Assembly: GCA_029891345.1 (NCBI GenBank)
Contig: CM057009.1
Location: 302,971,466 to 303,035,465 of the forward strand
Source of the DNA: Dryococelus australis
Lineage: Eukaryota; Arthropoda; Insecta; Phasmatodea; Phasmatidae
DNA: 64,000 nt
Reading direction: 5' to 3'
Position numbers and translations under genes: made by a program. Shown piece by piece: positions 1 through 64,000 of the stretch (the first letter of the stretch is position 1; each line of letters begins with the position of its first letter). The notes under the pieces were generated by a model. It did no database searches. It saw nothing but the letters and a program-made list of their open reading frames with translations, and was not told where the DNA came from.

Positions 1-104
1 GACCAGCCAATCACTGACCAGCCGATCACCGAGTTGTCACGTGATTGCAGCTGGCCAATCATGTGAGGTTTAGTAAGTGAAGCTGTTAAAGAATGGTGGA
101 AATA

Positions 105-167
105 TTAGGATTGGGATTGGGACTGAGATTGGGATTGGGATTGGGATTGGGTTTGGGATGGGGATTG
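105..167. repeat. (GGGATT)n-like hexamer microsatellite
   Basis: About ten imperfect copies of a GGGATT hexamer. It is not the arthropod TTAGG telomere repeat, and the reading frames through it are low-complexity artefacts. The surrounding 1-520 shows only a short direct repeat at the very start (GACCAGCC twice within 25 bases) and no gene. Confidence 0.75.
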
Positions 168-520
168 CGGCGACGGTGGCGGTGGAGGCACCACGACAGG
201 CCACCACCGTGCTTCCGAATTGGTCGTCGTCGCGTGAAAAGGTATCTTCGCACGGACTGCCCTTTCATGCCGACATGCGTTTTTTGAACATTGGTGAAAA
301 CTCGATCGCAGAATCAACACTAGCGGCAAAAAGTGACCGATTAAGCAGATTCGCGGCTCCATTATTGCCAGTTTCAAAAGGCAGCCGTTGATAAACGCAA
401 ATCATTTCCGTGGTATGGGAGCACTCTGAGAAAACCCAAATACTCATTCCACCAAGAAAACACATAGGGCCTATTATAAATACATATATATGTACATTAC
501 ATAACTATACATAATTACAT

Positions 521-693
521 GGTAATTGTTCCGTATTGCGTATCATAATGGGAAAACCATACAAACATTCAGTGTGTACTATAGAGTAACCATCCTAATT
601 GTTTACTTTGCAATCTAGTGCCGTATCGCGTATCCGGCAAAGTTCCGTTTAGCGTATCCAAATTCGGCAACGATTGTTCCGTATCGTGTATCA
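521..693 (+). repeat. Left terminal array of GTTCCGTATCGCGTATCC-type sub-repeats
   Basis: Copies begin near 528, 620, 642 and 676. Each has the form TTCCGTATCGCGTATCC with variation. They are the reverse complement of the units in the right-hand array at 3121-3579. Confidence 0.65.
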
Positions 694-799
694 AAGCAAT
701 TTTTTCCTAAAATTCTACCATTTTCTTTCGCAAATCCCAAGATAGTGTGTGGGATGTGGAATCACAATGTTAAATGCTAGGCAAGTTATTCATTCCTCG

Positions 800-1712
800 T
801 TAGACTTAACACGTTTCTCATCGAGCACGACATTCTCAAAAGGACGATACGGTGCGAAAAATGCGGGGAAGGCGAAGCGAAATTGGTGGAAAACAGGGGC
901 TTGTTTTACTCGTGCCGATGGCGAATGGAGGACGGTACAAGATGCAACTTTAAAGTGTCGACGAGACAGGGCAGTTTCGTGGGAGATTCAAACTTGTCTC
1001 CGGGCAAGACAATCGAATTGTGTTTACATTGGTGCCTGATCAAATACCCTCGACAGCAGACTATAGTGAACGAACTTTTGTGCTCGGGAAAGACGGTCGT
1101 CGCCTGGTCGAGTTTCTGCCGCCAAGTGTGTATAGACTGGGTGTTTGATGTACAGGAAACGCATCGGCGGGCCGGGCAAAGTGGTTGAGATCGACAAGTC
1201 GAAGTTGGCTAAACGCAAGAACCGCAAATGACGTAAAGTTCACGGCCAGTGGGTTTTCGGGGGAGTGCAGCGGGACGATCCGACGAAATCCTTCCTGGTG
1301 CCGGTGGAAACGAGGAACGCGGCGACCCTGACCAAAATCATTCGCTAGTGGATCGCTCTGGGCACGACGATAATTTCAGACTGCTGGCGCGGTTACAGCA
1401 AGTTGGACATTCACGGCTACCGTCACATGCAGATGAGTCGCATGAGGGAATTTGTGTGCAGCGAAAAGATCGGAATGGTAAACACTCGAAACACGCTAAA
1501 GATGAAGAGGGGCGATACGTTGAGGGTGCACACTCAAAACATTGAGCGAAGTTTGTTTTCTGTGCGATACAAGCATTCTCTGCTTTGGCCGACGGAAAAT
1601 ATCTTGGGTCGGCTACCTGGCGGAATACGTCTGGAAAAAGAATCATCGGTATGGAGAACGACTGCACGCTTTGCTGATTCACGCCGCCGACATGCGCCAT
1701 CGTAATCGGCGC
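800..1712 (+). pseudogene. ISXO2/Merlin-family DDE transposase, broken
   Basis: A cut-and-paste transposase remnant. An N-terminal zinc ribbon lies near 850-940 (CEKCG, then FYSC and RCNF), followed by a helix-turn-helix-like stretch ending in WSSFCRQVC near 1110-1130. The catalytic core starts at VVEIDKSKL (near 1180) and continues through QWVFGG, TTIISDCWRGYSKLD (near 1365-1410) and a NIE tripeptide near 1540. These supply the expected D, D and E residues. The C-terminal YLAEYVW motif follows near 1615. The core carries in-frame TGA and TAG codons and the reading frame changes at least three times, so it is inactive. The order of motifs and WVFGG/ISDCW are characteristic of the ISXO2-like transposase domain. 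Family assignment is confident; completeness of the N-terminus is not. Confidence 0.75.
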
Positions 1713-1789
1713 AGAGGAGGTGGCGGCGAAGGCTATCCCAATTTCGACAGGTATCTGTTTGTTATGGTTGTTTTAATTTACATGCACGA

Positions 1790-2400
1790 TCGAGATTGAG
1801 TTGCTGTTGCAGTTGCATTTTAAATTAATGTTTGAATGATATGTTACGTATTTTTAATATACAGGGGTGAGTGAGACTATGTAGCTACTTGATTTAAATT
1901 ACAGATGTGAGTGTGAATGTCATGCTATTTGTTCCCGTTAAATAATAAGGTTTAATTGAGTTGCTGTTTGATTTAATTTAAAATTAATGTTTTATTGAGT
2001 TGCTGATTGATTCAAGTTTAAATTAATATTAAATTGAGTAGTTGTTTGATTTGGTTTAAAATTAATGTTTAATTCAGTTGCTGTTTGATTTAATTTAAAA
2101 GAAAAAAAATGAATTGCTTTTGTGTGTTATAATAGTCAAGCACGAGTGAGACTGTGTAGCTGTTTGTTTCAGTTAAAAAACAATGTTTGATAGACATGCT
2201 GTTTTTTTTTTTTGTTAAAAAAGTTTGATTGAATTACTGTTTGTTTCAGTTAAAAAAAAATAATGTTTGATTGCCATGGTGTTTGTTTTGGTTTTATTGA
2301 AGTTTGAATGAATTGCTGTTTGTTTAAGTTAAAAAAAACAATGTATGATTGGCATGCTGCTTATTTTGGTTAAAAAAAAAAGTTTGAAAGACATGTTGTT
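1790..2400. repeat. AT-rich tandem repeats (~39 bp, then ~60 bp units)
   Basis: The phrase GAGTTGCTGTTTGATTTAA recurs about every 39 bases from 1955 to 2100. A related phrase with GTTTGTTTCAGTTAAAAA recurs to about 2400. No coding potential is evident. The segment is internal to the Merlin-type element. Confidence 0.6.
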
Positions 2401-2699
2401 TGTGTAAACATTCATTCGCGATCTGGAAAAAAGCCTAAAATAATCGAGTAGGTCATGATGGATCCACCCGGCGACAATGGATTTACTTGCATCTGTTGCA
2501 TCCGCAAAACTTGGACCAGCCTCTTTCAATTATAGAGGTAAATTGATTTTTAACAAATTACATTCAGTAGCGATTCCGAAAAGGCATAGCGCGGTCGTGT
2601 CTGTCATGACCGGTTCGGCCGGCGGCGGATGCAATTGCTTGCACTGTTGCTTTCGCGGACTTTGGACCTGCCAGTTTCGAGTGTTGAGGTAAAAAAAGT

Positions 2700-3030
2700 G
2701 ATAGTGTATATAAAACTTTAAAAACTATAGGGTTAAATTTATAAAAAAGTTGAATTTTTAACTGTACAAACCGTTTTACCGCACTTTTTTAGTGACGGGG
2801 TACATGTAAAGATTGTGTATTAAATTGTTACATTTACAAAAGAAGAATTTTTAACTGCAATCCGTTTTACTGTACCCTTTGGCGATGGCGTACACGTGAA
2901 AAATACTTGATTAAATTGTTACATTTATAAAAAATTGAATATTTAACTGTATACCGTTTTACCAAACGCTTTTAGTCATTGCGCATATAAAACTTTGTAT
3001 AATAAATGGTTAAAATTATTTAAAAAAATT
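2700..3030. repeat. ~105 bp tandem repeat, about three units
   Basis: Three diverged units each contain TTTAACTG, CCGTTTTAC and a GCGTACA/GGGTACA block, followed by TTAAATTGTTACATTTA. No gene is visible. 2401-2699 holds only short frames without recognisable features. Confidence 0.55.
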
Positions 3031-3120
3031 TTAATAAATAATACACATTCTCTTTAAAATAAATAGAAAATTATGTATCGCGAATCGCGAGAAAAAGGCG
3101 GAAATTTTTTTTTTTTTTTT

Positions 3121-3579
3121 TGGATACGCGATAGGAAACTTTTAGCAATGGTTACTTTTGGCAACTGGATATGCCACGGGAAACAAATGTGGTCTTATAC
3201 CCTATATTCCGTTTTCGGTTTGGATACGCTATAGGAAATAATTGGGTGTAGGTCGAAGTTTCCCCCTGGCTCTGCTGGATACGCAATTCGAAACAAGTGG
3301 CGTTGCACCAATTTCCCCCCTTCCCACTTGGATACGCAATGTCGTCCTTTTCAGTCCTGCACGTTTTGTCACCTGGACACGCAAAGGGAAACTTTTGGTT
3401 TAAACCAGCCTTTTTAAGGCGCTCTGGGTACGCAGGGGGAAACTTTGTATTTTATTTGGACTTTTTCCAGGTCGTGGTTGGATACATAATTGGCAATTTT
3501 CGTCTCGATTTTTTTTTACCATTAGATAAATAATAGAATGGTTTTCGAGTGATTTAGATACAAATAAGGAACAATCACC
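3121..3579 (-). repeat. Right terminal array of GGATACGCNATAGGAAAC sub-repeats
   Basis: Nine degenerate copies of GGATACGC..(A/G)GGAAAC are spaced about 50 bases apart (near 3121, 3165, 3221, 3279, 3330, 3375, 3426, 3480, 3558). They are inverted relative to the copies at 521-693. The last copy forms the outer TIR, ending at 3579. Confidence 0.65.
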
Positions 3580-3635
3580 GGTTTTTTGGATTTTTTACCC
3601 ACAGATCCCTGGTGAACCTCTCGAGTTCCAGCCAA

Positions 3636-4226
3636 ATGGAGGACGAAACAGACACGGAGGATGTGGAGGAAATGGACGAGATGCTTTCGGCTACAGATAT
3701 TGAGTCATCAAACTCTTCAGTCCCTGGTCCATCAACTTCTTCAGCCCCGGGAGCGTCAACCTTTTCATTCCCTGGACCAACAACTCCTTTGAACGAATCT
3801 GTGTAAGTATCATTGACATTTATTATAATTATTTTTTCTAATGTGATTGTAATTATTATATTTGAAAATAACACTTTTTTTTTTGCCAACAGTACTGTTC
3901 GAAGATTGCAAAGGCACAGATCTACAATCGTTTCCCACCAGTCGAGATCTCAAACCACTTCTGATGTCCATCAACGGAGAGGCACAAAGCTCAAATCAGT
4001 ACCCAACATCACTCATGCGAAGCAAAAACAAGCACCGAGTAAGCGTTCGAGACAAATACCAACCACAGACGTCTCCCAACATCGAAGAAATAATCTTAAA
4101 CCAACCAAGATGACTGATGTTTCTCGCCGTGAATTACAGCGAGAAACAACCCGAAAGACTCGTTATAATCTTAGAAAAACAGACCAAAGAAAGTATCAGA
4201 AATATGGTTCCGATTTTGTATTGTAA
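3636..4226 (+). CDS. Spliced two-exon gene, acidic/Ser-Pro N-terminus and basic C-terminus, unknown function
   Basis: Exon 1 starts at an ATG in a good context (CCAAATGG) at 3636 and ends at 3802 before GTAAGT. Exon 2 starts at 3893 after a pyrimidine tract and CAACAG. The intron is 90 bases. Joining keeps the frame open to a TAA at 4224-4226 and predicts about 166 residues. A further acceptor-like TTTTTTACCCACAG ends at 3604, suggesting an upstream 5' exon lying inside the Merlin element. An AATAAA signal lies at 4259. The N-terminal part is acidic, then rich in Ser, Pro and Gly; the C-terminal part is rich in Arg, Lys, Gln and Thr, so nuclear or nucleic-acid binding is a guess. No family is recognised. 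It is a host gene or a gene carried by a mobile element; the intron argues against a viral origin. Confidence 0.6.
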
Positions 4227-4399
4227 TTAAGCTGTATATGTTGTTTGTTTACAAAAATAATAAAACCAAATTTTTAATTTTTATATTTTTATTTTATAAA
4301 ATATAAAATACATAATTATTTACATATTATTTACATTTTGGTTAATATTTGACAATTTTAATTAAATAAAGATATACATAAATACCTACTGGAATACCC

Positions 4400-5310
4400 C
4401 TAAACAAGACGTTGGCTCCGTTTTGTATATGGTTTTGCCCCATTTTCAATTAAAATTTTACAAATTTCTTTAGATGTTTCCCACATAATTGCATTTTCAC
4501 CATATTTGTCCTCGATATTTAGGAACTCTTCAATTTTTTCCTCGTTACTATCCAGTGCCTTTTTTATATAGTCCAAAACACACAGCACTGCCGATTTATT
4601 TTTACTAGATACAGCTTCGTGCAATAGAGTACTGTTGTTATGTCCCCTAAGCAAGACATTGCCTCCATTTTCTATTAATAAAGCGACAACATTCACTAAA
4701 CCATATTTGACAGCGGATTTCAGTAATCAGTCAAGAAAACCGGGTCACCTAAACTTTCTCAACTAAATAACGCGCAATGTTTTCACGATCTTCATTAGCC
4801 GCTTTCACCAACAATTTCCAGTTTTGTAAAGTCCATCCATTGCCTCGTCCATTGTTTGCACCAAATACACAAGTACCGGCCAGTTTTCAAAATAATAATT
4901 GACATATATCAATACGGCTATACCCTCTGTATCTTTGGCCAAAACGTTGACACTTTCTTCTATTAGGAATTTTACAATTTCCAAATTCCCCGCCACTGCT
5001 GCTCGCTGAATTGGAAATTTACCACCAATATCTTTTCCTTTGAAATTTATCCTCATCTCCTTCAGGTGTATAAGTTTATCTAGCCAAGCGCGATAGGCAT
5101 CTAAGCTCACCAGCGACAGTTCCTTCTCTTCAAACAAGTCTTGTTTGTCACAGCTAGCTCTCATGGTGTCTTCACTGGCTCCCATAGTGTCTTCACTGGC
5201 TCTCATAGTGTCTTCACTGGCTCCCATAGTGTCTTCGCTGGCTCTAATGGTGTCTTTGCTGGCTCCCATGTTGTATTTGCTGGCTCTCATGGTGTCTTCA
5301 CTCTGTAGTT
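4400..5310 (-). pseudogene. Ankyrin-repeat protein, broken
   Basis: Minus-strand frames contain several ankyrin-type repeats: an N-terminal part with GGKFPIQRAAVAGNLEIVKF (near 5020-4960), and after a stop and frame change around 4700-4810 a second part with VNVVALLIENG and STLLHEAV (near 4690-4610). The carboxyl end includes IMWETSKEICKILIENG before a TAA near 4400. Upstream of the ankyrin part is a run of 7-residue repeats encoded by the 21 bp array. Ankyrin proteins are common in large DNA viruses and in arthropod genomes, so origin is not decided by sequence alone. Position at the left edge of the virus-like block and a decay pattern like its neighbours favour a viral origin. No start codon can be fixed. 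Confidence 0.6.
5157..5303 (-). repeat. Coding minisatellite, 7 x 21 bp
   Basis: Seven 21-base units alternate between two forms, so adjacent units encode GASEDTM and RASEDTM on the minus strand, giving a 42-base higher-order period. The units lie in the N-terminal part of the ankyrin gene, and none is interrupted by a stop. Confidence 0.8.
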
Positions 5311-5665
5311 TGCAGAGAGTGAGTGTGATCCCTTGGTACAATCGTCTCGTTTGTATACACTCACTATGCGAGGTTTATATGTTTTGTATTGGCTGATAAG
5401 GAATGTAAGTTTTTCATTTTTTTTATTGGCCTAGAAAGAATGAAAGTTTCTTCATATTGTATTGTTGGTTTAACCGATCTTGATAAATCGAATAAAATAT
5501 TTTTTAAATCGTTTTTCCCATACACGATTAATTTCAGATGCAAAAAAATGATTAGGATATATTAGCACGATCTTGTCAATTAAATGAGCATAGCGTAAAA
5601 AAAATTAAGCTTAGATTTATGCGAAATGTTAAAATGTAACGCCGTTTGTTCTGTTCCTGCAATCA

Positions 5666-5857
5666 TTACGCAATTTTCATTGCAAACATTTTTTTAAACT
5701 TTTTAACTTTCAAAACATTTTCATGTAAAAGACAGATGGACTCATGAGAGAGCAGTTTGACTCGCGCTCTCGACCTCAGTCGTCGGGTAATCGGAGTTAG
5801 TTTTTGTTTATGAAAGTTACCAAATAGCGCAGCGACCACTGATGAAACATATTTCAT
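5666..5857 (-). CDS. Small basic protein, unknown
   Basis: An uninterrupted 63-residue frame from an ATG at 5857. It is rich in Lys and Arg (RRLRSRARVK near the middle) with a short hydrophobic start. It lies immediately downstream of, and on the same strand as, the broken gene at 5868-6480. No family is recognised. The short length means chance is possible. Confidence 0.3.
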   Translation of the reverse strand: MKYVSSVVAALFGNFHKQKLTPITRRLRSRARVKLLSHESICLLHENVLKVKKFKKMFAMKIA

Positions 5858-5867
5858 TTTAATATTC

Positions 5868-6480
5868 GCTTATTACTTTTCAAATTTGAGAATAGTTTTG
5901 GCATTAGTGACGAAACTGATTGAAAACACTTTGAGGTTTCTGGATGCCTCGGGAGATACAATCACGATTCGTTTGTTATCGGGCCCGTAAACAAGTTCTA
6001 TTTCATTATAAAAAGTACATTCAATGTAAAATTGTTTCTAAATTAGCGGTTGGTCGAGCAAAGTTTTGTAATTTATTTCATTGACATCCAACGAACCCTT
6101 GACTTGGCCGTCTTCATTATCGTTTAGACGAACCGTGAATATAATTTGCGAATGTTCGTACAAAAAGTCGGAAATTGTATTAAATGCTCCGAAATTTAAC
6201 CGTTTCAAATTCTTAAATATTAACCGAGTAAATACGTATCTGGGAATGTCCGTGGTGTACCTCTTTGCCGTTTTAAAACGAATCATACTCGCCTCTCCCG
6301 GCTTGAGATTGATGACCTTATAGATAACATTTTTTCGTCGGTTGAACTAGATTCGTTGGTATTTGTAAAATCATCGGTTTCGGTAGTAAATTCATTTTCC
6401 AGAGATGCGGTCTTAGTGGAGATGTAGTTTTTTCTTTCCACCCCACCACCCTCCTCGACCAATTCTATTATAGAGGTGTC
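5868..6480 (-). pseudogene. Unrecognised virus-block gene, broken
   Basis: Minus-strand coding can be followed from about 6480 to a TAA near 5868, roughly 200 residues. The first part is acidic and Ser/Thr-rich (near 6480-6335). A frame change near 6330 leads into a longer part with KPGEASMIRF and a stretch of alternating hydrophobic residues. An in-frame TAG interrupts it near 6040, after which the frame stays open (ELVYGPDNKRIVIVSPEASR). One frameshift and one stop point to decay. No domain is recognised. The composition, a flexible acidic start followed by a beta-rich body, would suit a structural protein, but that is speculation. Confidence 0.45.
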
Positions 6481-6648
6481 AGAATTGTGGTGTTTTTACC
6501 AAATGCATATATCGCGTAGAATCACAATAATTAAATTAACTATGAGCTGACCCACTCCCACGTAGGGTTGTTTATTTCCTTTATACACAGTTCTTTTCTA
6601 TATATTGGCAAACTATAGTTAAAAACTCAAAATTACATAGAGCGATTG

Positions 6649-6843
6649 TCAGTTGTATAGCTGTCCATTGGGTGCCATGATGACCGAGCTCGGATCGCAA
6701 ATGATTGTAGGCAAACCATAAATTACTTGCTGCACCGATGTTTGAATGGCTTTTTCATCGCATTTTATCGACAGGTAAATGAGGAATACATATATTATTT
6801 CTAAAATTAGAGAATAACTCAAGGTATCGAAAAGAGGTGCCAT
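6649..6843 (-). CDS. Small single-pass membrane protein, unknown
   Basis: An intact 64-residue frame from an ATG at 6843. Residues about 8-26 form one hydrophobic segment (LILEIIYVFLIYLSI), followed by a short tail with two Cys. Small membrane proteins like this are common among envelope components of baculovirus-like viruses. No specific match is made. It sits 18 bases downstream of the stop of the minus-strand gene at 6862-7490. Confidence 0.4.
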   Translation of the reverse strand: MAPLFDTLSYSLILEIIYVFLIYLSIKCDEKAIQTSVQQVIYGLPTIICDPSSVIMAPNGQLYN

Positions 6844-6861
6844 AGATATACGTACTTATTT

Positions 6862-7250
6862 GGGATCGTTTGTCTTTGGAACTCCCTCCCATAATGTCTC
6901 TACATCAGCCAATAAGTCTTCGCGGTAATTTGATAAGAAATTATTATTTTTTCACGTGATTGAATATCTTTTCGTACTTGTGTCATACATAACCAACATT
7001 ATTACTAAACTCCTTAATTTGAAATAATAGGGAATTATATTTGTATAGTAATTTTGTCAACTGTTTAATATTTTCATTTTCTGTCTGTTCGTCTCTCATA
7101 AATGTTTTATAATTTTCGCGAGTGACGTGTGGGCCCAAACAATTTTGTTGGATACTATACTGCTTAAGATATAACATATTTAAACTATGGGTTAATTGCG
7201 AAATGTTAAATTTTATTTCAGAAGCGAATTTATCACGTTCAGTAATTAAC

Positions 7251-7347
<97 letters not shown>

Positions 7348-7490
7348 CACACACACACGCCTTTTAACCTCAATACGTAATCGTAAAAATAGTTATTATT
7401 TATGATGACTGTCAGATGTAAAACATCCAAGTACAGGGGCGGATTTAGTTTTAAAAATTCAACCGATTCCATAAATTCAGAATGAGTCAT
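6862..7490 (-). pseudogene. Unrecognised gene split by a (TA)n expansion
   Basis: Minus-strand coding starts at an ATG at 7490 (MTHSEFMESVEFLKL), runs about 43 residues and enters the (TA)n/(CA)n microsatellite at 7252-7358. It resumes on the far side (LITERDKFASEIKF) and continues to a TGA near 6983; a shifted frame then carries it to a TAA near 6862 (ending WEGVPKTNDPK). The resumption on the same strand suggests the microsatellite grew inside one gene. The part after the repeat looks alpha-helical and polar. There is no recognisable domain. Confidence 0.45.
7252..7358. repeat. (TA)n microsatellite with a (CA)n tail
   Basis: Roughly 45 uninterrupted TA units followed by ACACAC. The Tyr-Ile reading frames through it on both strands are artefacts. 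Confidence 0.95.
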
Positions 7491-7595
7491 GTTTTTATTT
7501 TATTTTCTCCTCCCTTTTAATTTTTACAACTCTCTAATCGCAAAGATAAGATTACAAGGCATTGTTTTTTTAATAGTGTAATATTAATTGACTTA

Positions 7596-7735
7596 ATTAC
7601 CAGCAGCTGCAGCTCCTGAATTAGTAGCACCTCCGAAAGATGTACTCGCACCAAATTATGTATTCACCCAGTCTTTGATTTTACTTTTAAATTTCCATAA
7701 GACAAATCCTAAAATTCCAGGTAGTAAAATTTATC
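7596..7735 (-). pseudogene. Small hydrophobic plus Gly/Ala-rich peptide, broken
   Basis: A minus-strand frame reads LLPGILGFVLWKFKSKIKD, a membrane helix followed by a basic stretch. After an in-frame stop near 7657 it continues into an Ala/Gly/Ser tail ending at a TAA near 7598. The start is not visible. The layout (hydrophobic anchor, then low-complexity tail) is seen in small viral envelope proteins, but no family can be named. 7741-8057 downstream is AT-rich with no gene I can support. Confidence 0.3.
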
Positions 7736-8057
7736 TTATAATGGCAAACGTGTATATTTTCTTTTTTTATTCATTGTCTTATATACAAATACAACATGTA
7801 AAAAAAATATTTCTAAAAAGGTTGGGAAAAGTAGGATAAAAAGTATAAAGACAGAAAATCACAACACGTTAGGAAAAATATATTTTTTTATTCATTGATG
7901 TATTTACAATAGTTACAAAAAAGTATTTACACTAGAATAAATTTCAATTTATTCTTGTTTGTTGTTCTGAATAAGACTACATAAATTTCTTCTAGCATAC
8001 ATCCCTTCAAATTTGCATAAATGTCATTATAAATTGTTAATCCTATACTGCTCTGAA

Positions 8058-9610
8058 CTATATTTCCATACGCCATTTGAAGCGGGAAACCATACAAGAG
8101 CTTACTGTTTTAGTAGTTTCACATGCGTGTTGAAAGGCAAATTTATGTATCATATAGAGATTTATCTTGAAGAAACATTTTGGTATCAGAAAGAGGTTGT
8201 TTTTTTCTTCGTCACACATGAGTATTCCGTCTCCAACATGTCCCAAATAACATAAAACTTCACGGATGCATACTCCATGACCATGAGTTAAACTGTTTTA
8301 GGGAACACCGGTGATTAGCGGCAAGTAGACGGGTTTGAGGTTTTCATTTTTTCCGCTGTCAATATTTTTTTATCGTTTAGAAAGAAAATCGGAGTGAACC
8401 GGGGACGATTCTTGAAAACACTCTGTTTGTCCATCTCAGTCACGTCAAGCCGGCAGCTAAATTCCTTTAGAATTGTTTTTATTTGAGCGAGAACAGCAAT
8501 CGACACAATTAAATTGAAATAGTGTGCTTCGATGTTTGTAAAGGCAAAGAAAAGAATACCAAACGTGAAGCCATTTCTATTTTCGGCTCAATCACAGTTG
8601 CCAACCACTCTACCGGATACTCGAAATGCAGAGCGAAACAACTCATGTTACGATTGTGTACGCCGAAATGACGTGTCAGTAGTTTCTTCCAATTCGGAGC
8701 GGTATTTAAAGTTGTCAGAAATTCCTGGTATGTCGAATCCATGTTCCTAAACTGTGTGGTTAGGAAAAAATTATCACCCCATAGTTCGTGAATAAGCGAC
8801 ATGTCGTTGGGCTTGTTTGTCATAAACAGCTTTAGCTGATACTGATCGCCACAAAATACAATCAAAAGTTTACTAAAAGTGTGCTTCACCATTTGGAAAA
8901 ATTCAACTAAAAATGTTGCTAGACATGCGCTGATCATACTGTATTCGTCAACAAACAAACGATGGGAGTATCGAAGGAAATTTAATAGTCGTTGCATTCC
9001 ACAAAAAACGAAGCCGTGTTGTATCCGATGTCGCAAAACTTGATCAACTCTTGTACTACTGCAGGTATTTTGTCAAGATCAGTCATTGGCAGGAGCTGCA
9101 CGAATTTTAAATATTCGTAGTAACTGAATTTACTCAACCGAATTAGGAGACTTGATAACGTCAAACCATTTGCTAGTTTCATCTGTGGACAAATATTTCG
9201 CAATAGAATGTGTTACGGGGTCGTGTGAAAACTCTGTTTTTTTTCCTTCGAGAAAAATATGCAATAATGTAGATTTCCCACTGCCGGCAGGACCATTTAA
9301 CGTGATGTATTTCAGTGTAGCCAACTCACCATAATTCTCGTCGAGCCATGTAAACAAAGAGGTTTTAACAAGTGCTGTTCCATAGAAAGCGTTCACGTTG
9401 ACAACGTAAAATCTGTCGTTTCCACAGCTTTCGTTTCGGAATTTGATAAATATACAAGAGTAATAACTTGTCCTCGAGATTTTCACGCGGAATTTGTTGC
9501 GCCCATAAACACATTTCATTACTACTCAACACATCTCTAAAACATAAACTCCAGTCTCGTTTAGCCGGAAGGCCATGCTTCACTCGTAATTTATACTTGA
9601 CGATTTTCAC
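8058..9610 (-). pseudogene. PIF1-type SF1 DNA helicase (nudivirus helicase-2-like), broken
   Basis: A DNA helicase gene spread over several minus-strand frames, about 500 residues in total. Motifs appear in the correct order. Motif I is GPAGSGKST (Walker A, near 9295-9270). Motif II is FVDEYSMIS (Walker B, near 8955-8930). Motif III is FCGDQYQL (near 8860-8838). A following TQFRN block sits near 8765. Further on are PLITGVP and THGHGV (near 8320-8280), which resemble the C-terminal part of PIF1-type enzymes, then a worn tail ending near 8058. Frame changes occur near 9500, 9170, 9030, 8510 and 8310, and one stop lies in the PLITGVP region. Nudiviruses and relatives encode a second helicase of this type besides the replicative one. 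A Helitron helicase is an alternative, but no Rep domain or Helitron end is visible nearby. Confidence 0.75.
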
Positions 9611-10212
9611 AAAGGTACTGATCCGTGAATTGGGTTTTTTATGTTTGCTGAAGAGATTTTCGAGGAACAGTCAAAAAAATAAAGGGACCATTGTGATATT
9701 TTAAACCTTTCACCAAGGCTGTTGCCGGTATAATAAACTAAGTTACTTACAAACTGAACCTTTTATAGTAGATTTTTTCGTCTATAAAAATACAAAGAAA
9801 AATACTCTAGTTCGATATAGTGTAAATAAAAAGGTTATAAGTTTTAACAAAAAGGTAATTTTTTTTTTTGTGGTTATTAGACTCTAAATTAAAATATGGG
9901 AAGTTCGCATAGTTTTCAAAACAATAACGATTTAGGTGGTGCCAATTTAAAAAAAGGGACCTTTTACAATTTCAGAAGGTCTAAAAAATTAATATTCGAA
10001 ATTTTTTTTTGCTAACACGATAAAATTAACCGAGTATAAAAAGTTTATTTACCGTTTACAAAATTTATCATAATTGAATGACTATAATTTTTTTCTAAAC
10101 TTGAAGGAAAAACTTCCAAATAATTTATATCAAGAAGAGGCGGGGAAAAGGGTATATGATATTAAACATATTAAACAAAAAAAAATTAATTATATAATAA
10201 TGTTTACGCTAT
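9611..10212. other. Non-coding AT-rich spacer
   Basis: Over 75 percent A+T with homopolymers. It separates the minus-strand helicase from plus-strand genes starting near 10213, so divergent promoters are expected here. I cannot point to a definite TATA or late motif. Confidence 0.5.
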
Positions 10213-10967
10213 TTGGAAATAAATTATGCGACTTTTAAACGTTTGTACATTGGCCTATTGGCAAAGGACCCACACCGTATTATTTGTGCATTAAACCAAA
10301 ATTGCGGTGAATCATTTGATTTTTATGTAATGTGGATACAGTTTCTTTCGAGAATATTATCGACTTGGCGGAAATCGAATCAGAAAATATGTAAATATTT
10401 CTAAATCTTCCCGAATTCAAGTCACTTAAAGTTTTTACCACGTTTGAGATTCATTAATTCTGATATATTAGATAGATACAATAATTACATAATGGTTGCG
10501 AATCGAATTCGTTTAAAGACCTTGCCAAAATAATTAATAGTTTTGACAAAGTACTCGGTAGTAAAACTGGATTCGTGATATTTATGAAAAACTTACAACC
10601 TCACGAGACTGTATTTTTAACTAGGTTGATGCAGAATGTTGGCTCTAAATCGGGTAAATGTGTAAAACACACCTTTGAAGGATATATAGTTTTCGTAATG
10701 GACTGCACAGACGTAAATAATTCGCTTATTAAATTTAAAAACGTGGTCACTTTACAATTATTGATGTCCGCCATCAGCCAAATCGGTAGTGATTTTACCT
10801 ATGGGTTGGATGCTCAAACTATGGCGGTGGTCAAGTCGTTTATCAAGGGTCAAATTCGAACACCAAATTTCATAAAATTTGCTAACGAAGCGATCGTGGC
10901 GAAAACATATGAGTACATGGATAAATATATTCATTTACAACCCAATACTGAATTGGGAAAATTGTAA
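10213..10967 (+). pseudogene. Unrecognised virus-block gene, broken
   Basis: Two plus-strand open pieces (10213-10404 and 10575-10967) with a worn linker between them. The second piece is 130 residues without interruption and ends at a TAA at 10965-10967. It contains a mixed alpha-beta sequence with HTFEGYIVFVMDCTD and a Met-rich helix. A common origin of the two pieces is inferred from strand and spacing only. No known domain. The start of the second piece at 10575 is a non-ATG codon; the first ATG there is at 10584. Confidence 0.4.
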
Positions 10968-11049
10968 TCTTCCGTTCTCGATGAAGACAATGAATGGCTT
11001 GGGGGCACAAATCATTAATAATTGACAACACCTATCAAACAAGCACTTG

Positions 11050-12167
11050 TTGTGTTTCAAATGCACGTCTCAGTTTTATAAATCCGATACTAATTTGAAA
11101 AACCTTCCCATCGAGTATTTCGAGTTACAAAATAATTTCATTTTCGTCGTGCCGAATTACTAAAAGAATAGTGTAGCGGTGACACCGAATAACGATTTGG
11201 TCCAAGTAGTGATCGATAGTTCTACATCGCTAGCACTCAGCGCAGATCAGATTCCCGTTCTCGATAAGTTCAAAGATGAACACGTAATTGTTTATGTTTC
11301 ATACGGTAACAATTCGTACATTTATCACTCTCTTAGTTATACTATAGATTCTTATTTGAAATTCCAAAATTACAATCGAATATCAAATACAAAAACTATC
11401 ATGGTGAATGACGAAATTGAATATATGATTTGAATACTAATAAATACCAGTATTTTGCACTTATTCGATCCGCTTCAGAACTTTTAATAAGAGAGGCGAT
11501 GGAATTGATCTACAAGTACAACATTACCTTTATGTTTCAAGTCGAAAGCATTTCAGTATTTCTGATGGACAATCCAAGGATGAAAAAGTACATTTCAAAT
11601 GCGCAATATCAGCACGAAATATTTGTTCTTTTAAACACACATTATTTTATGAAATGCCATCCAAATAAAATGCCTGTTACTAAGCGACGAACGACGATCA
11701 AAGTTTCCAGTTTTCCTACCCGTCCTCATCGTCCTCCTCCTCCTCCTCCTCTTTCTCTACTACTTCCACTGATACATTCGTGAATGGTTTTTCCAAATTA
11801 TTTTCAAACAAGGCAAAAATTCTTGGATATGGATGTAAGTACGGCTAATGATATCTTTTCGTTCGAACCAAATAACTACGAGCAAAATAGTCAAGAGAGG
11901 GTGTTTGAATTCTCGGGGGAAGCTGTTTATTCATCAGTAGATTTGAATTGGCACATAGTAAACAACCACGAATTAAAGTTGGTTGATCGTAGGAATGCTC
12001 ATGTAATAACTATCAGTAAAATGCGAAATTCGTTAATCTCGAATGATGAGTTAATCAATTACTTTGCGACACTTACGCGTTCTCTAATTTTTATCTTTTT
12101 TCGTAATTTTTCCGAACAATTTGTTCGCGTTTTGGTGACGAATTTGGCCAGGTTTAGAAGCCAATGA
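11050..12167 (+). pseudogene. Unrecognised virus-block gene with an internal poly-Ser/Pro tract, broken
   Basis: Coding can be followed through a piece at 11080-11433 (one stop near 11161), a frame change at 11430, a second piece to 11783 and a third to 12167, in all over 300 residues. A (TCC)n run at 11720-11755 reads as Pro in the open frame and Ser in another, so repeat-length change is the likely cause of a frameshift there. The last piece contains GEAVYSSVDLNWH and ends RVLVTNLARF. No family is recognised. The good residual frame length suggests a large structural or replication gene, but there is no direct evidence of function. Confidence 0.4.
11717..11760. repeat. (TCC)n trinucleotide run
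   Basis: About eight TCC/CTC units inside the broken gene at 11050-12167. Confidence 0.8.
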
Positions 12168-12329
12168 ACCAAATGCACGCCTATTTTTGTTATGACAGCT
12201 AGGCTAAACGATAATATTCAGGAAAACCGACTAAATACACAACTTACTGGCGTTTCGTAAAAAATGCGCACCACATCCAGTAGTCCTATGTATCAATACA
12301 TTTGAATATGAGATCTAAACCCATCCCTG

Positions 12330-12848
12330 CTCTACAACAGAAACAAAGACGAAGCGAATGTCCAAACGATCAGGACGAATAAAACACAATGATTTGTCAT
12401 TAGTGAAAACCCTAAGAAATGTGTGAATGCCAATAACAATGATGATATTATGGTCACGGCATCTTTATACAAACCTTCGGTGAACGAACAATTTCCATCA
12501 AATGCCGATTATATGTATAGTGCGATTGATGGTCGACATTATGTCGTAAACCTCTCATTCGTTGTTGGTATTCCAGGGATTTGTGCCATTTACGAGGATC
12601 AAGATCCGAGAGAAATAACCATTGATAACATGCATCACAATCACGAGCACTATTTCCATCGAAGAGTACTATTCAAAGCAATTTTATTTTATTTGCACTA
12701 TTTGAGCAAGCACTTGGAAGCCATGCCTGATGGAAAACACACACTAGTGGTGAAGATTATCGATTCATTCACGGGAGATAGCGATATCGTTTTCAAAAAA
12801 TTTCTAGCCAATTTATTTAACGAAAGTAACGGTTTTCAAGTCGTTTAA
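12330..12848 (+). pseudogene. Unrecognised virus-block gene, 3' part intact
   Basis: The frame is open from 12393 to a TAA at 12846-12848 and can be traced upstream past one TGA at 12390 to about 12330. The product has GRHYVVNLSFVVG, a His-rich stretch (NMHHNHEHYFHR) and a C-terminal alpha-beta part. The first ATG in the open part is near 12450. It is arranged tail to tail with the minus-strand frame ending at 12854. The His cluster could bind metal, but no family is recognised. Confidence 0.45.
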
Positions 12849-12853
12849 AATAC

Positions 12854-13123
12854 TCAGAGGAACATCGCCATCATTTCAATCGCTTCCTCCGAAGTTCTAA
12901 ACGATCGTTTGCCATTCGAGGATGGTGCAAACACAAAAAATTTTATTCCACAAAAACTCTCTAGCACGTCCGAATAAGGCAGATTGGTTTTAGATACCGA
13001 AAACTTGAAATTTACTGCTGAATCGTACGCCGATAATTTACAATATATCGAAGAGAATTGCAAGTTGTTTAAGTTTAATACCTCAAATAGCCATAACAAA
13101 AACATTGGAGATGTGGCATACAT
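12854..13123 (-). CDS. 89-residue protein, unknown
   Basis: Intact frame from an ATG at 13123 to a stop at 12854, ending five bases from the stop of the plus-strand gene. The N-terminus is hydrophobic (MYATSPMFLLWLF) and may be a signal anchor; the rest is mixed. Tail-to-tail packing with almost no gap is typical of compact viral genomes. Not recognised. Confidence 0.4.
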   Translation of the reverse strand: MYATSPMFLLWLFEVLNLNNLQFSSIYCKLSAYDSAVNFKFSVSKTNLPYSDVLESFCGIKFFVFAPSSNGKRSFRTSEEAIEMMAMFL

Positions 13124-13148
13124 ATATTGTGGTGATGAACAAAGTTAG

Positions 13149-13703
13149 AACCAGTTTAATTTACAGCTAAATACAGATTTGGACAATGAGACACTAACGA
13201 TTATAATTTACTTTATACATGAAATTTCGTTATCTACCTTCAATACCATATTGATATTTATGAAAAGTTATCCAACTGCTTTCTATAACAAGGTTGTAAT
13301 TGCCAGCATTACGGATCTGAATAAATATAAATTAAACGCATATTCCGACGAAATCCATCATTGTGATAAAATGTTGAATTATTTATGCGTAACTAGTTCG
13401 ACTAAAATAATTAAAGATATTGATAGAGGAGATAGTTCAGATAGCATTTGGATAATAGGTTTGTATCGTATAAATGATAAAATTATTGTGTATGTGGATT
13501 CGACAAAGAACGTCATACTACCTACAAGTGAAAACGTTATTTCTATTTCGCATACAAAATTATGCGGTAGAGATAGGCTCGCATGTTTAAAAGGATATAC
13601 TATTTTAACCACGCAACATATAATCAAATATCCTTCGAATTTATATGCAACTAGTAATCTCGACGCATCCAACAGAGATGATCATGGCGGCGAAAACGAG
13701 TAA
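13149..13703 (+). CDS. ~184-residue protein, 5' end unclear
   Basis: One uninterrupted frame, open from 13149 to a TAA at 13701-13703. The piece beginning near 13179 lacks an ATG at its start, so the true start is lost or lies in another frame. The sequence is rich in Ile and beta-type segments (IWIIGLYRINDKIIVYVDST) and ends with a polar, acidic tail. This is one of the longest undamaged frames in the block. There is no recognisable domain. Confidence 0.5.
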   Translation, partial: NQFNLQLNTDLDNETLTIIIYFIHEISLSTFNTILIFMKSYPTAFYNKVVIASITDLNKYKLNAYSDEIHHCDKMLNYLCVTSSTKIIKDIDRGDSSDSIWIIGLYRINDKIIVYVDSTKNVILPTSENVISISHTKLCGRDRLACLKGYTILTTQHIIKYPSNLYATSNLDASNRDDHGGENE

Positions 13704-14090
13704 GGCGTGTGTTTGTTACAATTCCTTCAATCACTTTCCCCATTTTAATATCGTAGATGATAGATTATCTTATTGTTGTTATACGTTGGGAGTCTGAGGA
13801 ATAGGGATCACCTTTAGGAATTCTTTGGGTAGTAATTTGTGCAAAATATAACAGTTCTACAGTGTGTGTGTTTTATAAATCGAAATACAAGAATAAAAAT
13901 ATTTGCCCGAACGTATATTTTAATTTGAGTGACACAAATCCAATACGAATAATATAAGAGGAAACTCAAATAGAAAAACTTAAAATAAAAAAAACACCCC
14001 TTTTATCTATTTTGTCGATTCGGGTAAAAAGGGTATTTTAGCACCCCGTATAGAGTACATAGATAATGAAAATTAATTTTACTATAAAAT
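13704..14090. other. Spacer without a supported gene
   Basis: AT-rich, with short frames only. I see no gene, repeat or clear promoter. Confidence 0.4.
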
Positions 14091-14094
14091 TTTT

Positions 14095-14430
14095 ATCCAT
14101 CAACCTGGGAGAAAAAACTTCACGACCACCCACTGCACATCAAATTATACGTGTACGAGAACGACAAAGATATTTTACGTATTACAAACAACACCATTCA
14201 TTTTAAAAACAATTTTAGGGTATTAGAAAACAGTAATTTTGACCTTTTTGATGAGGTGGTAAGTTGTGTTCTGCTCGAAGGCACACAATAACAGTAAGAC
14301 ATGGCGGCTGCCGAGATATTAGTAGCTGCTGAAAAAAATTCTACTTTTTTCAACGATTTGATTTAAAATGCAAATGTTTCGAAAATTAAATCTACTACTG
14401 CAACTTTAAACCTCAAAGATTAACGTAAAG
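14095..14430 (+). pseudogene. Fragments of one or two small virus-block genes
   Basis: From 14110 to 14291 a plus-strand frame is open for about 55 residues (LYVYENDKDILRITNNT) and ends at a TAA. An ATG at 14301 (MAAAEILVAAEK) starts a second small frame that meets a stop after 21 residues, with coding-like sequence continuing to about 14420. Both are too short to identify. 14431-14760 shows no gene I can support. Confidence 0.25.
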
Positions 14431-14762
14431 AGAAGCTGGGATTGGGAAATGAAAATTTACAAAAGAACACCTTCGATTGGCAAAATTTTTTAAAATATAT
14501 TATTACGCCGACCCTCATGACTATTGTATTTATTCAAATAATGTAAATAACGACAAATTAAAAAATCATAATCATATTGATATATTTAGTACATATTGCG
14601 TTCATTTATGTAAGTCATTATTGGAAAAATAATCTTTTTAATTCTTTTCTATTTTTTTTTCTCTCTCTTGGTATATATAGTGTGGTATTCAGAGAGTTGT
14701 AGCAAACTTGTAGTATGTGTAAGTAAAGAAACACATCAAATCGCTCCAGATTGCTACGAAAA

Positions 14763-15391
14763 TAACCGTCAACATTATCGCAGAGTCGACCGAAATGACT
14801 TATAACAAAGTCAGAAATAAAAATGACGATGAATCAGTTACATTTTCGTCGATAGGCTGACGAAAAATGTATTATCGTGCAAAGAAGACAGATATTTCTT
14901 TACCTTCATCAAGAAAGAAAAAAAAAAAAAAAAAAAGTTACGTGTAAACACAGTTTGCGAGATTTTCAAATTAGTCAAGGATCGATCGCACAAAGTATTC
15001 ACCTGATCAACTCTATGACTTGTTACTTCTACCCACACGGGTCGAAGATTAACGGCTGATTAAGAAAGTATCTCAACTTAGATATTATAAATTATGATGA
15101 AAGGTAGACATTTGTATAAAAGTCGCCATTACTAATAATATAACTGATATAATAAAAAATATGGAAAAAAAAATGAAGTTATTCCCGAAATTAGTTTCGA
15201 AACCCTCAGCAAATTCAATCCTCCATCGAACATGCTTATTCGAGAGTTAATTTTAGATGTGAAGAGTGTAGAATCCAAAACTTGATCAACGTGGCATATC
15301 GTTGTGCCGATGCCTCGTGGACGGATGCGATCGCAGATATATTGGGCAAAGACGTGGATAATGTGGTTTTCGTCGGTGATGTATTCGACTA
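14763..15391 (+). pseudogene. Unrecognised virus-block gene, heavily broken
   Basis: Coding-like plus-strand pieces lie at 14763-14850, 14877-15059 (crossing an A18 homopolymer at 14918-14937), 15175-15285 and 15285-15391. The last two are linked by one frame change and contain ISFETLSKFNPPSN and DASWTDAIADILGKDV. The A-run is the most likely site of a frame slip. Relationship between the first and last pieces is uncertain. Confidence 0.3.
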
Positions 15392-15523
15392 AACGAAAAA
15401 CATATTTCGGTATTTGTATTACTTATTAATTTTTATCGGTGGGGTTACTATTTGGGGTTTTTTCCACCTACCTAATAAATTTTTCTCTCCTGTGGTAAAA
15501 GGGCAAAAGAAAGATAAGCGGAA

Positions 15524-16034
15524 GTGACGAGCGCGAGCAACGGGAAGCCCGTACTCAAGCTGTATGAGGTGTACGAAATCTTTTCGCAGATACATAATAT
15601 AAATGATCGGCATTTCAGATTACTCGCAAATATTTTGGCAACTTATCGTATAATTGATCACCCATTAAATTTCCTTACCGACAGTTCATTAACTGTCTAT
15701 TTGACCGTTTATTTCGAAAATCACTTTCCACGCGATTTGGAAAACAAAAAAATGATTTACAATTGATGCATAAAATCAATCTCGAGCGGTTGCAGTTGTG
15801 AACAAAAAAGTTAAAGATTCCACACTAAACAAACAGTTGGATCTTATCTAGCAAGCATATCGCTGGTACCGTAACTTTCTGCTATTTGTGCAACCCAAAT
15901 ATTCTTTCGAAATGAACTCTGAGTTGGATTCTCTGCTCGGAGGAATCGACGATTTCAACGTGCGGTTTGCACACATAATGCCAAATGGCAAACCGATACT
16001 TTCGCTCTTCACAAAGTTGGATCGCGGGATATAA
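15524..16034 (+). pseudogene. Unrecognised virus-block gene, broken
   Basis: An open piece at 15524-15766 (80 residues, LKLYEVYEIFSQIHNINDRH) is followed by a frame change near 15755 and two in-frame stops near 15800 and 15850. Coding then continues with AYRWYRNFLLFVQPKYSFEM and ends at a TAA at 16032-16034. About 165 residues altogether, mostly helical. Not recognised. Confidence 0.4.
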
Positions 16035-16084
16035 AATCCCATTAATGTGAATTGATTGATCAATCTCGAACTGAACACGCCAGA

Positions 16085-16552
16085 CTCTCAATACATTGTT
16101 GATATCTCACACTCAATTCTTGTTGAATAGTTTGCATATTCCCATGTTTTTGTCCGTGACTTCGTTCCGAAGCTGTTTCATCAACATTTCCTCGCGTTAA
16201 AAAACTCGTGCAGTTTGTGGCCAAAGTAATTGTTATTAATCTCGTCGAATCTCTGAAGGTAAACACTAATCAATTTCAATTTTAATTTTGTCCAGCAATC
16301 GACAATGTTGACGTAATTGACGTATGTGTGAGATGTGTCCAATATCTGCTTGCTTCGAATAAAGTTGTCTGTCGCAATGCACAACTTATCAAGTCGCGAT
16401 TTGTCATCGACACAAGTTTTCGAAAGATCAGCGCATTTCGACTTTACCCGATTCAAGTACTCTTCTTCGAAATTTTTCGAAAAGATTTGGCCTATTTTTT
16501 TAAATGTGTTCCTATTAATAAAGAGTATGTCTGATCTACTCAATATTAGCAA
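16085..16552 (-). pseudogene. Unrecognised helical protein, one frameshift
   Basis: A minus-strand frame from 16552 (start codon region MLILSRSDILFINRN) stays open to 16181. A single frame change near 16190 leads to a further piece ending near 16085 (NVDETASERSHGQKH). The product of about 150 residues is predicted mostly helical with regular Cys and Lys. It overlaps head to head with the plus-strand frame starting at 16527. Unknown. Confidence 0.4.
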
Positions 16553-16819
16553 TCATAATACGTATTCCATAGACTGCATTTATTACGAGTATCAAGATGT
16601 TGCATGTAGAAAGACTCTAGACACCCCGCGCTGCACTATTTCCTTGCAAACAACATTTGCAAATCGGGCACGTACCCTGCATGCCGGTTGTTAAATATTG
16701 CTCCTAAAATTAACACTGTAAATATTATTCATTATACCAAAACATTGCACTGCGTGGATGATGTGGAAGTGAAAGACACGTGGATGAACATTACAGAAAA
16801 TTACAAAAAGACACTTTGA
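16527..16819 (+). pseudogene. Cys-containing ~95-residue protein, one frameshift
   Basis: ATG at 16527 (MSDLLNISNHNTYSIDC), open to about 16690 with Cys residues spaced C-x10-C-x9-C, then a frame change to a piece ending TWMNITENYKKTL and a TGA at 16817-16819. The GC-rich retroelement sequence begins within ten bases of this stop. Not recognised. Confidence 0.4.
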
Positions 16820-16824
16820 AAACA

Positions 16825-18120
16825 CTGAGGGCATTAGAGCTGCGAAGGCAGGCGTCTTTATTAGTTGCGTCCCCTTGTGTGAACTTACCTGGCCCTTTTA
16901 TTGCACAAGTTAAATAACAGAAATCTCACACGGTCTATTTTCGGATTCCTGCGCCACGCGCACATGTTCGCGCTCACTCTGCTCTGCACCTGCATCGTTC
17001 CTTGCCACACTGCACTGCACACATCACTGATAGACACACGTCCTTGTGTCTGTCCATCATGGACGTAGCATGTAAGGGCTCCTTACCAGCCCCCTACTTT
17101 CTGGAACTGCTGGCTGCTGCCGTCGTTCTGCAGGTTTTTGCCATTGCCGTGATGCTCCCGTGCTCACACACATGTGGCATGCCGCTGGTGGCCAACGTCG
17201 GCATGCTGAATGACGGACCGCGTAAGAGTCGCACGATACTTCGTCGTCGCTGTCACTGCTGCTGTCCTCATGGGCAACCCCACATCGCTGCCAGTAGCTA
17301 AGCGGACTAAGGACTACCGGGCTGTTGCAGTCTCCCTCAGGTGATTTACCAGCTGGTGTTGGCACCGATGCATCGTCTGTCGTGCTATCCTCCTCGACGA
17401 TCGGCAGCCTGTTGACGTGCATCACGTCGTATCCTGAGGGACCCCTCCCAGAGGTGTCACCGTTACTTGCAGTTCCGGATCTCTTAGGGTTGTACTGGTA
17501 GCTGCTGTGCCGTCAATCTCCACTTCGCTGGCCGTCGGATGCGCCCTGACTGGCGCCAAGGCGCTGGACGACATCGTGCCTTGGGCATCCACTGCTGGTG
17601 GTCCTGGGGAGGTACTGCCCTGCCTTCCGTGCTTGTTGTCCTCCCCTGGTGCTCGTACTCAATGGCGCCGTCGTGAGCCTCCGGGTCTCGTGCACCTCCT
17701 TCGTTCTGTGCATGCATCTCCCCTCTTGCTTGCTGTGCACAGTTTCCAGTGGATGTTGAGGTGGCTTCAGCCCTTGGTTCGACACCCTCCATCTCATCCG
17801 GGCTTATGTCGTCCTGGCTCCTTGGGGACGTGGCCTCGTCCGGCGTCTGCGACATGGTGTCGTTTGGTGGGGGACCTCCTGAAGGAGGTGCCACCCCACT
17901 CTCCTCCTCTCTCCCTTACTGAGCGGGCATGGCAGGTGTTTATCATGGGTTTTGTTGTCACTGGCCTCATTGTCGCCGCGGACGTCTCCGGGTGACAGGC
18001 ATATGGCATCTCAGTGATACTTGCTCGCCCTTCTTGTTACACAGACCAGGTAAGTGGTTGTCCCTAGCCTTTTGATGACCCAGTGCGGGCCTGTCCATTG
18101 CGCAGCGAGCCCTGCACAGA
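16825..18120 (-). mobile_element. Ty3 (Gypsy)-type LTR retroelement fragment inserted in the virus-like block
   Basis: Composition switches abruptly from AT-rich to GC-rich near 16830 and back near 18130. On the minus strand the region begins with QWTGPHWVIKRLGTTTYLV (near 18110-18055), the GPxxV..L...TYLV pattern of a retroelement integrase C-terminus. A long Pol C-terminal tail follows, with RRPAKW near 17520 and MHVNRLPIVEED near 17425-17385, the counterpart of the usual VNRL motif. The 16825-17060 part would be the 3' LTR: it holds two polyadenylation signals on the minus strand (AATAAAAGG near 16897 and AATAAAG near 16857). Reverse transcriptase, RNase H and the integrase core are missing, so the copy is truncated. 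Confidence 0.6.
17057..18115 (-). pseudogene. Ty3 Pol C-terminal region (integrase tail), fragment
   Basis: Two long minus-strand frames (near 17894-17484 and 17425-17057) with a further integrase-like piece at 18115-18000. The tail is low complexity: Pro, Ser, Gln and charged residues. Frame changes near 17950 and 17450 break it. The 162-residue plus-strand frame over the same bases is an antisense artefact of the high GC content. Confidence 0.5.
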
Positions 18121-18142
18121 TATTTTTGATATACTGCAATGT

Positions 18143-18186
18143 GATTGGTTGTTGATTCCCCCTACCACTTTATTCAACAACCAATC
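18143..18186. repeat. Perfect 13 bp inverted repeat (hairpin)
   Basis: GATTGGTTGTTGA and TCAACAACCAATC are separated by 18 bases, just beyond the retroelement edge. It may be the end of a small element or a structured viral or host site. Confidence 0.7.
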
Positions 18187-18383
18187 AGATTACACCATTT
18201 CATATCCCCATTTCATTTATAGAAAAGTATGTTTGGTTCCGAGAAAAATAAACTTACCTGTGTGTGTCTGGTTATAATTTGTCTTTTTTTTTTTTTTTTC
18301 CAGATATCGCTCCCGTATAGGCAAACTGAAAGATGTGGAAGGGAAGAGAAACTGAAACTGTGGAATCTGATTTGTGTTAATTC

Positions 18384-18559
18384 GTCAATGGCTGGGTGTG
18401 AATGCGTCAATGGCTTGGTGTGAGTGTGTCGATGGCTGGGTGTGAGTGTGTCGATGGCTGGGTGTGAATGCGTTGATGGCTTGGTGTGAATATATCGATG
18501 GTTGGGTGTGAATGTGTCGATGGCTGGGTGTAAATGCATCGATGACTTGGTGTATTGCA
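18384..18559. repeat. Minisatellite, 8 x 22 bp
   Basis: Eight units of the form GTCGATGGCTGGGTGTGAATGT with a few substitutions each. The minus strand reads as a His/Thr/Pro repeat peptide, but no start or promoter supports expression. Confidence 0.85.
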
Positions 18560-18645
18560 TTGACAACATTGTATGCTGCATTGACACCTTTGTATGCTGC
18601 ATTGACACCTTTGTATGCTGCATTAACAGCTTTGTATGCTGCATT
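18558..18645. repeat. Minisatellite, 4 x 21 bp
   Basis: Four units of CATTGACACCTTTGTATGCTG directly follow the 22 bp array. The last unit is truncated. Confidence 0.85.
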
Positions 18646-18754
18646 CTATTTGGGTTATGAAGTCAGATAAAGATAATCCTTTTGTGCAACCTTTAACCAT
18701 CGCATATAGGTTACATTCATTTTATACGATTAATATCGGAATAATCCTATGTCG

Positions 18755-19150
18755 GTTCGTCGATTTGGGTTATGATGTCACACTCGTTCGTCGACATAGA
18801 TTATGAAGTCACATTCGTTCGTCGATTTAGGTTATGTCATCACATGGAAGTTGCACTTATGCAACCTTAAACATCACACTGTCACCTTAGTTCGTCGACT
18901 TAGATTATGATGTCACATGTAATGCAGCCCTCCAACTGGATGACATCACACTCACTCGTAGAGTTAGGTTACGACACCACACTCATTCATAGGATTAATC
19001 TGATGTTCGTCGAGTTAGGTTATGACATCACATTCGATCGACATCTTAGTGCATTGTGAAGTCATCCTCATTCGTCGACTTATGTTATGACGTCACACTC
19101 GTTCATAGGATTAATCCCATGTTCGTCGACTTAGGTTATGATGTTACACA
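18755..19150. repeat. Degenerate repeat array with CRE-like sites; possible viral homologous region (hr)
   Basis: About eight copies of a ~31 bp motif, GTTCGTCGACTTAGGTTATGA followed by TGTCACACTC, with a GTCGAC palindrome and a TGAYGTCA-type site in most copies. Three copies of an ATAGGATTAATC phrase are interspersed (near 18730, 18990, 19107). The array lies directly upstream of the MSV199 gene and its TATA box. Baculovirus and nimavirus hr regions are repeat arrays with palindromes and CRE-like sites that act as enhancers and origins. The resemblance here is in architecture only. Confidence 0.4.
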
Positions 19151-19226
19151 ACCCTATGATGACAATAAAAATATATATTTTTAAGAATTAAAAATTTAAA
19201 TTAAAATATTTTTTTCAACACATGCC

Positions 19227-19237
19227 TATATAATAAG
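19227..19237 (+). promoter_or_regulatory. TATA box overlapping an ATAAG late-type motif
   Basis: TATATAATAAGG lies about 35-40 bases upstream of the ATG at 19269. TATA and (A/G/T)TAAG are the early and late promoter motifs of baculovirus-like viruses. The positions are suitable, but such motifs are frequent in AT-rich DNA. Confidence 0.35.
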
Positions 19238-19268
19238 GAAGAAAGCACTAACATTCGCATTGTGCGAG

Positions 19269-20610
19269 ATGACGTCAACGGTTGATCTCGATGTGAAGAC
19301 CCTGATGGATAAAAGTTACATCAAATTGACCGTGAACGAAGTATGCAATCTTTTATGTTTGGATATTGAAAATTACAAGAGAAACAAATTTTTCTGGAAC
19401 ATTGAACAAAATCAAATGAATTTAATTTATAACGACTTTTTTGAATATATGGGTTATTCTGGAGATTATCCAATAGAAAAAACAAAATGTATCAAGATTA
19501 TTGAAATAGAACCCAATCATCCAGTATGAAGAAATTTGCGATGAAAAAAAAAAAATCTTTTGAGTACTATAGACTTTGAGATATTGTTGATGCTGATGAG
19601 GACTGAAAAGGCGATAGAAATAAGAAGATTATTTTCTTTCATAAAAAAATGTTGAATTATAGATACTGCGAAGCGTATTTCGAAAGACATCAAAATGAAT
19701 TATTTCAAAGGACAAATAAGGATTTATTTGAAGAAAATAGAACCTTATCTAATCAGGTGAACAGGCTAGTATGTACATTTGAACAAGAACAACAGAAAGC
19801 TGAACCAGAATGTCATAAAGCTGAACAAGAACGCCAGAAATCTGAACAAGAAAGACAATTGGCATTCGAACGCGAAAGAAAAGCCGAACAGGAAAGTCAG
19901 AAAGCCAAACAAGAAAGACAGTTGGCACTCAAACGCGAAAGAAAGGCAGAACAGCAACGTCGGAAAGTATAACAGGAACGATTACTCGCACTCGAACGCG
20001 AAAACAAAGTGGAACAGGAACGTCAACATGCCCAGGAATGAGAATACAAGATTGCCAACATTTTACACACCAACAGCAGAATATTGGTCGAAACTGTGGC
20101 TCCTTTGATTTTACCACATCCCAAAGCTCCGAGCAAACTCAATTGTATCGGTGTGTACCGTTTAAATAGCAAACAGGAGTCGAAAGACGCATTCAGATCG
20201 ACCTCACAAATTACCGTGTTCAAAAACGAAAACAAATTAAAAATAAGTCTACCGTATGATAAATCGAGTCTTTACTGTTTGGTATTTCATATGACGTCAG
20301 ATCGACAGTTACAAAACCAAAGAAAATGGAGCAAATTCCGCCATTTTTGCGGAAATTGAAGGTGTGCTATGACATGGGCAGCAGCGTCAACATCATCAAG
20401 GATAAAATAAGATCGAAGCATAATCATTTCAACGGTCGACGCAGTGAATATGATGTTAGGGGCAACACGTGGATGTTGTTGCTCGATCGTGAAGATGGTT
20501 TAGGCATCACAAACACAGAGTTTATAAGTTTCGGTGACGCTTCTATTCACGACGTTTCCATGAATACAGCCCTTAATTTGGCTAACAAAGATGAGCAAAT
20601 GTTGGTGGAC
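19269..20610 (+). pseudogene. MSV199 + coiled-coil + DUF3627 protein, broken
   Basis: The N-terminal part (ATG at 19269) matches the MSV199 domain: residues KLTVNEVCNLLCLDI, FFWNIE, then after a stop near 19528 the typical ending DFEILLMLMRTEKAIEIRR (19572-19628). After an A7 frameshift near 19645 a long coiled coil of Glu-Gln-Arg-Lys repeats runs to about 20040 with two stops. A C-terminal DUF3627-like part follows (KLNCIGVYRLNSKQESKD near 20130-20190, then a final piece to 20610). The three-part order MSV199 / coiled coil / DUF3627 is known from insect iridoviruses and related large DNA viruses; its function is not established. There are at least four frame changes, two in A-runs. This is strong evidence for a viral origin of the block. 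Confidence 0.8.
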
Positions 20611-20734
20611 TAAAAAAAATAAAATAAAAAATGCAATGAATAGAAACAAATAAAAAACGTTAACAAATAAAAACAAAAAACAAGACTAGAAATTTGTAGA
20701 TATATAGTAAGTTGAGTAACTGATGTTATTAAGT

Positions 20735-21184
20735 ATGGATAAACAACCGATCCAAGCATTACCTTACAATGGTCCTCTTCCTTTTACGAGCAGATTCATC
20801 CAGAAGCAAGAACTCCAAATTATTCAACTCTGGGATCAGCTGCTTGTGATTTATACGCTATCGCAGATATCACATTAGCCCCGGGATAACGACATGTACT
20901 ACCTCTGGGCCTTCGATTACTGTATCCCGCTGGTAATTCCTCGTACATCGACTGGAAAACAAGGACTTCAACTTTACGCCGAAGTGTGCGATCCCGATTA
21001 TTGCGAAGAACTACAAATGTGCGTCTAGAATGTTGCTCCGAATGAATTGACCGTTAACAAAGGAGACTGCATCGCGCAATTGTTAATTCTTCCATATACA
21101 CGACCTGTTATTTTCGAAAATTGTGATTTAGCCTCGACTCCGTGCGAATGCGGTGAACGACGTTTTGGATCTACTGGACGGTAA
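20735..21184 (+). pseudogene. dut: dUTPase (deoxyuridine triphosphatase), broken
   Basis: The enzyme hydrolyses dUTP to dUMP and limits uracil in DNA; many large DNA viruses carry it. The ATG at 20735 begins about 20 codons that then shift frame near 20790. Motif I appears as STLGSAACDLYA (near 20823-20858) and continues ITLAPG, with an in-frame TAA, to HVLPLG. Motif IV appears as NKGDCIAQLLI (near 21055-21090) and motif V as RRFGSTGR immediately before the TAA at 21182-21184. All are in the standard order for the trimeric family. There are two or more frame changes and stops. A TTAAG motif lies three bases before the ATG. The 3' end, including motif V, is duplicated at about 22037. Confidence 0.8.
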
Positions 21185-21224
21185 ATCTCACTGTCAAGGT
21201 CTCGACTCGTAAACCCATAGGAAT

Positions 21225-21961
21225 ATGTCGGGTAAAATTGTATTTTTGTTTGATTATATAACTGTTAAACTTGCAGAGGATACCATTTATGATGCAATTG
21301 TATGTTTCAGATCTATAGAGGTTACCTATTATGATGAAATGGTATGTTTCGGACCAGGGTTCTTCATAGGAGTGGATGATTTCGAAAACTGTATGAAAAT
21401 TTTGGATATGAAAAATGTTTTGAAATCCTGGTACTATTATAATCATATATACCCATTTGTTCAACGGCCTCGGTTTGAAATAAAAAATGGAGCAGCAGTG
21501 GCTGCGCAAACACACATTAAAAATATTTTTTCGATATTCCCAAGAAAAGCCTTGTGGTTGATAAAGAAAAGAAGTTCATCGACTTTACCGCTCTGCATTT
21601 TTTGGTTTGTTCTTGGGGAAACACAAGTATGAAATTGCGATACCTGTCTGAAGAAACAATAACCCCAATGGAAAAATCGTATTTGCCAACTACAATTGAT
21701 TTATTATCGTTTCCTACAATCAAAGAAGGCATTGCCGAAAAAACTAAAGAAGCCATGTAAGAGATAGAAAATTACTTGGATAAAGACAGAAAACAAAAAC
21801 AGGCCGAGGCCATAAACAATGTTTTCGTGTCCGAAATCCAAAGGTTCGTTCCATATGTAGCTTCCAAGATTGCTGCGATGACGGTCGAGGGTGAAGCAGA
21901 ATACACTCCGCCGACATCTAAATGCGAACAAATAAATTGCTGCGATTTAAAAGTCGAGTAA
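21225..21961 (+). pseudogene. Unrecognised gene, copy 1 of a tandem duplication
   Basis: An ATG near 21225 (MSGKIVFLFDYITVKL) opens 135 residues with a segment FFIGVDDFENCMKILDMKNV that resembles the start of BRO/KilA-type DNA-binding proteins. This is a weak similarity. Frame changes near 21540 and 21760 lead into further pieces (FVPYVASKIAAMTVEGE) and a TAA at 21961. It is paralogous to 22060-22710, with about 70-80 percent visible identity over long stretches. Confidence 0.45.
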
Positions 21962-22036
21962 ACAATGTCCTTCAATATAACTAAAAGTGCCAAAAGTCGG
22001 TATTTAGTTTTGGCTCCAAGCAAATGAGGCAAAGGA

Positions 22037-22710
22037 CGTTTTGGGTCTACTAGACTGTAAATCTCACCGTCAAACTCTCGACTCGCAAACCCATAGAAAA
22101 ATGTTGGGTAGAGATGTATTTTCATTTGATCATACAACTGTTAAACTTGCATAGCATACCAATTGTGATTTAATTTTATGTTTCGGACCAATGTGCTTCA
22201 TAGGTGTAGTTGATTTCGAAAACTGTGTGGAAATTTTGGATATGAAACGTGTTTTGAAAAATTTGTATTTTCCTAATGGGCTACACTCATTTACTCAGTT
22301 ATCCATGTTTGAAATTTTAAAAATGGAGCAGCAGTGGCAGTGCAAACAAAAAATCAGTAAAGAATTGCGATATTTTCAAGAAAAGTTATTGGCTGATGAG
22401 TAAAAGAAGTTCATCGACTTTACCATCCTGCATTTTTTTATTTGCCCATGGGAAGGCGTAAGTGTCGAAATGCAAAATTTCTATTTGCAACTACAATTGA
22501 ATTATTATCATTATCTACAGTCAAATGATGTATTGTTTAAAAAAAAAAAAAAACCATATGAGAGATGGTAAATTACTTGGATATTGATCGAAAACAAAAA
22601 TTTGTCGAAGTCCAAATTCCAAGGATTCGTTCCACATGTAGCTTCCAAGATTGCTGCGATAACAGTCGACAGTGAAAGAAAAAACACTCCACCGACATGT
22701 AAATACATCT
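22037..22710 (+). pseudogene. Copy 2 of the tandem duplication (dUTPase 3' end plus unknown gene)
   Basis: Starts with the dUTPase motif V region (CGTTTTGGGTCTACT at 22037 against CGTTTTGGATCTACT at 21161) and continues through GTAAATCTCAC, FIGVVDFENCVEILDMKRV and FVPHVASKIAA. The offset to copy 1 is 876 bases at the start and 781 at the end, so copy 2 has a net loss of about 95 bases inside. An A12 run sits near 22539-22551. Confidence 0.65.
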
Positions 22711-22953
22711 ACAATTGGGAATGTTTGATTCAGATAAGTGTTTACTCTATCCGAAATGTTTTGTTATAAAATAAATAAAATGTTTTCAATTATTGAAATG
22801 GTTTAGATAAGTGTTTACAATAATTGAAATGTTTTGTAATGAAATATAAAAAGGATTTTTTTAATTATTGTTTATTTTATTATTATTATTATATGTAAAC
22901 CTGACATCAGCATCAGTCCAACATGATGATCACCTAAAACGATGTGAAGTTGA

Positions 22954-22973
22954 TGACGTCAGAGGGTATATAA
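22954..22973 (+). promoter_or_regulatory. CRE (TGACGTCA) plus TATA box
   Basis: A perfect TGACGTCA palindrome at 22954-22961 is followed by TATATAA at 22967-22973, 18 bases before the ATG at 22991. It is probably the promoter of the broken gene at 22991-23940. The same CRE-type core recurs in the array at 18755-19150. Confidence 0.5.
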
Positions 22974-22990
22974 CGAGCGGATTTGTAATC

Positions 22991-23940
22991 ATGCCTTATT
23001 TGAACGACCAGAGTTTTTGGTGTTGAACATTGATGTGGATGGGTCTGTGCAGTTATTGTGTAGTTGTCTCACTTGCTTCGCTCTCATCCAACCGAAAATC
23101 TCCTTTCACCATTCGCTGGACACGTCTTCATACCGAGATTATCTTTTCGAGCTGAAAAGTAAAATCTAAACCATCCAACGACATCCGTGATGAGATACAG
23201 TAAAATATCATTCCTACAATCTATTTAATCCGCAATAATTTGGATTGTGTGTTTCAGTAGCAGTATTTTCAACGAAATGCATTCGAAGACGAATCGCTCG
23301 ACAACATTCAAAACAACGTTAGCGACATTTGGACGAATAATGCCAACCACATACACCTGTTCCTGCTAACTCTAACATATCCGATTTTAAATAGGGGATT
23401 AAATCTCCTCTACGTGGACTTTTCAGCCGACACGCAAGATTTGTGCGTCCCGAAACTGTTTGCGAAATACAATGCGGCCGATGCAAGGATAAATAACCGG
23501 CCCAGTATAAGAATATCTGTGAAAATATGAACATCACACCCAAAGTCTTGAAATTGGGTAAAACCTCCTCCTCTCTCGTATCATCTTCCCGCGATAAAAA
23601 GGCTTGTAGTTTTACGAGTGGAAATGCAAAGAAAAATATGGCAATCAAGGAAATACTGATTCTAATGGAAACCCATGGCCGGTATAAAGGGGCGTTCGAT
23701 TTTTTAACTCAGTTTTTAAACTGTGAGGTTTCAAACGAACCTGATATCTGCGAGGGTGATAGGGCCGATTCGGATGATGACGATGAGGGTAACGACTACA
23801 TTTCATCTCTATCAGTGGGGAAACCCACGCATGAAGAAACTATACAACAAGTGATGAATAATTTCAACACATTTCACAGGTTCATGTGTCATTCGTATAC
23901 AGATATCGCGCATTCATCGGCAATTGCCAACTCTTTGTGA
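22991..23940 (+). pseudogene. Unrecognised virus-block gene, broken
   Basis: Behind the CRE/TATA pair an ATG at 22991 (MPYLNDQ) begins coding that shifts frame within ten codons. The later parts are clearer: NNVSDIWTNNANHIHLFLLT and LYVDFSADTQDLCVPKLF at 23300-23470, then an intact 137-residue frame from an ATG at 23527 to a TGA at 23938-23940 with an Asp-rich stretch (ADSDDDDEGND). The total is about 300 residues if it is one gene; the ATG at 23527 could be a separate gene. No domain recognised. Confidence 0.45.
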
Positions 23941-24009
23941 AAATTGTGGAGTTTGTGTCCGAATCATGTAAACAAATGTGTCACAATCAATAAAAATAAA
24001 AAACAAAAA

Positions 24010-25189
24010 AATTTAACAATTGGCAAGACCTTTTTGTTGAACAAAGAACTGATTACGATAAAATTAAAGATATCGAGCCAAAACATGCCAATTTTATTAC
24101 ATCTCTAACGATGCTAGGCTACATTTGGTCAGAGAAACTTTTTGTGCCAGTGAAAATAATTCATCCGCTCTTTAAACGATAATATTATAGTCTACCCGAA
24201 AACATTGTTCAACAACTGATAAAAATGTATTCCTTTGCAATCATTGTATGATAAGAATGTCGTTCAATTCGAATCCATTGATTTTTTTTCAAGACTCACG
24301 AAAGAGGACGCGAACGATGCATGAGATCCCATTTAAAGTACGTAAATTTCATGAAAAATGGTGGTACTTTGGCAGATTTCCAAGATTTGATTTCATATTT
24401 CATTTTCGGATACTTAACGAAAACTCGAAAACTCGAGCATACTGCACCGCTGTTTGCAACACGTTGGTGAGTGAACTGAAATATCTCGATCCCTCCTACC
24501 AAAACCTTTTAAATCTCCATGATCACTTCGGCTTATCAACGAGCGGCTAAACTGAACCTCTACGATGCACAGATCATGTATTTGAGCGACGGAAGCCCTA
24601 TCACCAATGAAGGAAAAATAATAACTATCTACAAATCGACCAAAGTCCAAAAGTTTTGCCTTGGAATAACACAAAAAAAAATCACAACTATGCGGAAAAT
24701 GCTCTTACCGAGTTTATAAATGACTTTAGCGCACCCTACTCATCGGAAATGGAATTGATGCTTTTAATTTATTTGCTGTACAAAGTGGGAAGACAAAAAA
24801 AACGAAATGAGTCAAGTTAACGAACTGATTGAAAGTGAAAAAACTGAAGTTAAAACAAAAATAATGTGTATTCCTTCTCAATTTATGCATACCCCAAATG
24901 CGTTTGTGAATCATCAACCATTGCGTTCTATTTACAAAACTTGAATAGACTCTTTGTCACCCGATACGAAAAACTCAGTTTAATTTACATTACTTTGTGC
25001 AAAAAAATAACAGGAGTGAGGCCTGATCGGGGAGTGTTGTTTCATGCCTGGCGAAATAATTTTTCAGTGGATGCAAGTGCAGTAGATCCTAGATTATTTC
25101 AAAATGCACTTGTTCATGGTAAAAAAATATCCACATTGAATTACGTAAATAAACAGATTTTGAACGACACCAACCTTCAACAAATTTGA
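24010..25189 (+). pseudogene. Tyrosine recombinase, VLF-1/integrase-like, broken
   Basis: Site-specific recombinases of this type include baculovirus VLF-1, a core protein needed for very late expression and genome packaging, and the nudivirus integrase. The catalytic set is readable in order: Arg in YQRAAKLNLYDAQIM (near 24540-24580), Lys in IITIYKSTKV (near 24625), H-x-x-R as FHAWRNNF (25040-25063), His in LVHGKKIST and Tyr in LNYV (25105-25147). The last four sit in one open frame (24866-25189) with the His-to-Tyr spacing usual for the family. The N-terminal half (24010-24560) is spread over frames with several stops. The gene ends at a TGA at 25187-25189. A mobile-element recombinase is an alternative, but the neighbours favour a viral gene. 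Confidence 0.65.
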
Positions 25190-25327
25190 ATTAACCAACT
25201 CACATGCAATAAAAAAATAAAAGATAAATGAAAAAATATTTTTTTTTATTATTGGCAACTCGATGGTAAACAACCCCAGGAATGCATCGAACCTCATCAA
25301 TCAGTCTTTGTCATCGAGAAGATCATC

Positions 25328-26046
25328 ATGTCGACGAGGTGTGATACACGAGGAGCATGTGCCCACCAACCTGCCTTCTGTCAATGTTTTATTTGTGGAT
25401 ACAATGCTCAGTCTCTGTACGTATATGATTTGCCTCCGCATACATCAGAGATGGAGAGACCGTCTTTGCCAAATTCCTCGACGGAAATCAGCGGATGTTG
25501 CAGCCGCTGCATTCAATGTTCCTGGTCCTGTTGTAGATGATAACGTTCACTCGATTTGCCTTGTCAACGTTCAAGGTTTTGAAATTCTTCATTTTAAATA
25601 AAGGAGTTGGCTATTTTCATCATTGAAGCGAATCGTATACAACACCACATTTTTGGACCTCCATGTAAGCTAACTTGTTTTAGTGATGAGACCAAATCAG
25701 CCAACCGAAATTCGATTTTACATGTGCATGGAATACGGTGGTATGAAGGGTGGGTACCTTACAAGTGTGCATTGAGTACAGTGCAAAAAAATGCTGAGGA
25801 AATACAAACATATCTACGTTTCAAATGTGGAAAAATACAATATTTTGCGCAATCAATTTCTGCCCCCATAACTATTCACCAACTCGATCCACGACCTCGA
25901 AAACCGAATACCAAATTTTCTAGAGGAGGTGAAGGATGCAGTTGACTTGGTACTTTTCTCACGATGTATCACCCATTGTAGACTTTGTGTGATGGAAAAT
26001 GTGTGTATTTTTGAATATGTTTTATTTAAAAAGAATATACATTTGT
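25328..26046 (+). pseudogene. Unrecognised Cys-rich virus-block gene, broken
   Basis: First part (25328-25540): short frame with many Cys (CDTRGACAHQPAFCQCFICG), possibly metal-binding. Second part (25607-25945): 112 residues with FGPPCKLTCFSDET and HVHGIRWYEGWVPYKC, then a frame change to a piece with FSRCITHCRLC and a TAA near 26044. Repeated CxxC-type pairs suggest zinc binding or disulphides. Whether this is one gene or two is not clear. Confidence 0.35.
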
Positions 26047-26178
26047 AAAGTGTGTTTTTTTGTATGTAATTTTGTATGTTTTTTGGATATAAAGTCTAAT
26101 CGTGGCCCTAAATAAAGAAAAAATAAACAAATAATTCGGTAATATTTTGGATTTTCAAAAAAAATTCTACCTTAAACG

Positions 26179-27317
26179 ATGATTCCTATTCCACTGAAAT
26201 ATATAATAAACTTTTGCATCATACGCAAGATGGAGAAATATTCAACAGTCGTTACATACCAAAATCGACAAAAATATTATATATTGAATGTAAAAAACCA
26301 CAGGAAATGTACGTGATTTTAAAAGAGGTAATCAATCAACACTCTTTTATAGATTTTGTTATTTTTCCCTTGCGTAAAATTATAGACCAAGTGGTTCTCG
26401 ACGATCGGGATAAACGCCCTTTCATAATAAACCGGTTTATTATGGCAGTGACTGAATTTCTAGACAATTTCCCAAGGACAGTAACCTTGATTCGACGAAC
26501 ATTGACAAACCTTCGTCGTGGAGGAGGAGATTTCGACTTAATTGACGACATTTCGGAATAATTCGCCCATTTATGAGTTTATCGTTTATCACTTTACAAA
26601 ATCCATTCTCGAAGTGTTTATACAAAGTTTAAATAATATTGACGAAACTTTTGACAATGCGGAACAAATTGAGATTTTTTGGACGGCATGGTCAATCCCA
26701 TTGATTATTTCGAAGTTTCGTAAAATACTGCTACGGTCGGGGAGGTCGAGGGTGACGAAACTAGTAACGAGTTTCACGCGGAAAACGACCAGGTGTTGGA
26801 TCTGCGCGATCCGAACACGGCCGCGATTGAAGCAAATGATGGCCATAATGGTAAAGATGATGGTGATTACGATAGCAAAGATGAATGCAAGTTACACAAC
26901 ATAGATAATGAATGGGAGAATTTGAACAAAGTCACAGTATCGGCCATTGTTCACCGCGAAGATCATGTAGATGAGAACGAGCCGCTCGAAATTAGCGAAT
27001 TACATGGACCTGAAACTGAAGTCATTCTTTCTGACGAACCGGTTATTAAACAGACTGATTTAAAATTTCCGCGATAACGAAACAGTAATTGAACTAATTG
27101 AACTTGTAAATACTGCTGACGAATCCACAACAGTACCAGTGGATCTGAATTCCTATAGAATTGAACCCGAAACCACATTCTAGGGAATTTAAAAGCCAAC
27201 AACCGCGCTGAAATCGAGCTTTTCGAAAAAGGCGGAAATAATAATAGCCGAAAAATACATAGGGATAAATTTCCGCTATATTTAGTCTGTTTGACGGAAA
27301 ACGACTTGTATGAGTGA
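26179..27317 (+). pseudogene. Unrecognised acidic virus-block gene, broken
   Basis: Coding can be followed from an ATG at 26179 through 26214-26561 (ending FDLIDDISE), 26570-26730 (PIYEFIVYHFTKSIL), 26760-27077 (strongly acidic, Asp/Glu/His/Asn-rich) and a last piece with NNRAEIELFEKGG to a TGA at 27315-27317. There are four or five frame changes. It lies directly upstream of the PIF-3-like gene on the same strand. The acidic linker and total length near 370 residues would suit a virion or regulatory protein, but there is no recognised domain. Confidence 0.4.
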
Positions 27318-27337
27318 GTAGAAAGAAAAAAGCTTAA

Positions 27338-27974
27338 ATGAAAAAATTTATTTTAATTTGTTGTGTTTGTATTTCCGTTGCCATTGCTACGCTTTGCATA
27401 CAGGCAACACATTGGATGATTCCCGAAAACAATTTTTTAAATAATGGCATGTTTCACAAGACGGTCGATTGCCTATCACTACCTGTTTCGCTGTATCGAT
27501 TCGTCAGATTGCCAAGTTTTATGTGATCTATCAAAGTTTAATTTCGATTGCGATGAAAATAAATGCACTCCACGAATTAAAGCAACGCCCACCTCAGTAA
27601 CAACAACAATAACCCAACAATCACCCACAGCCTCATCCCATTGCGCAAGCATTGTTCCGTTAGATTCCAAACACGGAATAGTCAGAGTGTTGGAAAGCAC
27701 CGATCCTTTGGAAATTAAATGGGTGTGTATCTCGACTTACCCACTCGTGTGGAACGATGATGGGATTGAGACTTTGTACCCCTGCAAGGATGGAATCGTC
27801 ACGAGCGATCTGACAACGTCCAGTTTTAAACTAAACGATTGTAAATGCAGGGCTGATATGATATGGGATGTTTTCGAATTTCAGCCACACGTGCCGAAAT
27901 TTTCCCCATCAACCAATGTTAATTTCCCCACAAACTTTCATGAAATTCAAAATATCAATAATAATAATTCATAA
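27338..27974 (+). pseudogene. PIF-3-like per os infectivity factor candidate, one frameshift
   Basis: PIF-3 is an envelope protein conserved across baculoviruses, nudiviruses and nimaviruses; it is part of the complex that acts in primary infection. The ATG at 27338 starts with a hydrophobic segment at residues 3-22 (ILICCVCISVAIATLC), an uncleaved anchor like that of PIF-3. A frame change near 27440-27520 leads to a part with a tight Cys pattern, CIDSSDCQVLC, then FDCDENKC, a Thr/Pro linker, and a C-terminal domain with GIVRVLE, WVC, YPC and a final NDCKC. Length of about 200 residues, N-terminal anchor and order of Cys clusters fit PIF-3. The identification is by pattern, not alignment. A 30-residue Asn/Pro tail follows. 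Confidence 0.55.
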
Positions 27975-27979
27975 CATGC

Positions 27980-28548
27980 ATGTATTTATATATTTTTTTA
28001 TCTTTATGGTTAACCGAGGTCGTTGTAGTTTTAATTTATTTTTCCACAGAGATGCGATACTTTATACCGGAAATTTACAAGAGAATCGAAAATGAACTTC
28101 CTATTAAATTTCGAATATTATTTTACACAATACCCTCGTATCTCAATAAACATTCAATTTTGAAAAGCACACTATTAATTTTCCAAGTGTTAAATCGGCA
28201 ATTTGAAACTGAAATCTTTATGTGCACCAATAGAAACAATTACAATGTCTGCATTATTCAATTCGCCAGCCGTGATCACGGAGATGGAGATCCGTTCGAT
28301 GGCGAAGGTACAATATGCGCACATGCATCCTTACCTCCCTACAAAAGCATACGTTTTGGTAAAGATAGTAAATGGTCGTAACTTTTTTTTACCATCAGTT
28401 ACTCATTCACGAATTAGGTCACGTGCTGGGTTTATACGACAATAAAAGAAAATATAGCGTGATGTGCGATCCGACAAAACACGGTAAATTTACTAGCTTT
28501 GATGTGTACAACATCATTTCAATGTATCCATTAAAAAAAAAAAAATAA
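27980..28548 (+). pseudogene. Matrixin-like zinc metalloprotease, one frameshift, third zinc ligand changed
   Basis: ATG at 27980 with a hydrophobic leader (MYLYIFLSLWLTEVVVVLIY), so probably secreted. The catalytic domain shows the matrixin block RDHGDGDPFDGEG followed by AHASLPP (near 28270-28340), which carries structural metal and glycine positions. A TAA and frame change at the T8 run near 28384 separate it from the active site HELGHVLGLYD (28408-28440) and a Met-turn SVMCDP. Matrix metalloproteases have HExxHxxGxxH; here the last His is Asp. The gene ends at 28546-28548. Homologues occur in granuloviruses and some nudiviruses as well as in animals. There is no propeptide Cys switch and no hemopexin domain, consistent with a short viral form. 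Confidence 0.75.
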
Positions 28549-28692
28549 GCTGAAAAAATATATAGATTTTTTATATTTTTTTCCGAGTGCGAGAAAAAGA
28601 AGGGGGCTAGGGCAATATATATGCAAATACATTTCAAACATAGATCAGAATGCGAGAGCTCGCGATAAACAGTGCATCTGTAAAGTCACTGT

Positions 28693-29472
28693 GTGATCTT
28701 TCCAACGGGAACTAAAAAAATTGATAAGATATTGTATTTAAAAAATCATTATTTCTTGCACAACTACTACAAAATTGTTTATCTTTTGGATAGAAAAAAT
28801 TATATACGGTTTAAAGCGAAGACCGTTGCAGGGTTATTGGGATACGAAAACAACAGGAACGCTATTACGGATAATGTGAGAGAGATATATAGAAGAACTT
28901 TTAACGAACTGCCAACAAATGCAGCTTCAGTTGCAATCGTCAACGATTATCCCCCACGCTATCTTCATCAACGAACCGGGTATTTGCAGACTAATTATGT
29001 ATTCCAAAATGCCCTTTGCGGAAAATTTTCGAGTTTTTACTTACGAACACATTCTCCAGTGGGTTCGCGAGAGTAAACAGCGCATGTTTCAGAATCACGT
29101 CGCGTATTTCAGAAAACAACTCCGAGAAAGAACGACGAGACAATCATTGACTCGGACTGCAAAAGAGGCTCTCGTCGCCAATACCACCAAAGAAAGTACA
29201 GAAAAAATAAGCAACAATTTGAAACCAAATTTCTTGGCGTTGAAATTGAATGAAGACATTTTGATGTTCCGTATTATGTAATTTGTGTACATAAAATAAA
29301 TTTGAAGAGGAAACTCAACTTGCTTCGAAAGAAACATCCCAACTGCGAGGAATTACTGCATTTAGAGTATCATTCACCATCTCGGAACATGTACACCTGT
29401 GTCCAGAACACATTGAGCGCTCACTTGAAATATTTTAAGAATTACTTTATGTTAAAAAAATATAGAATTTAG
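28693..29472 (+). pseudogene. bro: BRO family protein (BRO-N domain), broken
   Basis: BRO proteins bind DNA and are widespread in baculoviruses, entomopoxviruses, iridoviruses and nudiviruses. The N-terminal domain reads FKAKTVAGLLGYENNRNAI (near 28813-28869), the hallmark motif. After a frame change near 28930-28985 it continues with AIFINEPGICRLIMYSKMPF (near 28955-29014) and FRVFTYEHILQWVRESK. A frame change near 29290 leads to a C-terminal part with NLLRKKHPN and PSRNMYTCVQNTL, ending at a TAG at 29470-29472. There are at least two frameshifts. It lies on the same strand as the metalloprotease and PIF-3-like genes, with short gaps. Confidence 0.8.
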
Positions 29473-29821
29473 AGAAAATGAAATGTTGATTCAAATCGAT
29501 AATATGGAAAAATGAATGGTATATGTATGTATACATATGTATTTGTTTGGTTGTAAAGAAAAAAAATCTTAATCGAATTATTTTTTTATTATTAATTTTT
29601 CTCAATTTACCGAAATTATTTTAATCGTATGTAGTAACGATTTCCAACTACTTGACCCACTCTATGTTTTTTAAACTTGTTTAACTTTTTACTCAAACTA
29701 GTACTTCGTTTCCTCCGTCGGCGTTGAATGATTATGATGGTCTTCTATGTAAAGGACTTGGAGACCTACTCCTGCTACGACTATGTCGTCTTGGTCTCTT
29801 TTGTTTTGGCATAATGAGGTT

Positions 29822-29823
<2 letters not shown>
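29473..29823. other. Spacer without a supported gene
   Basis: AT-rich, with a short frame near 29724-29820 that reads into the microsatellite. I see no gene. Confidence 0.4.
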
Positions 29824-29886
<63 letters not shown>

Positions 29887-29902
29887 ATGGGTGTGTGTGC
29901 GT
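29824..29902. repeat. (TA)n/(TG)n microsatellite
   Basis: About 25 TA units followed by TGTGTGTGTGTATGGGTGTG. It lies between the plus-strand BRO gene and minus-strand genes. Confidence 0.95.
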
Positions 29903-29912
29903 GTTTTTGAAA

Positions 29913-30284
29913 TTATTTATTTAGTAAACGTTCGATAATATTGGCCATAATGCAAACTGCGAGCGCGTACTTGTATTTATCATGGACGTTTGATGAAAAT
30001 TTACCCTGTTCTGTGTAAACATTACACAACAATTTTAATTCTTGTAGATAACACTCGAATCTCAGCGAATCCAAAATGTTTTCTTGAATCTCTTCAAAAA
30101 CTCTGTCATTTTGGTCGGGATATAGGTTGAGTTTCAAAAAGTTTAAATATTTTCCATAAACACCTGGTCTCGTATTTTGAGCTTCGAGAAATAAATTACC
30201 TGCGAAAATCCTAAACTCCTTTTTCTCTGGATAACCGAGTTAGGTGATTAAAGTATCGGGAATTAAGTTGTGATTAAATGCCAT
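29913..30284 (-). pseudogene. ~123-residue protein, unknown, single internal stop
   Basis: ATG at 30284 (MAFNHNLIPDTLIT) with one in-frame TAG near 30240 and a slip near 30138, otherwise continuous to a TAA at 29913. Predicted mostly helical (FLEAQNTRPGVYGKYLNFLK). The low damage makes it one of the better-preserved reading frames. It follows the minus-strand gene at 30311-30638 with a 26-base gap. Not recognised. Confidence 0.5.
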
Positions 30285-30310
30285 TGGTCCATCTTACCAT
30301 TTGGCATAAT

Positions 30311-30638
30311 TTACAAACCCTGCAAACCCCGATAAATACTCGAGCCTAGAATAGAAATAGGTCCGGTGGCGGAAGAAGACGAAGTCGACATCTTATCCAC
30401 AAAATGATCGTTGAGAATGTGATTTTCCTCATGTTCGTCGCCGATTTTGGGAACATTTTGATTATCGGCTGCCGCCATCACCTGATCATCACCAGTCATT
30501 CTAGGCATTGCCATTTCGAGAGATGTAGACAACTCATCGCTGTGGTAACTATCAAAGTCGCTGAGCGAAATTCTACGACGTAATCGTCTATGTTCTTTGT
30601 ATTCCTCTCTGAGTTTTTGTTTGATTGATTTAACCATA
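30311..30638 (-). CDS. 108-residue hydrophilic protein, unknown
   Basis: Intact frame from an ATG at 30638 (MVKSIKQKLREEYKEHRRLR) to a TAA at 30311; the frame is open further upstream to 30694 without another ATG. A basic N-terminal helix is followed by a Ser/Asp-rich, probably disordered tail. Not recognised. 30700-31215 beyond it is AT-rich with small remnants only. Confidence 0.45.
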
Positions 30639-31220
30639 TGATTGTGTTTAAATGGTTGGCGTCGGTGGTTTTGGAACTTTGGATGTACGGTCAATATTAA
30701 GGCAGATAGGATCCATCGAAAACTGGATATTTAAACAGTCTTATGAACAACTTGCGGAAACCACACGAGATTAAGCAACAACCTTGTGGAATGTGATTTG
30801 TTGATAGAAGAACTCAAAAATCAAGCGTCGCTAGTATAAGCATCCGCCTGAACCCATTACGACATTATCAAAATCGATAATCCTGCATTTGTATATTACT
30901 TTATTGCTTGGTTAATAACCAGCATGTCTCAAATGATATATATATATCTGATCTACTTTATAATGTTTTTATAAAATACTGTATATATGTAATATATATA
31001 CTTATAAAATATTAATATTTTATAAGTTTATTAATATACTAACTCCTTTCCTTCTGTTCTGGGAGGAAGAGTGATGTTTGCACGTTCAGCTCAAGTTGTA
31101 TCATATCATCGTAAATTTCGTAGTGATTTTCATGTAAATATTGAAAAAAATGTCCATCTGCATAGGGATTATGAAACCCAATATGCAACAATCATGAGAA
31201 GATGACAAACGCATTACATA

Positions 31221-32909
31221 CTAATCCATCTTCGAACTCGATAAGCTAGATGAAAGATTCAACCAGTCCTTCATCTCCAAACTTAAAGTTTTGCACACAA
31301 ATACGAAATTATCCTCATTGAGCGGCTCGTTTCCCTCGCCCATTGCGGACATTGAACTTGACAATGGCGGTATTCAAAAACTGGACTTCGGACGATCTGG
31401 CTGTGGCAACACAAAGAAGCTGTATCCACAAATTTTTTTCAGTTTGTTTGGCATTATCCTCAGCAATGAGTTGTTTTCGCTTTACATGCAAAAATTTCTC
31501 GATCGTTGCATAAAAAGAATTCATAGACTGCGAAGTGTTGAATGGTGTGGTTGTTATTTCATCGTCATCGTCAATTTCCGTACTATAATCATGTTCATGG
31601 TCCGAGTCTCCTTCTCTACCGCCAACCCCACTTTTGTTTCTTATGCCATTCTTTACTAAATCACAATACTGAAGAATGTTTTCGAGTCGAAAATAAAGTT
31701 AGCCAAACTGAGTAGTTTCAGCATGTGTTGTAAAAAATGGAATGTATAAATGGAGCAACTCGTTTCAGGTTCACCGTGTATTTCTGAGTTAAAATATGCA
31801 GCAAGTATACATACATCTTGAAGGCAATCGTATCATTTTGGTACCGGTAATGAGCTTTAAATTTTCTACGAGTGTTGGAGGCCATTTGCAGTTTAGAGTC
31901 AAAAAATTGAATGTAACCACATTTTCATCGATGTAGTCGAGAGGTTTGAAATCAGGTTCGATGAATGCATACTGCTTAGCCACTATGTTTGAAAATATTG
32001 GGCAGAGTAACATCACCATCAACTTGTTGTATTGCAAAACCGCGATAAGAAATGTGGCAATTTATCATAGATGTCCAAACACAGGTCTTGAATGTGAGGG
32101 AGATGGACCAGGGTGATTATCGGATTTGGAATGTCGTAATGGTGCTTGATAGCCACCAGACATGCCAGTGAAGGCGAAGCTGTTTCAAATACATTTAGTA
32201 ATTGGTTAAACCCATACCCATTGCGAAGGACTTGGTGACCTAGATGGACGAGAACAGCCTCATACTCTTGTATTTTGAGACTAAAGGACAACTCGCTTTC
32301 GCAAACGATCGAAAACTTTCCATTGTCAAACAACACCAAGTTGCTACGTTGCCTCGTCAATAAAATGTCAGAAAAGAATAAATAATTCGCCTTACAAGCT
32401 GTCACTGACGACAAATTATTATTTTTTATTCCCAGACGAATCCCCATTATCACCACGCTCTCGACCGTTGGATTCGCCAAAGATAACGCATTTGTACACG
32501 TTGAACAGGTTTGTCCAGTCGAGAGGTCCTTTACAAAAAGAACAAAGCAAAAAGTAAAGAACGTCGGTCTTGTAGAATCCCGTGTACAAGTGATTGATTA
32601 CATTTTCGTGGGTTCACCAACCGCTCAATATGAACTTTGCGTACCAGTTCAGGTTGAAAAGCTTGAACACACATCGAATCAATTGTATTAAATTTTTACT
32701 GTCGATGTAGCGAACAAGCAATGACAACATGCTTGTCACATAACCGCGATTCAACATCTCCGATAAAACAAAGACGAACTAGTCGTAATTTCCTTTAAAC
32801 GTATCCGATGATGCAGGTCGTCATAACCATTTTCATAAAGGATATTCTTCACCTCTGTTGTATTCACATTCATAGCTATATTCTTCGTCTCTACTTCGTT
32901 TCGAACCAT
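31221..32909 (-). pseudogene. Large unrecognised virus-block gene (~560 residues), broken
   Basis: Coding can be followed on the minus strand from an ATG at 32909 (MVRNEVETKNIAMNVNTTEV) to a TAG at 31221, with about six frame changes (near 32815, 32480, 32040, 31805, 31660 and 31310) and two internal stops (near 32790 and 32620). The middle piece (32480-32019) is 153 residues open and contains DILLTRQRSNLVLFDNGKF. The C-terminal third has an acidic linker (EIDDDDEITTT) and a helical end. That the pieces form one gene is inferred from their contiguity. No domain recognised, though size and preservation suggest a structural or transcription component. Confidence 0.45.
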
Positions 32910-33079
32910 TTTTGGAATATTTATTTATTTTTCTGATCTTGTCATCGCCGTTGTTGCTTACCCAAAACCCACTGGTTCCACCATTCATTTACCCCAACAA
33001 TGATGTTTATGCTTTTAATTACGATATTATTTGCTTTGCAATAACATAGGTAGAATATGAATGTCATGTAAAATAAGTT

Positions 33080-34125
33080 TTATTCTTCAGCCAATAAACC
33101 ATCGATGAGTGCATGCATGAAATTTTCTTTGTAATGATCAAAGTCAATATCGGGTAGTCATATCGCCTCCTCGAAACGATCAATCAGATACAATTGATTT
33201 TTACTAAATGGGTAAAATTCACGATCGTAAAAAGGAACCTGATGTTCGGCACTTCCCAACACATACTCGGAGAAGATGATGTATGAAATGTCCAGTTTTG
33301 CCGCATTAAAGAAAGTATTCTCCAACTGGTTTGTCTCAAACTGAAAATCTATCTCGATTGTGCTGACTACAATTCGTACACCTCGGTAATTACACTCGCA
33401 TCGTAACTTCCACTTAGACTTTCAATTTTGTGAGTAATTTCTCCATCAACACACACAATGAAATATCCAGTGATATATTCAAATCCAAACCTGTACTCGG
33501 TGGATCCAATGGATGACTTTACCCAACCTTCCTCGCAATAACCACCGACGTCGTTTCCCATTTGCACCATATGGCCATTTGCCACAATCGATTTCTCGTC
33601 ATTTCGAATTTGTCTGATTGCCTGATCGATGAACGTGCATCGTCTGACGTATTCATCCATCCGATCGAGTTTTAAAGAAAAAACTTCTCGCGATGAACTC
33701 CAAGATATGGAAACTACGATGACTTCACCTTCCTTGAAGGGATCGTAAAAGGGAACAAAATACACTAGTTCGTCCTTTTAGTGTCCATATATTGATGGGA
33801 CTTAGTTTTTTGAAATGATCATACATGCTCAGCCATTTGGGAACGTAATCTTGGACGGTGGGCAAGGAACACTCTGCTGGATTATCCAACACAAACTTGA
33901 GTGCCAACCCCTCGTTCGATTGCGAGTAGAGGTGAGAAAGATGGCCAAAAAATCCATGCGTACTGACAAAATCCATCACTATGGGTAGAACTAGGTGAAA
34001 GTTGGCCTTTTCGGGCCGATGTGTCACCAGCTGATATCCCTTGGCGTAAAATGGAAACGTGGCTGCAGTAACATTCTCAAGAAACTCAATCACACGATCA
34101 CGCCAAACGAGGTTCTCTACTTACG
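33080..34125 (-). pseudogene. Unrecognised virus-block gene (~335 residues), broken
   Basis: Three contiguous minus-strand pieces: 34125-33770 (IEFLENVTAATFPFYAKGYQ), 33765-33367 (VPFYDPFKEGEVIVVSISW, then GFEYITGYFIVCVDGEITHK) and 33366-33080 (a piece ending LIDGLLAEE with a TAA at 33080). One stop lies near 33155. The middle piece has alternating beta strands ending in a Phe-x-Val-x-Val-x-Gly pattern that recalls galectin-like sandwiches; this is a faint similarity and should not be taken as a family assignment. It is the right-hand end of the recognisable virus-like block. Confidence 0.45.
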
Positions 34126-34480
34126 AGTCGAAATTGTGTTCCTTGTGTTTGACTGGAAGAAAAACAATTTATTTTTCGTCTTATATACAATGTTATGCTG
34201 GTAAAAAATACTTTTATTATTATTTATTTTTTTTACAAAAGTTGAATACATTCGTGATTACAAGTTTCATCATATATGCATTTTACATTGCCACATTTTA
34301 AGCAGCTGAGAAACGAACCTTTTCCAAAATAATAAATCCGAGTAATGATAAATGTTCTCTATTATTCTGGGTCATTTGTCGCCAATTCTCATCGCTTCGA
34401 TTGTGTATTTCAAATATTAATCGCATCAACAATTCATCTCGATATTCTTTTTTGGTAAACAGTCTTTTCACATTATCCTG

Positions 34481-34527
34481 ACAAAAAAAAGACTAGGGTT
34501 ATTTTAAACCCTAGTCTTTTTTTTTGT
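34481..34527. terminator. Long perfect hairpin with A/T arms; possible bidirectional terminator
   Basis: ACAAAAAAAAGACTAGGGTT and AACCCTAGTCTTTTTTTTTGT are separated by six bases. The stem of 20 pairs is flanked by A and T runs on the two sides. It lies beyond the last virus-like gene, where it could end transcription or form RNA structure; function is inferred. Confidence 0.6.
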
Positions 34528-34839
34528 TCATTAATCGTTATAACCGCAACCTATCATTTCTAATTGAAATTTGTAAATAACCTTTTACATATCTATACGA
34601 GGTTGATTTTGTCCATCGTTGTAAAAAAAATCCAGGCATTTTTCGCTAAACGAAATATTCACGAATAAAATGTAAATATACATGATTAACTGTTTGAAAA
34701 AAAACTTGTGTAGATTTTAATAAACTAGCCCAGTTTCTCGTGTCTCGAATGTAGCTTATATTTACCAAATTCACAACTGATATCGCCCCCCCTCGCTGCC
34801 CTCGTGTTTGTTGTTTTCATTTACCCACCGCCAAGTGGT

Positions 34840-35022
34840 TTAGTTTACGGAAATAAGCGTTTTTTGTTTTTCCTCTCTGTCCAATATGCGTAATTTCAAC
34901 TGCCAATACTCGAGCATTAGCAAAATTTTTACCGTGGAGGTGTTATATATCTGTGAAATATTTTTCTCATCTTCGATGCTCGAATGAATTAATACCATTA
35001 TATAATCTAGTAGGCTGTCCAT
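34840..35022 (-). CDS. 60-residue frame reading out of an inverted-repeat element, doubtful
   Basis: ATG at 35022 lies in the TIR of the element at 35013-35440, and the frame runs outward to 34840 (MDSLLDYIMVLIHSSIEDE). It is intact, acidic and helical, but short. It may be chance or the tail of a viral gene cut by the element. Confidence 0.2.
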   Translation of the reverse strand: MDSLLDYIMVLIHSSIEDEKNISQIYNTSTVKILLMLEYWQLKLRILDREEKQKTLISVN

Positions 35023-35440
35023 GGTTAAATGAGCACTTTTGAAAGCCCTGCTTAAGATCTACTTGTATACACCTTGTGTATTCTTCCGCCTTTTGTAAAA
35101 TTAATATTGCCATGGGTCTCATCGCTTTATTCACGCGTCGGTCAAATGAAAATGTGAAATTATTAAAAAGTAAATTATCTAAATATGTTACAAATCTGCT
35201 CATATTTACACTCCGATGCATAAAAAAAAAAAAACAGAAATAAAAAAAATCTAATTATTGCAAAAAGTTTCCAAACACTTTTTATTCGACGTTAAGATAT
35301 GGAACAAATGCCCATCCATCGTTACCAACTTTACTGTGCAAATGTCACTCGGTACGCCTATTAATATATATATATACACACAGCGGCAGTTACTTTTTCT
35401 ACGGTTCATTTCTAAAGTCCTCACTTTATTGTGAACAGCC
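35013..35440. mobile_element. Non-autonomous inverted-repeat element, family A copy 1
   Basis: The left end is GGCTGTCCATGGTTAAATGA and the complement of the right end is GGCTGTTCACAATAAAGTGA; the match continues through GCACTTTTGAAA. The interior shares AAGCCCTGCTTAAGATCTAC and TTTTATTCGACGTTAAGATA with the copy at 46870-47146. This copy has about 150 extra bases in the middle. The minus-strand frame at 35221-34967 is an artefact inside it. Confidence 0.7.
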
Positions 35441-35890
35441 TTTTAATGTGTGTTTCTAATATTAAAATTTAATATAATATAATATTGAAAGTCTTTCAGA
35501 TAATCAGTAGGAACTGTATAAGATCTTAAACACACAATACTATGTACATATATATTTATTGCCCCACTTTTTCCATTCATTCGATCTTTGCATATCTCAA
35601 ATATTTTCATATCGTGCATACTAACTTAACTGTCTTATTTTATATAACCCCATTCCTTTAGTTCACCAACAACTGATGATATATCAGTAATGTGCGAGAA
35701 ATCTCCAACTTGTTGCAAAGCGATCAAACGCCTGAGTCTATTAACATTTCTGTTTGGGTCTTCCGGAAATATGCAGTCTATGTTATTGTATTCTGCCTTC
35801 TCTACAAAACTCTATTCTGCAAATCCGGCAGAGAGTTGCATGACGGCATCGAGATAATGGCTACTATCTTCACCACCAATACTGCCTTCA

Positions 35891-36241
35891 TTATCGTCTC
35901 CATTCTCTTACGTTTATCAGCGGAGTCATTGCCTGCTTCTTGGTCAGCAAAGTCATCAAAGAGTATCCTTTGCTTTGAAGAAGGAATCTCTTGGCAAAAT
36001 TTATCTTTACAGCTACTGATGCTTCATTACTCTTTCGAAGTTCGTTAAGTTCATGTATTAGTTTAGTTAGTCTATATTTCGCACAATCCGACTGTATAAC
36101 ATTATGATTTTCGCTTGTATAGTAAGTAGTCTCCTTGTGTTCTGTGAACTCAGTATGCAGCATACTACATAGAAGGAGGAGGTAGCAACGTTGATACATG
36201 CACAGTAGGAGAGGAAACACTCTATTTGTATACCTTGGCAT
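35891..36241 (-). CDS. 116-residue protein with a hydrophobic leader, unknown
   Basis: ATG at 36241, open to 35891. Residues about 8-28 are strongly hydrophobic (VFPLLLCMYQRCYLLLLCSM), which would serve as a signal peptide or anchor. A helical polar part follows (KLIHELNELRKSNEASVAVK). Coding-like sequence may continue past the stop to about 35670 in other frames. It may be a decayed viral envelope gene or a chance frame; no family is recognised. Confidence 0.3.
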   Translation of the reverse strand: MPRYTNRVFPLLLCMYQRCYLLLLCSMLHTEFTEHKETTYYTSENHNVIQSDCAKYRLTKLIHELNELRKSNEASVAVKINFAKRFLLQSKGYSLMTLLTKKQAMTPLINVREWRR

Positions 36242-36589
36242 TTCTATTTAAGTTATCAATTCGAGTGAACTATTCTGGACATAAAAATCGCATGTGATGC
36301 GTTTTTCAAATATTCACACTTCTTGCATCACCATGCATTGTAGTCGAACGCATTAACTTTGTCGCTGTATCGGCACCATTTTCAGTTCGACGATCGAGGT
36401 GTTTGGCACGACTCTACTTTTATCATGCTCAGTTGTAAGCCTTCATATGCACGAATAATATTCAGTACAATGAGGTAACTCGTACCATAAGCTAGTGAGC
36501 AACAAATGCATGACGGAAGTCGGATTCGATCATCAACATAGAATTTAATAAATCAAATGTTTCGAATGATAGGGTTTACTATGGTAAAA

Positions 36590-38460
36590 TATTTACAGGG
36601 CCATCGTTTTGAAAATAAGTTACTGGGCCACTTAAACCACATAAGTTTACATGGCCTACCATAGCGCTACTTGTGTGATGAATTTGGTGATAATCAGTAA
36701 ATCGGTCCCTGAAATATGGCATAAAAGCTCTATACTTTTCATGCGACGATCTTTATAAATGGAGGACAAGAGAGTTGTGTATTAACAGATTCAATGATTG
36801 TAAACTGCCAGTATAAAAAGTAAGCTAAAATCGATTAGGCATATATAGTTTCGTAGATACAGCACACAAAGCTAAAATGATTTTATAGCTGCAATTTGGG
36901 AAATGAGTGTGTGTCACACTTTATATACATATATAACTTTATATATATGGCCTACCACACTACCACAATACAACTCCTTCATCAAATTTTGTAACTATGG
37001 GTTGATTGTTTCCCGAGATATGACATAAAAAGTATTGTGATGCTACCATACAAACTGGCAGAGATATAAGGTTTTTAAAATATAAATTTAATGGCTGTAA
37101 TTGATACTGCCAGCATGCAATGTTAAGTTGGAATTTGTTTCGTTTATAAAGGATAATGAGCTATAATATTTAAATAACCACCATTTTGACAGTTAATGCC
37201 TGACCTACTTAAAACATGGCAGCTTACACCACCTGATGTAGTGAAAATCGTTTGCCTAATTTGGTACACATTTTCCAATTTTTCCCCCGAGATATGACAT
37301 ACACAATAAATTTTTTCATGTGGCATGTCTTACAAAATGGCGGACAAAATATGCTCTGTGTAGACATGTTTGATAGTTTTAGTATGTACTACAAGTATAC
37401 AAAATTAAGTTGTATTGATTACATGTTTATGACGATATAGCATTCTTAACTAAGTTGTCTATGTATCCGGCATATAAAAATAAATGTCTGACATAATTAT
37501 AACAAACCATTTTACATCACCTGCCCCAGTACTACTTGTTTGCCAAATTTGGTAGGATTCCGTCAATTGTTTCCCGAGGTATTATATAAAAATTAATTTA
37601 CTCATGTTGCGTTATCTTAGAAAATGGTGGATAAAATATGATACATGTAGTTACAGTTGATATTTGTATTAACTTTCGCCAACATACATAGTTAAGGTGG
37701 ATAGTGATAACATGGTTTCGATTATATAACATTCTAAGCTAAAATGTTTATTTGGGCATCATTTTGAAAATTAGGTATCTTACATACTTGAAACATATCA
37801 TTAAACATAATATGCTGCAGTACTACTTATTTGCCAAATTTGGTAGGAATCGGTTTATTTTTTACCGAGATATTACATAAAACTTTATTCATGTGGTGCT
37901 ATCATACAAAATGGCTGACAAAAGTGGCTATGCATTGACATCTGTTATATGTCATAAATACTCCCAGCATACAACATGTGGTCGTAATTGGTTAAATAGT
38001 ATAGTAGATAGGCAGCAAACAAACTTAAAATATTTGTATCGATGCAATTCAAAAAATTAATATCTAATCAAGTTTAATCACTGACATTTACCTGTTCTGG
38101 TATCTGGTACAGTATTAATTACATAACAAATTAGGGGAGAATTGCTTAGATATTTTTCCAGTTATAAAGTAAAATCAGTTTTTTATTTGGTGTTATTTTC
38201 CAAAATGGCAGAAATTACATCAATGTCCCAATCATTATGTAATGATTACACGATGCTCTCCCAGGATACACTATTTGGTTTAAATTGGTTGAATAGTTCC
38301 CAAAAGATTACATTTCATCCTATGTATTAAAATGATCGCCAATTTGAAAGTAAGAGCCCAGCATGGTTTAAAACTATATAAGGCAGGTGTCTGTACTATG
38401 TAGGCTTACTATATGTGTACCGAATTTGGTGAAATTTGGCTGACACATTCAAAAATTTAA
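36590..38460. repeat. Diverged ~300 bp tandem repeat family, about six units
   Basis: Each unit carries, in order, a block like TGCCAAATTTGGTAGGAATC, a block like TTTCCCGAGATATGACATAAAA, and a block like ACAAAATGGCGGACAAAAT. These occur near 36690-36770, 36990-37060, 37250-37345, 37535-37630, 37835-37925 and 38130-38210, at intervals of 285-310 bases, with a partial unit to 38460. Units are 60-75 percent alike by eye. There are no long open frames. Confidence 0.65.
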
Positions 38461-38775
38461 AAGTTGGAGATGAACACACACACATGCAGAGATACACAGC
38501 TACACACATCCATGCATATAAATTCACACACAAACATGAAAGTGATCTCATAAGCTTCTATTTCCTTCTTAAAGTAGGCTACATAGGGGCATTTTTAAAC
38601 AATTATTCGAAATATTTAGCTGAGGCTGTTATGTTTCATCTCAACAATAACTTATAAAACAGGCAACAGAATATTCTTCAATTTTAACAATTAATTATGC
38701 CATTTGCGTATATCTAATTACAGATTATTTTAAAGGGGATATTCCATATTGTAGCTACTGAGCTACTTTAGTGCA
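38461..38775. other. Spacer without a gene
   Basis: Includes a short (CA)-rich run near 38475-38550. Nothing else is visible. Confidence 0.4.
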
Positions 38776-39086
38776 AGGGCAAGCAAGGGACATAATGAAA
38801 ACATAGTACACATTATGTTTGTACAGATTTTATTTACACAAGAACAACTGTTCTGCTCGATTGGTGGCTATGCATTACCAGTTGCTCTCTTTGTCGCGAC
38901 GAGCCTCGGGCCAGGTAATCCTCCGTTGGCATAAAGATGATTGTGCGTGCTCACGCACACACACCCCTTGTGTCCAAACAGTCCATTAGTGCTATCACCA
39001 CAGTCCATTAGCAAGCTGCGCCGCATCTACAGCTTACACTCACTTACCTAGTGAGTGTAAGCCCCCCTGCCAGTGATGGACCCACA

Positions 39087-39440
39087 TCACGGAAAACAAC
39101 CCTGAAGGTGGTCGGGAAAGCAGAAGTGTCGAACGGACCGTGTAGCTAGTAGAATAAGCAGAGGTTTGCTGTCGGCTACCTGGGGAGGTGTAGGTGTCGC
39201 CAGTTCGGTGGCTGGGATGGGTGTGGCAAGATCATCAGGAAGATCTTCATTTGTAGTGTATATTGGCTTAAGGCAATCAATAGAGACTGTGACCTGTCGG
39301 CCATTCATCTGGAGGGTTGCAGTCTTAGATGTCCGATGCAGCACTGGGAAGGGGACTTCATATGGAGGCTGAAGACATCCCTTGGGCACCTTGCAACGGA
39401 TGAAGACTTCTGTTGTTGATGCTAGGTCCTTGAAGATCAA
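39087..39440 (-). pseudogene. Ty3 integrase C-terminal domain fragment
   Basis: Reads VFIRCKVPKG, LQPPYEVPFPVLHRTSKTA and VSIDCLKPIYT. This is the usual Ty3 integrase C-terminal pattern (VFVR, PYxGPFxV, VSxDRLKPA), here with Arg changed to Cys in the last motif. It ends at the edge of the putative LTR. Confidence 0.75.
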
Positions 39441-39446
39441 CAGCTT

Positions 39447-40795
39447 TCATTCACATTGACGAGCGTTACCAACAGGTCGGAGTTCACTGAAATGCTGCCA
39501 TAACTCTTTGATAAGACCTGTGGCATCTATTTGTTCGAGAAGAAGGCTAAGGGCTGCCAACCTCCTGGCACATGCAGCTGGAGCACTGCCCCGATTGCGA
39601 AGTCCGAGGCATCTGTCATCATTGCCAAGGTGGTGGTTGGGATGGGTTGAGCCAGGAGGGCAGCAATAGCAAGGCTGGTCTTGCATTCGTCAAATGCCTT
39701 TCCACTGGCAGGTGTCCATGTAAGTATAGCACATCCCTTCAAGTCACCTTTGAGGAACTCATGCAAGGGAGCCTGTAACACAGCAGCATTTGGGGTGAAG
39801 CGATGGTAGAAATTTAGCATGCCAGTAAATTTAGGAAGTTGTTTCCCAGTTGTTGGTCTGCTGTACTGCAGGATAGCAACCACTTTCTCTGGGAGAGACT
39901 TGGTGCCATCAACAGAGATGGTGTGCCCTAAGAATGTCACTTGTGGTTCCCCGAAGACACACTTGGAAGGGTTGATAAGTAGACCGTACATAATTAGGCA
40001 TTTGAAGAGCTCCAGATGCTGCCCATGTTCTGCTTCATTACGCAAAGCCACTAGGGTGTCATCCAGGTAGGATACACAAAAGTCTAGGCCTCTGAGAACT
40101 TAATCTATGAATATCTGAAATGTCTGTGCGGCATTAGAAGCCCAAATAACATGAAGGGAAAGTCATAGAGTCCTAATGGCGTAGTGATTGCTGTCTTGTG
40201 GATATCTGCCTCGGCAAAAGGAATTTGGCTATAAGCCTTCACAAGGTCTATAACAGAAAATATAGCTTTGCCACGGAGAGTGTGGGAGAAGTCCTGGATG
40301 TGTGGAATGGGATACCTGTCAGGAACTGTAGGAGCATTGAGCATGCGGTAGTCCCCACAAGGTCTCCATTCTTCACCTTTCTTGGGTACCATGTGCAGGG
40401 TCGAAGACCATGAGCTGTCAGAAGACCGAGCTCTCCCAAGCTTAAGCATAGCTTCGAACTCTTTCTTCGCAATTTGAACTCTTTCTTCGCAATTTGCAGC
40501 TTGTCTGAAGCCAAACATCGTGGCCTACTGTGCTTGGGTTTCCCAGTGGTGGTATTGATGTTGTGAATTGTGGTATGCTGGGCAGACTCCAATGTGCCAG
40601 ATGGGCGAGTGATGGTTAAATACCTTTTGAGCAAATCAGAGTAATGAACTGACTGATGAAGTGTCCTGATACTGCTGATATCACACGTGGCCTTGCGGTA
40701 GTCAGTGGCCAAAAATGTGTTGCTGTCTACAAGGTGCCGGTTTCTGATGTCCACCCGGAGACCATAATTGTGGAGGAAATCTGCTCAAATATTCG
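39447..40795 (-). pseudogene. Ty3 Pol: reverse transcriptase and partial RNase H
   Basis: Reverse transcriptase signatures in order: [20 protein letters not shown] (near 40390-40330), [14 protein letters not shown] with the first catalytic Asp, FMLFG, and the active site YLDD at 40058-40069, followed by FLGHTIS. RNase H begins with MTDASDFAIGAVL (near 39635) and breaks off after QPLAFFSNK near 39527. A 20-bp tandem duplication at 40456-40495 and small shifts near 40110 break the frame. Confidence 0.85.
40456..40495. repeat. 20 bp perfect tandem duplication
   Basis: GAACTCTTTCTTCGCAATTT occurs twice in a row inside the reverse transcriptase and shifts the frame. Confidence 0.95.
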
Positions 40796-40800
40796 TCTTA

Positions 40801-43351
40801 GTCACAGTGGGTTTTGCATATTGCATAAAAACAGAAAACAAATTAATATAATTTCTAAGGTCTGCACTGAAAGGACAACTCGGAAAATAGCTAGTAAAAT
40901 CTTGCATTTATGATAATAGCAAACATCACATCCCAACTGAAGTGAATTGCCTAGGTTGGTTTTTGAAAGAATGCATAGAGAAAATGAAGAACTACACAAT
41001 GGTACTCTTATGCATAATCAAATAACGAGATGTTTCCTTCTAAGATAATATTCGTTCAGTATTTCTAACAGAAGAAATGTTATACCTGGCTAACGCGTGC
41101 TAAGACAAACCTATCGCATTTATACAGTGATAGAACGTGTAGATATTATAGTGTATGCGGCAAAGAACGATATGTTTCTGTCAAACCTGTTGACACGGGA
41201 TGCCTTCTAGATTTTACTGTATGAAAGCGCAAGTATTACTGGAAAGATGGCCTTTTTTCAGACTGTCGAGGCAAAGCCATGACAAAAATGTCACCAAATT
41301 AATTTCCAACCCATGAATTTCATGCATTTTGATAGCAGTGGTGAGCAGAGTAAAGTGGCCAGTGCTGTGGTGAAGTGGCTATCAGTTGTTACTCCACCGG
41401 AGAGTGTTGCAGCCTGGCGGTGAAAATTTGAAACAGTTAAGATGAAAGTGATTAGTGTTGCAAGGACATCTGATTTGTTTGTCAAAGTTATTGGTGTTAT
41501 TAAGGTTTGTGTGGTTTTGTTCATGTCTGATGTACTGTAGGAGTTGAATAATGTTAATTTTATCTCAGTAAGTAGAAGTTTATCATTTACTACAACCCAA
41601 CTCAAATTTTGTGTATTAGGCTTTAAATTCAAGTGTCATAAAATGTAGTAGATTATTTAATCTCTACTCTATAGGCCACAAGCTTTTATGTAGTGGCGTC
41701 GAAAAGGTTTGACCTTAGGGGTTAAATGAAACATTCGCCTCTTGAGAGTGCAATGGTTGCAGTTAACAAAAGGAGAAGTTGTAAAATTCGACAAGAAATG
41801 TAACGCTAGGCAGAGCACCGGTGCTTCTAGCAGACAGCTGGAATAATAGGCTGAAGGTATTTTTCAAATTCTTGGCAATGGAGCATGTTTGTATTGGCTT
41901 TCATGACTAACTACAATTCAATAAGTTCCCCAGCTGATGTACGTATATTATATATCAAAAGGGGAAAAATTGTTTAATGCGAAGAACTTAAGAGACCAGT
42001 CAGTGGCCCCTTTACACGGTATAGGAAGGTAAAGTGGCCATTTCATTAAAAATTTGTTTTCCATTACAAATAATAATTCGCAATATTTTAATACGAATAT
42101 GTTTAGTTGTGTATACATAACTATATTGCATGAAGAGTGATATTTTTTTTTTTTTTGTTTTACTTACATTAGACGATTTAAATATAATTTTACCTCACAG
42201 AGGCCACTTTAACCTGCCCCTCTCTATGTGGTATTATTTGAATAATATTTTGTGCCAGGTAAAGAATAAATTTTGAACTCTGTATACCTAGAGCTAGTAT
42301 TCCAATTTTCTCTGGTAGTTGCTTACATATGCCGAAAACACGAAACATCCGCCATATAATGAGTTACATATTATAATATCAAAGTCTTGTAAAGGGAAAC
42401 TGTACAGATATAGAAAGACACATATTTGAAGACAAGTACACCACAGTATTAGTTACCTGCCAGCATATCATTTTTGGCCCCAAAATTGGTCCAACGGCGA
42501 ATGTGTGTCTATATATATAATTTTAATGTTAACTATCTCAAATCATGACAGATAAGCTAAGGGGAACTTGTTGGAAGCATATCGTAAGCGGAGTCAATAC
42601 GTGACAAATTGGGGTGACTGTGGGTCACAAAAAATCGCAATTTAATCTCCCCCTATTTCAGTAGTGGGATGTTTCAGATAGTCGGTGGCGCCAAGTGAAC
42701 CATTTAACATTGCAAACAACCTCGTTTTATAATTGAAGGAAATATAAATGACGGTGCAAAGTCATCCGTGCTTACGGTACTGGATTTTTCGTTTTCTGCC
42801 AAGTCTGCAATAATTCTTAGCTCTACGTAATACGCAACGTAATAAACAATTTTTTTTCCCACTTCAGGCACAATTTGTGAAAATGTTAAAATGGAAAATA
42901 TTTTATCGCCGATTATATGCTGTTACAGAAACTGCCACAGAGAACTGGATATTTACATTCTTATTTGTCTTATAAATGTTGAATTTAAATCGCACGAACA
43001 CGTCGCCCAATTCCAAATCTAACCAGTACGTGAGTGGTTGAAATTACCTGCTTATGAATGATATGCCTCAGGTTTTACTACTTAGGTAGTGATTCTGTAT
43101 TTTATAACACCGCATCACTTACACGCTAAACTTTATGATAAAATTAATTTTTAATTTTTAAGTAGGACTTCATTAATCGAAATAAAAGCTTCAGTTATAA
43201 GGAAGTGTTTACAAAAAGAAATGCATTGACTTTAAAACTTCACAGTTTAAAGGCCCTGCGGAAAAAGTAGGAATCCCAACCCAGAGCAGGAATGAATATG
43301 TGTTTAGAATGTATTACATGTGCTTATACCATGTGAAAGAAAGAGACTTAC
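40801..43351. other. Non-coding DNA, probably intron or intergenic
   Basis: AT-rich, short frames only. A piece near 42425-42500 matches part of the ~300 bp repeat family (TTAGTTACCTGCCAGCAT). I support no gene here. Confidence 0.45.
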
Positions 43352-43452
43352 TTCCTTCATGTTCTCCCTCCTTGTGGTACTGGTACTTGGCCTCTGAGGC
43401 ACCGGGGCTTATCTTGTGCATGTGGTTCGTCACGGACGTGTAGGATGAAGTC
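43352..43452 (-). CDS. Isolated internal exon of an unidentified host gene
   Basis: A 101-base exon with GC content above its surroundings. Upstream is a consensus acceptor (TTGGCTTGTTTCAG ending at 43453), downstream a consensus donor (GTAAGT, 43351-43346). One frame is open throughout and reads SSYTSVTNHMHKISPG then SEAKYQYHKEGEHEG. It enters with one base finishing a codon and leaves with one base of the next. Codon choice is GC-ending, unlike the virus-like block. I do not recognise the protein. Neighbouring exons are not visible in the window, so introns of several kilobases are implied. Confidence 0.55.
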
Positions 43453-45286
43453 CTGAAACAAGCCAACAAAACACGCTGCATAAAGCAAAGTTTCGCATGT
43501 CTTGCGTTAACCTTTCCATTCGTGCGAAAATACATTACAGATGAGCACAAGCGGCTTCGTGATTGTTTTAGTACGCTACGAGTTGCCTCCCTTTAGTAGT
43601 AAACATATTGTTATGCTACTATTTTTTCGGCAAGAATTCTCGTTGGTAGTTAGGTGGACGATGCCATGGGGTGAGGGTTTTATTGAGATGCTTCTGTCAC
43701 CTATTTATTTCCATTCAATTTCTGCTGTAACTCTACCTTGCCATAACTCATCCAGACTCAAGCTGGCTAGATCTACAGTCTTTGTCTTCAAGCAGGATTC
43801 CTGAAGAGTTTTTTTGTTCAGCAGAAAGAACCAGAACATTTATTTTTAGTTTCAACAACTAAAGAGATCAAATTAAATCAGCACACGGTTTTTTTTTTAT
43901 CGTTTAAAATATACAGAAATGAATAACTGGTTACTTTTCAATCATAAATAGCAGATAATATACTGATAAATTATTGCCAATAAGTAATCAACCCATGCAG
44001 TTGACAATATTTTCCCTTCAGGTGGAAAAAAAACATGAAGAGGAATGTGTACCAACTTAAAGAGCTCTCTCATTTATAGTTTTTATCCTTAATTATTATT
44101 CTGAGTAGATTTTGAATGATTAATAAATTATACACTCTCGTTCACTCAACTGGCACTAAGATATTTTATTCATTAGTAAACTAAACAAATGCTATTAATA
44201 TATATTTCTTTATTTCACGGTTTCTTTCTACTTTTTGCACCCACAACTAAAATATAAAGTAATATTATAATAACCGTATATAATTGCAGAAGTAAGCTCT
44301 GAACCTTACAGCGAACACATATGTTTTAAAAAAATACTATGTTCGCATTCACATTAATACAAAAGATTTGCAAAAGAAACTATAGGTGTCATGACACGAA
44401 AAAAATTACGTACCAGAATATGGTCCCAAATAGGAACCACAGAAAACACTTTAAATCACATATTCGTTTACTAAAAAATTTGTGAGTTAAACCTAGACTA
44501 CAATGAAAAGTTAAATATTAATTTATATTACACGCTCTGTTAAGTTATTGAGTTAATATTAATCTACTAATTTCTTCAGTGCTGCAAATAGGTTTTCATA
44601 GCTACCTTCTTCCACGATCGATTTCTGCTCACTAGGATATCCCAGTCACCATGGGTTGCAGTTTATTTGTATAAAGACATTACCTTTATCGTTAGTATAA
44701 TTTCAATGTAACCTAATTTTTTACAAGAAATTATCAATATAAATAATTAGCCTAACTTCCTTTACAAACACTCTAAGAAAGAGATCATTGCCACTTGTTT
44801 GTCAAAATAAAATAACTGCATTGCCACCATTTACAAAATAAGTGTCTAATTCACTTCAAACATATCACTTTACATGGCCTACCCTAGTAATATTTGTTTA
44901 TTAATTTTGGTGGTAGTTATTTGATTTTTGGCACGAAATATGACAGAAAACCTTATATTTCATGTGGTGTTAGCTTACAAAATGGTGGAGAAAAATGTTA
45001 GAGGCTGTGTATTAGTATACCGAGATTGGTCGGAATTATGTAAATGTAATGGTATATATGTCAAAATAACTTAAAATATTTGTAGGCCACCATGTGAAAA
45101 TAAGTGGCTTGCATATTTACAATACACATTTTAACACAGCATACCACATTTTTAGTTACCTGCCAGCATGCCATGTTTGGTTGAAATAGATCCATTTTAT
45201 GGTGTATGCATAGTGTCCCATGCATTGACCGCCCACAATGACTCCGTACTGGAGCTCCACATAAAAACATGTTTGACAAACATTTT
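43453..45286. other. Non-coding DNA with one stray ~300 bp family unit
   Basis: 44815-45190 carries about 1.3 units of the 36.6-38.5 kb family (TTTACATGGCCTACC, then GCACGAAATATGACAGAAAA and ACAAAATGGTGGAGAAAAAT). The rest shows no gene. Confidence 0.5.
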
Positions 45287-45511
45287 TACACTCTGTTTAA
45301 CTGATCCATCTGTCAAAAAAAACCGCTGAAAACCAGTGAAAAAAATGACTGACGAATCTGTGGAAAATGTTGCAGATCAATAAGTAAGGCAAATCTGGCA
45401 CTTTTCACAGATTCATCAGTTAAATTAACTGAAGTGACAGTTGAATCAGTCAGATTTTCTTGACTGATTGAAAGAGTGAAATCCTCACTGATTCAGATTT
45501 AGAGTTTAGTG
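45287..45511. mobile_element. Short inverted-repeat element, family B relative
   Basis: The left end is ACACTCTGTTTAACTGATCC and the complement of the right end is AAACTCTAAATCTGAATCAG. The interior is rich in TGATTCAGT-type words in both orientations. The right end resembles the TIR of the larger element at 47774-48885. Confidence 0.45.
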
Positions 45512-46869
45512 CCCGAAAGGGTAGTGCATCTTTTAACAATTTTTTCGTGATGTTAAGCATGTGTAATAATGTATTTGGAGTGTAGTATGTGCCGTATAGA
45601 AACAGTTTCAGATTTCATCATAAGACGTATTCGTTTACTTGCGTAAGTATAGTTTCTAGAAAATGGGCAGAATGTCTCTTTGTTATCAGATACTTTCTTG
45701 ATTAGGCCTACACTGGAGAACGAAACAGTATGCCTACACTTCTTTCGTCATATTGGTTGAAAACAAAGACGGAGACTGCACAGCAAGTAAACAAATGATA
45801 TAACTTCAGTAATTTAATCTTAACGTATTCAATATACACAGCTTAACCATGCTACCAAGTGCACAAAACACACGCGTCTTCTAAATGCATACCTACGCTT
45901 ATTAATGACACACCTGAAGAACTTTTGACTCCTTAACTTACACAAATTAACGCTAACGCGATGTCTGCGCATGAAGCACTCGATAATATAAATATGTGAT
46001 TGCACGATTTGACATGAAATGCGCATGTATGGTGTGGCAAACTAAGCATGGCATAGGTATAATTAACTGTACACGGTTAAATCAAATTTTGCAACACATT
46101 TACACTCGAAGTTCCTTATAGGCGTGAGCTACACAGACTGTAAACATACACTCCGCAGCAGCTGGCAACCTGTAACTCTTTAAATGACTTTATACAGGTT
46201 ATATACGATAAACTGTTTTTGGGGTTCACATTTTTTCATTGTGAAACCAAATATTTTGAATGTTTCTGCTATTACGATTATTATCAAGAAAGTTTTGATG
46301 TATTATTTATTAGTCACATACTATGTAGTAAAATGCACGCATTAAACATGCTGTTTTTTTTTGTTATTTATACAGTATTGCAACTCTATACTCTTCCTTT
46401 CAGACTGCTACTGTAACGGCTACACATGGGTGGAGAATGTAACGTGATACCTGCAGAGCGATAACTCACGTGCAATAGCTTTGAATTTATTAAAAATAAC
46501 AAGAAATTAAACGCCTTTAATTGTCCAATACACGCATTTCTAGCCTGAAGTGAAATTTTCAATTTCTATATTATTAATTTTCAAATAGATTATTGTACTG
46601 AATTCTGAGCTTAGTTACCAAAAAAAGTGGACCTTTTATAACGTAAAATCTTTCTTGATACTCAATTGACCCACTAGCAATAAAAGACTCGTATAATTTG
46701 GGAGGCATTAAATTATGTTGAAATTTACAAATTTTGTATATCAATGTAAGGAATGTTGCGAAGAATTTCTTCTACGTATATAGTTACATGTAGGTATACA
46801 AAACCCGATTCAAAAATTAATTTGGAAATAATGAGTATATAGTTTTTAGATTGACATATCTGTTTGAAT
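45512..46869. other. Non-coding DNA
   Basis: AT-rich with short frames only; nothing further can be supported. Confidence 0.4.
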
Positions 46870-47146
46870 AAGCTATTCACGGTAAAATGAACACGTTTGA
46901 AAGCCCTGATTAAGATCTACTTGTATGCACGTTGTGTATTATTCCGCATTATATATGATTAACATTGATGATTACTTGCCTAACAGTTTTTATTCGACGT
47001 TAAGATACGAAACTCCTTCCCGTCCATCGTTACCAACGTAAGTTGGCGCATGTCACTCAGAGCGCCAGTTAAAATATTATGCAGGTAGAGGCAGTGACTT
47101 TTTTCTAAGGTTGATTTCAAAAGTGCTCACTTTATCGTAAACAGCC
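46870..47146. mobile_element. Non-autonomous inverted-repeat element, family A copy 2
   Basis: The left end is AGCTATTCACGGTAAAATGA and the complement of the right end is GGCTGTTTACGATAAAGTGA. The interior shares AGATCTACTTGTATGCACGT and TTTTATTCGACGTTAAGATA with copy 1, in the same orientation. Confidence 0.7.
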
Positions 47147-47773
47147 TTTATCTTTTTCAAAGTTTGCAGACGACCAAAAAAAAAAAGAAAGGGAAAATTC
47201 GGGGAATTTAAGAACTCTTTCGCAAACGAATGGTACTGCACACCCTTAAATCACACCAGAATACCGTGAGTCAACCAAAGAAGATCCGCCCATAAAAAAT
47301 TCATTGACCCAAGAGGAACAAAATACCAATTTTCACTACAAAAAACAGGTGGCTTCAGTTTCAGTCGTTCAGTTTTTCCCTTGCGAAATATTTTTGTTTG
47401 AGTTGTGTCCGCGTCATAAATTAAATAAAGCAGATTTGTATGTAAATGGATTCTCGTCACGTGAGGATGTTTGGTATCTTGAAAATGACAGAACGTAACT
47501 TTTAATTAATGCTCGTTCCTACGTGGAAGTATGTAAATGAGTGCGTATAAATACCCGTTAAGATGCCAATTTTAACGCGTAACTTATTTTGTATACAGGT
47601 AACATGGAAAAATAGGCCAAGACACTTATGCATTATATGGCAGTCTTAGTGATATGCACTGACGTTCACGGCTAGTAAATGACAACTGGTAGAAGATACA
47701 AGTATATAAATAATATAATTGACGCCAAAGTCGTCACAGATGTTCGTTAATTTTTCCATAAATTTGATACATT
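47147..47773. other. Non-coding DNA
   Basis: Includes an A12 run near 47177. Two overlapping short frames on opposite strands at 47251-47498 are not supported by anything else. Confidence 0.35.
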
Positions 47774-48885
47774 CTACACTCTAAATCGGAAGCAGTTAAT
47801 TTTTACTGATTGTCAGTTGAAACTGCTCCACCCGGAATCAGTAGAATAAGAAAAATACTAATCTCTTTAGTTGAATGAAATCCACTAATAAAAACAGTAG
47901 AAAACCAGTTATTTATATTCGATTAATAAAAAGCACACGGATTAAAAAACCGCGCATTACAGTTTGAAATAAATTAATTACAATTATTTTGTCACGAAAC
48001 AAAATTGTAAGCCTACATGTACAAGGAAATTTTTTAAGTGGTTGGTATCGAGCCGCCACCCCAAAACGCAACACATTCTCTTGTTTCTTTTGGCTGACGT
48101 TCTACCAACCCTGCTACTTTGCCAACGAGATGAAAAGTCCCGCATTTGCGTAGTAACATAACTTACAGCGAACGGCTGTAAGTTTCGTAATGTGAAAGTA
48201 CTTTATTTTGTCGAAATATACACATATTATGCGTACGTAGGAAAATGTCTTTTCAATGCTCGAAAGTCATACTAAGTTAATTTTAGTTCAGATTGTGTGC
48301 TTTAAAAGAGAAATATAGTTGTTTTAACGGTGTTGTCGGTGTTTTATGTGTATGTCATTTTACAATGAAACGAGATCTTACAGAATGGAACTGTTATTTT
48401 GAAGAGACAGATTGACTAGTAATAAATATGTTTTTCGTTTCCTCATTATTTGATCTGATAACTTGCAGACCACAAAACTTTTGTTGGTGTAAATCCACCT
48501 TCCTTATTTAATCACCGCACTATCGAGTCACTAAAATTATCACTGATCTATGTGTCACTAAAAATAACAGTTTAAATCTGTAGAGTCTCGCTGAATTGTA
48601 AAATCTCGGATACTAGTTAACATCGATAACCTCGTACATTGAACCCACTATATATTTCTTTTAAAACACAGAATCCGAACTAAACTAAAGATAGTAGATT
48701 GACTTTTGAACTTTGCAAAGACATGTACTTGCATTAATCGACTATAAATAACTAATTTTTTCTACTACTTGAATTAGTCGATTAATTTTAACTGTTGAAT
48801 TAGTGATATTTTTTCTACAGATTCCGGATAGAGCAGTTTCAACTGACAATCAGTAAAAAATAACTGATTCCGATTTAGAGTGTAG
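47774..48885. mobile_element. 1.1 kb element with ~75 bp terminal inverted repeats, family B
   Basis: The left end CTACACTCTAAATCGGAAGC and the complement of the right end CTACACTCTAAATCGGAATC match. Pairing continues for about 75 bases, including ACTGATTGTCAGTTGAAACT on both arms. There is no transposase frame, so it is non-autonomous. A tRNA-like segment lies inside at 48042-48140. No target duplication is evident. Confidence 0.8.
48042..48140 (-). repeat. tRNA-like SINE head or tRNA pseudogene
   Basis: The minus strand reads GTAGCAGGGTTGGTAGAACG, resembling an A box region (TAGCTCAGTTGGTAGAGCG), and about 60 bases later GCGGCTCGATACCAACC, resembling a B box. The spacing is too long for a simple tRNA and no full cloverleaf forms. 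Confidence 0.4.
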
Positions 48886-50515
48886 GCAAATCTTATGACT
48901 CATAACTTGTCTGCGTATTATCTCTGAATTGAAGTATTTGAATCATGCTAAATTACAGGTTTAACATTTACGTAACGTTAATAGCATTATGAAAAGAATT
49001 GCATTTTAACACTATCCTACTTGGCGATATATTTATAGTGCCCATCTTCAGTATCCTCAGAGACTACGCGTCCTCTAGTTTTATTACGATTGTTTAAAAA
49101 ATAATTGACCTAACCCCTTTTTGTTTAAACGTAGAAGAGTTTCAAGATTGAAGATACAATAAAACAGCATTACGAAGCGGTTTCAGGGATACCAAGGAAT
49201 GGAAACGCAATCGGGGTCAACTGCTGTGCTTCGTCTGGGAACGAGTTAGCGCGTCAACTCCATAACGTCGCGATCACTCCAGTTCGTTGATATCGACCAT
49301 CATTCGTTCTCCCTGGTGATCCCCGACCTCTGATAACACAACGTGTTTTTGTACTTCTTCTAGATAATGGCTATAATTTACGTTTACGCCGTTCATGTTT
49401 ATTACTGAAATTTGAGTTACAGTTTAAAAAAACCAGCATCAAAAATTATCAGCTGATAAATTACAGACGTAGGACACGCATTTCACGACATCGGCTTGGT
49501 TGAGTGTTTAGTAAACTAGAATCGTTTCGTATGGCTTGAGCTAAATATCCGCGTATTCTGGAAGCGACTGGAATCCATTCTGAAATATAGGCTACCAATT
49601 ACAAGTCGTGGCAACCTTATGCTAGATGAAAACATATTTTGTAATATATTTATTGTGATTTGAATTTTCACTAATTGAAAATGAATAACATGATAAGAAC
49701 GATAAAATGAAGGAACTTGCTGTGTTTACTTGAGAATCACAACACTGGCATTAACCTACGTACAGTGACAAGACCATATAAACCATAGCTGGGAAGCAAA
49801 CGGTTGGATTCGCCATTCCGTGTATGTTTTACTACAGAAATCATTAATATAAAATATAATTTATAATACGTTTCGGAGGGAATGTAAACTACATTTACCT
49901 GAAATATCTTTATAGAAGGAAATACTAAGCAAAGAAGAAAACTGACTTCATAAAATTTTTATGTACTTTTGAGAATCAACTTGCCCGGTCTTGAAACAAA
50001 AAAAAAAAAGCATGGCAAGGAAATGCTCTTATTATTATTTTTAGGGCAGCCACAAATTATACCATCTGTACAACAAAACGCTACGATTCAATGAAGTACT
50101 GACTGGAGAATAAAAAAAGTTTTTTTTATTTGATACTAAATAATAAATTTATCACTATATCCAGTCTCTGGTAGTTGCAGAAATAATTTGGCAAAGAAAT
50201 TGTGTTGCAGATGTTATAACATTTTTGCATAAATTAATAACATCCTGCTGTCCATAGCCGTTTAGACGAACTATATGTCTTTTTTTATGGATAGTGTCTT
50301 TTTTACACCATAAGTTGAAGCATTTTAGATATGTTCAGTTGATGTTTCATTACAAATTATTTTATTTGAAGTTCTCAGACATTTGTTCTACATTATGCCA
50401 CGTTTGTCAGAAAATGAGATCGCTCTTATTCATAATAATTAATATGGCGTGATCTATTGCTACGTAACGGGATTTCAATTGTATCAAGTAAAACTAATCT
50501 GTATTTTTCCTCATT
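48886..50515. other. Non-coding DNA
   Basis: Short frames only. No repeat family or gene is recognised. Confidence 0.4.
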
Positions 50516-50570
50516 CTCAACTGGCTAGAAAGTCGTCATATAGATAATGACGATATTCTAGCCAGTTGAG
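50516..50570. repeat. 55 bp near-perfect hairpin
   Basis: CTCAACTGGCTAGA at 50516-50529 pairs with TCTAGCCAGTTGAG at 50557-50570. An inner pair GTCGTCAT/ATGACGAT continues the stem, leaving a small AT loop. It overlaps the 3' end of the minus-strand frame at 50558-50969. Confidence 0.75.
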
Positions 50571-50969
50571 TTGAGTTCAAGAGGAGCGCAGTAAGATATT
50601 ATATAAAAAGATATGTAACAATTGGGATTCACATTCACATTTTCCTCCAGAATGACATTTAAACTTCCAGAATAATAAGTTTTATAGCAATCGTCTTTAT
50701 CAGCTGATGCGATGAAGTAGTTAGCAATACGAAGTATTAACATTTATCATCTTTGGAACTGATTTATTTGCAGGCCATGTGTACACATATACACAATGAA
50801 ATATTCCAGTTAAATAACTATTTGTACAAACACCTATAAAAATAACAGTTTTCTTTTTCGGGCCACGCAATCTTTTTTTGCAAACTCGCGGACTGAAATT
50901 AAACAACTTAACCAGAACAACAACGACAAGGGCTATTACAATGCCATTTGAAAGTTTTTTATAAAACAT
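50558..50969 (-). pseudogene. Small membrane-anchored protein, one frameshift, unknown
   Basis: ATG at 50969 begins with a signal-anchor (GIVIALVVVVLVKLFNF), then a basic stretch and a part with Cys (VCTNSYLTGIFHC, VYTWPANKSVP). It stops at 50721, but the overlapping frame continues for 60 more residues (SADKDDCYKTYYSGSLNVIL) into the hairpin at 50516-50570. The codon pattern and type II membrane layout look real, and a single -1 shift would explain the break. A host gene or a stray viral gene are both possible. Confidence 0.35.
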
Positions 50970-51042
50970 TATATGGAAAATTTTTTACACTCGAAATTTG
51001 CGATTTGTAGTAGTTACTTTTTAATGTTAACTGATTATTTCG

Positions 51043-51410
51043 GGGCCGTGGTGGCTGAGCTGTTAGACTGATCACCTGCCAACGAAGGCGAACCGAGTTC
51101 AATCCCCGGATTTTAACATGTGGTAATCATGCCGGACGATGCCGCTAGTCGGCAGGTTTTCTCGCCCTTTCATTCCGGCGCTGCTCCATTGTCACCTCAA
51201 ACACCCTCATCGGCTCCCAAGTTCCCGCTGTTAAGAGCCGCTCATATTTCTTTACTCACTCATTTCTTATTTCGTTTATGTATGTTAGAAAACTATTATT
51301 TTGGAGTGCGAGTGTGTACCGGGTGGTGGATGGGTACGGGAGAGGGGAGAGATAAGGAGAGTTAGGGTTTCCGGTTTCTACCCTCCCCCTTCCCCAATAA
51401 AATCCGAAGA
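51043..51410 (+). repeat. tRNA-derived SINE
   Basis: Starts with a tRNA-like head: A-box-like TGGCTGAGCTGTTAGAC near 51051 and B-box-like GAGTTCAATCC near 51098. A GC-richer body of about 300 bases follows and ends near a CCCCAATAAAATCC stretch. It is more GC-rich than the flanks. Confidence 0.45.
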
Positions 51411-51749
51411 GAATACTTTAAAAAAGTGATGAAAAGAGAAATTATATAACTGTTTACATCCAACACAATAATCTATTTTAAACTGAATTCTGTGGTATTC
51501 AACTATTTTCAGCATTTTTATAACACGTGTAACGTAAGTAAAGTAATTATCATACGCTTCTCTACAAGCCTTATCCTTAAGGCCGTCCTGCAATCCCACA
51601 ACACTTGGACAAACTGTACTAATCTTCCCTTGTGATTCAACATATAATTTTACTGGCACAGTTATGCTAATTAAGATCCCCTCTCCTTCAAATACATTTC
51701 GGCCTACGTCATTGGAATTGTATGAACTACGGCATAGAACACGTGTCAT
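51378..51749 (-). CDS. Unrecognised 123-residue frame, possibly exonic
   Basis: ATG at 51749 (MTRVLCRSSYNSNDVGRNVF), open to 51378. The last ten residues run into the SINE, so the true end may be a splice site upstream. It contains four Cys and a helical section (KACREAYDNYFTYVTRVIKM). No family is recognised. An acceptor-like AAAACTAG precedes the ATG. It may be a chance frame. Confidence 0.3.
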   Translation of the reverse strand: MTRVLCRSSYNSNDVGRNVFEGEGILISITVPVKLYVESQGKISTVCPSVVGLQDGLKDKACREAYDNYFTYVTRVIKMLKIVEYHRIQFKIDYCVGCKQLYNFSFHHFFKVFSSDFIGEGGG

Positions 51750-52468
51750 CCAAAATAACTAGTTTTGGTGTTAACAAGATTAGGATCGTCTGATGACACA
51801 TTACAACAGAAAAACGTAGCCCTCCTGCGATCGCCATCAGAAAGGGTGTAATATGCTAGAACTCATAAAAAGGCTCTGCCGTAATCAGTTCTAAGGCACA
51901 CGTCTGCAAAATATAGTTGGAAACTTACCGAACGTGGGATTAGGAAAAACGAGATCCCAAACGCAAAAGAAAAAACCAACAACTTTCAGAGTGGAATGCA
52001 TGTAGCATAATACTGGGCGTTGTCTAGAATGGAAATGAAGTAGCTTAGTTTCCATTCTTGAGCTTGTAAGTATTTTGCAGTAGACGTATGAGTGTCATTG
52101 GATCCGCGGGTGGCGTCTCCTGTTCGAGTCCGGGCTCCGGCATGTGCATGGCATGTGCATGGCATGTGCGGGTTTACCCGAAGCACTCCACACATTTCCA
52201 CTGTGTTGCAACCTCACCTCAGCCGCCATTCAGGCAGGTGTGCCCCTCAGTCCACTGTGTACAGTGTCTTAAGGCGGAGTCAACGATACTGACAAACGTC
52301 CGCATCTAGCTGCAAGTAGTTCAGCTATCTGCCACTAGGTAACAGCAGCGTCGAAGCAGCAATGTCGCCATTTTGTCTGCAGCAGTCGTATGCTTTGGAC
52401 ATGAACTAATGTGGGGGGGGGGGTGACTTCTCTACCTGCTCTCTCCTAACCCCCTCAGACCACATAGC

Positions 52469-53184
52469 ATGGCAAGACTCCGAGCGATACTCTGCCTGCA
52501 GCTCTCGCTGCTCACACAAGTGACCCCCCCCCCCCCTTCCTCCTTCGCAAACCTTACGTCTACAGGCATTGCAGCTATTTAACTTTAGCGCTTTTTAATT
52601 GTATTGCTATTAATTTAATCATATGTATATTAACTAATTAATAAATTCCAAAACAGCAGAATCATAAGTATTCGAATTTTAACTACGCACTACCTCGCCA
52701 CCTTCTCTTCTTGTCTCACGCAACCAGACCTCGTGGTTTAGAGTCAAGCAATACTAGTCGTCTTATTACTAACGTCTTTTGGCTAATTAAAATTCACAGA
52801 TTCATTTTCCACCTATTTCTGGCCCCCCTTCAGAGACCACTGATAGAATAAAAGCCCTGCCATATTCCAAATTCCGGTCGTAATAATAATTTGCAAAACC
52901 AGGTGGGAGTTTGCTACTCCGTATTCTCCCCCCCCCCAACCCCCCCCCCCCCAAGAACCAGAAGGGGCTCGGAGGTGAACATTGAGAAATACAGCTCGCC
53001 GAGGCAACTTGGCGAGCTACTTGTTGCAGTTGCGGTTTGCAGGCACCGCGACTACAATTGTATGTGTCCTGTAAGTGGGGGGGGGGGGGGGACTTCCCTC
53101 TTAGCCTGTGGCGAGTACAAGCGACGCAAACGCTGGGTGGACAAGGGCCTGTACTACACCTGCTCTGAGCTTCGGCAGTGGTAG
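52469..53184 (+). CDS. Candidate small secreted host protein, exon structure uncertain
   Basis: Unlike the surroundings this stretch is GC-rich. An ATG at 52469 starts a signal-peptide-like sequence (MARLRAILCLQLSLLTQ) before a GTGACC donor-like site and a C14 run. Further on, an acceptor-like TTTGCAG at 53042 and a donor GTAAGT at 53071 bracket a short segment. A last piece after CCCTCTTAG (53104) reads CGEYKRRKRWVDKGLYYTCS and ends at a TAG at 53182, followed by AATAAA at 53247. Poly-G and poly-C tracts interrupt the region. The pieces may form one secreted Cys-containing peptide gene with a basic cleavage-like KRRKR, but the joining frame is not determined. Confidence 0.3.
52993..53018. 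repeat. 26 bp inverted repeat
   Basis: AGCTCGCC and GGCGAGCT are separated by ten bases. Confidence 0.6.
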
Positions 53185-53270
53185 ACAAGGCGACGGCCGA
53201 GCGATACGGACTCCTCCTCAGTGTTCCTTGCCGATTCTAAAAGAGCAATAAACACTCTAGAAAAGTGATT

Positions 53271-54503
53271 AAGGATTACTGCCATGTTGATTTAATTGAA
53301 CTTTTCAACTACACACTGGAAATGTAGTAAGTTATTTAGCATATAATGCCTGACGAATAAAGTATTCCTGGTATTTTTTTCCTGTTGTAAATTATACAGT
53401 TACGTACAGAGTTCCTCTGTAGCCGTCGTCGATGACGGTTCGGAATTTTGAACCTCTGCGTCGGGGTTGCAACGTCACTGTGTTTGTGCCGTTTAACGAT
53501 TTTGCGAGTTTAATGGACTATCGAATACTTGCTTAGCTAGTTTTGAGGATTTTGCTGCCGTGTTTAACCACGTTTTTCGTTGTTTTCGACGTTTGTTCTA
53601 TTCGAAATTTGAATGTTTGCTTGCTGCACTGGTTATGCTCAAGGCAACGTGCCTTTGCACGATTTAGGTGAAAAAGAAGTTGCATACAGTACTGTGAAAG
53701 ACATTATAAATTGGTAGGCTAAGATACACTAACATAACTACTCCAGAATATTTCTTAATCGTGAAGGCAACATATAAGCAAATTATATTTAATAATCAGT
53801 TGTATTATTTACCGACACACTATTGTGTTCCGAATTAATATTCGTTCATAATTTAAGAGACTTAATAGCCGCTATTATGAATGTAATTAAGTATAGGTAC
53901 CCATGGCCAGATTTGACTTGGAGGCATTTGAACAGTACAGTTTGTAATTCCTTGTTTATTTTAATGGCTTTAAAGTAGAGTGTCTAAATTCCCATTAATT
54001 ATAGATGAATTGTAATTAACTGTGATTATTTGGAGAACTCATCTACTTACCACGTGTAAGACACTATACAATTTCTTACCATTGCACGCTGTCGATTCTG
54101 AGTAATTTACTAACATTTTCTCCACAAATATTTTCAAATCATAGAATTTATTACCATTGAGACTGATTTCCTTAATCGTACTGTCAATAAACAAGTACTA
54201 TGAAACTAATTCACTATAGAAATCTATTCAACGCTTTCTGTATAGAAAGGAAAAACATTTCTGGGAGATATTTCGTTTTAAGTAACACAATTGAGGTTTT
54301 CTTCAAAGAGAGGATTACATATACATACAGGTTTCCTGTTATTAAAATGATTCTTTATATGTTTTTCTTAATGGTAATCCTAGATTATTTATAGCAAGTA
54401 CATATTCTTTGAGCATGCTTTGTAGTAAATAAATTAGCTTCATACCAAAGGAAAAGGTTTAGCGATGTTAAAAGCTGTAGTTGTATGTGTATATGTATGT
54501 ATT
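53271..54503. other. Non-coding DNA
   Basis: AT-rich, short frames only. No gene is supported. Confidence 0.4.
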
Positions 54504-54735
54504 GGCTATTCACAGTAATGTGAGCACTTTTGAGGCCCCTACTTACTTTCTCCTTTCAGCCATATTTAATTATTTAATCACCTTTTAAAATAAATATTGC
54601 AGTGTAGGTAATAAATAAAGTGAGAATTTTCCAAAGCACTGGGAAGTTAATGTCTAAGGCTAAAATAAATGCTATTTAATGACTATTATTTCAAATGAGA
54701 GTGCTTTCATAAGTGCTGACTTTACCGTGAATAAC
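54504..54735. mobile_element. Non-autonomous inverted-repeat element, family A copy 3
   Basis: The left end is GGCTATTCACAGTAATGTGA followed by GCACTTTTGAGG; the complement of the right end is GTTATTCACGGTAAAGTCA followed by GCACTTATGAAA. It is shorter than copies 1 and 2. A TA-rich microsatellite starts at its right edge. Confidence 0.65.
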
Positions 54736-54941
<206 letters not shown>

Positions 54942-55495
54942 TAATTTCTAATGGCGAGCTCTAACCGTTAATTTTTTGTTATGTAAAGCAATCGCTGTTT
55001 TCTACTTGTATGATAGACATAATGGAAAAAAATCTGGAAAACTTTCTATGCCATGAAGAAACGTGTGCAGATAGGACAATGTGCACAGATGCATACACTC
55101 ATATTATATGATCTCCGATCACATGATTTACGTATACACATTCTCAGAATGCGTATATCGCATTTCTGCAAAACATTTTGCACAGTTGGCGATGGTTTTA
55201 TCAAATTCTCATCTGTTCATTTACCATATACGCAGTATTGTAAGTTACTTACCAAATTTAATTCAAATGTTTTATTTCATTTAAAATTAACTTTAAATTA
55301 ATGAAACTCGCTGATAACAGGGAGCTGCAATAATACAATCTACGAGATCTAGTACAATCCTTAACTGTTATGATAGCACATCAAGTTACAAAGAAACGAA
55401 CACAGAATTCTTGTAACTGTACTAACTGCCAGAGTTCCATCATGGATTAGAACTAATACTCAATAGTATTTTTACAGTGCAAAAATACTATGAAG

Positions 55496-55539
<44 letters not shown>

Positions 55540-56926
55540 ACCTATATCAAACGGATGCATTCAAATGTTTACTGATCTATAGTTCACAGTAGACATGAAA
55601 GACCACTGCGTACATTTTAAATAAAAATGTTTACAATGAAACATTAAACATAGAACATAATATATCAGTATGCAAAAATAGCCCAGCTATCAAATCAAGC
55701 TATTAAATGGTGCAAAATCTACTAAGATAGTTTTGACCAAGGAAGGGGTACAAAACAATATACAATACCAATAGGTACATCCACGTATTCGCGGAAGTTT
55801 CAGTCAAGGAAATTTCACTACTACTGAGGCCCTAGTAAAAATTGACAAAACTCTCTTTGCGTTTAAAGGCTACAACCTACAAGTCGGATGTTGTAAACGT
55901 GCTTTCAAGCCATACAATGCTAGCATAATGACTTGAATGTGGGGTGTCCTATTTTTATGTGTATCCGAGTATTGTATAATCTATAGTGGATAATTTCTCC
56001 GAAGTCTGCACATTGACCTTATGCAGAGGTTCAAATAAATATTATTTAATAACAGAATTATTTTACTTACGTAAACCAAATTTCATCAGAACAAAGCAGA
56101 CTGTTGTATGTTCACATGATCAAAACTTCGTGCACATATTTCAACAGGTCTCGTATTATAAAGCGACAGATTAATGAAATTGATTAATAAATATCTCCAC
56201 TAAATTAAAAAAAAAACAAAATCAAGTAAACACAACAAAAATATCTTAACAAAGTAGTGTACGAAATTTAATCGAGATCGGCCGGAAAACTCTAACTAGC
56301 ACTCCACCTTAACAGAGTCAGATATCTGAGAGTCGTTATTTCATATTTGTATCTAATACTGTTCGAATAATATATACTAAACACAATGCCATTCTTAGAA
56401 AATTAAATTTTGTTTCATCTCCATAGTTATTGAGCAGTTATATACAGAGACCACAATTTATATTTTTAAAAAAATTACTCTCAGACAAAAGATGGGACCT
56501 AATTTACTTTGAAACAGTTGGTTATGAACTACCTCAAGATGTGTTTCAAGTCACAATGACAAATATTTTTGCATTTGTAATAATTATTGAATACAGGGAA
56601 ATTTTTTACACGTTTCTGGCCTGTGACTTTTGGTAAATTTTTGCAAGGTAATTTTAATTTAGAAATAATAAAATCATCCTATTTGAGCTATCTTGGTCTC
56701 AATTTACAAATGATTTATTTCATTTTATTCGTGTGATACAAACACAGATAAATTGACAGGATTTGGCAAGTAACTATGCGAAAACTATGCAACCGTAAAT
56801 TATTTAATTAATTTTTTAAGTTGCTAATAATGACTAGAGGTGTGATATATATACACTGAGCAGCACGTGAGAGATATAGAATATTGAATTTTTGCTATGC
56901 AACGGCCTTAAAGAGAAACACCACGT
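54942..56926. other. Non-coding DNA with a second (TA)n run at 55497-55536
   Basis: No gene supported. Short frames at 55986-56174 and 56430-56636 have no supporting features. Confidence 0.4.
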
Positions 56927-57157
56927 ATGCCTACTGAATTGAGGAAACGCGAGTTTGCAGCGCGAACAGTGATAGCAAGGTTGCACTCACGTGGTGTTGT
57001 AGAAGAACAAGGTTACGTTGATGTCTCCGTCAGTGGCTCGGCTGTTGACGCTGTGCTGGCACTTGATAACGTTGCTGCCCGGCCACTGGAACGACGTCTG
57101 TTTGTAGTGATACCACTTGCCCAGGAGCTGCAGCACACGGGAGAAACTATGTCATAA
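56927..57157. other. GC-rich island of unknown nature
   Basis: A 230-base stretch clearly richer in G+C than its flanks, open on the plus strand (MPTELRKREFAARTVIARLH) and largely open on the minus strand. This looks like a fragment of a mobile element or an exon, but no motif decides it. 57158-57995 has nothing beyond a B-box-like GGTTTCAAATCCC on the minus strand near 57731-57743. Confidence 0.25.
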
Positions 57158-57995
57158 CCCACCTCCATATAGCGACTGGGGACCCACAATAACCCAACAA
57201 CGAGTATGACGTCACAAACTGGAACTCTGGTAAACCATGCAATATCATTGCCACCACAACTGGCCCGAATCCTCCCATGTGTTTATCGAAAACAACGTAG
57301 CAGTGTTCTCATTCGTAAATTAAAACAATAACTATGCTTTTTTGCGTTTTAATATGTATTACTGTGCATTGGTGCATTAAAGCCTACCTTTCGTTAGACA
57401 TTCCGAACCGGTTTCAAAGACAAGGTGCTGGATTTCTGGAAATTACAGATGCAACTACATAGGCTATTAAATACTTCGGGAGCTGTAAAATGTAGTGAGA
57501 AAAAACTATTTTATACCACGAAAAGAACATATAAAATAATTGTATCAATTACTTGAAAATTGATTGAAATACGTTGAAAGAAGAGTTAGTTTCCTTACCT
57601 TCACTTCTGCGTCACTCAATAAAGCCCAATTCTATTTCGAACCTGATACAAAGTTTCTTGGAATCTTATTTAGAGTTAGTTAACTTGTTGTCTTGTACTA
57701 ATCAAAGGACAACATTCAGGACTCGACTGGGATTTGAAACCAGAACCTGCAAGTCCGAATGTCACAGAGACCTCTAGAAGCGTTATATACCAATAAAATA
57801 ACACAGACTAAGGGCGGTATTCACAGTCAGCTTCAGACGGTCTTGGTCAAGTCCGTCTGAACTTTTTCCAATACATGATTGCAAAGAAAAAAAGTATTGA
57901 TAATTTGTTGAAGTGTTACGAAATTGCCTCTTTTTGCTAAGGACAATGTTGCAGAGGAGTATAATGATATTACAAATATAACTGTATGGTTAAAG

Positions 57996-58247
57996 TTATT
58001 TTTTTTCATGAGCAGTTAGTAAATCAGTATACTTTTGTGAAGATTTATTTTTAACTATAGTAATCAAAAACGAATCTCCATTATTTAGACAAGGTGATAC
58101 CGGACACCACATCGAAACCATATCTCGATTATCTCTATCTAAATCGCAAGATTTTTCTAAATATTTTAATTTATACTTATTCATTTTTAATAAGTTTGTG
58201 TTAACAATAGTATTAATTGCATTTTTGAGTATACATTTTTGTTTCAT
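57996..58247 (-). CDS. Unrecognised small Cys-containing frame
   Basis: From an ATG near 58247 (MKQKCILKNAINT) to a TAA near 57996. The C-terminal half (SCDLDRDNRDMVSMWCPVSP) has coding-like composition with paired Cys. No family. It may be an exon. Confidence 0.25.
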   Translation of the reverse strand: MKQKCILKNAINTIVNTNLLKMNKYKLKYLEKSCDLDRDNRDMVSMWCPVSPCLNNGDSFLITIVKNKSSQKYTDLLTAHEKK

Positions 58248-58265
58248 TTTTTTATATGAGAACAA

Positions 58266-60217
58266 CTAAAATTTATTTTTGTTAATAAGTGTTATTGCAT
58301 ACTGCACTCTACTTTTATTATTATATTATTATGGTGTTACACGAAATACGTTCGAAAATTAATGGTATCTGTAGAATTCCATTTCTCTTAATACTTTTTG
58401 AGAGCAGGACAATGTATATTTTTGCCCTAATGTGCAATCAAACCTTTAATTTCAGTCCACGACGTTTGCTACCACTATTCTGCAGATATCTTCACCAGTT
58501 AGACATATTAAGTTTTCCAATTGGCGGCGGCCGTTAAAAAAAGCGCTGTCTCAAGTCACGTACAGTGATCTTGTCGAAGACGGGCATATTTGCGGTCTTA
58601 AGCAAGGTCTCCAAATGTGATTCGAAATTACTATCTTAATCAGTGACTCTAGACCAGAAATATTTACTATCAAAGCACACAGAAACAAGAAGGCTCTCAT
58701 GAAGCCCGTTTTGTTTGCATATGTTTCAGACATGCTTGAGCAATGCTCATGAAATGTAAATACAAACTTAAGATAAAGCTAGTACTCAGTATATGTTTAT
58801 GAATACTGTCCTAAGTGGCATGGCCAGTAAGAGGTTGTGAAGTTGTGGCTGTAGCTTGCCGACACACGAGAGAGCTACTCCACCTCAACGTCCTCCATTG
58901 TAATTACTTATCCAAATATTAGACCCCCTCCCCTCCAAAAACCCCTTCAGGAGGCTAAGGATGATTACATTTTGGTTTGCAAACCAATTGGTATACGATT
59001 TAATTTAACGTTTATATTTGGGGGCGGTAAAAATATTGAATCTTTTCTCAAAACGCCATTAAAATTCATACACACCAAATATGGCCATCCAAATAGAATA
59101 CAATTTTAATTATTTAAAACTCATAAAAAATACAATAGAAACCCCTCAGTTATACACCAAAAAACTACTGCATGACCTAAAATGACCAGAAAGTTACATT
59201 ACTAAAATATAACAACATAAAAAAAAATACCTTAGGGTGAAAAATAACGTAGTACATTGCATAGCATGATATAAACAACCCCCCCCCCCCCCTTTTTTTT
59301 CGAATAAGTAACAGAGTTCCAACATGTATAAGTGACTCTCTGCTTCTCTTTAAAAAATAAACGAGAAACAAATCTTTACCTCACTTCAAAAGTAAGCTCT
59401 CGAACATTATTACACATTCACGTAGTGGTGTAGACAGCGCCCTATGGTGACGTCACATACTGAACGTATCCCTCAGGAATCTCTTGAAGACAGTGGAACA
59501 GCTACTAATGGTATGGGTTTACTTAAAACAGGCGCTCGAATATGTGGCACTGTCATAACCCTCTGTAAGGCCTAGCAGTATTTCAGCCAACACATCCTTA
59601 CTCACGAACAAAGGCGTGACTTCCTACCGACACTGGCGTCCGTTCGAAATTTTATTTTCCTCTCATTTGGAAAGCGATCTCACTGGGCCAGTCATATTTC
59701 TTGCTACATCTGCCGCGCAACTCAACGTCCGATTTTTGTCCAGAGCCGATGCAATTTCCTTAAGGATGTAACCCCCAAACTTTCCAGAAATGGAGGACCA
59801 TTTGTCCTTGACAACGCCTTGGCCAACATCCCACAATCTGAGTATAAATGCCCCCACTCAGACCCTTAAAAAAAGAGACAACCTAGACAGTAGAGAGGAG
59901 AAGAATACTTACCGCATAGCCAGATCATTATGATTTTGAGTTTAATTTTTATTATTTGTCCCCATGCCTCTTCATTAGAAAGTAAGTAAATGCAATTTTG
60001 TACATGGAGATATGCATTTAGCATAAACTCTATATATTGAATAAAAAATTATTTTTCGTTATTTAAACCATGTTTAAATGTTTTGGCCTAGTGTCCCTTC
60101 TAGATGCTTGATTTTGGTAGCAGCAGTGGAATATGACTTAGCCTCCCCCCGCCTTGCGGTACACTGGTAGACTTACATAGTATGTCGGTGAAACTCGAGG
60201 TGTGAATTGATTTAAGC
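58266..60217. other. Non-coding DNA
   Basis: Contains a C13-T8 homopolymer junction at 59279-59300. The minus-strand frame at 59663-59857 is GC-richer but unrecognised. No gene can be supported. Confidence 0.4.
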
Positions 60218-60361
60218 TTTGTAGCAGCTTGGGAATTTCTGCAATGGCCTGAGGCCATGCGTATAGCACACATCGTTCCAAACAACAACGTTGTAGCAGT
60301 TTGGCAATTTCTGGAATACCCTGGGGCCATGTATATAACACGCATCGTTCCAAGCAACAAC
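60218..60361. repeat. 2 x ~73 bp tandem duplication
   Basis: GTAGCAGCTTGGGAATTTCTG to CATCGTTCCAAACAACAA is repeated immediately as GTAGCAGTTTGGCAATTTCTG to CATCGTTCCAAGCAACAA, about 80 percent identical. Confidence 0.75.
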
Positions 60362-61019
60362 AACATTATAAGTCGCGATAGCGGAAATCTCGAGTTATTG
60401 TTAACATGTATACTGTAGAACATCATAGAGATTTGATTATGAATACGTGTATGGTACTGCTGAACACCTGAAGTCATCGAAAGTCTATTGTGATGTAGAT
60501 TTGAGAGACATCAGTCTTTTCACTAGGGTAACATTGACTTATGGCAACACAGTAGATATAAATTATCGGTTTACGTACAGGATTCAAGGAGTATGAGCTA
60601 GGAGCCACCAGCCAACTATGTTGTCGATGTGGCCGTGGCAGGTGGCCGGCCTGGGATGTGGCTAGGTTATTGACAAAATTGCATGTTTCACCCCAAAAAT
60701 CACTTACGAAATTAATTAATCTACCAAAAAATAACTTTAAAATATATGGAAAAATGAGAAAAGCAGATCCGAAGCTCCTCGAAGCAACAGCCGAAAATCC
60801 TCATACGAGCAAGAGGATTAGAGGCTCTTAACGGACTGAGTCACTTTATCCTTAGAGCAGTAGAGGAGGATTCGCGACTCCGTGCCAGGTTCAGCGGACC
60901 GGGGAGGATCACGGTACGTGGCAGCCTCTCCCAGCCGCCATCATGCACCTACCACGTCCACACACCACTACCACTCCTAGCCATCACCACAACCTTCTTT
61001 ATATTCACTTCGCCCCCTT
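60362..61019. other. Non-coding DNA
   Basis: A GC-richer patch at 60760-60960 (AGGAGGATTCGCGACTCCG) has no recognisable coding or repeat structure. Confidence 0.35.
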
Positions 61020-61600
61020 CCGACCACTCCTCCAGGCAATTATTGCAAAAAATATCGAAAAACCGAAAAAAGTTCAAAATAATCGACGAACACATGACGT
61101 TAAGCTCACACTCATCCCACCACCCACCACTCACCCCCTTTTCCCACCACATCCAACCCATCATAAAAATAGAGAAAAATCGCAATAAATAGAAAAACAT
61201 TCTAAAGAGTCGAGATACATATAACGTTAACCTCACGCTCATTCCACAACCCTCGCCTTGCCCTCTCCCTCTCAACACTCACAACTATTATAAAATAAAA
61301 TAAAAATTTGACAAAAAATTCTAAAAAAAATATAAAAAAATAAAATATTACCCTCTCACTCATCACCCCACCCTCATCTCACCTTCTCTCTGACACCACC
61401 TCCTCCCAATCATAAAAAATCGGAAAAATCTCAAAAAATTTAGAAATATTCTAAAAAATCTAGGAACATATAACATTAAACTCACACAGTCATAACCAAC
61501 ATCCTAGTCGCTGGCAATTATTATAAAATCGAGAAAAGTCACTAAAAACTTCTTAAAAATCGGGTAACATATAACATTAGACACCTGTCCTTCACCCCTC
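61020..61600. repeat. ~120 bp satellite-like tandem repeat, five diverged units
   Basis: Each unit joins an A-rich half (AAAAATCGAAAAA, then ACATATAACGTTAA) with a CT/CA-rich half (CTCACACTCATCCCACC). Units start near 61045, 61165, 61290, 61415 and 61510. The reading frames through it are low complexity. Confidence 0.6.
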
Positions 61601-61939
61601 CATCAACAACCCCTTGCCATCCCCTCCACAAATTAATAATTGACCTTACATAACAAACATGATCCCTTCACCCATACAAATCAACCGTATCTGCCTATTG
61701 GCCACTAAATTACGACTTCAACACATTTCTTTTTTACATTATTAGACATTATAGAGTTTTCTCGTTATTTATTTTTTAGTATTTACCACCAGAGAGCGCC
61801 AATGTCACCAATCTTTAAACTTTTTTGGCGACGAAACTTTCCTCCATACCTGGAATATAATAAATCACCACTATTTTATTTAAGTGACTTATTTAAAAAA
61901 TAAATAAAACATGCGCTATTTAATTTAAATTTACAAAAT

Positions 61940-61940
<1 letters not shown>

Positions 61941-62005
<65 letters not shown>
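61941..62005. repeat. (TG)n/(TA)n microsatellite
   Basis: About 8 TG units and 24 TA units, ending exactly at the transposon end at 62006. Confidence 0.95.
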
Positions 62006-62008
<3 letters not shown>

Positions 62009-62640
62009 GTGTGCCTAAATTCCCATTACACTATGTAAGGGCTTGTAGTGGGGACCAAGACAGTAACGTTTTCCATAGGAACTTAGGTGCAGAAATGTAT
62101 ACAGTTTCCCCACGACAAACAAAACACCACCGCATTACATGTTGAACTCTCCCACGTCTACAAAATACTGTACGTTGTTTTTCTTCGGGTTCCACTTACA
62201 AGAAGGGCTCGATGAGACGACCAGCGACGTTTACACAAACACGGTACCTACATACCATGTTCTGGTACACACGATCACCAATACCTAGAAGTCCAAGATC
62301 CGCCGCAGCCATAATCCACACCAGCAGGTCTTCTTCTGATTCCACAGGGTTCTCGTAAATCAAGCCCTTCATGTGGCCACACAGGAAGTAGTCTAGCGGA
62401 GTCAAGTCGGGTGAACGTTCAGGCCTAGCGACGGGGTGAATATGTCGAGGTGGCCCGATTGCTTGGCCTGCATGCAAAATATGACGTCGACTGTACAAGT
62501 AAGATGAGACGATCTGCATCTCTACTCTTTGATTGATGGACTGAAATCCCCACAAGATGCTGTCTCCTTTATTTATACTTGTCTTCGTACCATTCCACCG
62601 CCTCCTATCCTTCCAAAACTTATTTTCTTCCCTCCACAAC
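62006..62640 (-). mobile_element. Tc1/mariner-type transposon fragment
   Basis: 62006 begins CAGGTGTGCCTAAATTCCCA directly after a TA run, as expected for an end inserted at a TA dinucleotide. The minus-strand frame encodes the transposase C-terminus. The opposite end is not found, so the copy is truncated. Confidence 0.55.
62196..62460 (-). pseudogene. Tc1/mariner-type transposase, C-terminal part
   Basis: Reads ERSPDLTPLDYFLCGHMKGL, then YENPVESEEDLL and a tail ending AGRLIEPFL. RSPDLTPLDFFLWG is the hallmark of this transposase C-terminus with its last catalytic Asp. The upstream part of the same 147-residue frame (before about 62465) is degraded and the earlier catalytic residues are not seen. 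Confidence 0.75.
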
Positions 62641-63077
62641 TCCTGCTAAAACATATCTGCCACTCGCCTTCTCCACACACCCTATTACACTCTCACTCCC
62701 CCAACCACACACCCTTCGACCTATCACCTACTCCTTCTTCACCCCTCCCAACACACTGCCAGATTCAAATCGAAGGCACGTCTGTACATTCCCAGGTCCA
62801 TCCGTACAACCCCCTCTGGTTTCGCTCTACATCAGTATTACCACAATACATAAATAAATGATGTAGTGTTTATTTAAGTCTAACCAGTTAAAATGAAAAA
62901 TAACATTTAAATGATTTTGTACACATACAATTTATTGTACAGATAAATACACAAATTCCATTTAAAAAAAAACATTCAGTCTAAGTTCATGATTTAAAAA
63001 ATATATATATCATCTTTGGAACCATCGTTGGCGTGACTTCTTGTCTAGCCGTAATTCATCAATTAATGGCCCAAAGA
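62641..63077. other. Non-coding DNA
   Basis: Pyrimidine-rich to 62860, then AT-rich. The plus-strand frames near 62529-62861 are Pro/Ser/His low complexity and are not supported. Confidence 0.4.
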
Positions 63078-63610
63078 CTAGGCACACCATTTGCACAGCA
63101 GCTGTGTGTTCCTCCACTTGAATGCCCAGAGAGTTTCTGACCTGTCACAGATGTGTCGCTGCTGGTCGCCATAAAGTTTCATCATTTTGCGCAGCGAAGT
63201 ACAGCCATACTCGAACTGCACATCGATGATTTCAACAGCATTTCTGCACAAGTCGATCAGCCATTTTTTTCTGTTCATGCCCTACCATGTAATTCGGGCC
63301 TTGCAGGTGCTACATCAGCAAGTCGTGCAACACATTTCCCATTTTATAGTATGGAATCTTGCCTTCGTCCCACTCCAGCTCGTGATAGTACTTGGTCAGC
63401 CAGTCATTCGTCTTCTAGTTTTTCTCGTCCAAAGGTTTCCACGAATTTGGAGGTCGGAAAGAGCACATTCACGTTTTGCCATCGTCGTCGAAGAACACTG
63501 CGAAATCCTTGAGCACGAAGCCACTCTGGTTCTAGAAGCCATGCAGATTATAGTACATCCTGTTGCTGTCTATGCTCGAAGACGACTAAACAGATATCGC
63601 CTACAGACCA
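63078..63610 (-). pseudogene. Polinton/adinto-type element gene of unknown function (exonuclease-like?), broken
   Basis: The minus strand reads FVLKDFAVFFDDDGK, FRPPNSWKPLDEKN, TNDWLTKYYHELEWDEGKIP (near 63500-63370), GHEQKKM (near 63285) and, after a frame change, FEYGCTSLRKMMKLY and a final C-x-FKW. Three or four stops and shifts are present. I recall this order of blocks from uncharacterised proteins common in arthropod genomes next to capsid-like genes. The function is not established and a DEDD-nuclease-like role is only a guess. The 164-residue plus-strand frame over the same bases is antisense. Confidence 0.4.
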
Positions 63611-63634
63611 TCATATTTATATCCTCTACGCCAT

Positions 63635-64000
63635 TCATGCAAGTATCTTCACAACTTTATCTCGACAATTGTACGACGTGAGTAAGTCGTGAATTATCTG
63701 GCAGAAAGCATTTGTGTGTAGAGGAATATTTCCATCCGTAGCGAATTCGATCCTGCATGCAATCACATTAGAACTGATAGACTTGTCCTGTGTACTCATA
63801 TCGAACATCATGTACAGGGCCAAACACTTGAAAGTATACGGGCTAAGTATCGGGGGTTGGGTGCATCCGTAATATGCATTTTGGAATGGAGCATACATTT
63901 TATATGCCAGTAGTTACTGACTATTTCGAAAGTTCATGTTCACGTCCACTTATGGATAGCTTTCACTATTCAAATTTATTTTCAAATTTCCTATTTGACA
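63635..64000 (-). pseudogene. Capsid-like protein C-terminus (Polinton/adinto-type), partial, runs off the window
   Basis: Minus strand from the window edge: VDVNMNFRNSQ, then (after a stop near 63918) MYAPFQNAYYGC, LSPYTFKCLALYMMFD and IEFATDGNIPLHTNAFCQII, ending near 63635. The last strand-like segment followed by an IIHD motif matches my memory of the C-terminus of capsid-like proteins in Polinton/adinto-type elements. It is followed on the same strand by the gene at 63078-63610. This is recognition by pattern only. Confidence 0.4.

What the first reader, a model, noticed from the sequence alone, without database searches (positions are those of the whole stretch)
4400..34125. Decayed endogenous copy of an unfamiliar Naldaviricetes-like dsDNA virus
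Seen: seven recognisable genes (PIF1-type helicase, MSV199/DUF3627, dUTPase, VLF-1-like recombinase, PIF-3-like, matrixin, BRO) plus about twenty compact, intronless, unrecognised genes on both strands within 30 kb, nearly all broken. Known: this set is shared among baculoviruses, nudiviruses, nimaviruses and related filamentous viruses. Inferred: a chromosomal copy of a virus not matching any I can name, because most neighbours are unrecognisable and the gene order is unfamiliar to me.
Basis: partly seen in the sequence, partly recalled or inferred. Interest (0 to 1): 0.92.

Follow-up and report, generated by a model that had tools for sequence, protein, structure and literature searches.

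The report
Fossil baculovirus-like virus, amplified genome-wide
This stretch of a 3.4-billion-base animal genome is a broken, rearranged copy of a large DNA virus related to baculoviruses, and its PIF-3 gene recurs in at least 150 other or same-genome places, which points to a virus that once spread through the chromosomes and then decayed.

Summary
The finding holds and is larger than described. The block carries PIF-3 (E 6e-16) beside matrixin, a Bro-N/DUF3627 gene, and weaker MSV199, dUTPase and PIF1-like helicase pieces, most of them frame-broken. The VLF-1-like recombinase rests on a motif seen by eye. The window lies in a 327-Mb contig of a 3.4-Gb assembly with 150 scored PIF-3 matches and 39 PIF-2 matches, 11 within 60 kb of a PIF-3. 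Compared PIF-3 copies are about 86% identical (49 rows); 47 of them give a star-like tree and dN/dS near 0.5: read as a burst by a working virus-like element, then decay. A dispersed copy matches about 19.0-30.7 kb, and 31.1-35.0 kb inverted; the right junction is at 35,010/35,011. The left part (4.4-18.1 kb) matched no fetched locus. An intact relative of this PIF-3 (59% identical) is only 18-25% identical to its best matches among viral PIF-3s. Multi-copy endogenous naldaviruses are known in crustaceans and ants; the lineage seems new. Host unnamed. Most genome searches did not complete.

The parts
4400..5374 (-). Ankyrin-repeat gene in two pieces (4400-4726, 4805-5374); virus or host not settled
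   Evidence: Pfam Ank_2 E 7.3e-8 and Ank E 0.001; no match in any fetched locus
8509..9525 (-). PIF1/Dda-type SF1 helicase pieces in different frames (8509-9072, 9130-9525)
   Evidence: AAA_19 E 0.0097; PDB 8bnv E 2.3e-5; PHROG Dda-like E 7.2e-5 and 4e-4
10485..13703 (+). Run of unrecognised intronless frames
   Evidence: ORF excess over shuffles; no firm Pfam match, best PF17620 E 0.0034 under cut-off
15132..16552 (-). Unrecognised frames
   Evidence: no Pfam match for 15132-15422 and 16181-16552
18143..19149 (.). Minisatellite-like repeats, in part also present in a dispersed copy
   Evidence: tandem repeats; matches in L058
19200..19529 (+). MSV199 domain piece
   Evidence: Pfam E 0.0024, under cut-off; 0 of 63 loci hit
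20743..21181 (+). dUTPase pieces in more than one frame
   Evidence: 21029-21181 Pfam E 5.7e-4, under cut-off; 20743-20886 by eye, no Pfam match; homologous stop-bearing piece in L058
21117..22704 (+). Tandem duplication of about 0.8 kb, 69% identical
24513..25189 (+). Putative tyrosine recombinase (VLF-1/integrase-like), broken; unconfirmed
   Evidence: HxxR...H...Y-like pattern by eye; no profile hit; homologous stop-bearing piece in L058
26127..27077 (+). Gene of unknown function upstream of PIF-3, also upstream of it in other copies
   Evidence: 10 of 63 loci hit by the 26127-26561 piece; read in L001-L008
27338..27974 (+). PIF-3: N-terminal part (27338-27523) and the rest (27441-27974) lie in different frames
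   Evidence: PF05006 E 6.1e-16; N-terminal part recognised by eye against P0001; 150 scored matches in the genome
27968..28545 (+). Matrixin (M10 metalloprotease) in two frames
   Evidence: PF00413 E 5.3e-8 and 1.1e-4; matched in 44 of 63 loci
28684..29469 (+). BRO gene: Bro-N in two frames, then DUF3627
29913..30730 (-). Unrecognised frames, largely shared with a dispersed copy
   Evidence: L059 86% identical over 29898-30662
31092..35010 (-). Viral segment inverted relative to a dispersed copy; unrecognised frames 31315-34120
   Evidence: L059 and L060 alignments; L051
35010..35011 (.). Right junction of viral with other DNA, to within a base or two
   Evidence: Homology of two other copies with the window stops here while those two go on matching each other
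35011..35443 (+). Dispersed repeat starting at the junction
   Evidence: second copy at 46869-47149; part of it also near PIF-3 copy L031

Best explanation
A large dsDNA virus of class Naldaviricetes, of a lineage not placed in a named family, entered the germ line of this animal. Shown: its PIF-3 gene has at least 150 matches over 16 contigs, PIF-2 is linked to it at several of them, sister copies share gene neighbours, most compared copies are about equally distant from one another, and 26 of 47 compared PIF-3 stretches carry an in-frame stop. Inferred: the copies were laid down over a short time while the element still worked, either by repeated re-integration of circulating virus or by transposon-like copying, perhaps with a recombinase of its own; afterwards each copy decayed. 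The window is one such copy, with a near sister 205 kb away, a segment at 31.1-35.0 kb inverted relative to a dispersed copy, and a break at 35,010.
For: PIF-3 domain. Own genome: 150 scored matches of 269 candidates, every listed row over cut-off, 0 of 14 control genomes. PIF-2: 39 matches of 104 candidates, 0 of 14 controls; 11 of 39 within 60 kb of a listed PIF-3 against a mean of 0.34 in 500 random placements (highest 5), 10 of the 11 on the same strand and 8-33 kb upstream. Median pairwise identity 85.6%, middle half 84.0-87.4% (49 rows). Tree of 47: 92.4% of length in terminal branches, 4 of 44 nodes with support 0.9 or more. Pairwise dN/dS median 0.505 over 1081 non-independent pairs against 0.84 (5-95%: 0.56-1.44) in a neutral simulation. 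A dispersed copy 71 Mb away matches about 19.0-30.7 kb in order at 72-87%. Five PIF-2 places compared are 79-84% identical.
Against: No match of 4.4-18.1 kb to any fetched locus by blastn, nor of 4.4-16.8 kb by tblastx, so the left part could be another insertion. No PIF-2 in the window. MSV199 piece absent from all 63 loci. The recombinase has no profile support and the one sister piece has lost most of the pattern. L004 and L007 depart from the common gene order after PIF-3. Host duplication can also scatter copies: WIN and L028 are near sisters, and two PIF-3 matches sit head to head on C8. C17 holds 37 of 150 against 14.3 expected by length. dN/dS was not corrected for CpG decay, and its range overlaps the lower end of the neutral one. 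28 of 39 PIF-2 matches have no listed PIF-3 within 60 kb.
Confidence: 0.85

Rival explanations
1. One ancient insertion was copied by the host itself, through segmental duplication and transposon-driven shuffling, without further activity of the virus.
For: Near duplicates exist: L028 is 205 kb from the window and 92.7% identical; a head-to-head pair lies on C8; copies are rearranged.
Against: Star-like tree, spread over 16 contigs, dN/dS near 0.5 between copies. Host flanks were not compared systematically.
Confidence: 0.2
2. The block is a composite: 19-35 kb is the amplified naldavirus and 4.4-18 kb is a second viral insertion or host sequence.
For: No homology of 4.4-18.1 kb to any of the 63 fetched loci; a GC-rich stretch lies at 16-18 kb; two lineages of PIF-3 exist in this genome (L037).
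Against: Similar ORF density; a second helicase is usual in several naldaviruses (passage of PMC12548425; that it is of PIF1 type is recalled). Only about 215 kb of the genome was fetched, so absence is weak.
Confidence: 0.3
3. The virus is a member of a known family or group (hytrosavirus, AmFV-like, nudivirus or nimavirus) and only looks unfamiliar.
For: Best matches of its relative P0001 are PIF-3 of two baculoviruses and a hytrosavirus and a 279-aa unnamed protein whose length equals AmFV_90. PIF-3, Bro-N and Peptidase_M10 together are all in AmFV (Table 1 of PMC4517127).
Against: 18-25% identity to all four, none clearly nearest, from a low-confidence model. Decay is not the cause of the distance, since the protein searched was an intact relative.
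Confidence: 0.25
4. Assembly error: a viral contig joined to host sequence.
For: None found.
Against: 327-Mb contig and 150 scored PIF-3 matches over 16 contigs; junction at 35,010 next to a dispersed repeat.
Confidence: 0.02

Closest known systems
Endogenous nimaviruses of crustaceans (PMC10871703: abstract and section 5 read)
   Same: Naldaviricetes members in arthropod chromosomes, estimated at 22 to 477 copies per haploid genome, interpreted there as giant transposable elements with their own integrases
   Different: Here no close match to a named family, and no telomere-repeat array or rRNA in the window; the left end and target site are not known
AmFV/LGDV-like endogenous elements of ants (PMC12548425: section 12 and passages; PMC10259472: passages)
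   Same: Many paralogous copies of pif genes in ant genomes (1,378 loci in Harpegnathos saltator; 51 pif-3 copies in a passage of PMC10259472 on ants), in one case with stops and transposons inside
   Different: Those have a named viral relative; none was found here
Apis mellifera filamentous virus (PMC4517127: section 12 and passages)
   Same: PIF-3, several Bro-N genes and two Peptidase_M10 genes in one genome
   Different: GC 50.8% against about 35% here; no MSV199 or dUTPase in its Table 1; no close sequence match found
Hytrosaviruses and nudiviruses (HzNV-2: passages of PMC3280521)
   Same: PIF genes; HzNV-2 has a matrix metalloprotease and a dUTPase; second-best PIF-3 match of P0001 is a Glossina hytrosavirus
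   Different: 25% identity only; best matches of the HzNV-2 metalloprotease and dUTPase were insect proteins in that paper's table

Membership tests
Naldaviricetes | PIF-3 homologue | tested here: met
   PF05006 E 6.1e-16; top three named Foldseek matches of its relative P0001 are PIF-3
Naldaviricetes | Further PIF genes in the same element | tested here: met
   PIF-2 8-33 kb upstream of PIF-3 in 10 of 11 linked cases, of 39 PIF-2 matches; not in the window itself
Naldaviricetes | PIF-0/p74, PIF-1, PIF-5, DNA polymerase, P33 | not tested
   PIF-1 search of the genome unanswered, the others not searched there; none recognised in the window pieces scanned
Lefavirales | lef-4, lef-5, lef-8, lef-9, ac81 | tested here: inconclusive
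   Not recognised among window pieces scanned; the rest of the element was not scanned
AmFV-like / LGDV-like viruses | Closest PIF-3 relationship | tested here: inconclusive
Nimaviridae | Insertion into telomere repeats, rDNA or AT microsatellite with a known integrase type | tested here: inconclusive
   No five-base tandem array in the window, no rRNA; right junction lies at a dispersed repeat; left end not mapped
Endogenous viral element | Virus genes joined to host chromosome and degraded | tested here: met
Tyrosine recombinase (VLF-1/integrase) | Profile match with catalytic R, HxxR, H, Y | tested here: not met
   No recombinase profile or PDB match; pattern by eye only; mostly lost in the one sister piece

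The most novel reading that the evidence does not exclude
A family-level new branch of Naldaviricetes lived for a time as a giant self-spreading chromosomal element in an animal (probably an insect), reaching hundreds of copies in one burst with an excess on one chromosome, while relatives with an intact PIF-3 occur in two other unnamed public datasets.
Probability: 0.4. Interest if true: 0.82.

Novelty: new member of a known kind. Interest (0 to 1): 0.66.

Why it matters
In the papers seen here, endogenous naldaviruses are reported from crustaceans and hymenopterans, some of them at high copy number. A further lineage with at least 150 datable copies, with no named close relative found, would widen the class, give a fossil record for a virus without a named living member, and allow a test of whether such viruses spread in genomes by re-infection or as giant transposons.

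Tried and rejected
IMG/VR scans with PIF-3, helicase and recombinase pieces found no relative (4 of 8 scans used). PIF-3 has no PDB relative by sequence. Three protein-database searches with PIF-3 found, between them, only P0001 and P0002. A structure model of the window's PIF-3 piece was useless (pLDDT 31.5); that of P0001 was poor (37.3), so its Foldseek matches (TM-scores 0.13-0.18 for the first four) count as a sequence-aided hint, credible only because the three named ones at the top are all PIF-3. That 16.8-19.1 kb is wholly a host insertion was dropped for 18.1-19.1 kb, because some of those repeats recur in another copy. The first thought that 35,010 is a natural end of the virus was dropped: two other copies go on beyond it. 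PIF-2 was sought in the window and not found. Stretches beside the near sister copy (L062, L063) and two stretches by the C5 copy (L049, L050) matched nothing in the window. Papers: searches (open-licence PMC only; titles and starts of abstracts seen) listed nothing that I recognised as this element.

Rows dropped: L026 (same PIF-3 stretch as the one taken from L025) and L037 (divergent second lineage) are left out of the 47-row counts; statistics include them. The second PIF-3 copy inside L025 was not used. Of the 150 listed PIF-3 places 48 were taken (L001-L048), mostly the best-scoring ones, so the sample leans to well-kept copies. In one search contigs of unseen length were given 200 Mb in the random placement.
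Full report
WHAT IS THERE. Stop-to-stop frames of 100 aa or more number 15 against 2.0 (sd 1.6) in shuffles for 4.4-16.7 kb and 33 against 4.4 (sd 2.0) for 19.15-34.1 kb. The flank 42-59.5 kb has 3 against 2.2; the whole right flank 36-64 kb, which holds transposon pieces, has 18 against 3.9 (sd 2.2), 1-4.4 kb has 9 against 2.3, and 16.7-19.15 kb has 5 against 3.2. Pfam scans of 30 pieces, of 78 pieces as a set and of named pieces recognise PIF-3 (E 6.1e-16), Bro-N (1.4e-5 and 7e-7), DUF3627 (2.2e-7), matrixin (5.3e-8) and ankyrin (7.3e-8), and, under the curated cut-offs, dUTPase (5.7e-4), MSV199 (0.0024) and AAA_19 (0.0097). The helicase is supported by PDB 8bnv (E 2.3e-5) and a Dda-like phage helicase family (E 7.2e-5). 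The other families listed are weak, 0.005 or more. The recombinase is a reading by eye (HxxR...H...Y, recalled), without profile support.

BROKEN GENES. PIF-3 starts in one frame (27338-27523) and goes on in another (27441-27974), judged by eye against the intact protein P0001. The BRO gene hits Bro-N in two overlapping frames and DUF3627 further on. Matrixin, dUTPase and helicase are each spread over more than one frame. I describe these breaks and mended none.

IN THE GENOME. The window is C17:302,971,466-303,035,465 of an unnamed assembly of 3,415,067,245 bases in 646 contigs. PF05006 gave 150 scored matches out of 269 candidates, every listed row over the cut-off, and none in 14 control genomes; the tool calls such counts lower bounds. 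PF04631 (PIF-2) gave 39 matches out of 104 candidates, none in controls. Eleven of 39 PIF-2 matches lie within 60 kb of a listed PIF-3 match (mean 0.34 in 500 random placements, highest 5); ten of the eleven are on the same strand 8-33 kb upstream; the other 28 have no listed PIF-3 that near. Five PIF-2 places fetched are 79-84% identical to one another. In L001-L008 the gene upstream of PIF-3 and the matrixin downstream recur, with BRO in several; L004 and L007 depart from this order after PIF-3. Over all 63 loci, 44 match the matrixin piece, 9 the BRO piece and 10 the upstream gene piece; 48 of the 63 were fetched for PIF-3 and most end within about 1-1.5 kb of it.

HISTORY OF THE COPIES. 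Over 49 rows the median pairwise identity of the PIF-3 stretch is 85.6%, middle half 84.0-87.4%; the window's nearest is L028, 92.7%, 205 kb away and in the other orientation. One place, L037, is only 25% identical in protein and is a second PIF-3 lineage. Without L026 and L037, 47 rows give a tree with 92.4% of its length in terminal branches, median terminal branch 0.0706, and 4 of 44 nodes with support of 0.9 or more. Pairwise dN/dS is 0.505 (median of 1081 pairs, which are not independent) against 0.84 (5-95%: 0.56-1.44) in a neutral simulation, and 0.82 for WIN-L028; 21 of 47 have no in-frame stop in the matched stretch. This fits spread while the gene was still used, then decay, and for WIN-L028 a later local duplication. 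With insect neutral rates of 3-8e-9 per site per year (recalled), 0.07 would mean roughly 9-24 million years; this is a guess, since host and rate are not known. C17 holds 37 of the 150 listed matches against 14.3 by length.

EDGES AND REARRANGEMENT. A copy near C17:231.65 Mb matches the window at 19.0-19.25, 19.94-21.94, 22.96-25.83 and 26.23-30.66 kb in order (72-87%; small gaps, and 380 bases of that copy not fetched), without the MSV199 piece; then it has 3.2 kb that the window lacks, then matches 35.01 down to 31.09 kb in reverse. L051 and L028, near the sister copy, are consistent with that same arrangement, although the DNA between them was not fetched. So the window's 31.1-35.0 kb is inverted relative to the dispersed copy and probably to its sister. 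Both L051 and L059 go on past window position 35,010 and match each other (89.7% over the first 195 bases), while the window turns into a dispersed repeat with a second copy at 46.9 kb. The right junction of viral with other DNA is therefore 35,010/35,011, to within a base or two. About 500 bases stand at window position 34,146 in both other copies and not in the window. The left junction is not mapped. The part 4.4-18.1 kb matched none of the fetched loci by blastn, nor did 4.4-16.8 kb by tblastx against all 63.

WHAT VIRUS. P0001 (59% to the window, 208 aa) and P0002 (50%, 211 aa; 56% to P0001) are intact PIF-3 proteins on contigs of about 1.2 kb from unnamed public data. A weak model of P0001 gave as best Foldseek matches Culex nigripalpus NPV PIF-3 (E 5.4e-6, 22%), Glossina hytrosavirus PIF-3 (1.6e-4, 25%), Neodiprion sertifer NPV PIF-3 (2.4e-4, 18%) and an unnamed 279-aa protein (4.3e-4, 21%); AmFV_90, the AmFV PIF-3, has 279 aa (PMC4517127 Table 1), so it may be that. 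No named family stands out. No PIF-1, p74, polymerase or lef gene was recognised in the window pieces scanned.

COMPARISON. Hundreds of copies of a naldavirus in one genome are known: endogenous nimaviruses at an estimated 22 to 477 copies (PMC10871703 section 5), and 1,378 LGDV-like loci in an ant (PMC12548425 section 12). What seems new is the lineage. What spread like a giant transposon need not be one: the recombinase is unconfirmed and no target site was found.

HOST. Not identified. The contig sizes seen, 12 of the first 17 (C1 403 Mb falling to C14 99 Mb, then C17 327 Mb), look like sixteen autosomes and a large X listed last, which from memory fits the American cockroach Periplaneta; the one test sent did not complete.

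Noticed in passing
63638-63913 (-): Double jelly-roll domain (PF21738, E 2.6e-15): remnant of an unrelated element, perhaps with a capsid gene, at the right edge of the window.
   Followed up: partly
L037 (C3:214552867-214555226): A second PIF-3 gene only 25% identical to the amplified family: a second endogenous naldavirus lineage in the same genome.
   Followed up: partly
C8:88878967-88880291 (L025): Two PIF-3 matches head to head, under 0.4 kb apart, each 76.6% identical to the window's piece; not compared with each other.
   Followed up: no
39530-40784 (-): Ty3-type reverse transcriptase and RNase H pieces in several frames, with an exact 20-base tandem duplication at 40456-40496.
   Followed up: no
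47774-48885: Foldback element: inverted repeat around a palindromic core.
   Followed up: no
contig C17 of the assembly: 37 of the 150 listed PIF-3 matches lie on C17, 2.6 times its share by length; C17 may be the X chromosome (a guess).
   Followed up: partly
window 34146: About 500 bases present in two other copies at this point are absent here.
   Followed up: no
L063 5621-6986 and L050: A stretch shared by the neighbourhoods of two PIF-3 copies, 84-86% identical, but absent from the window: perhaps a further part of the element.
   Followed up: no
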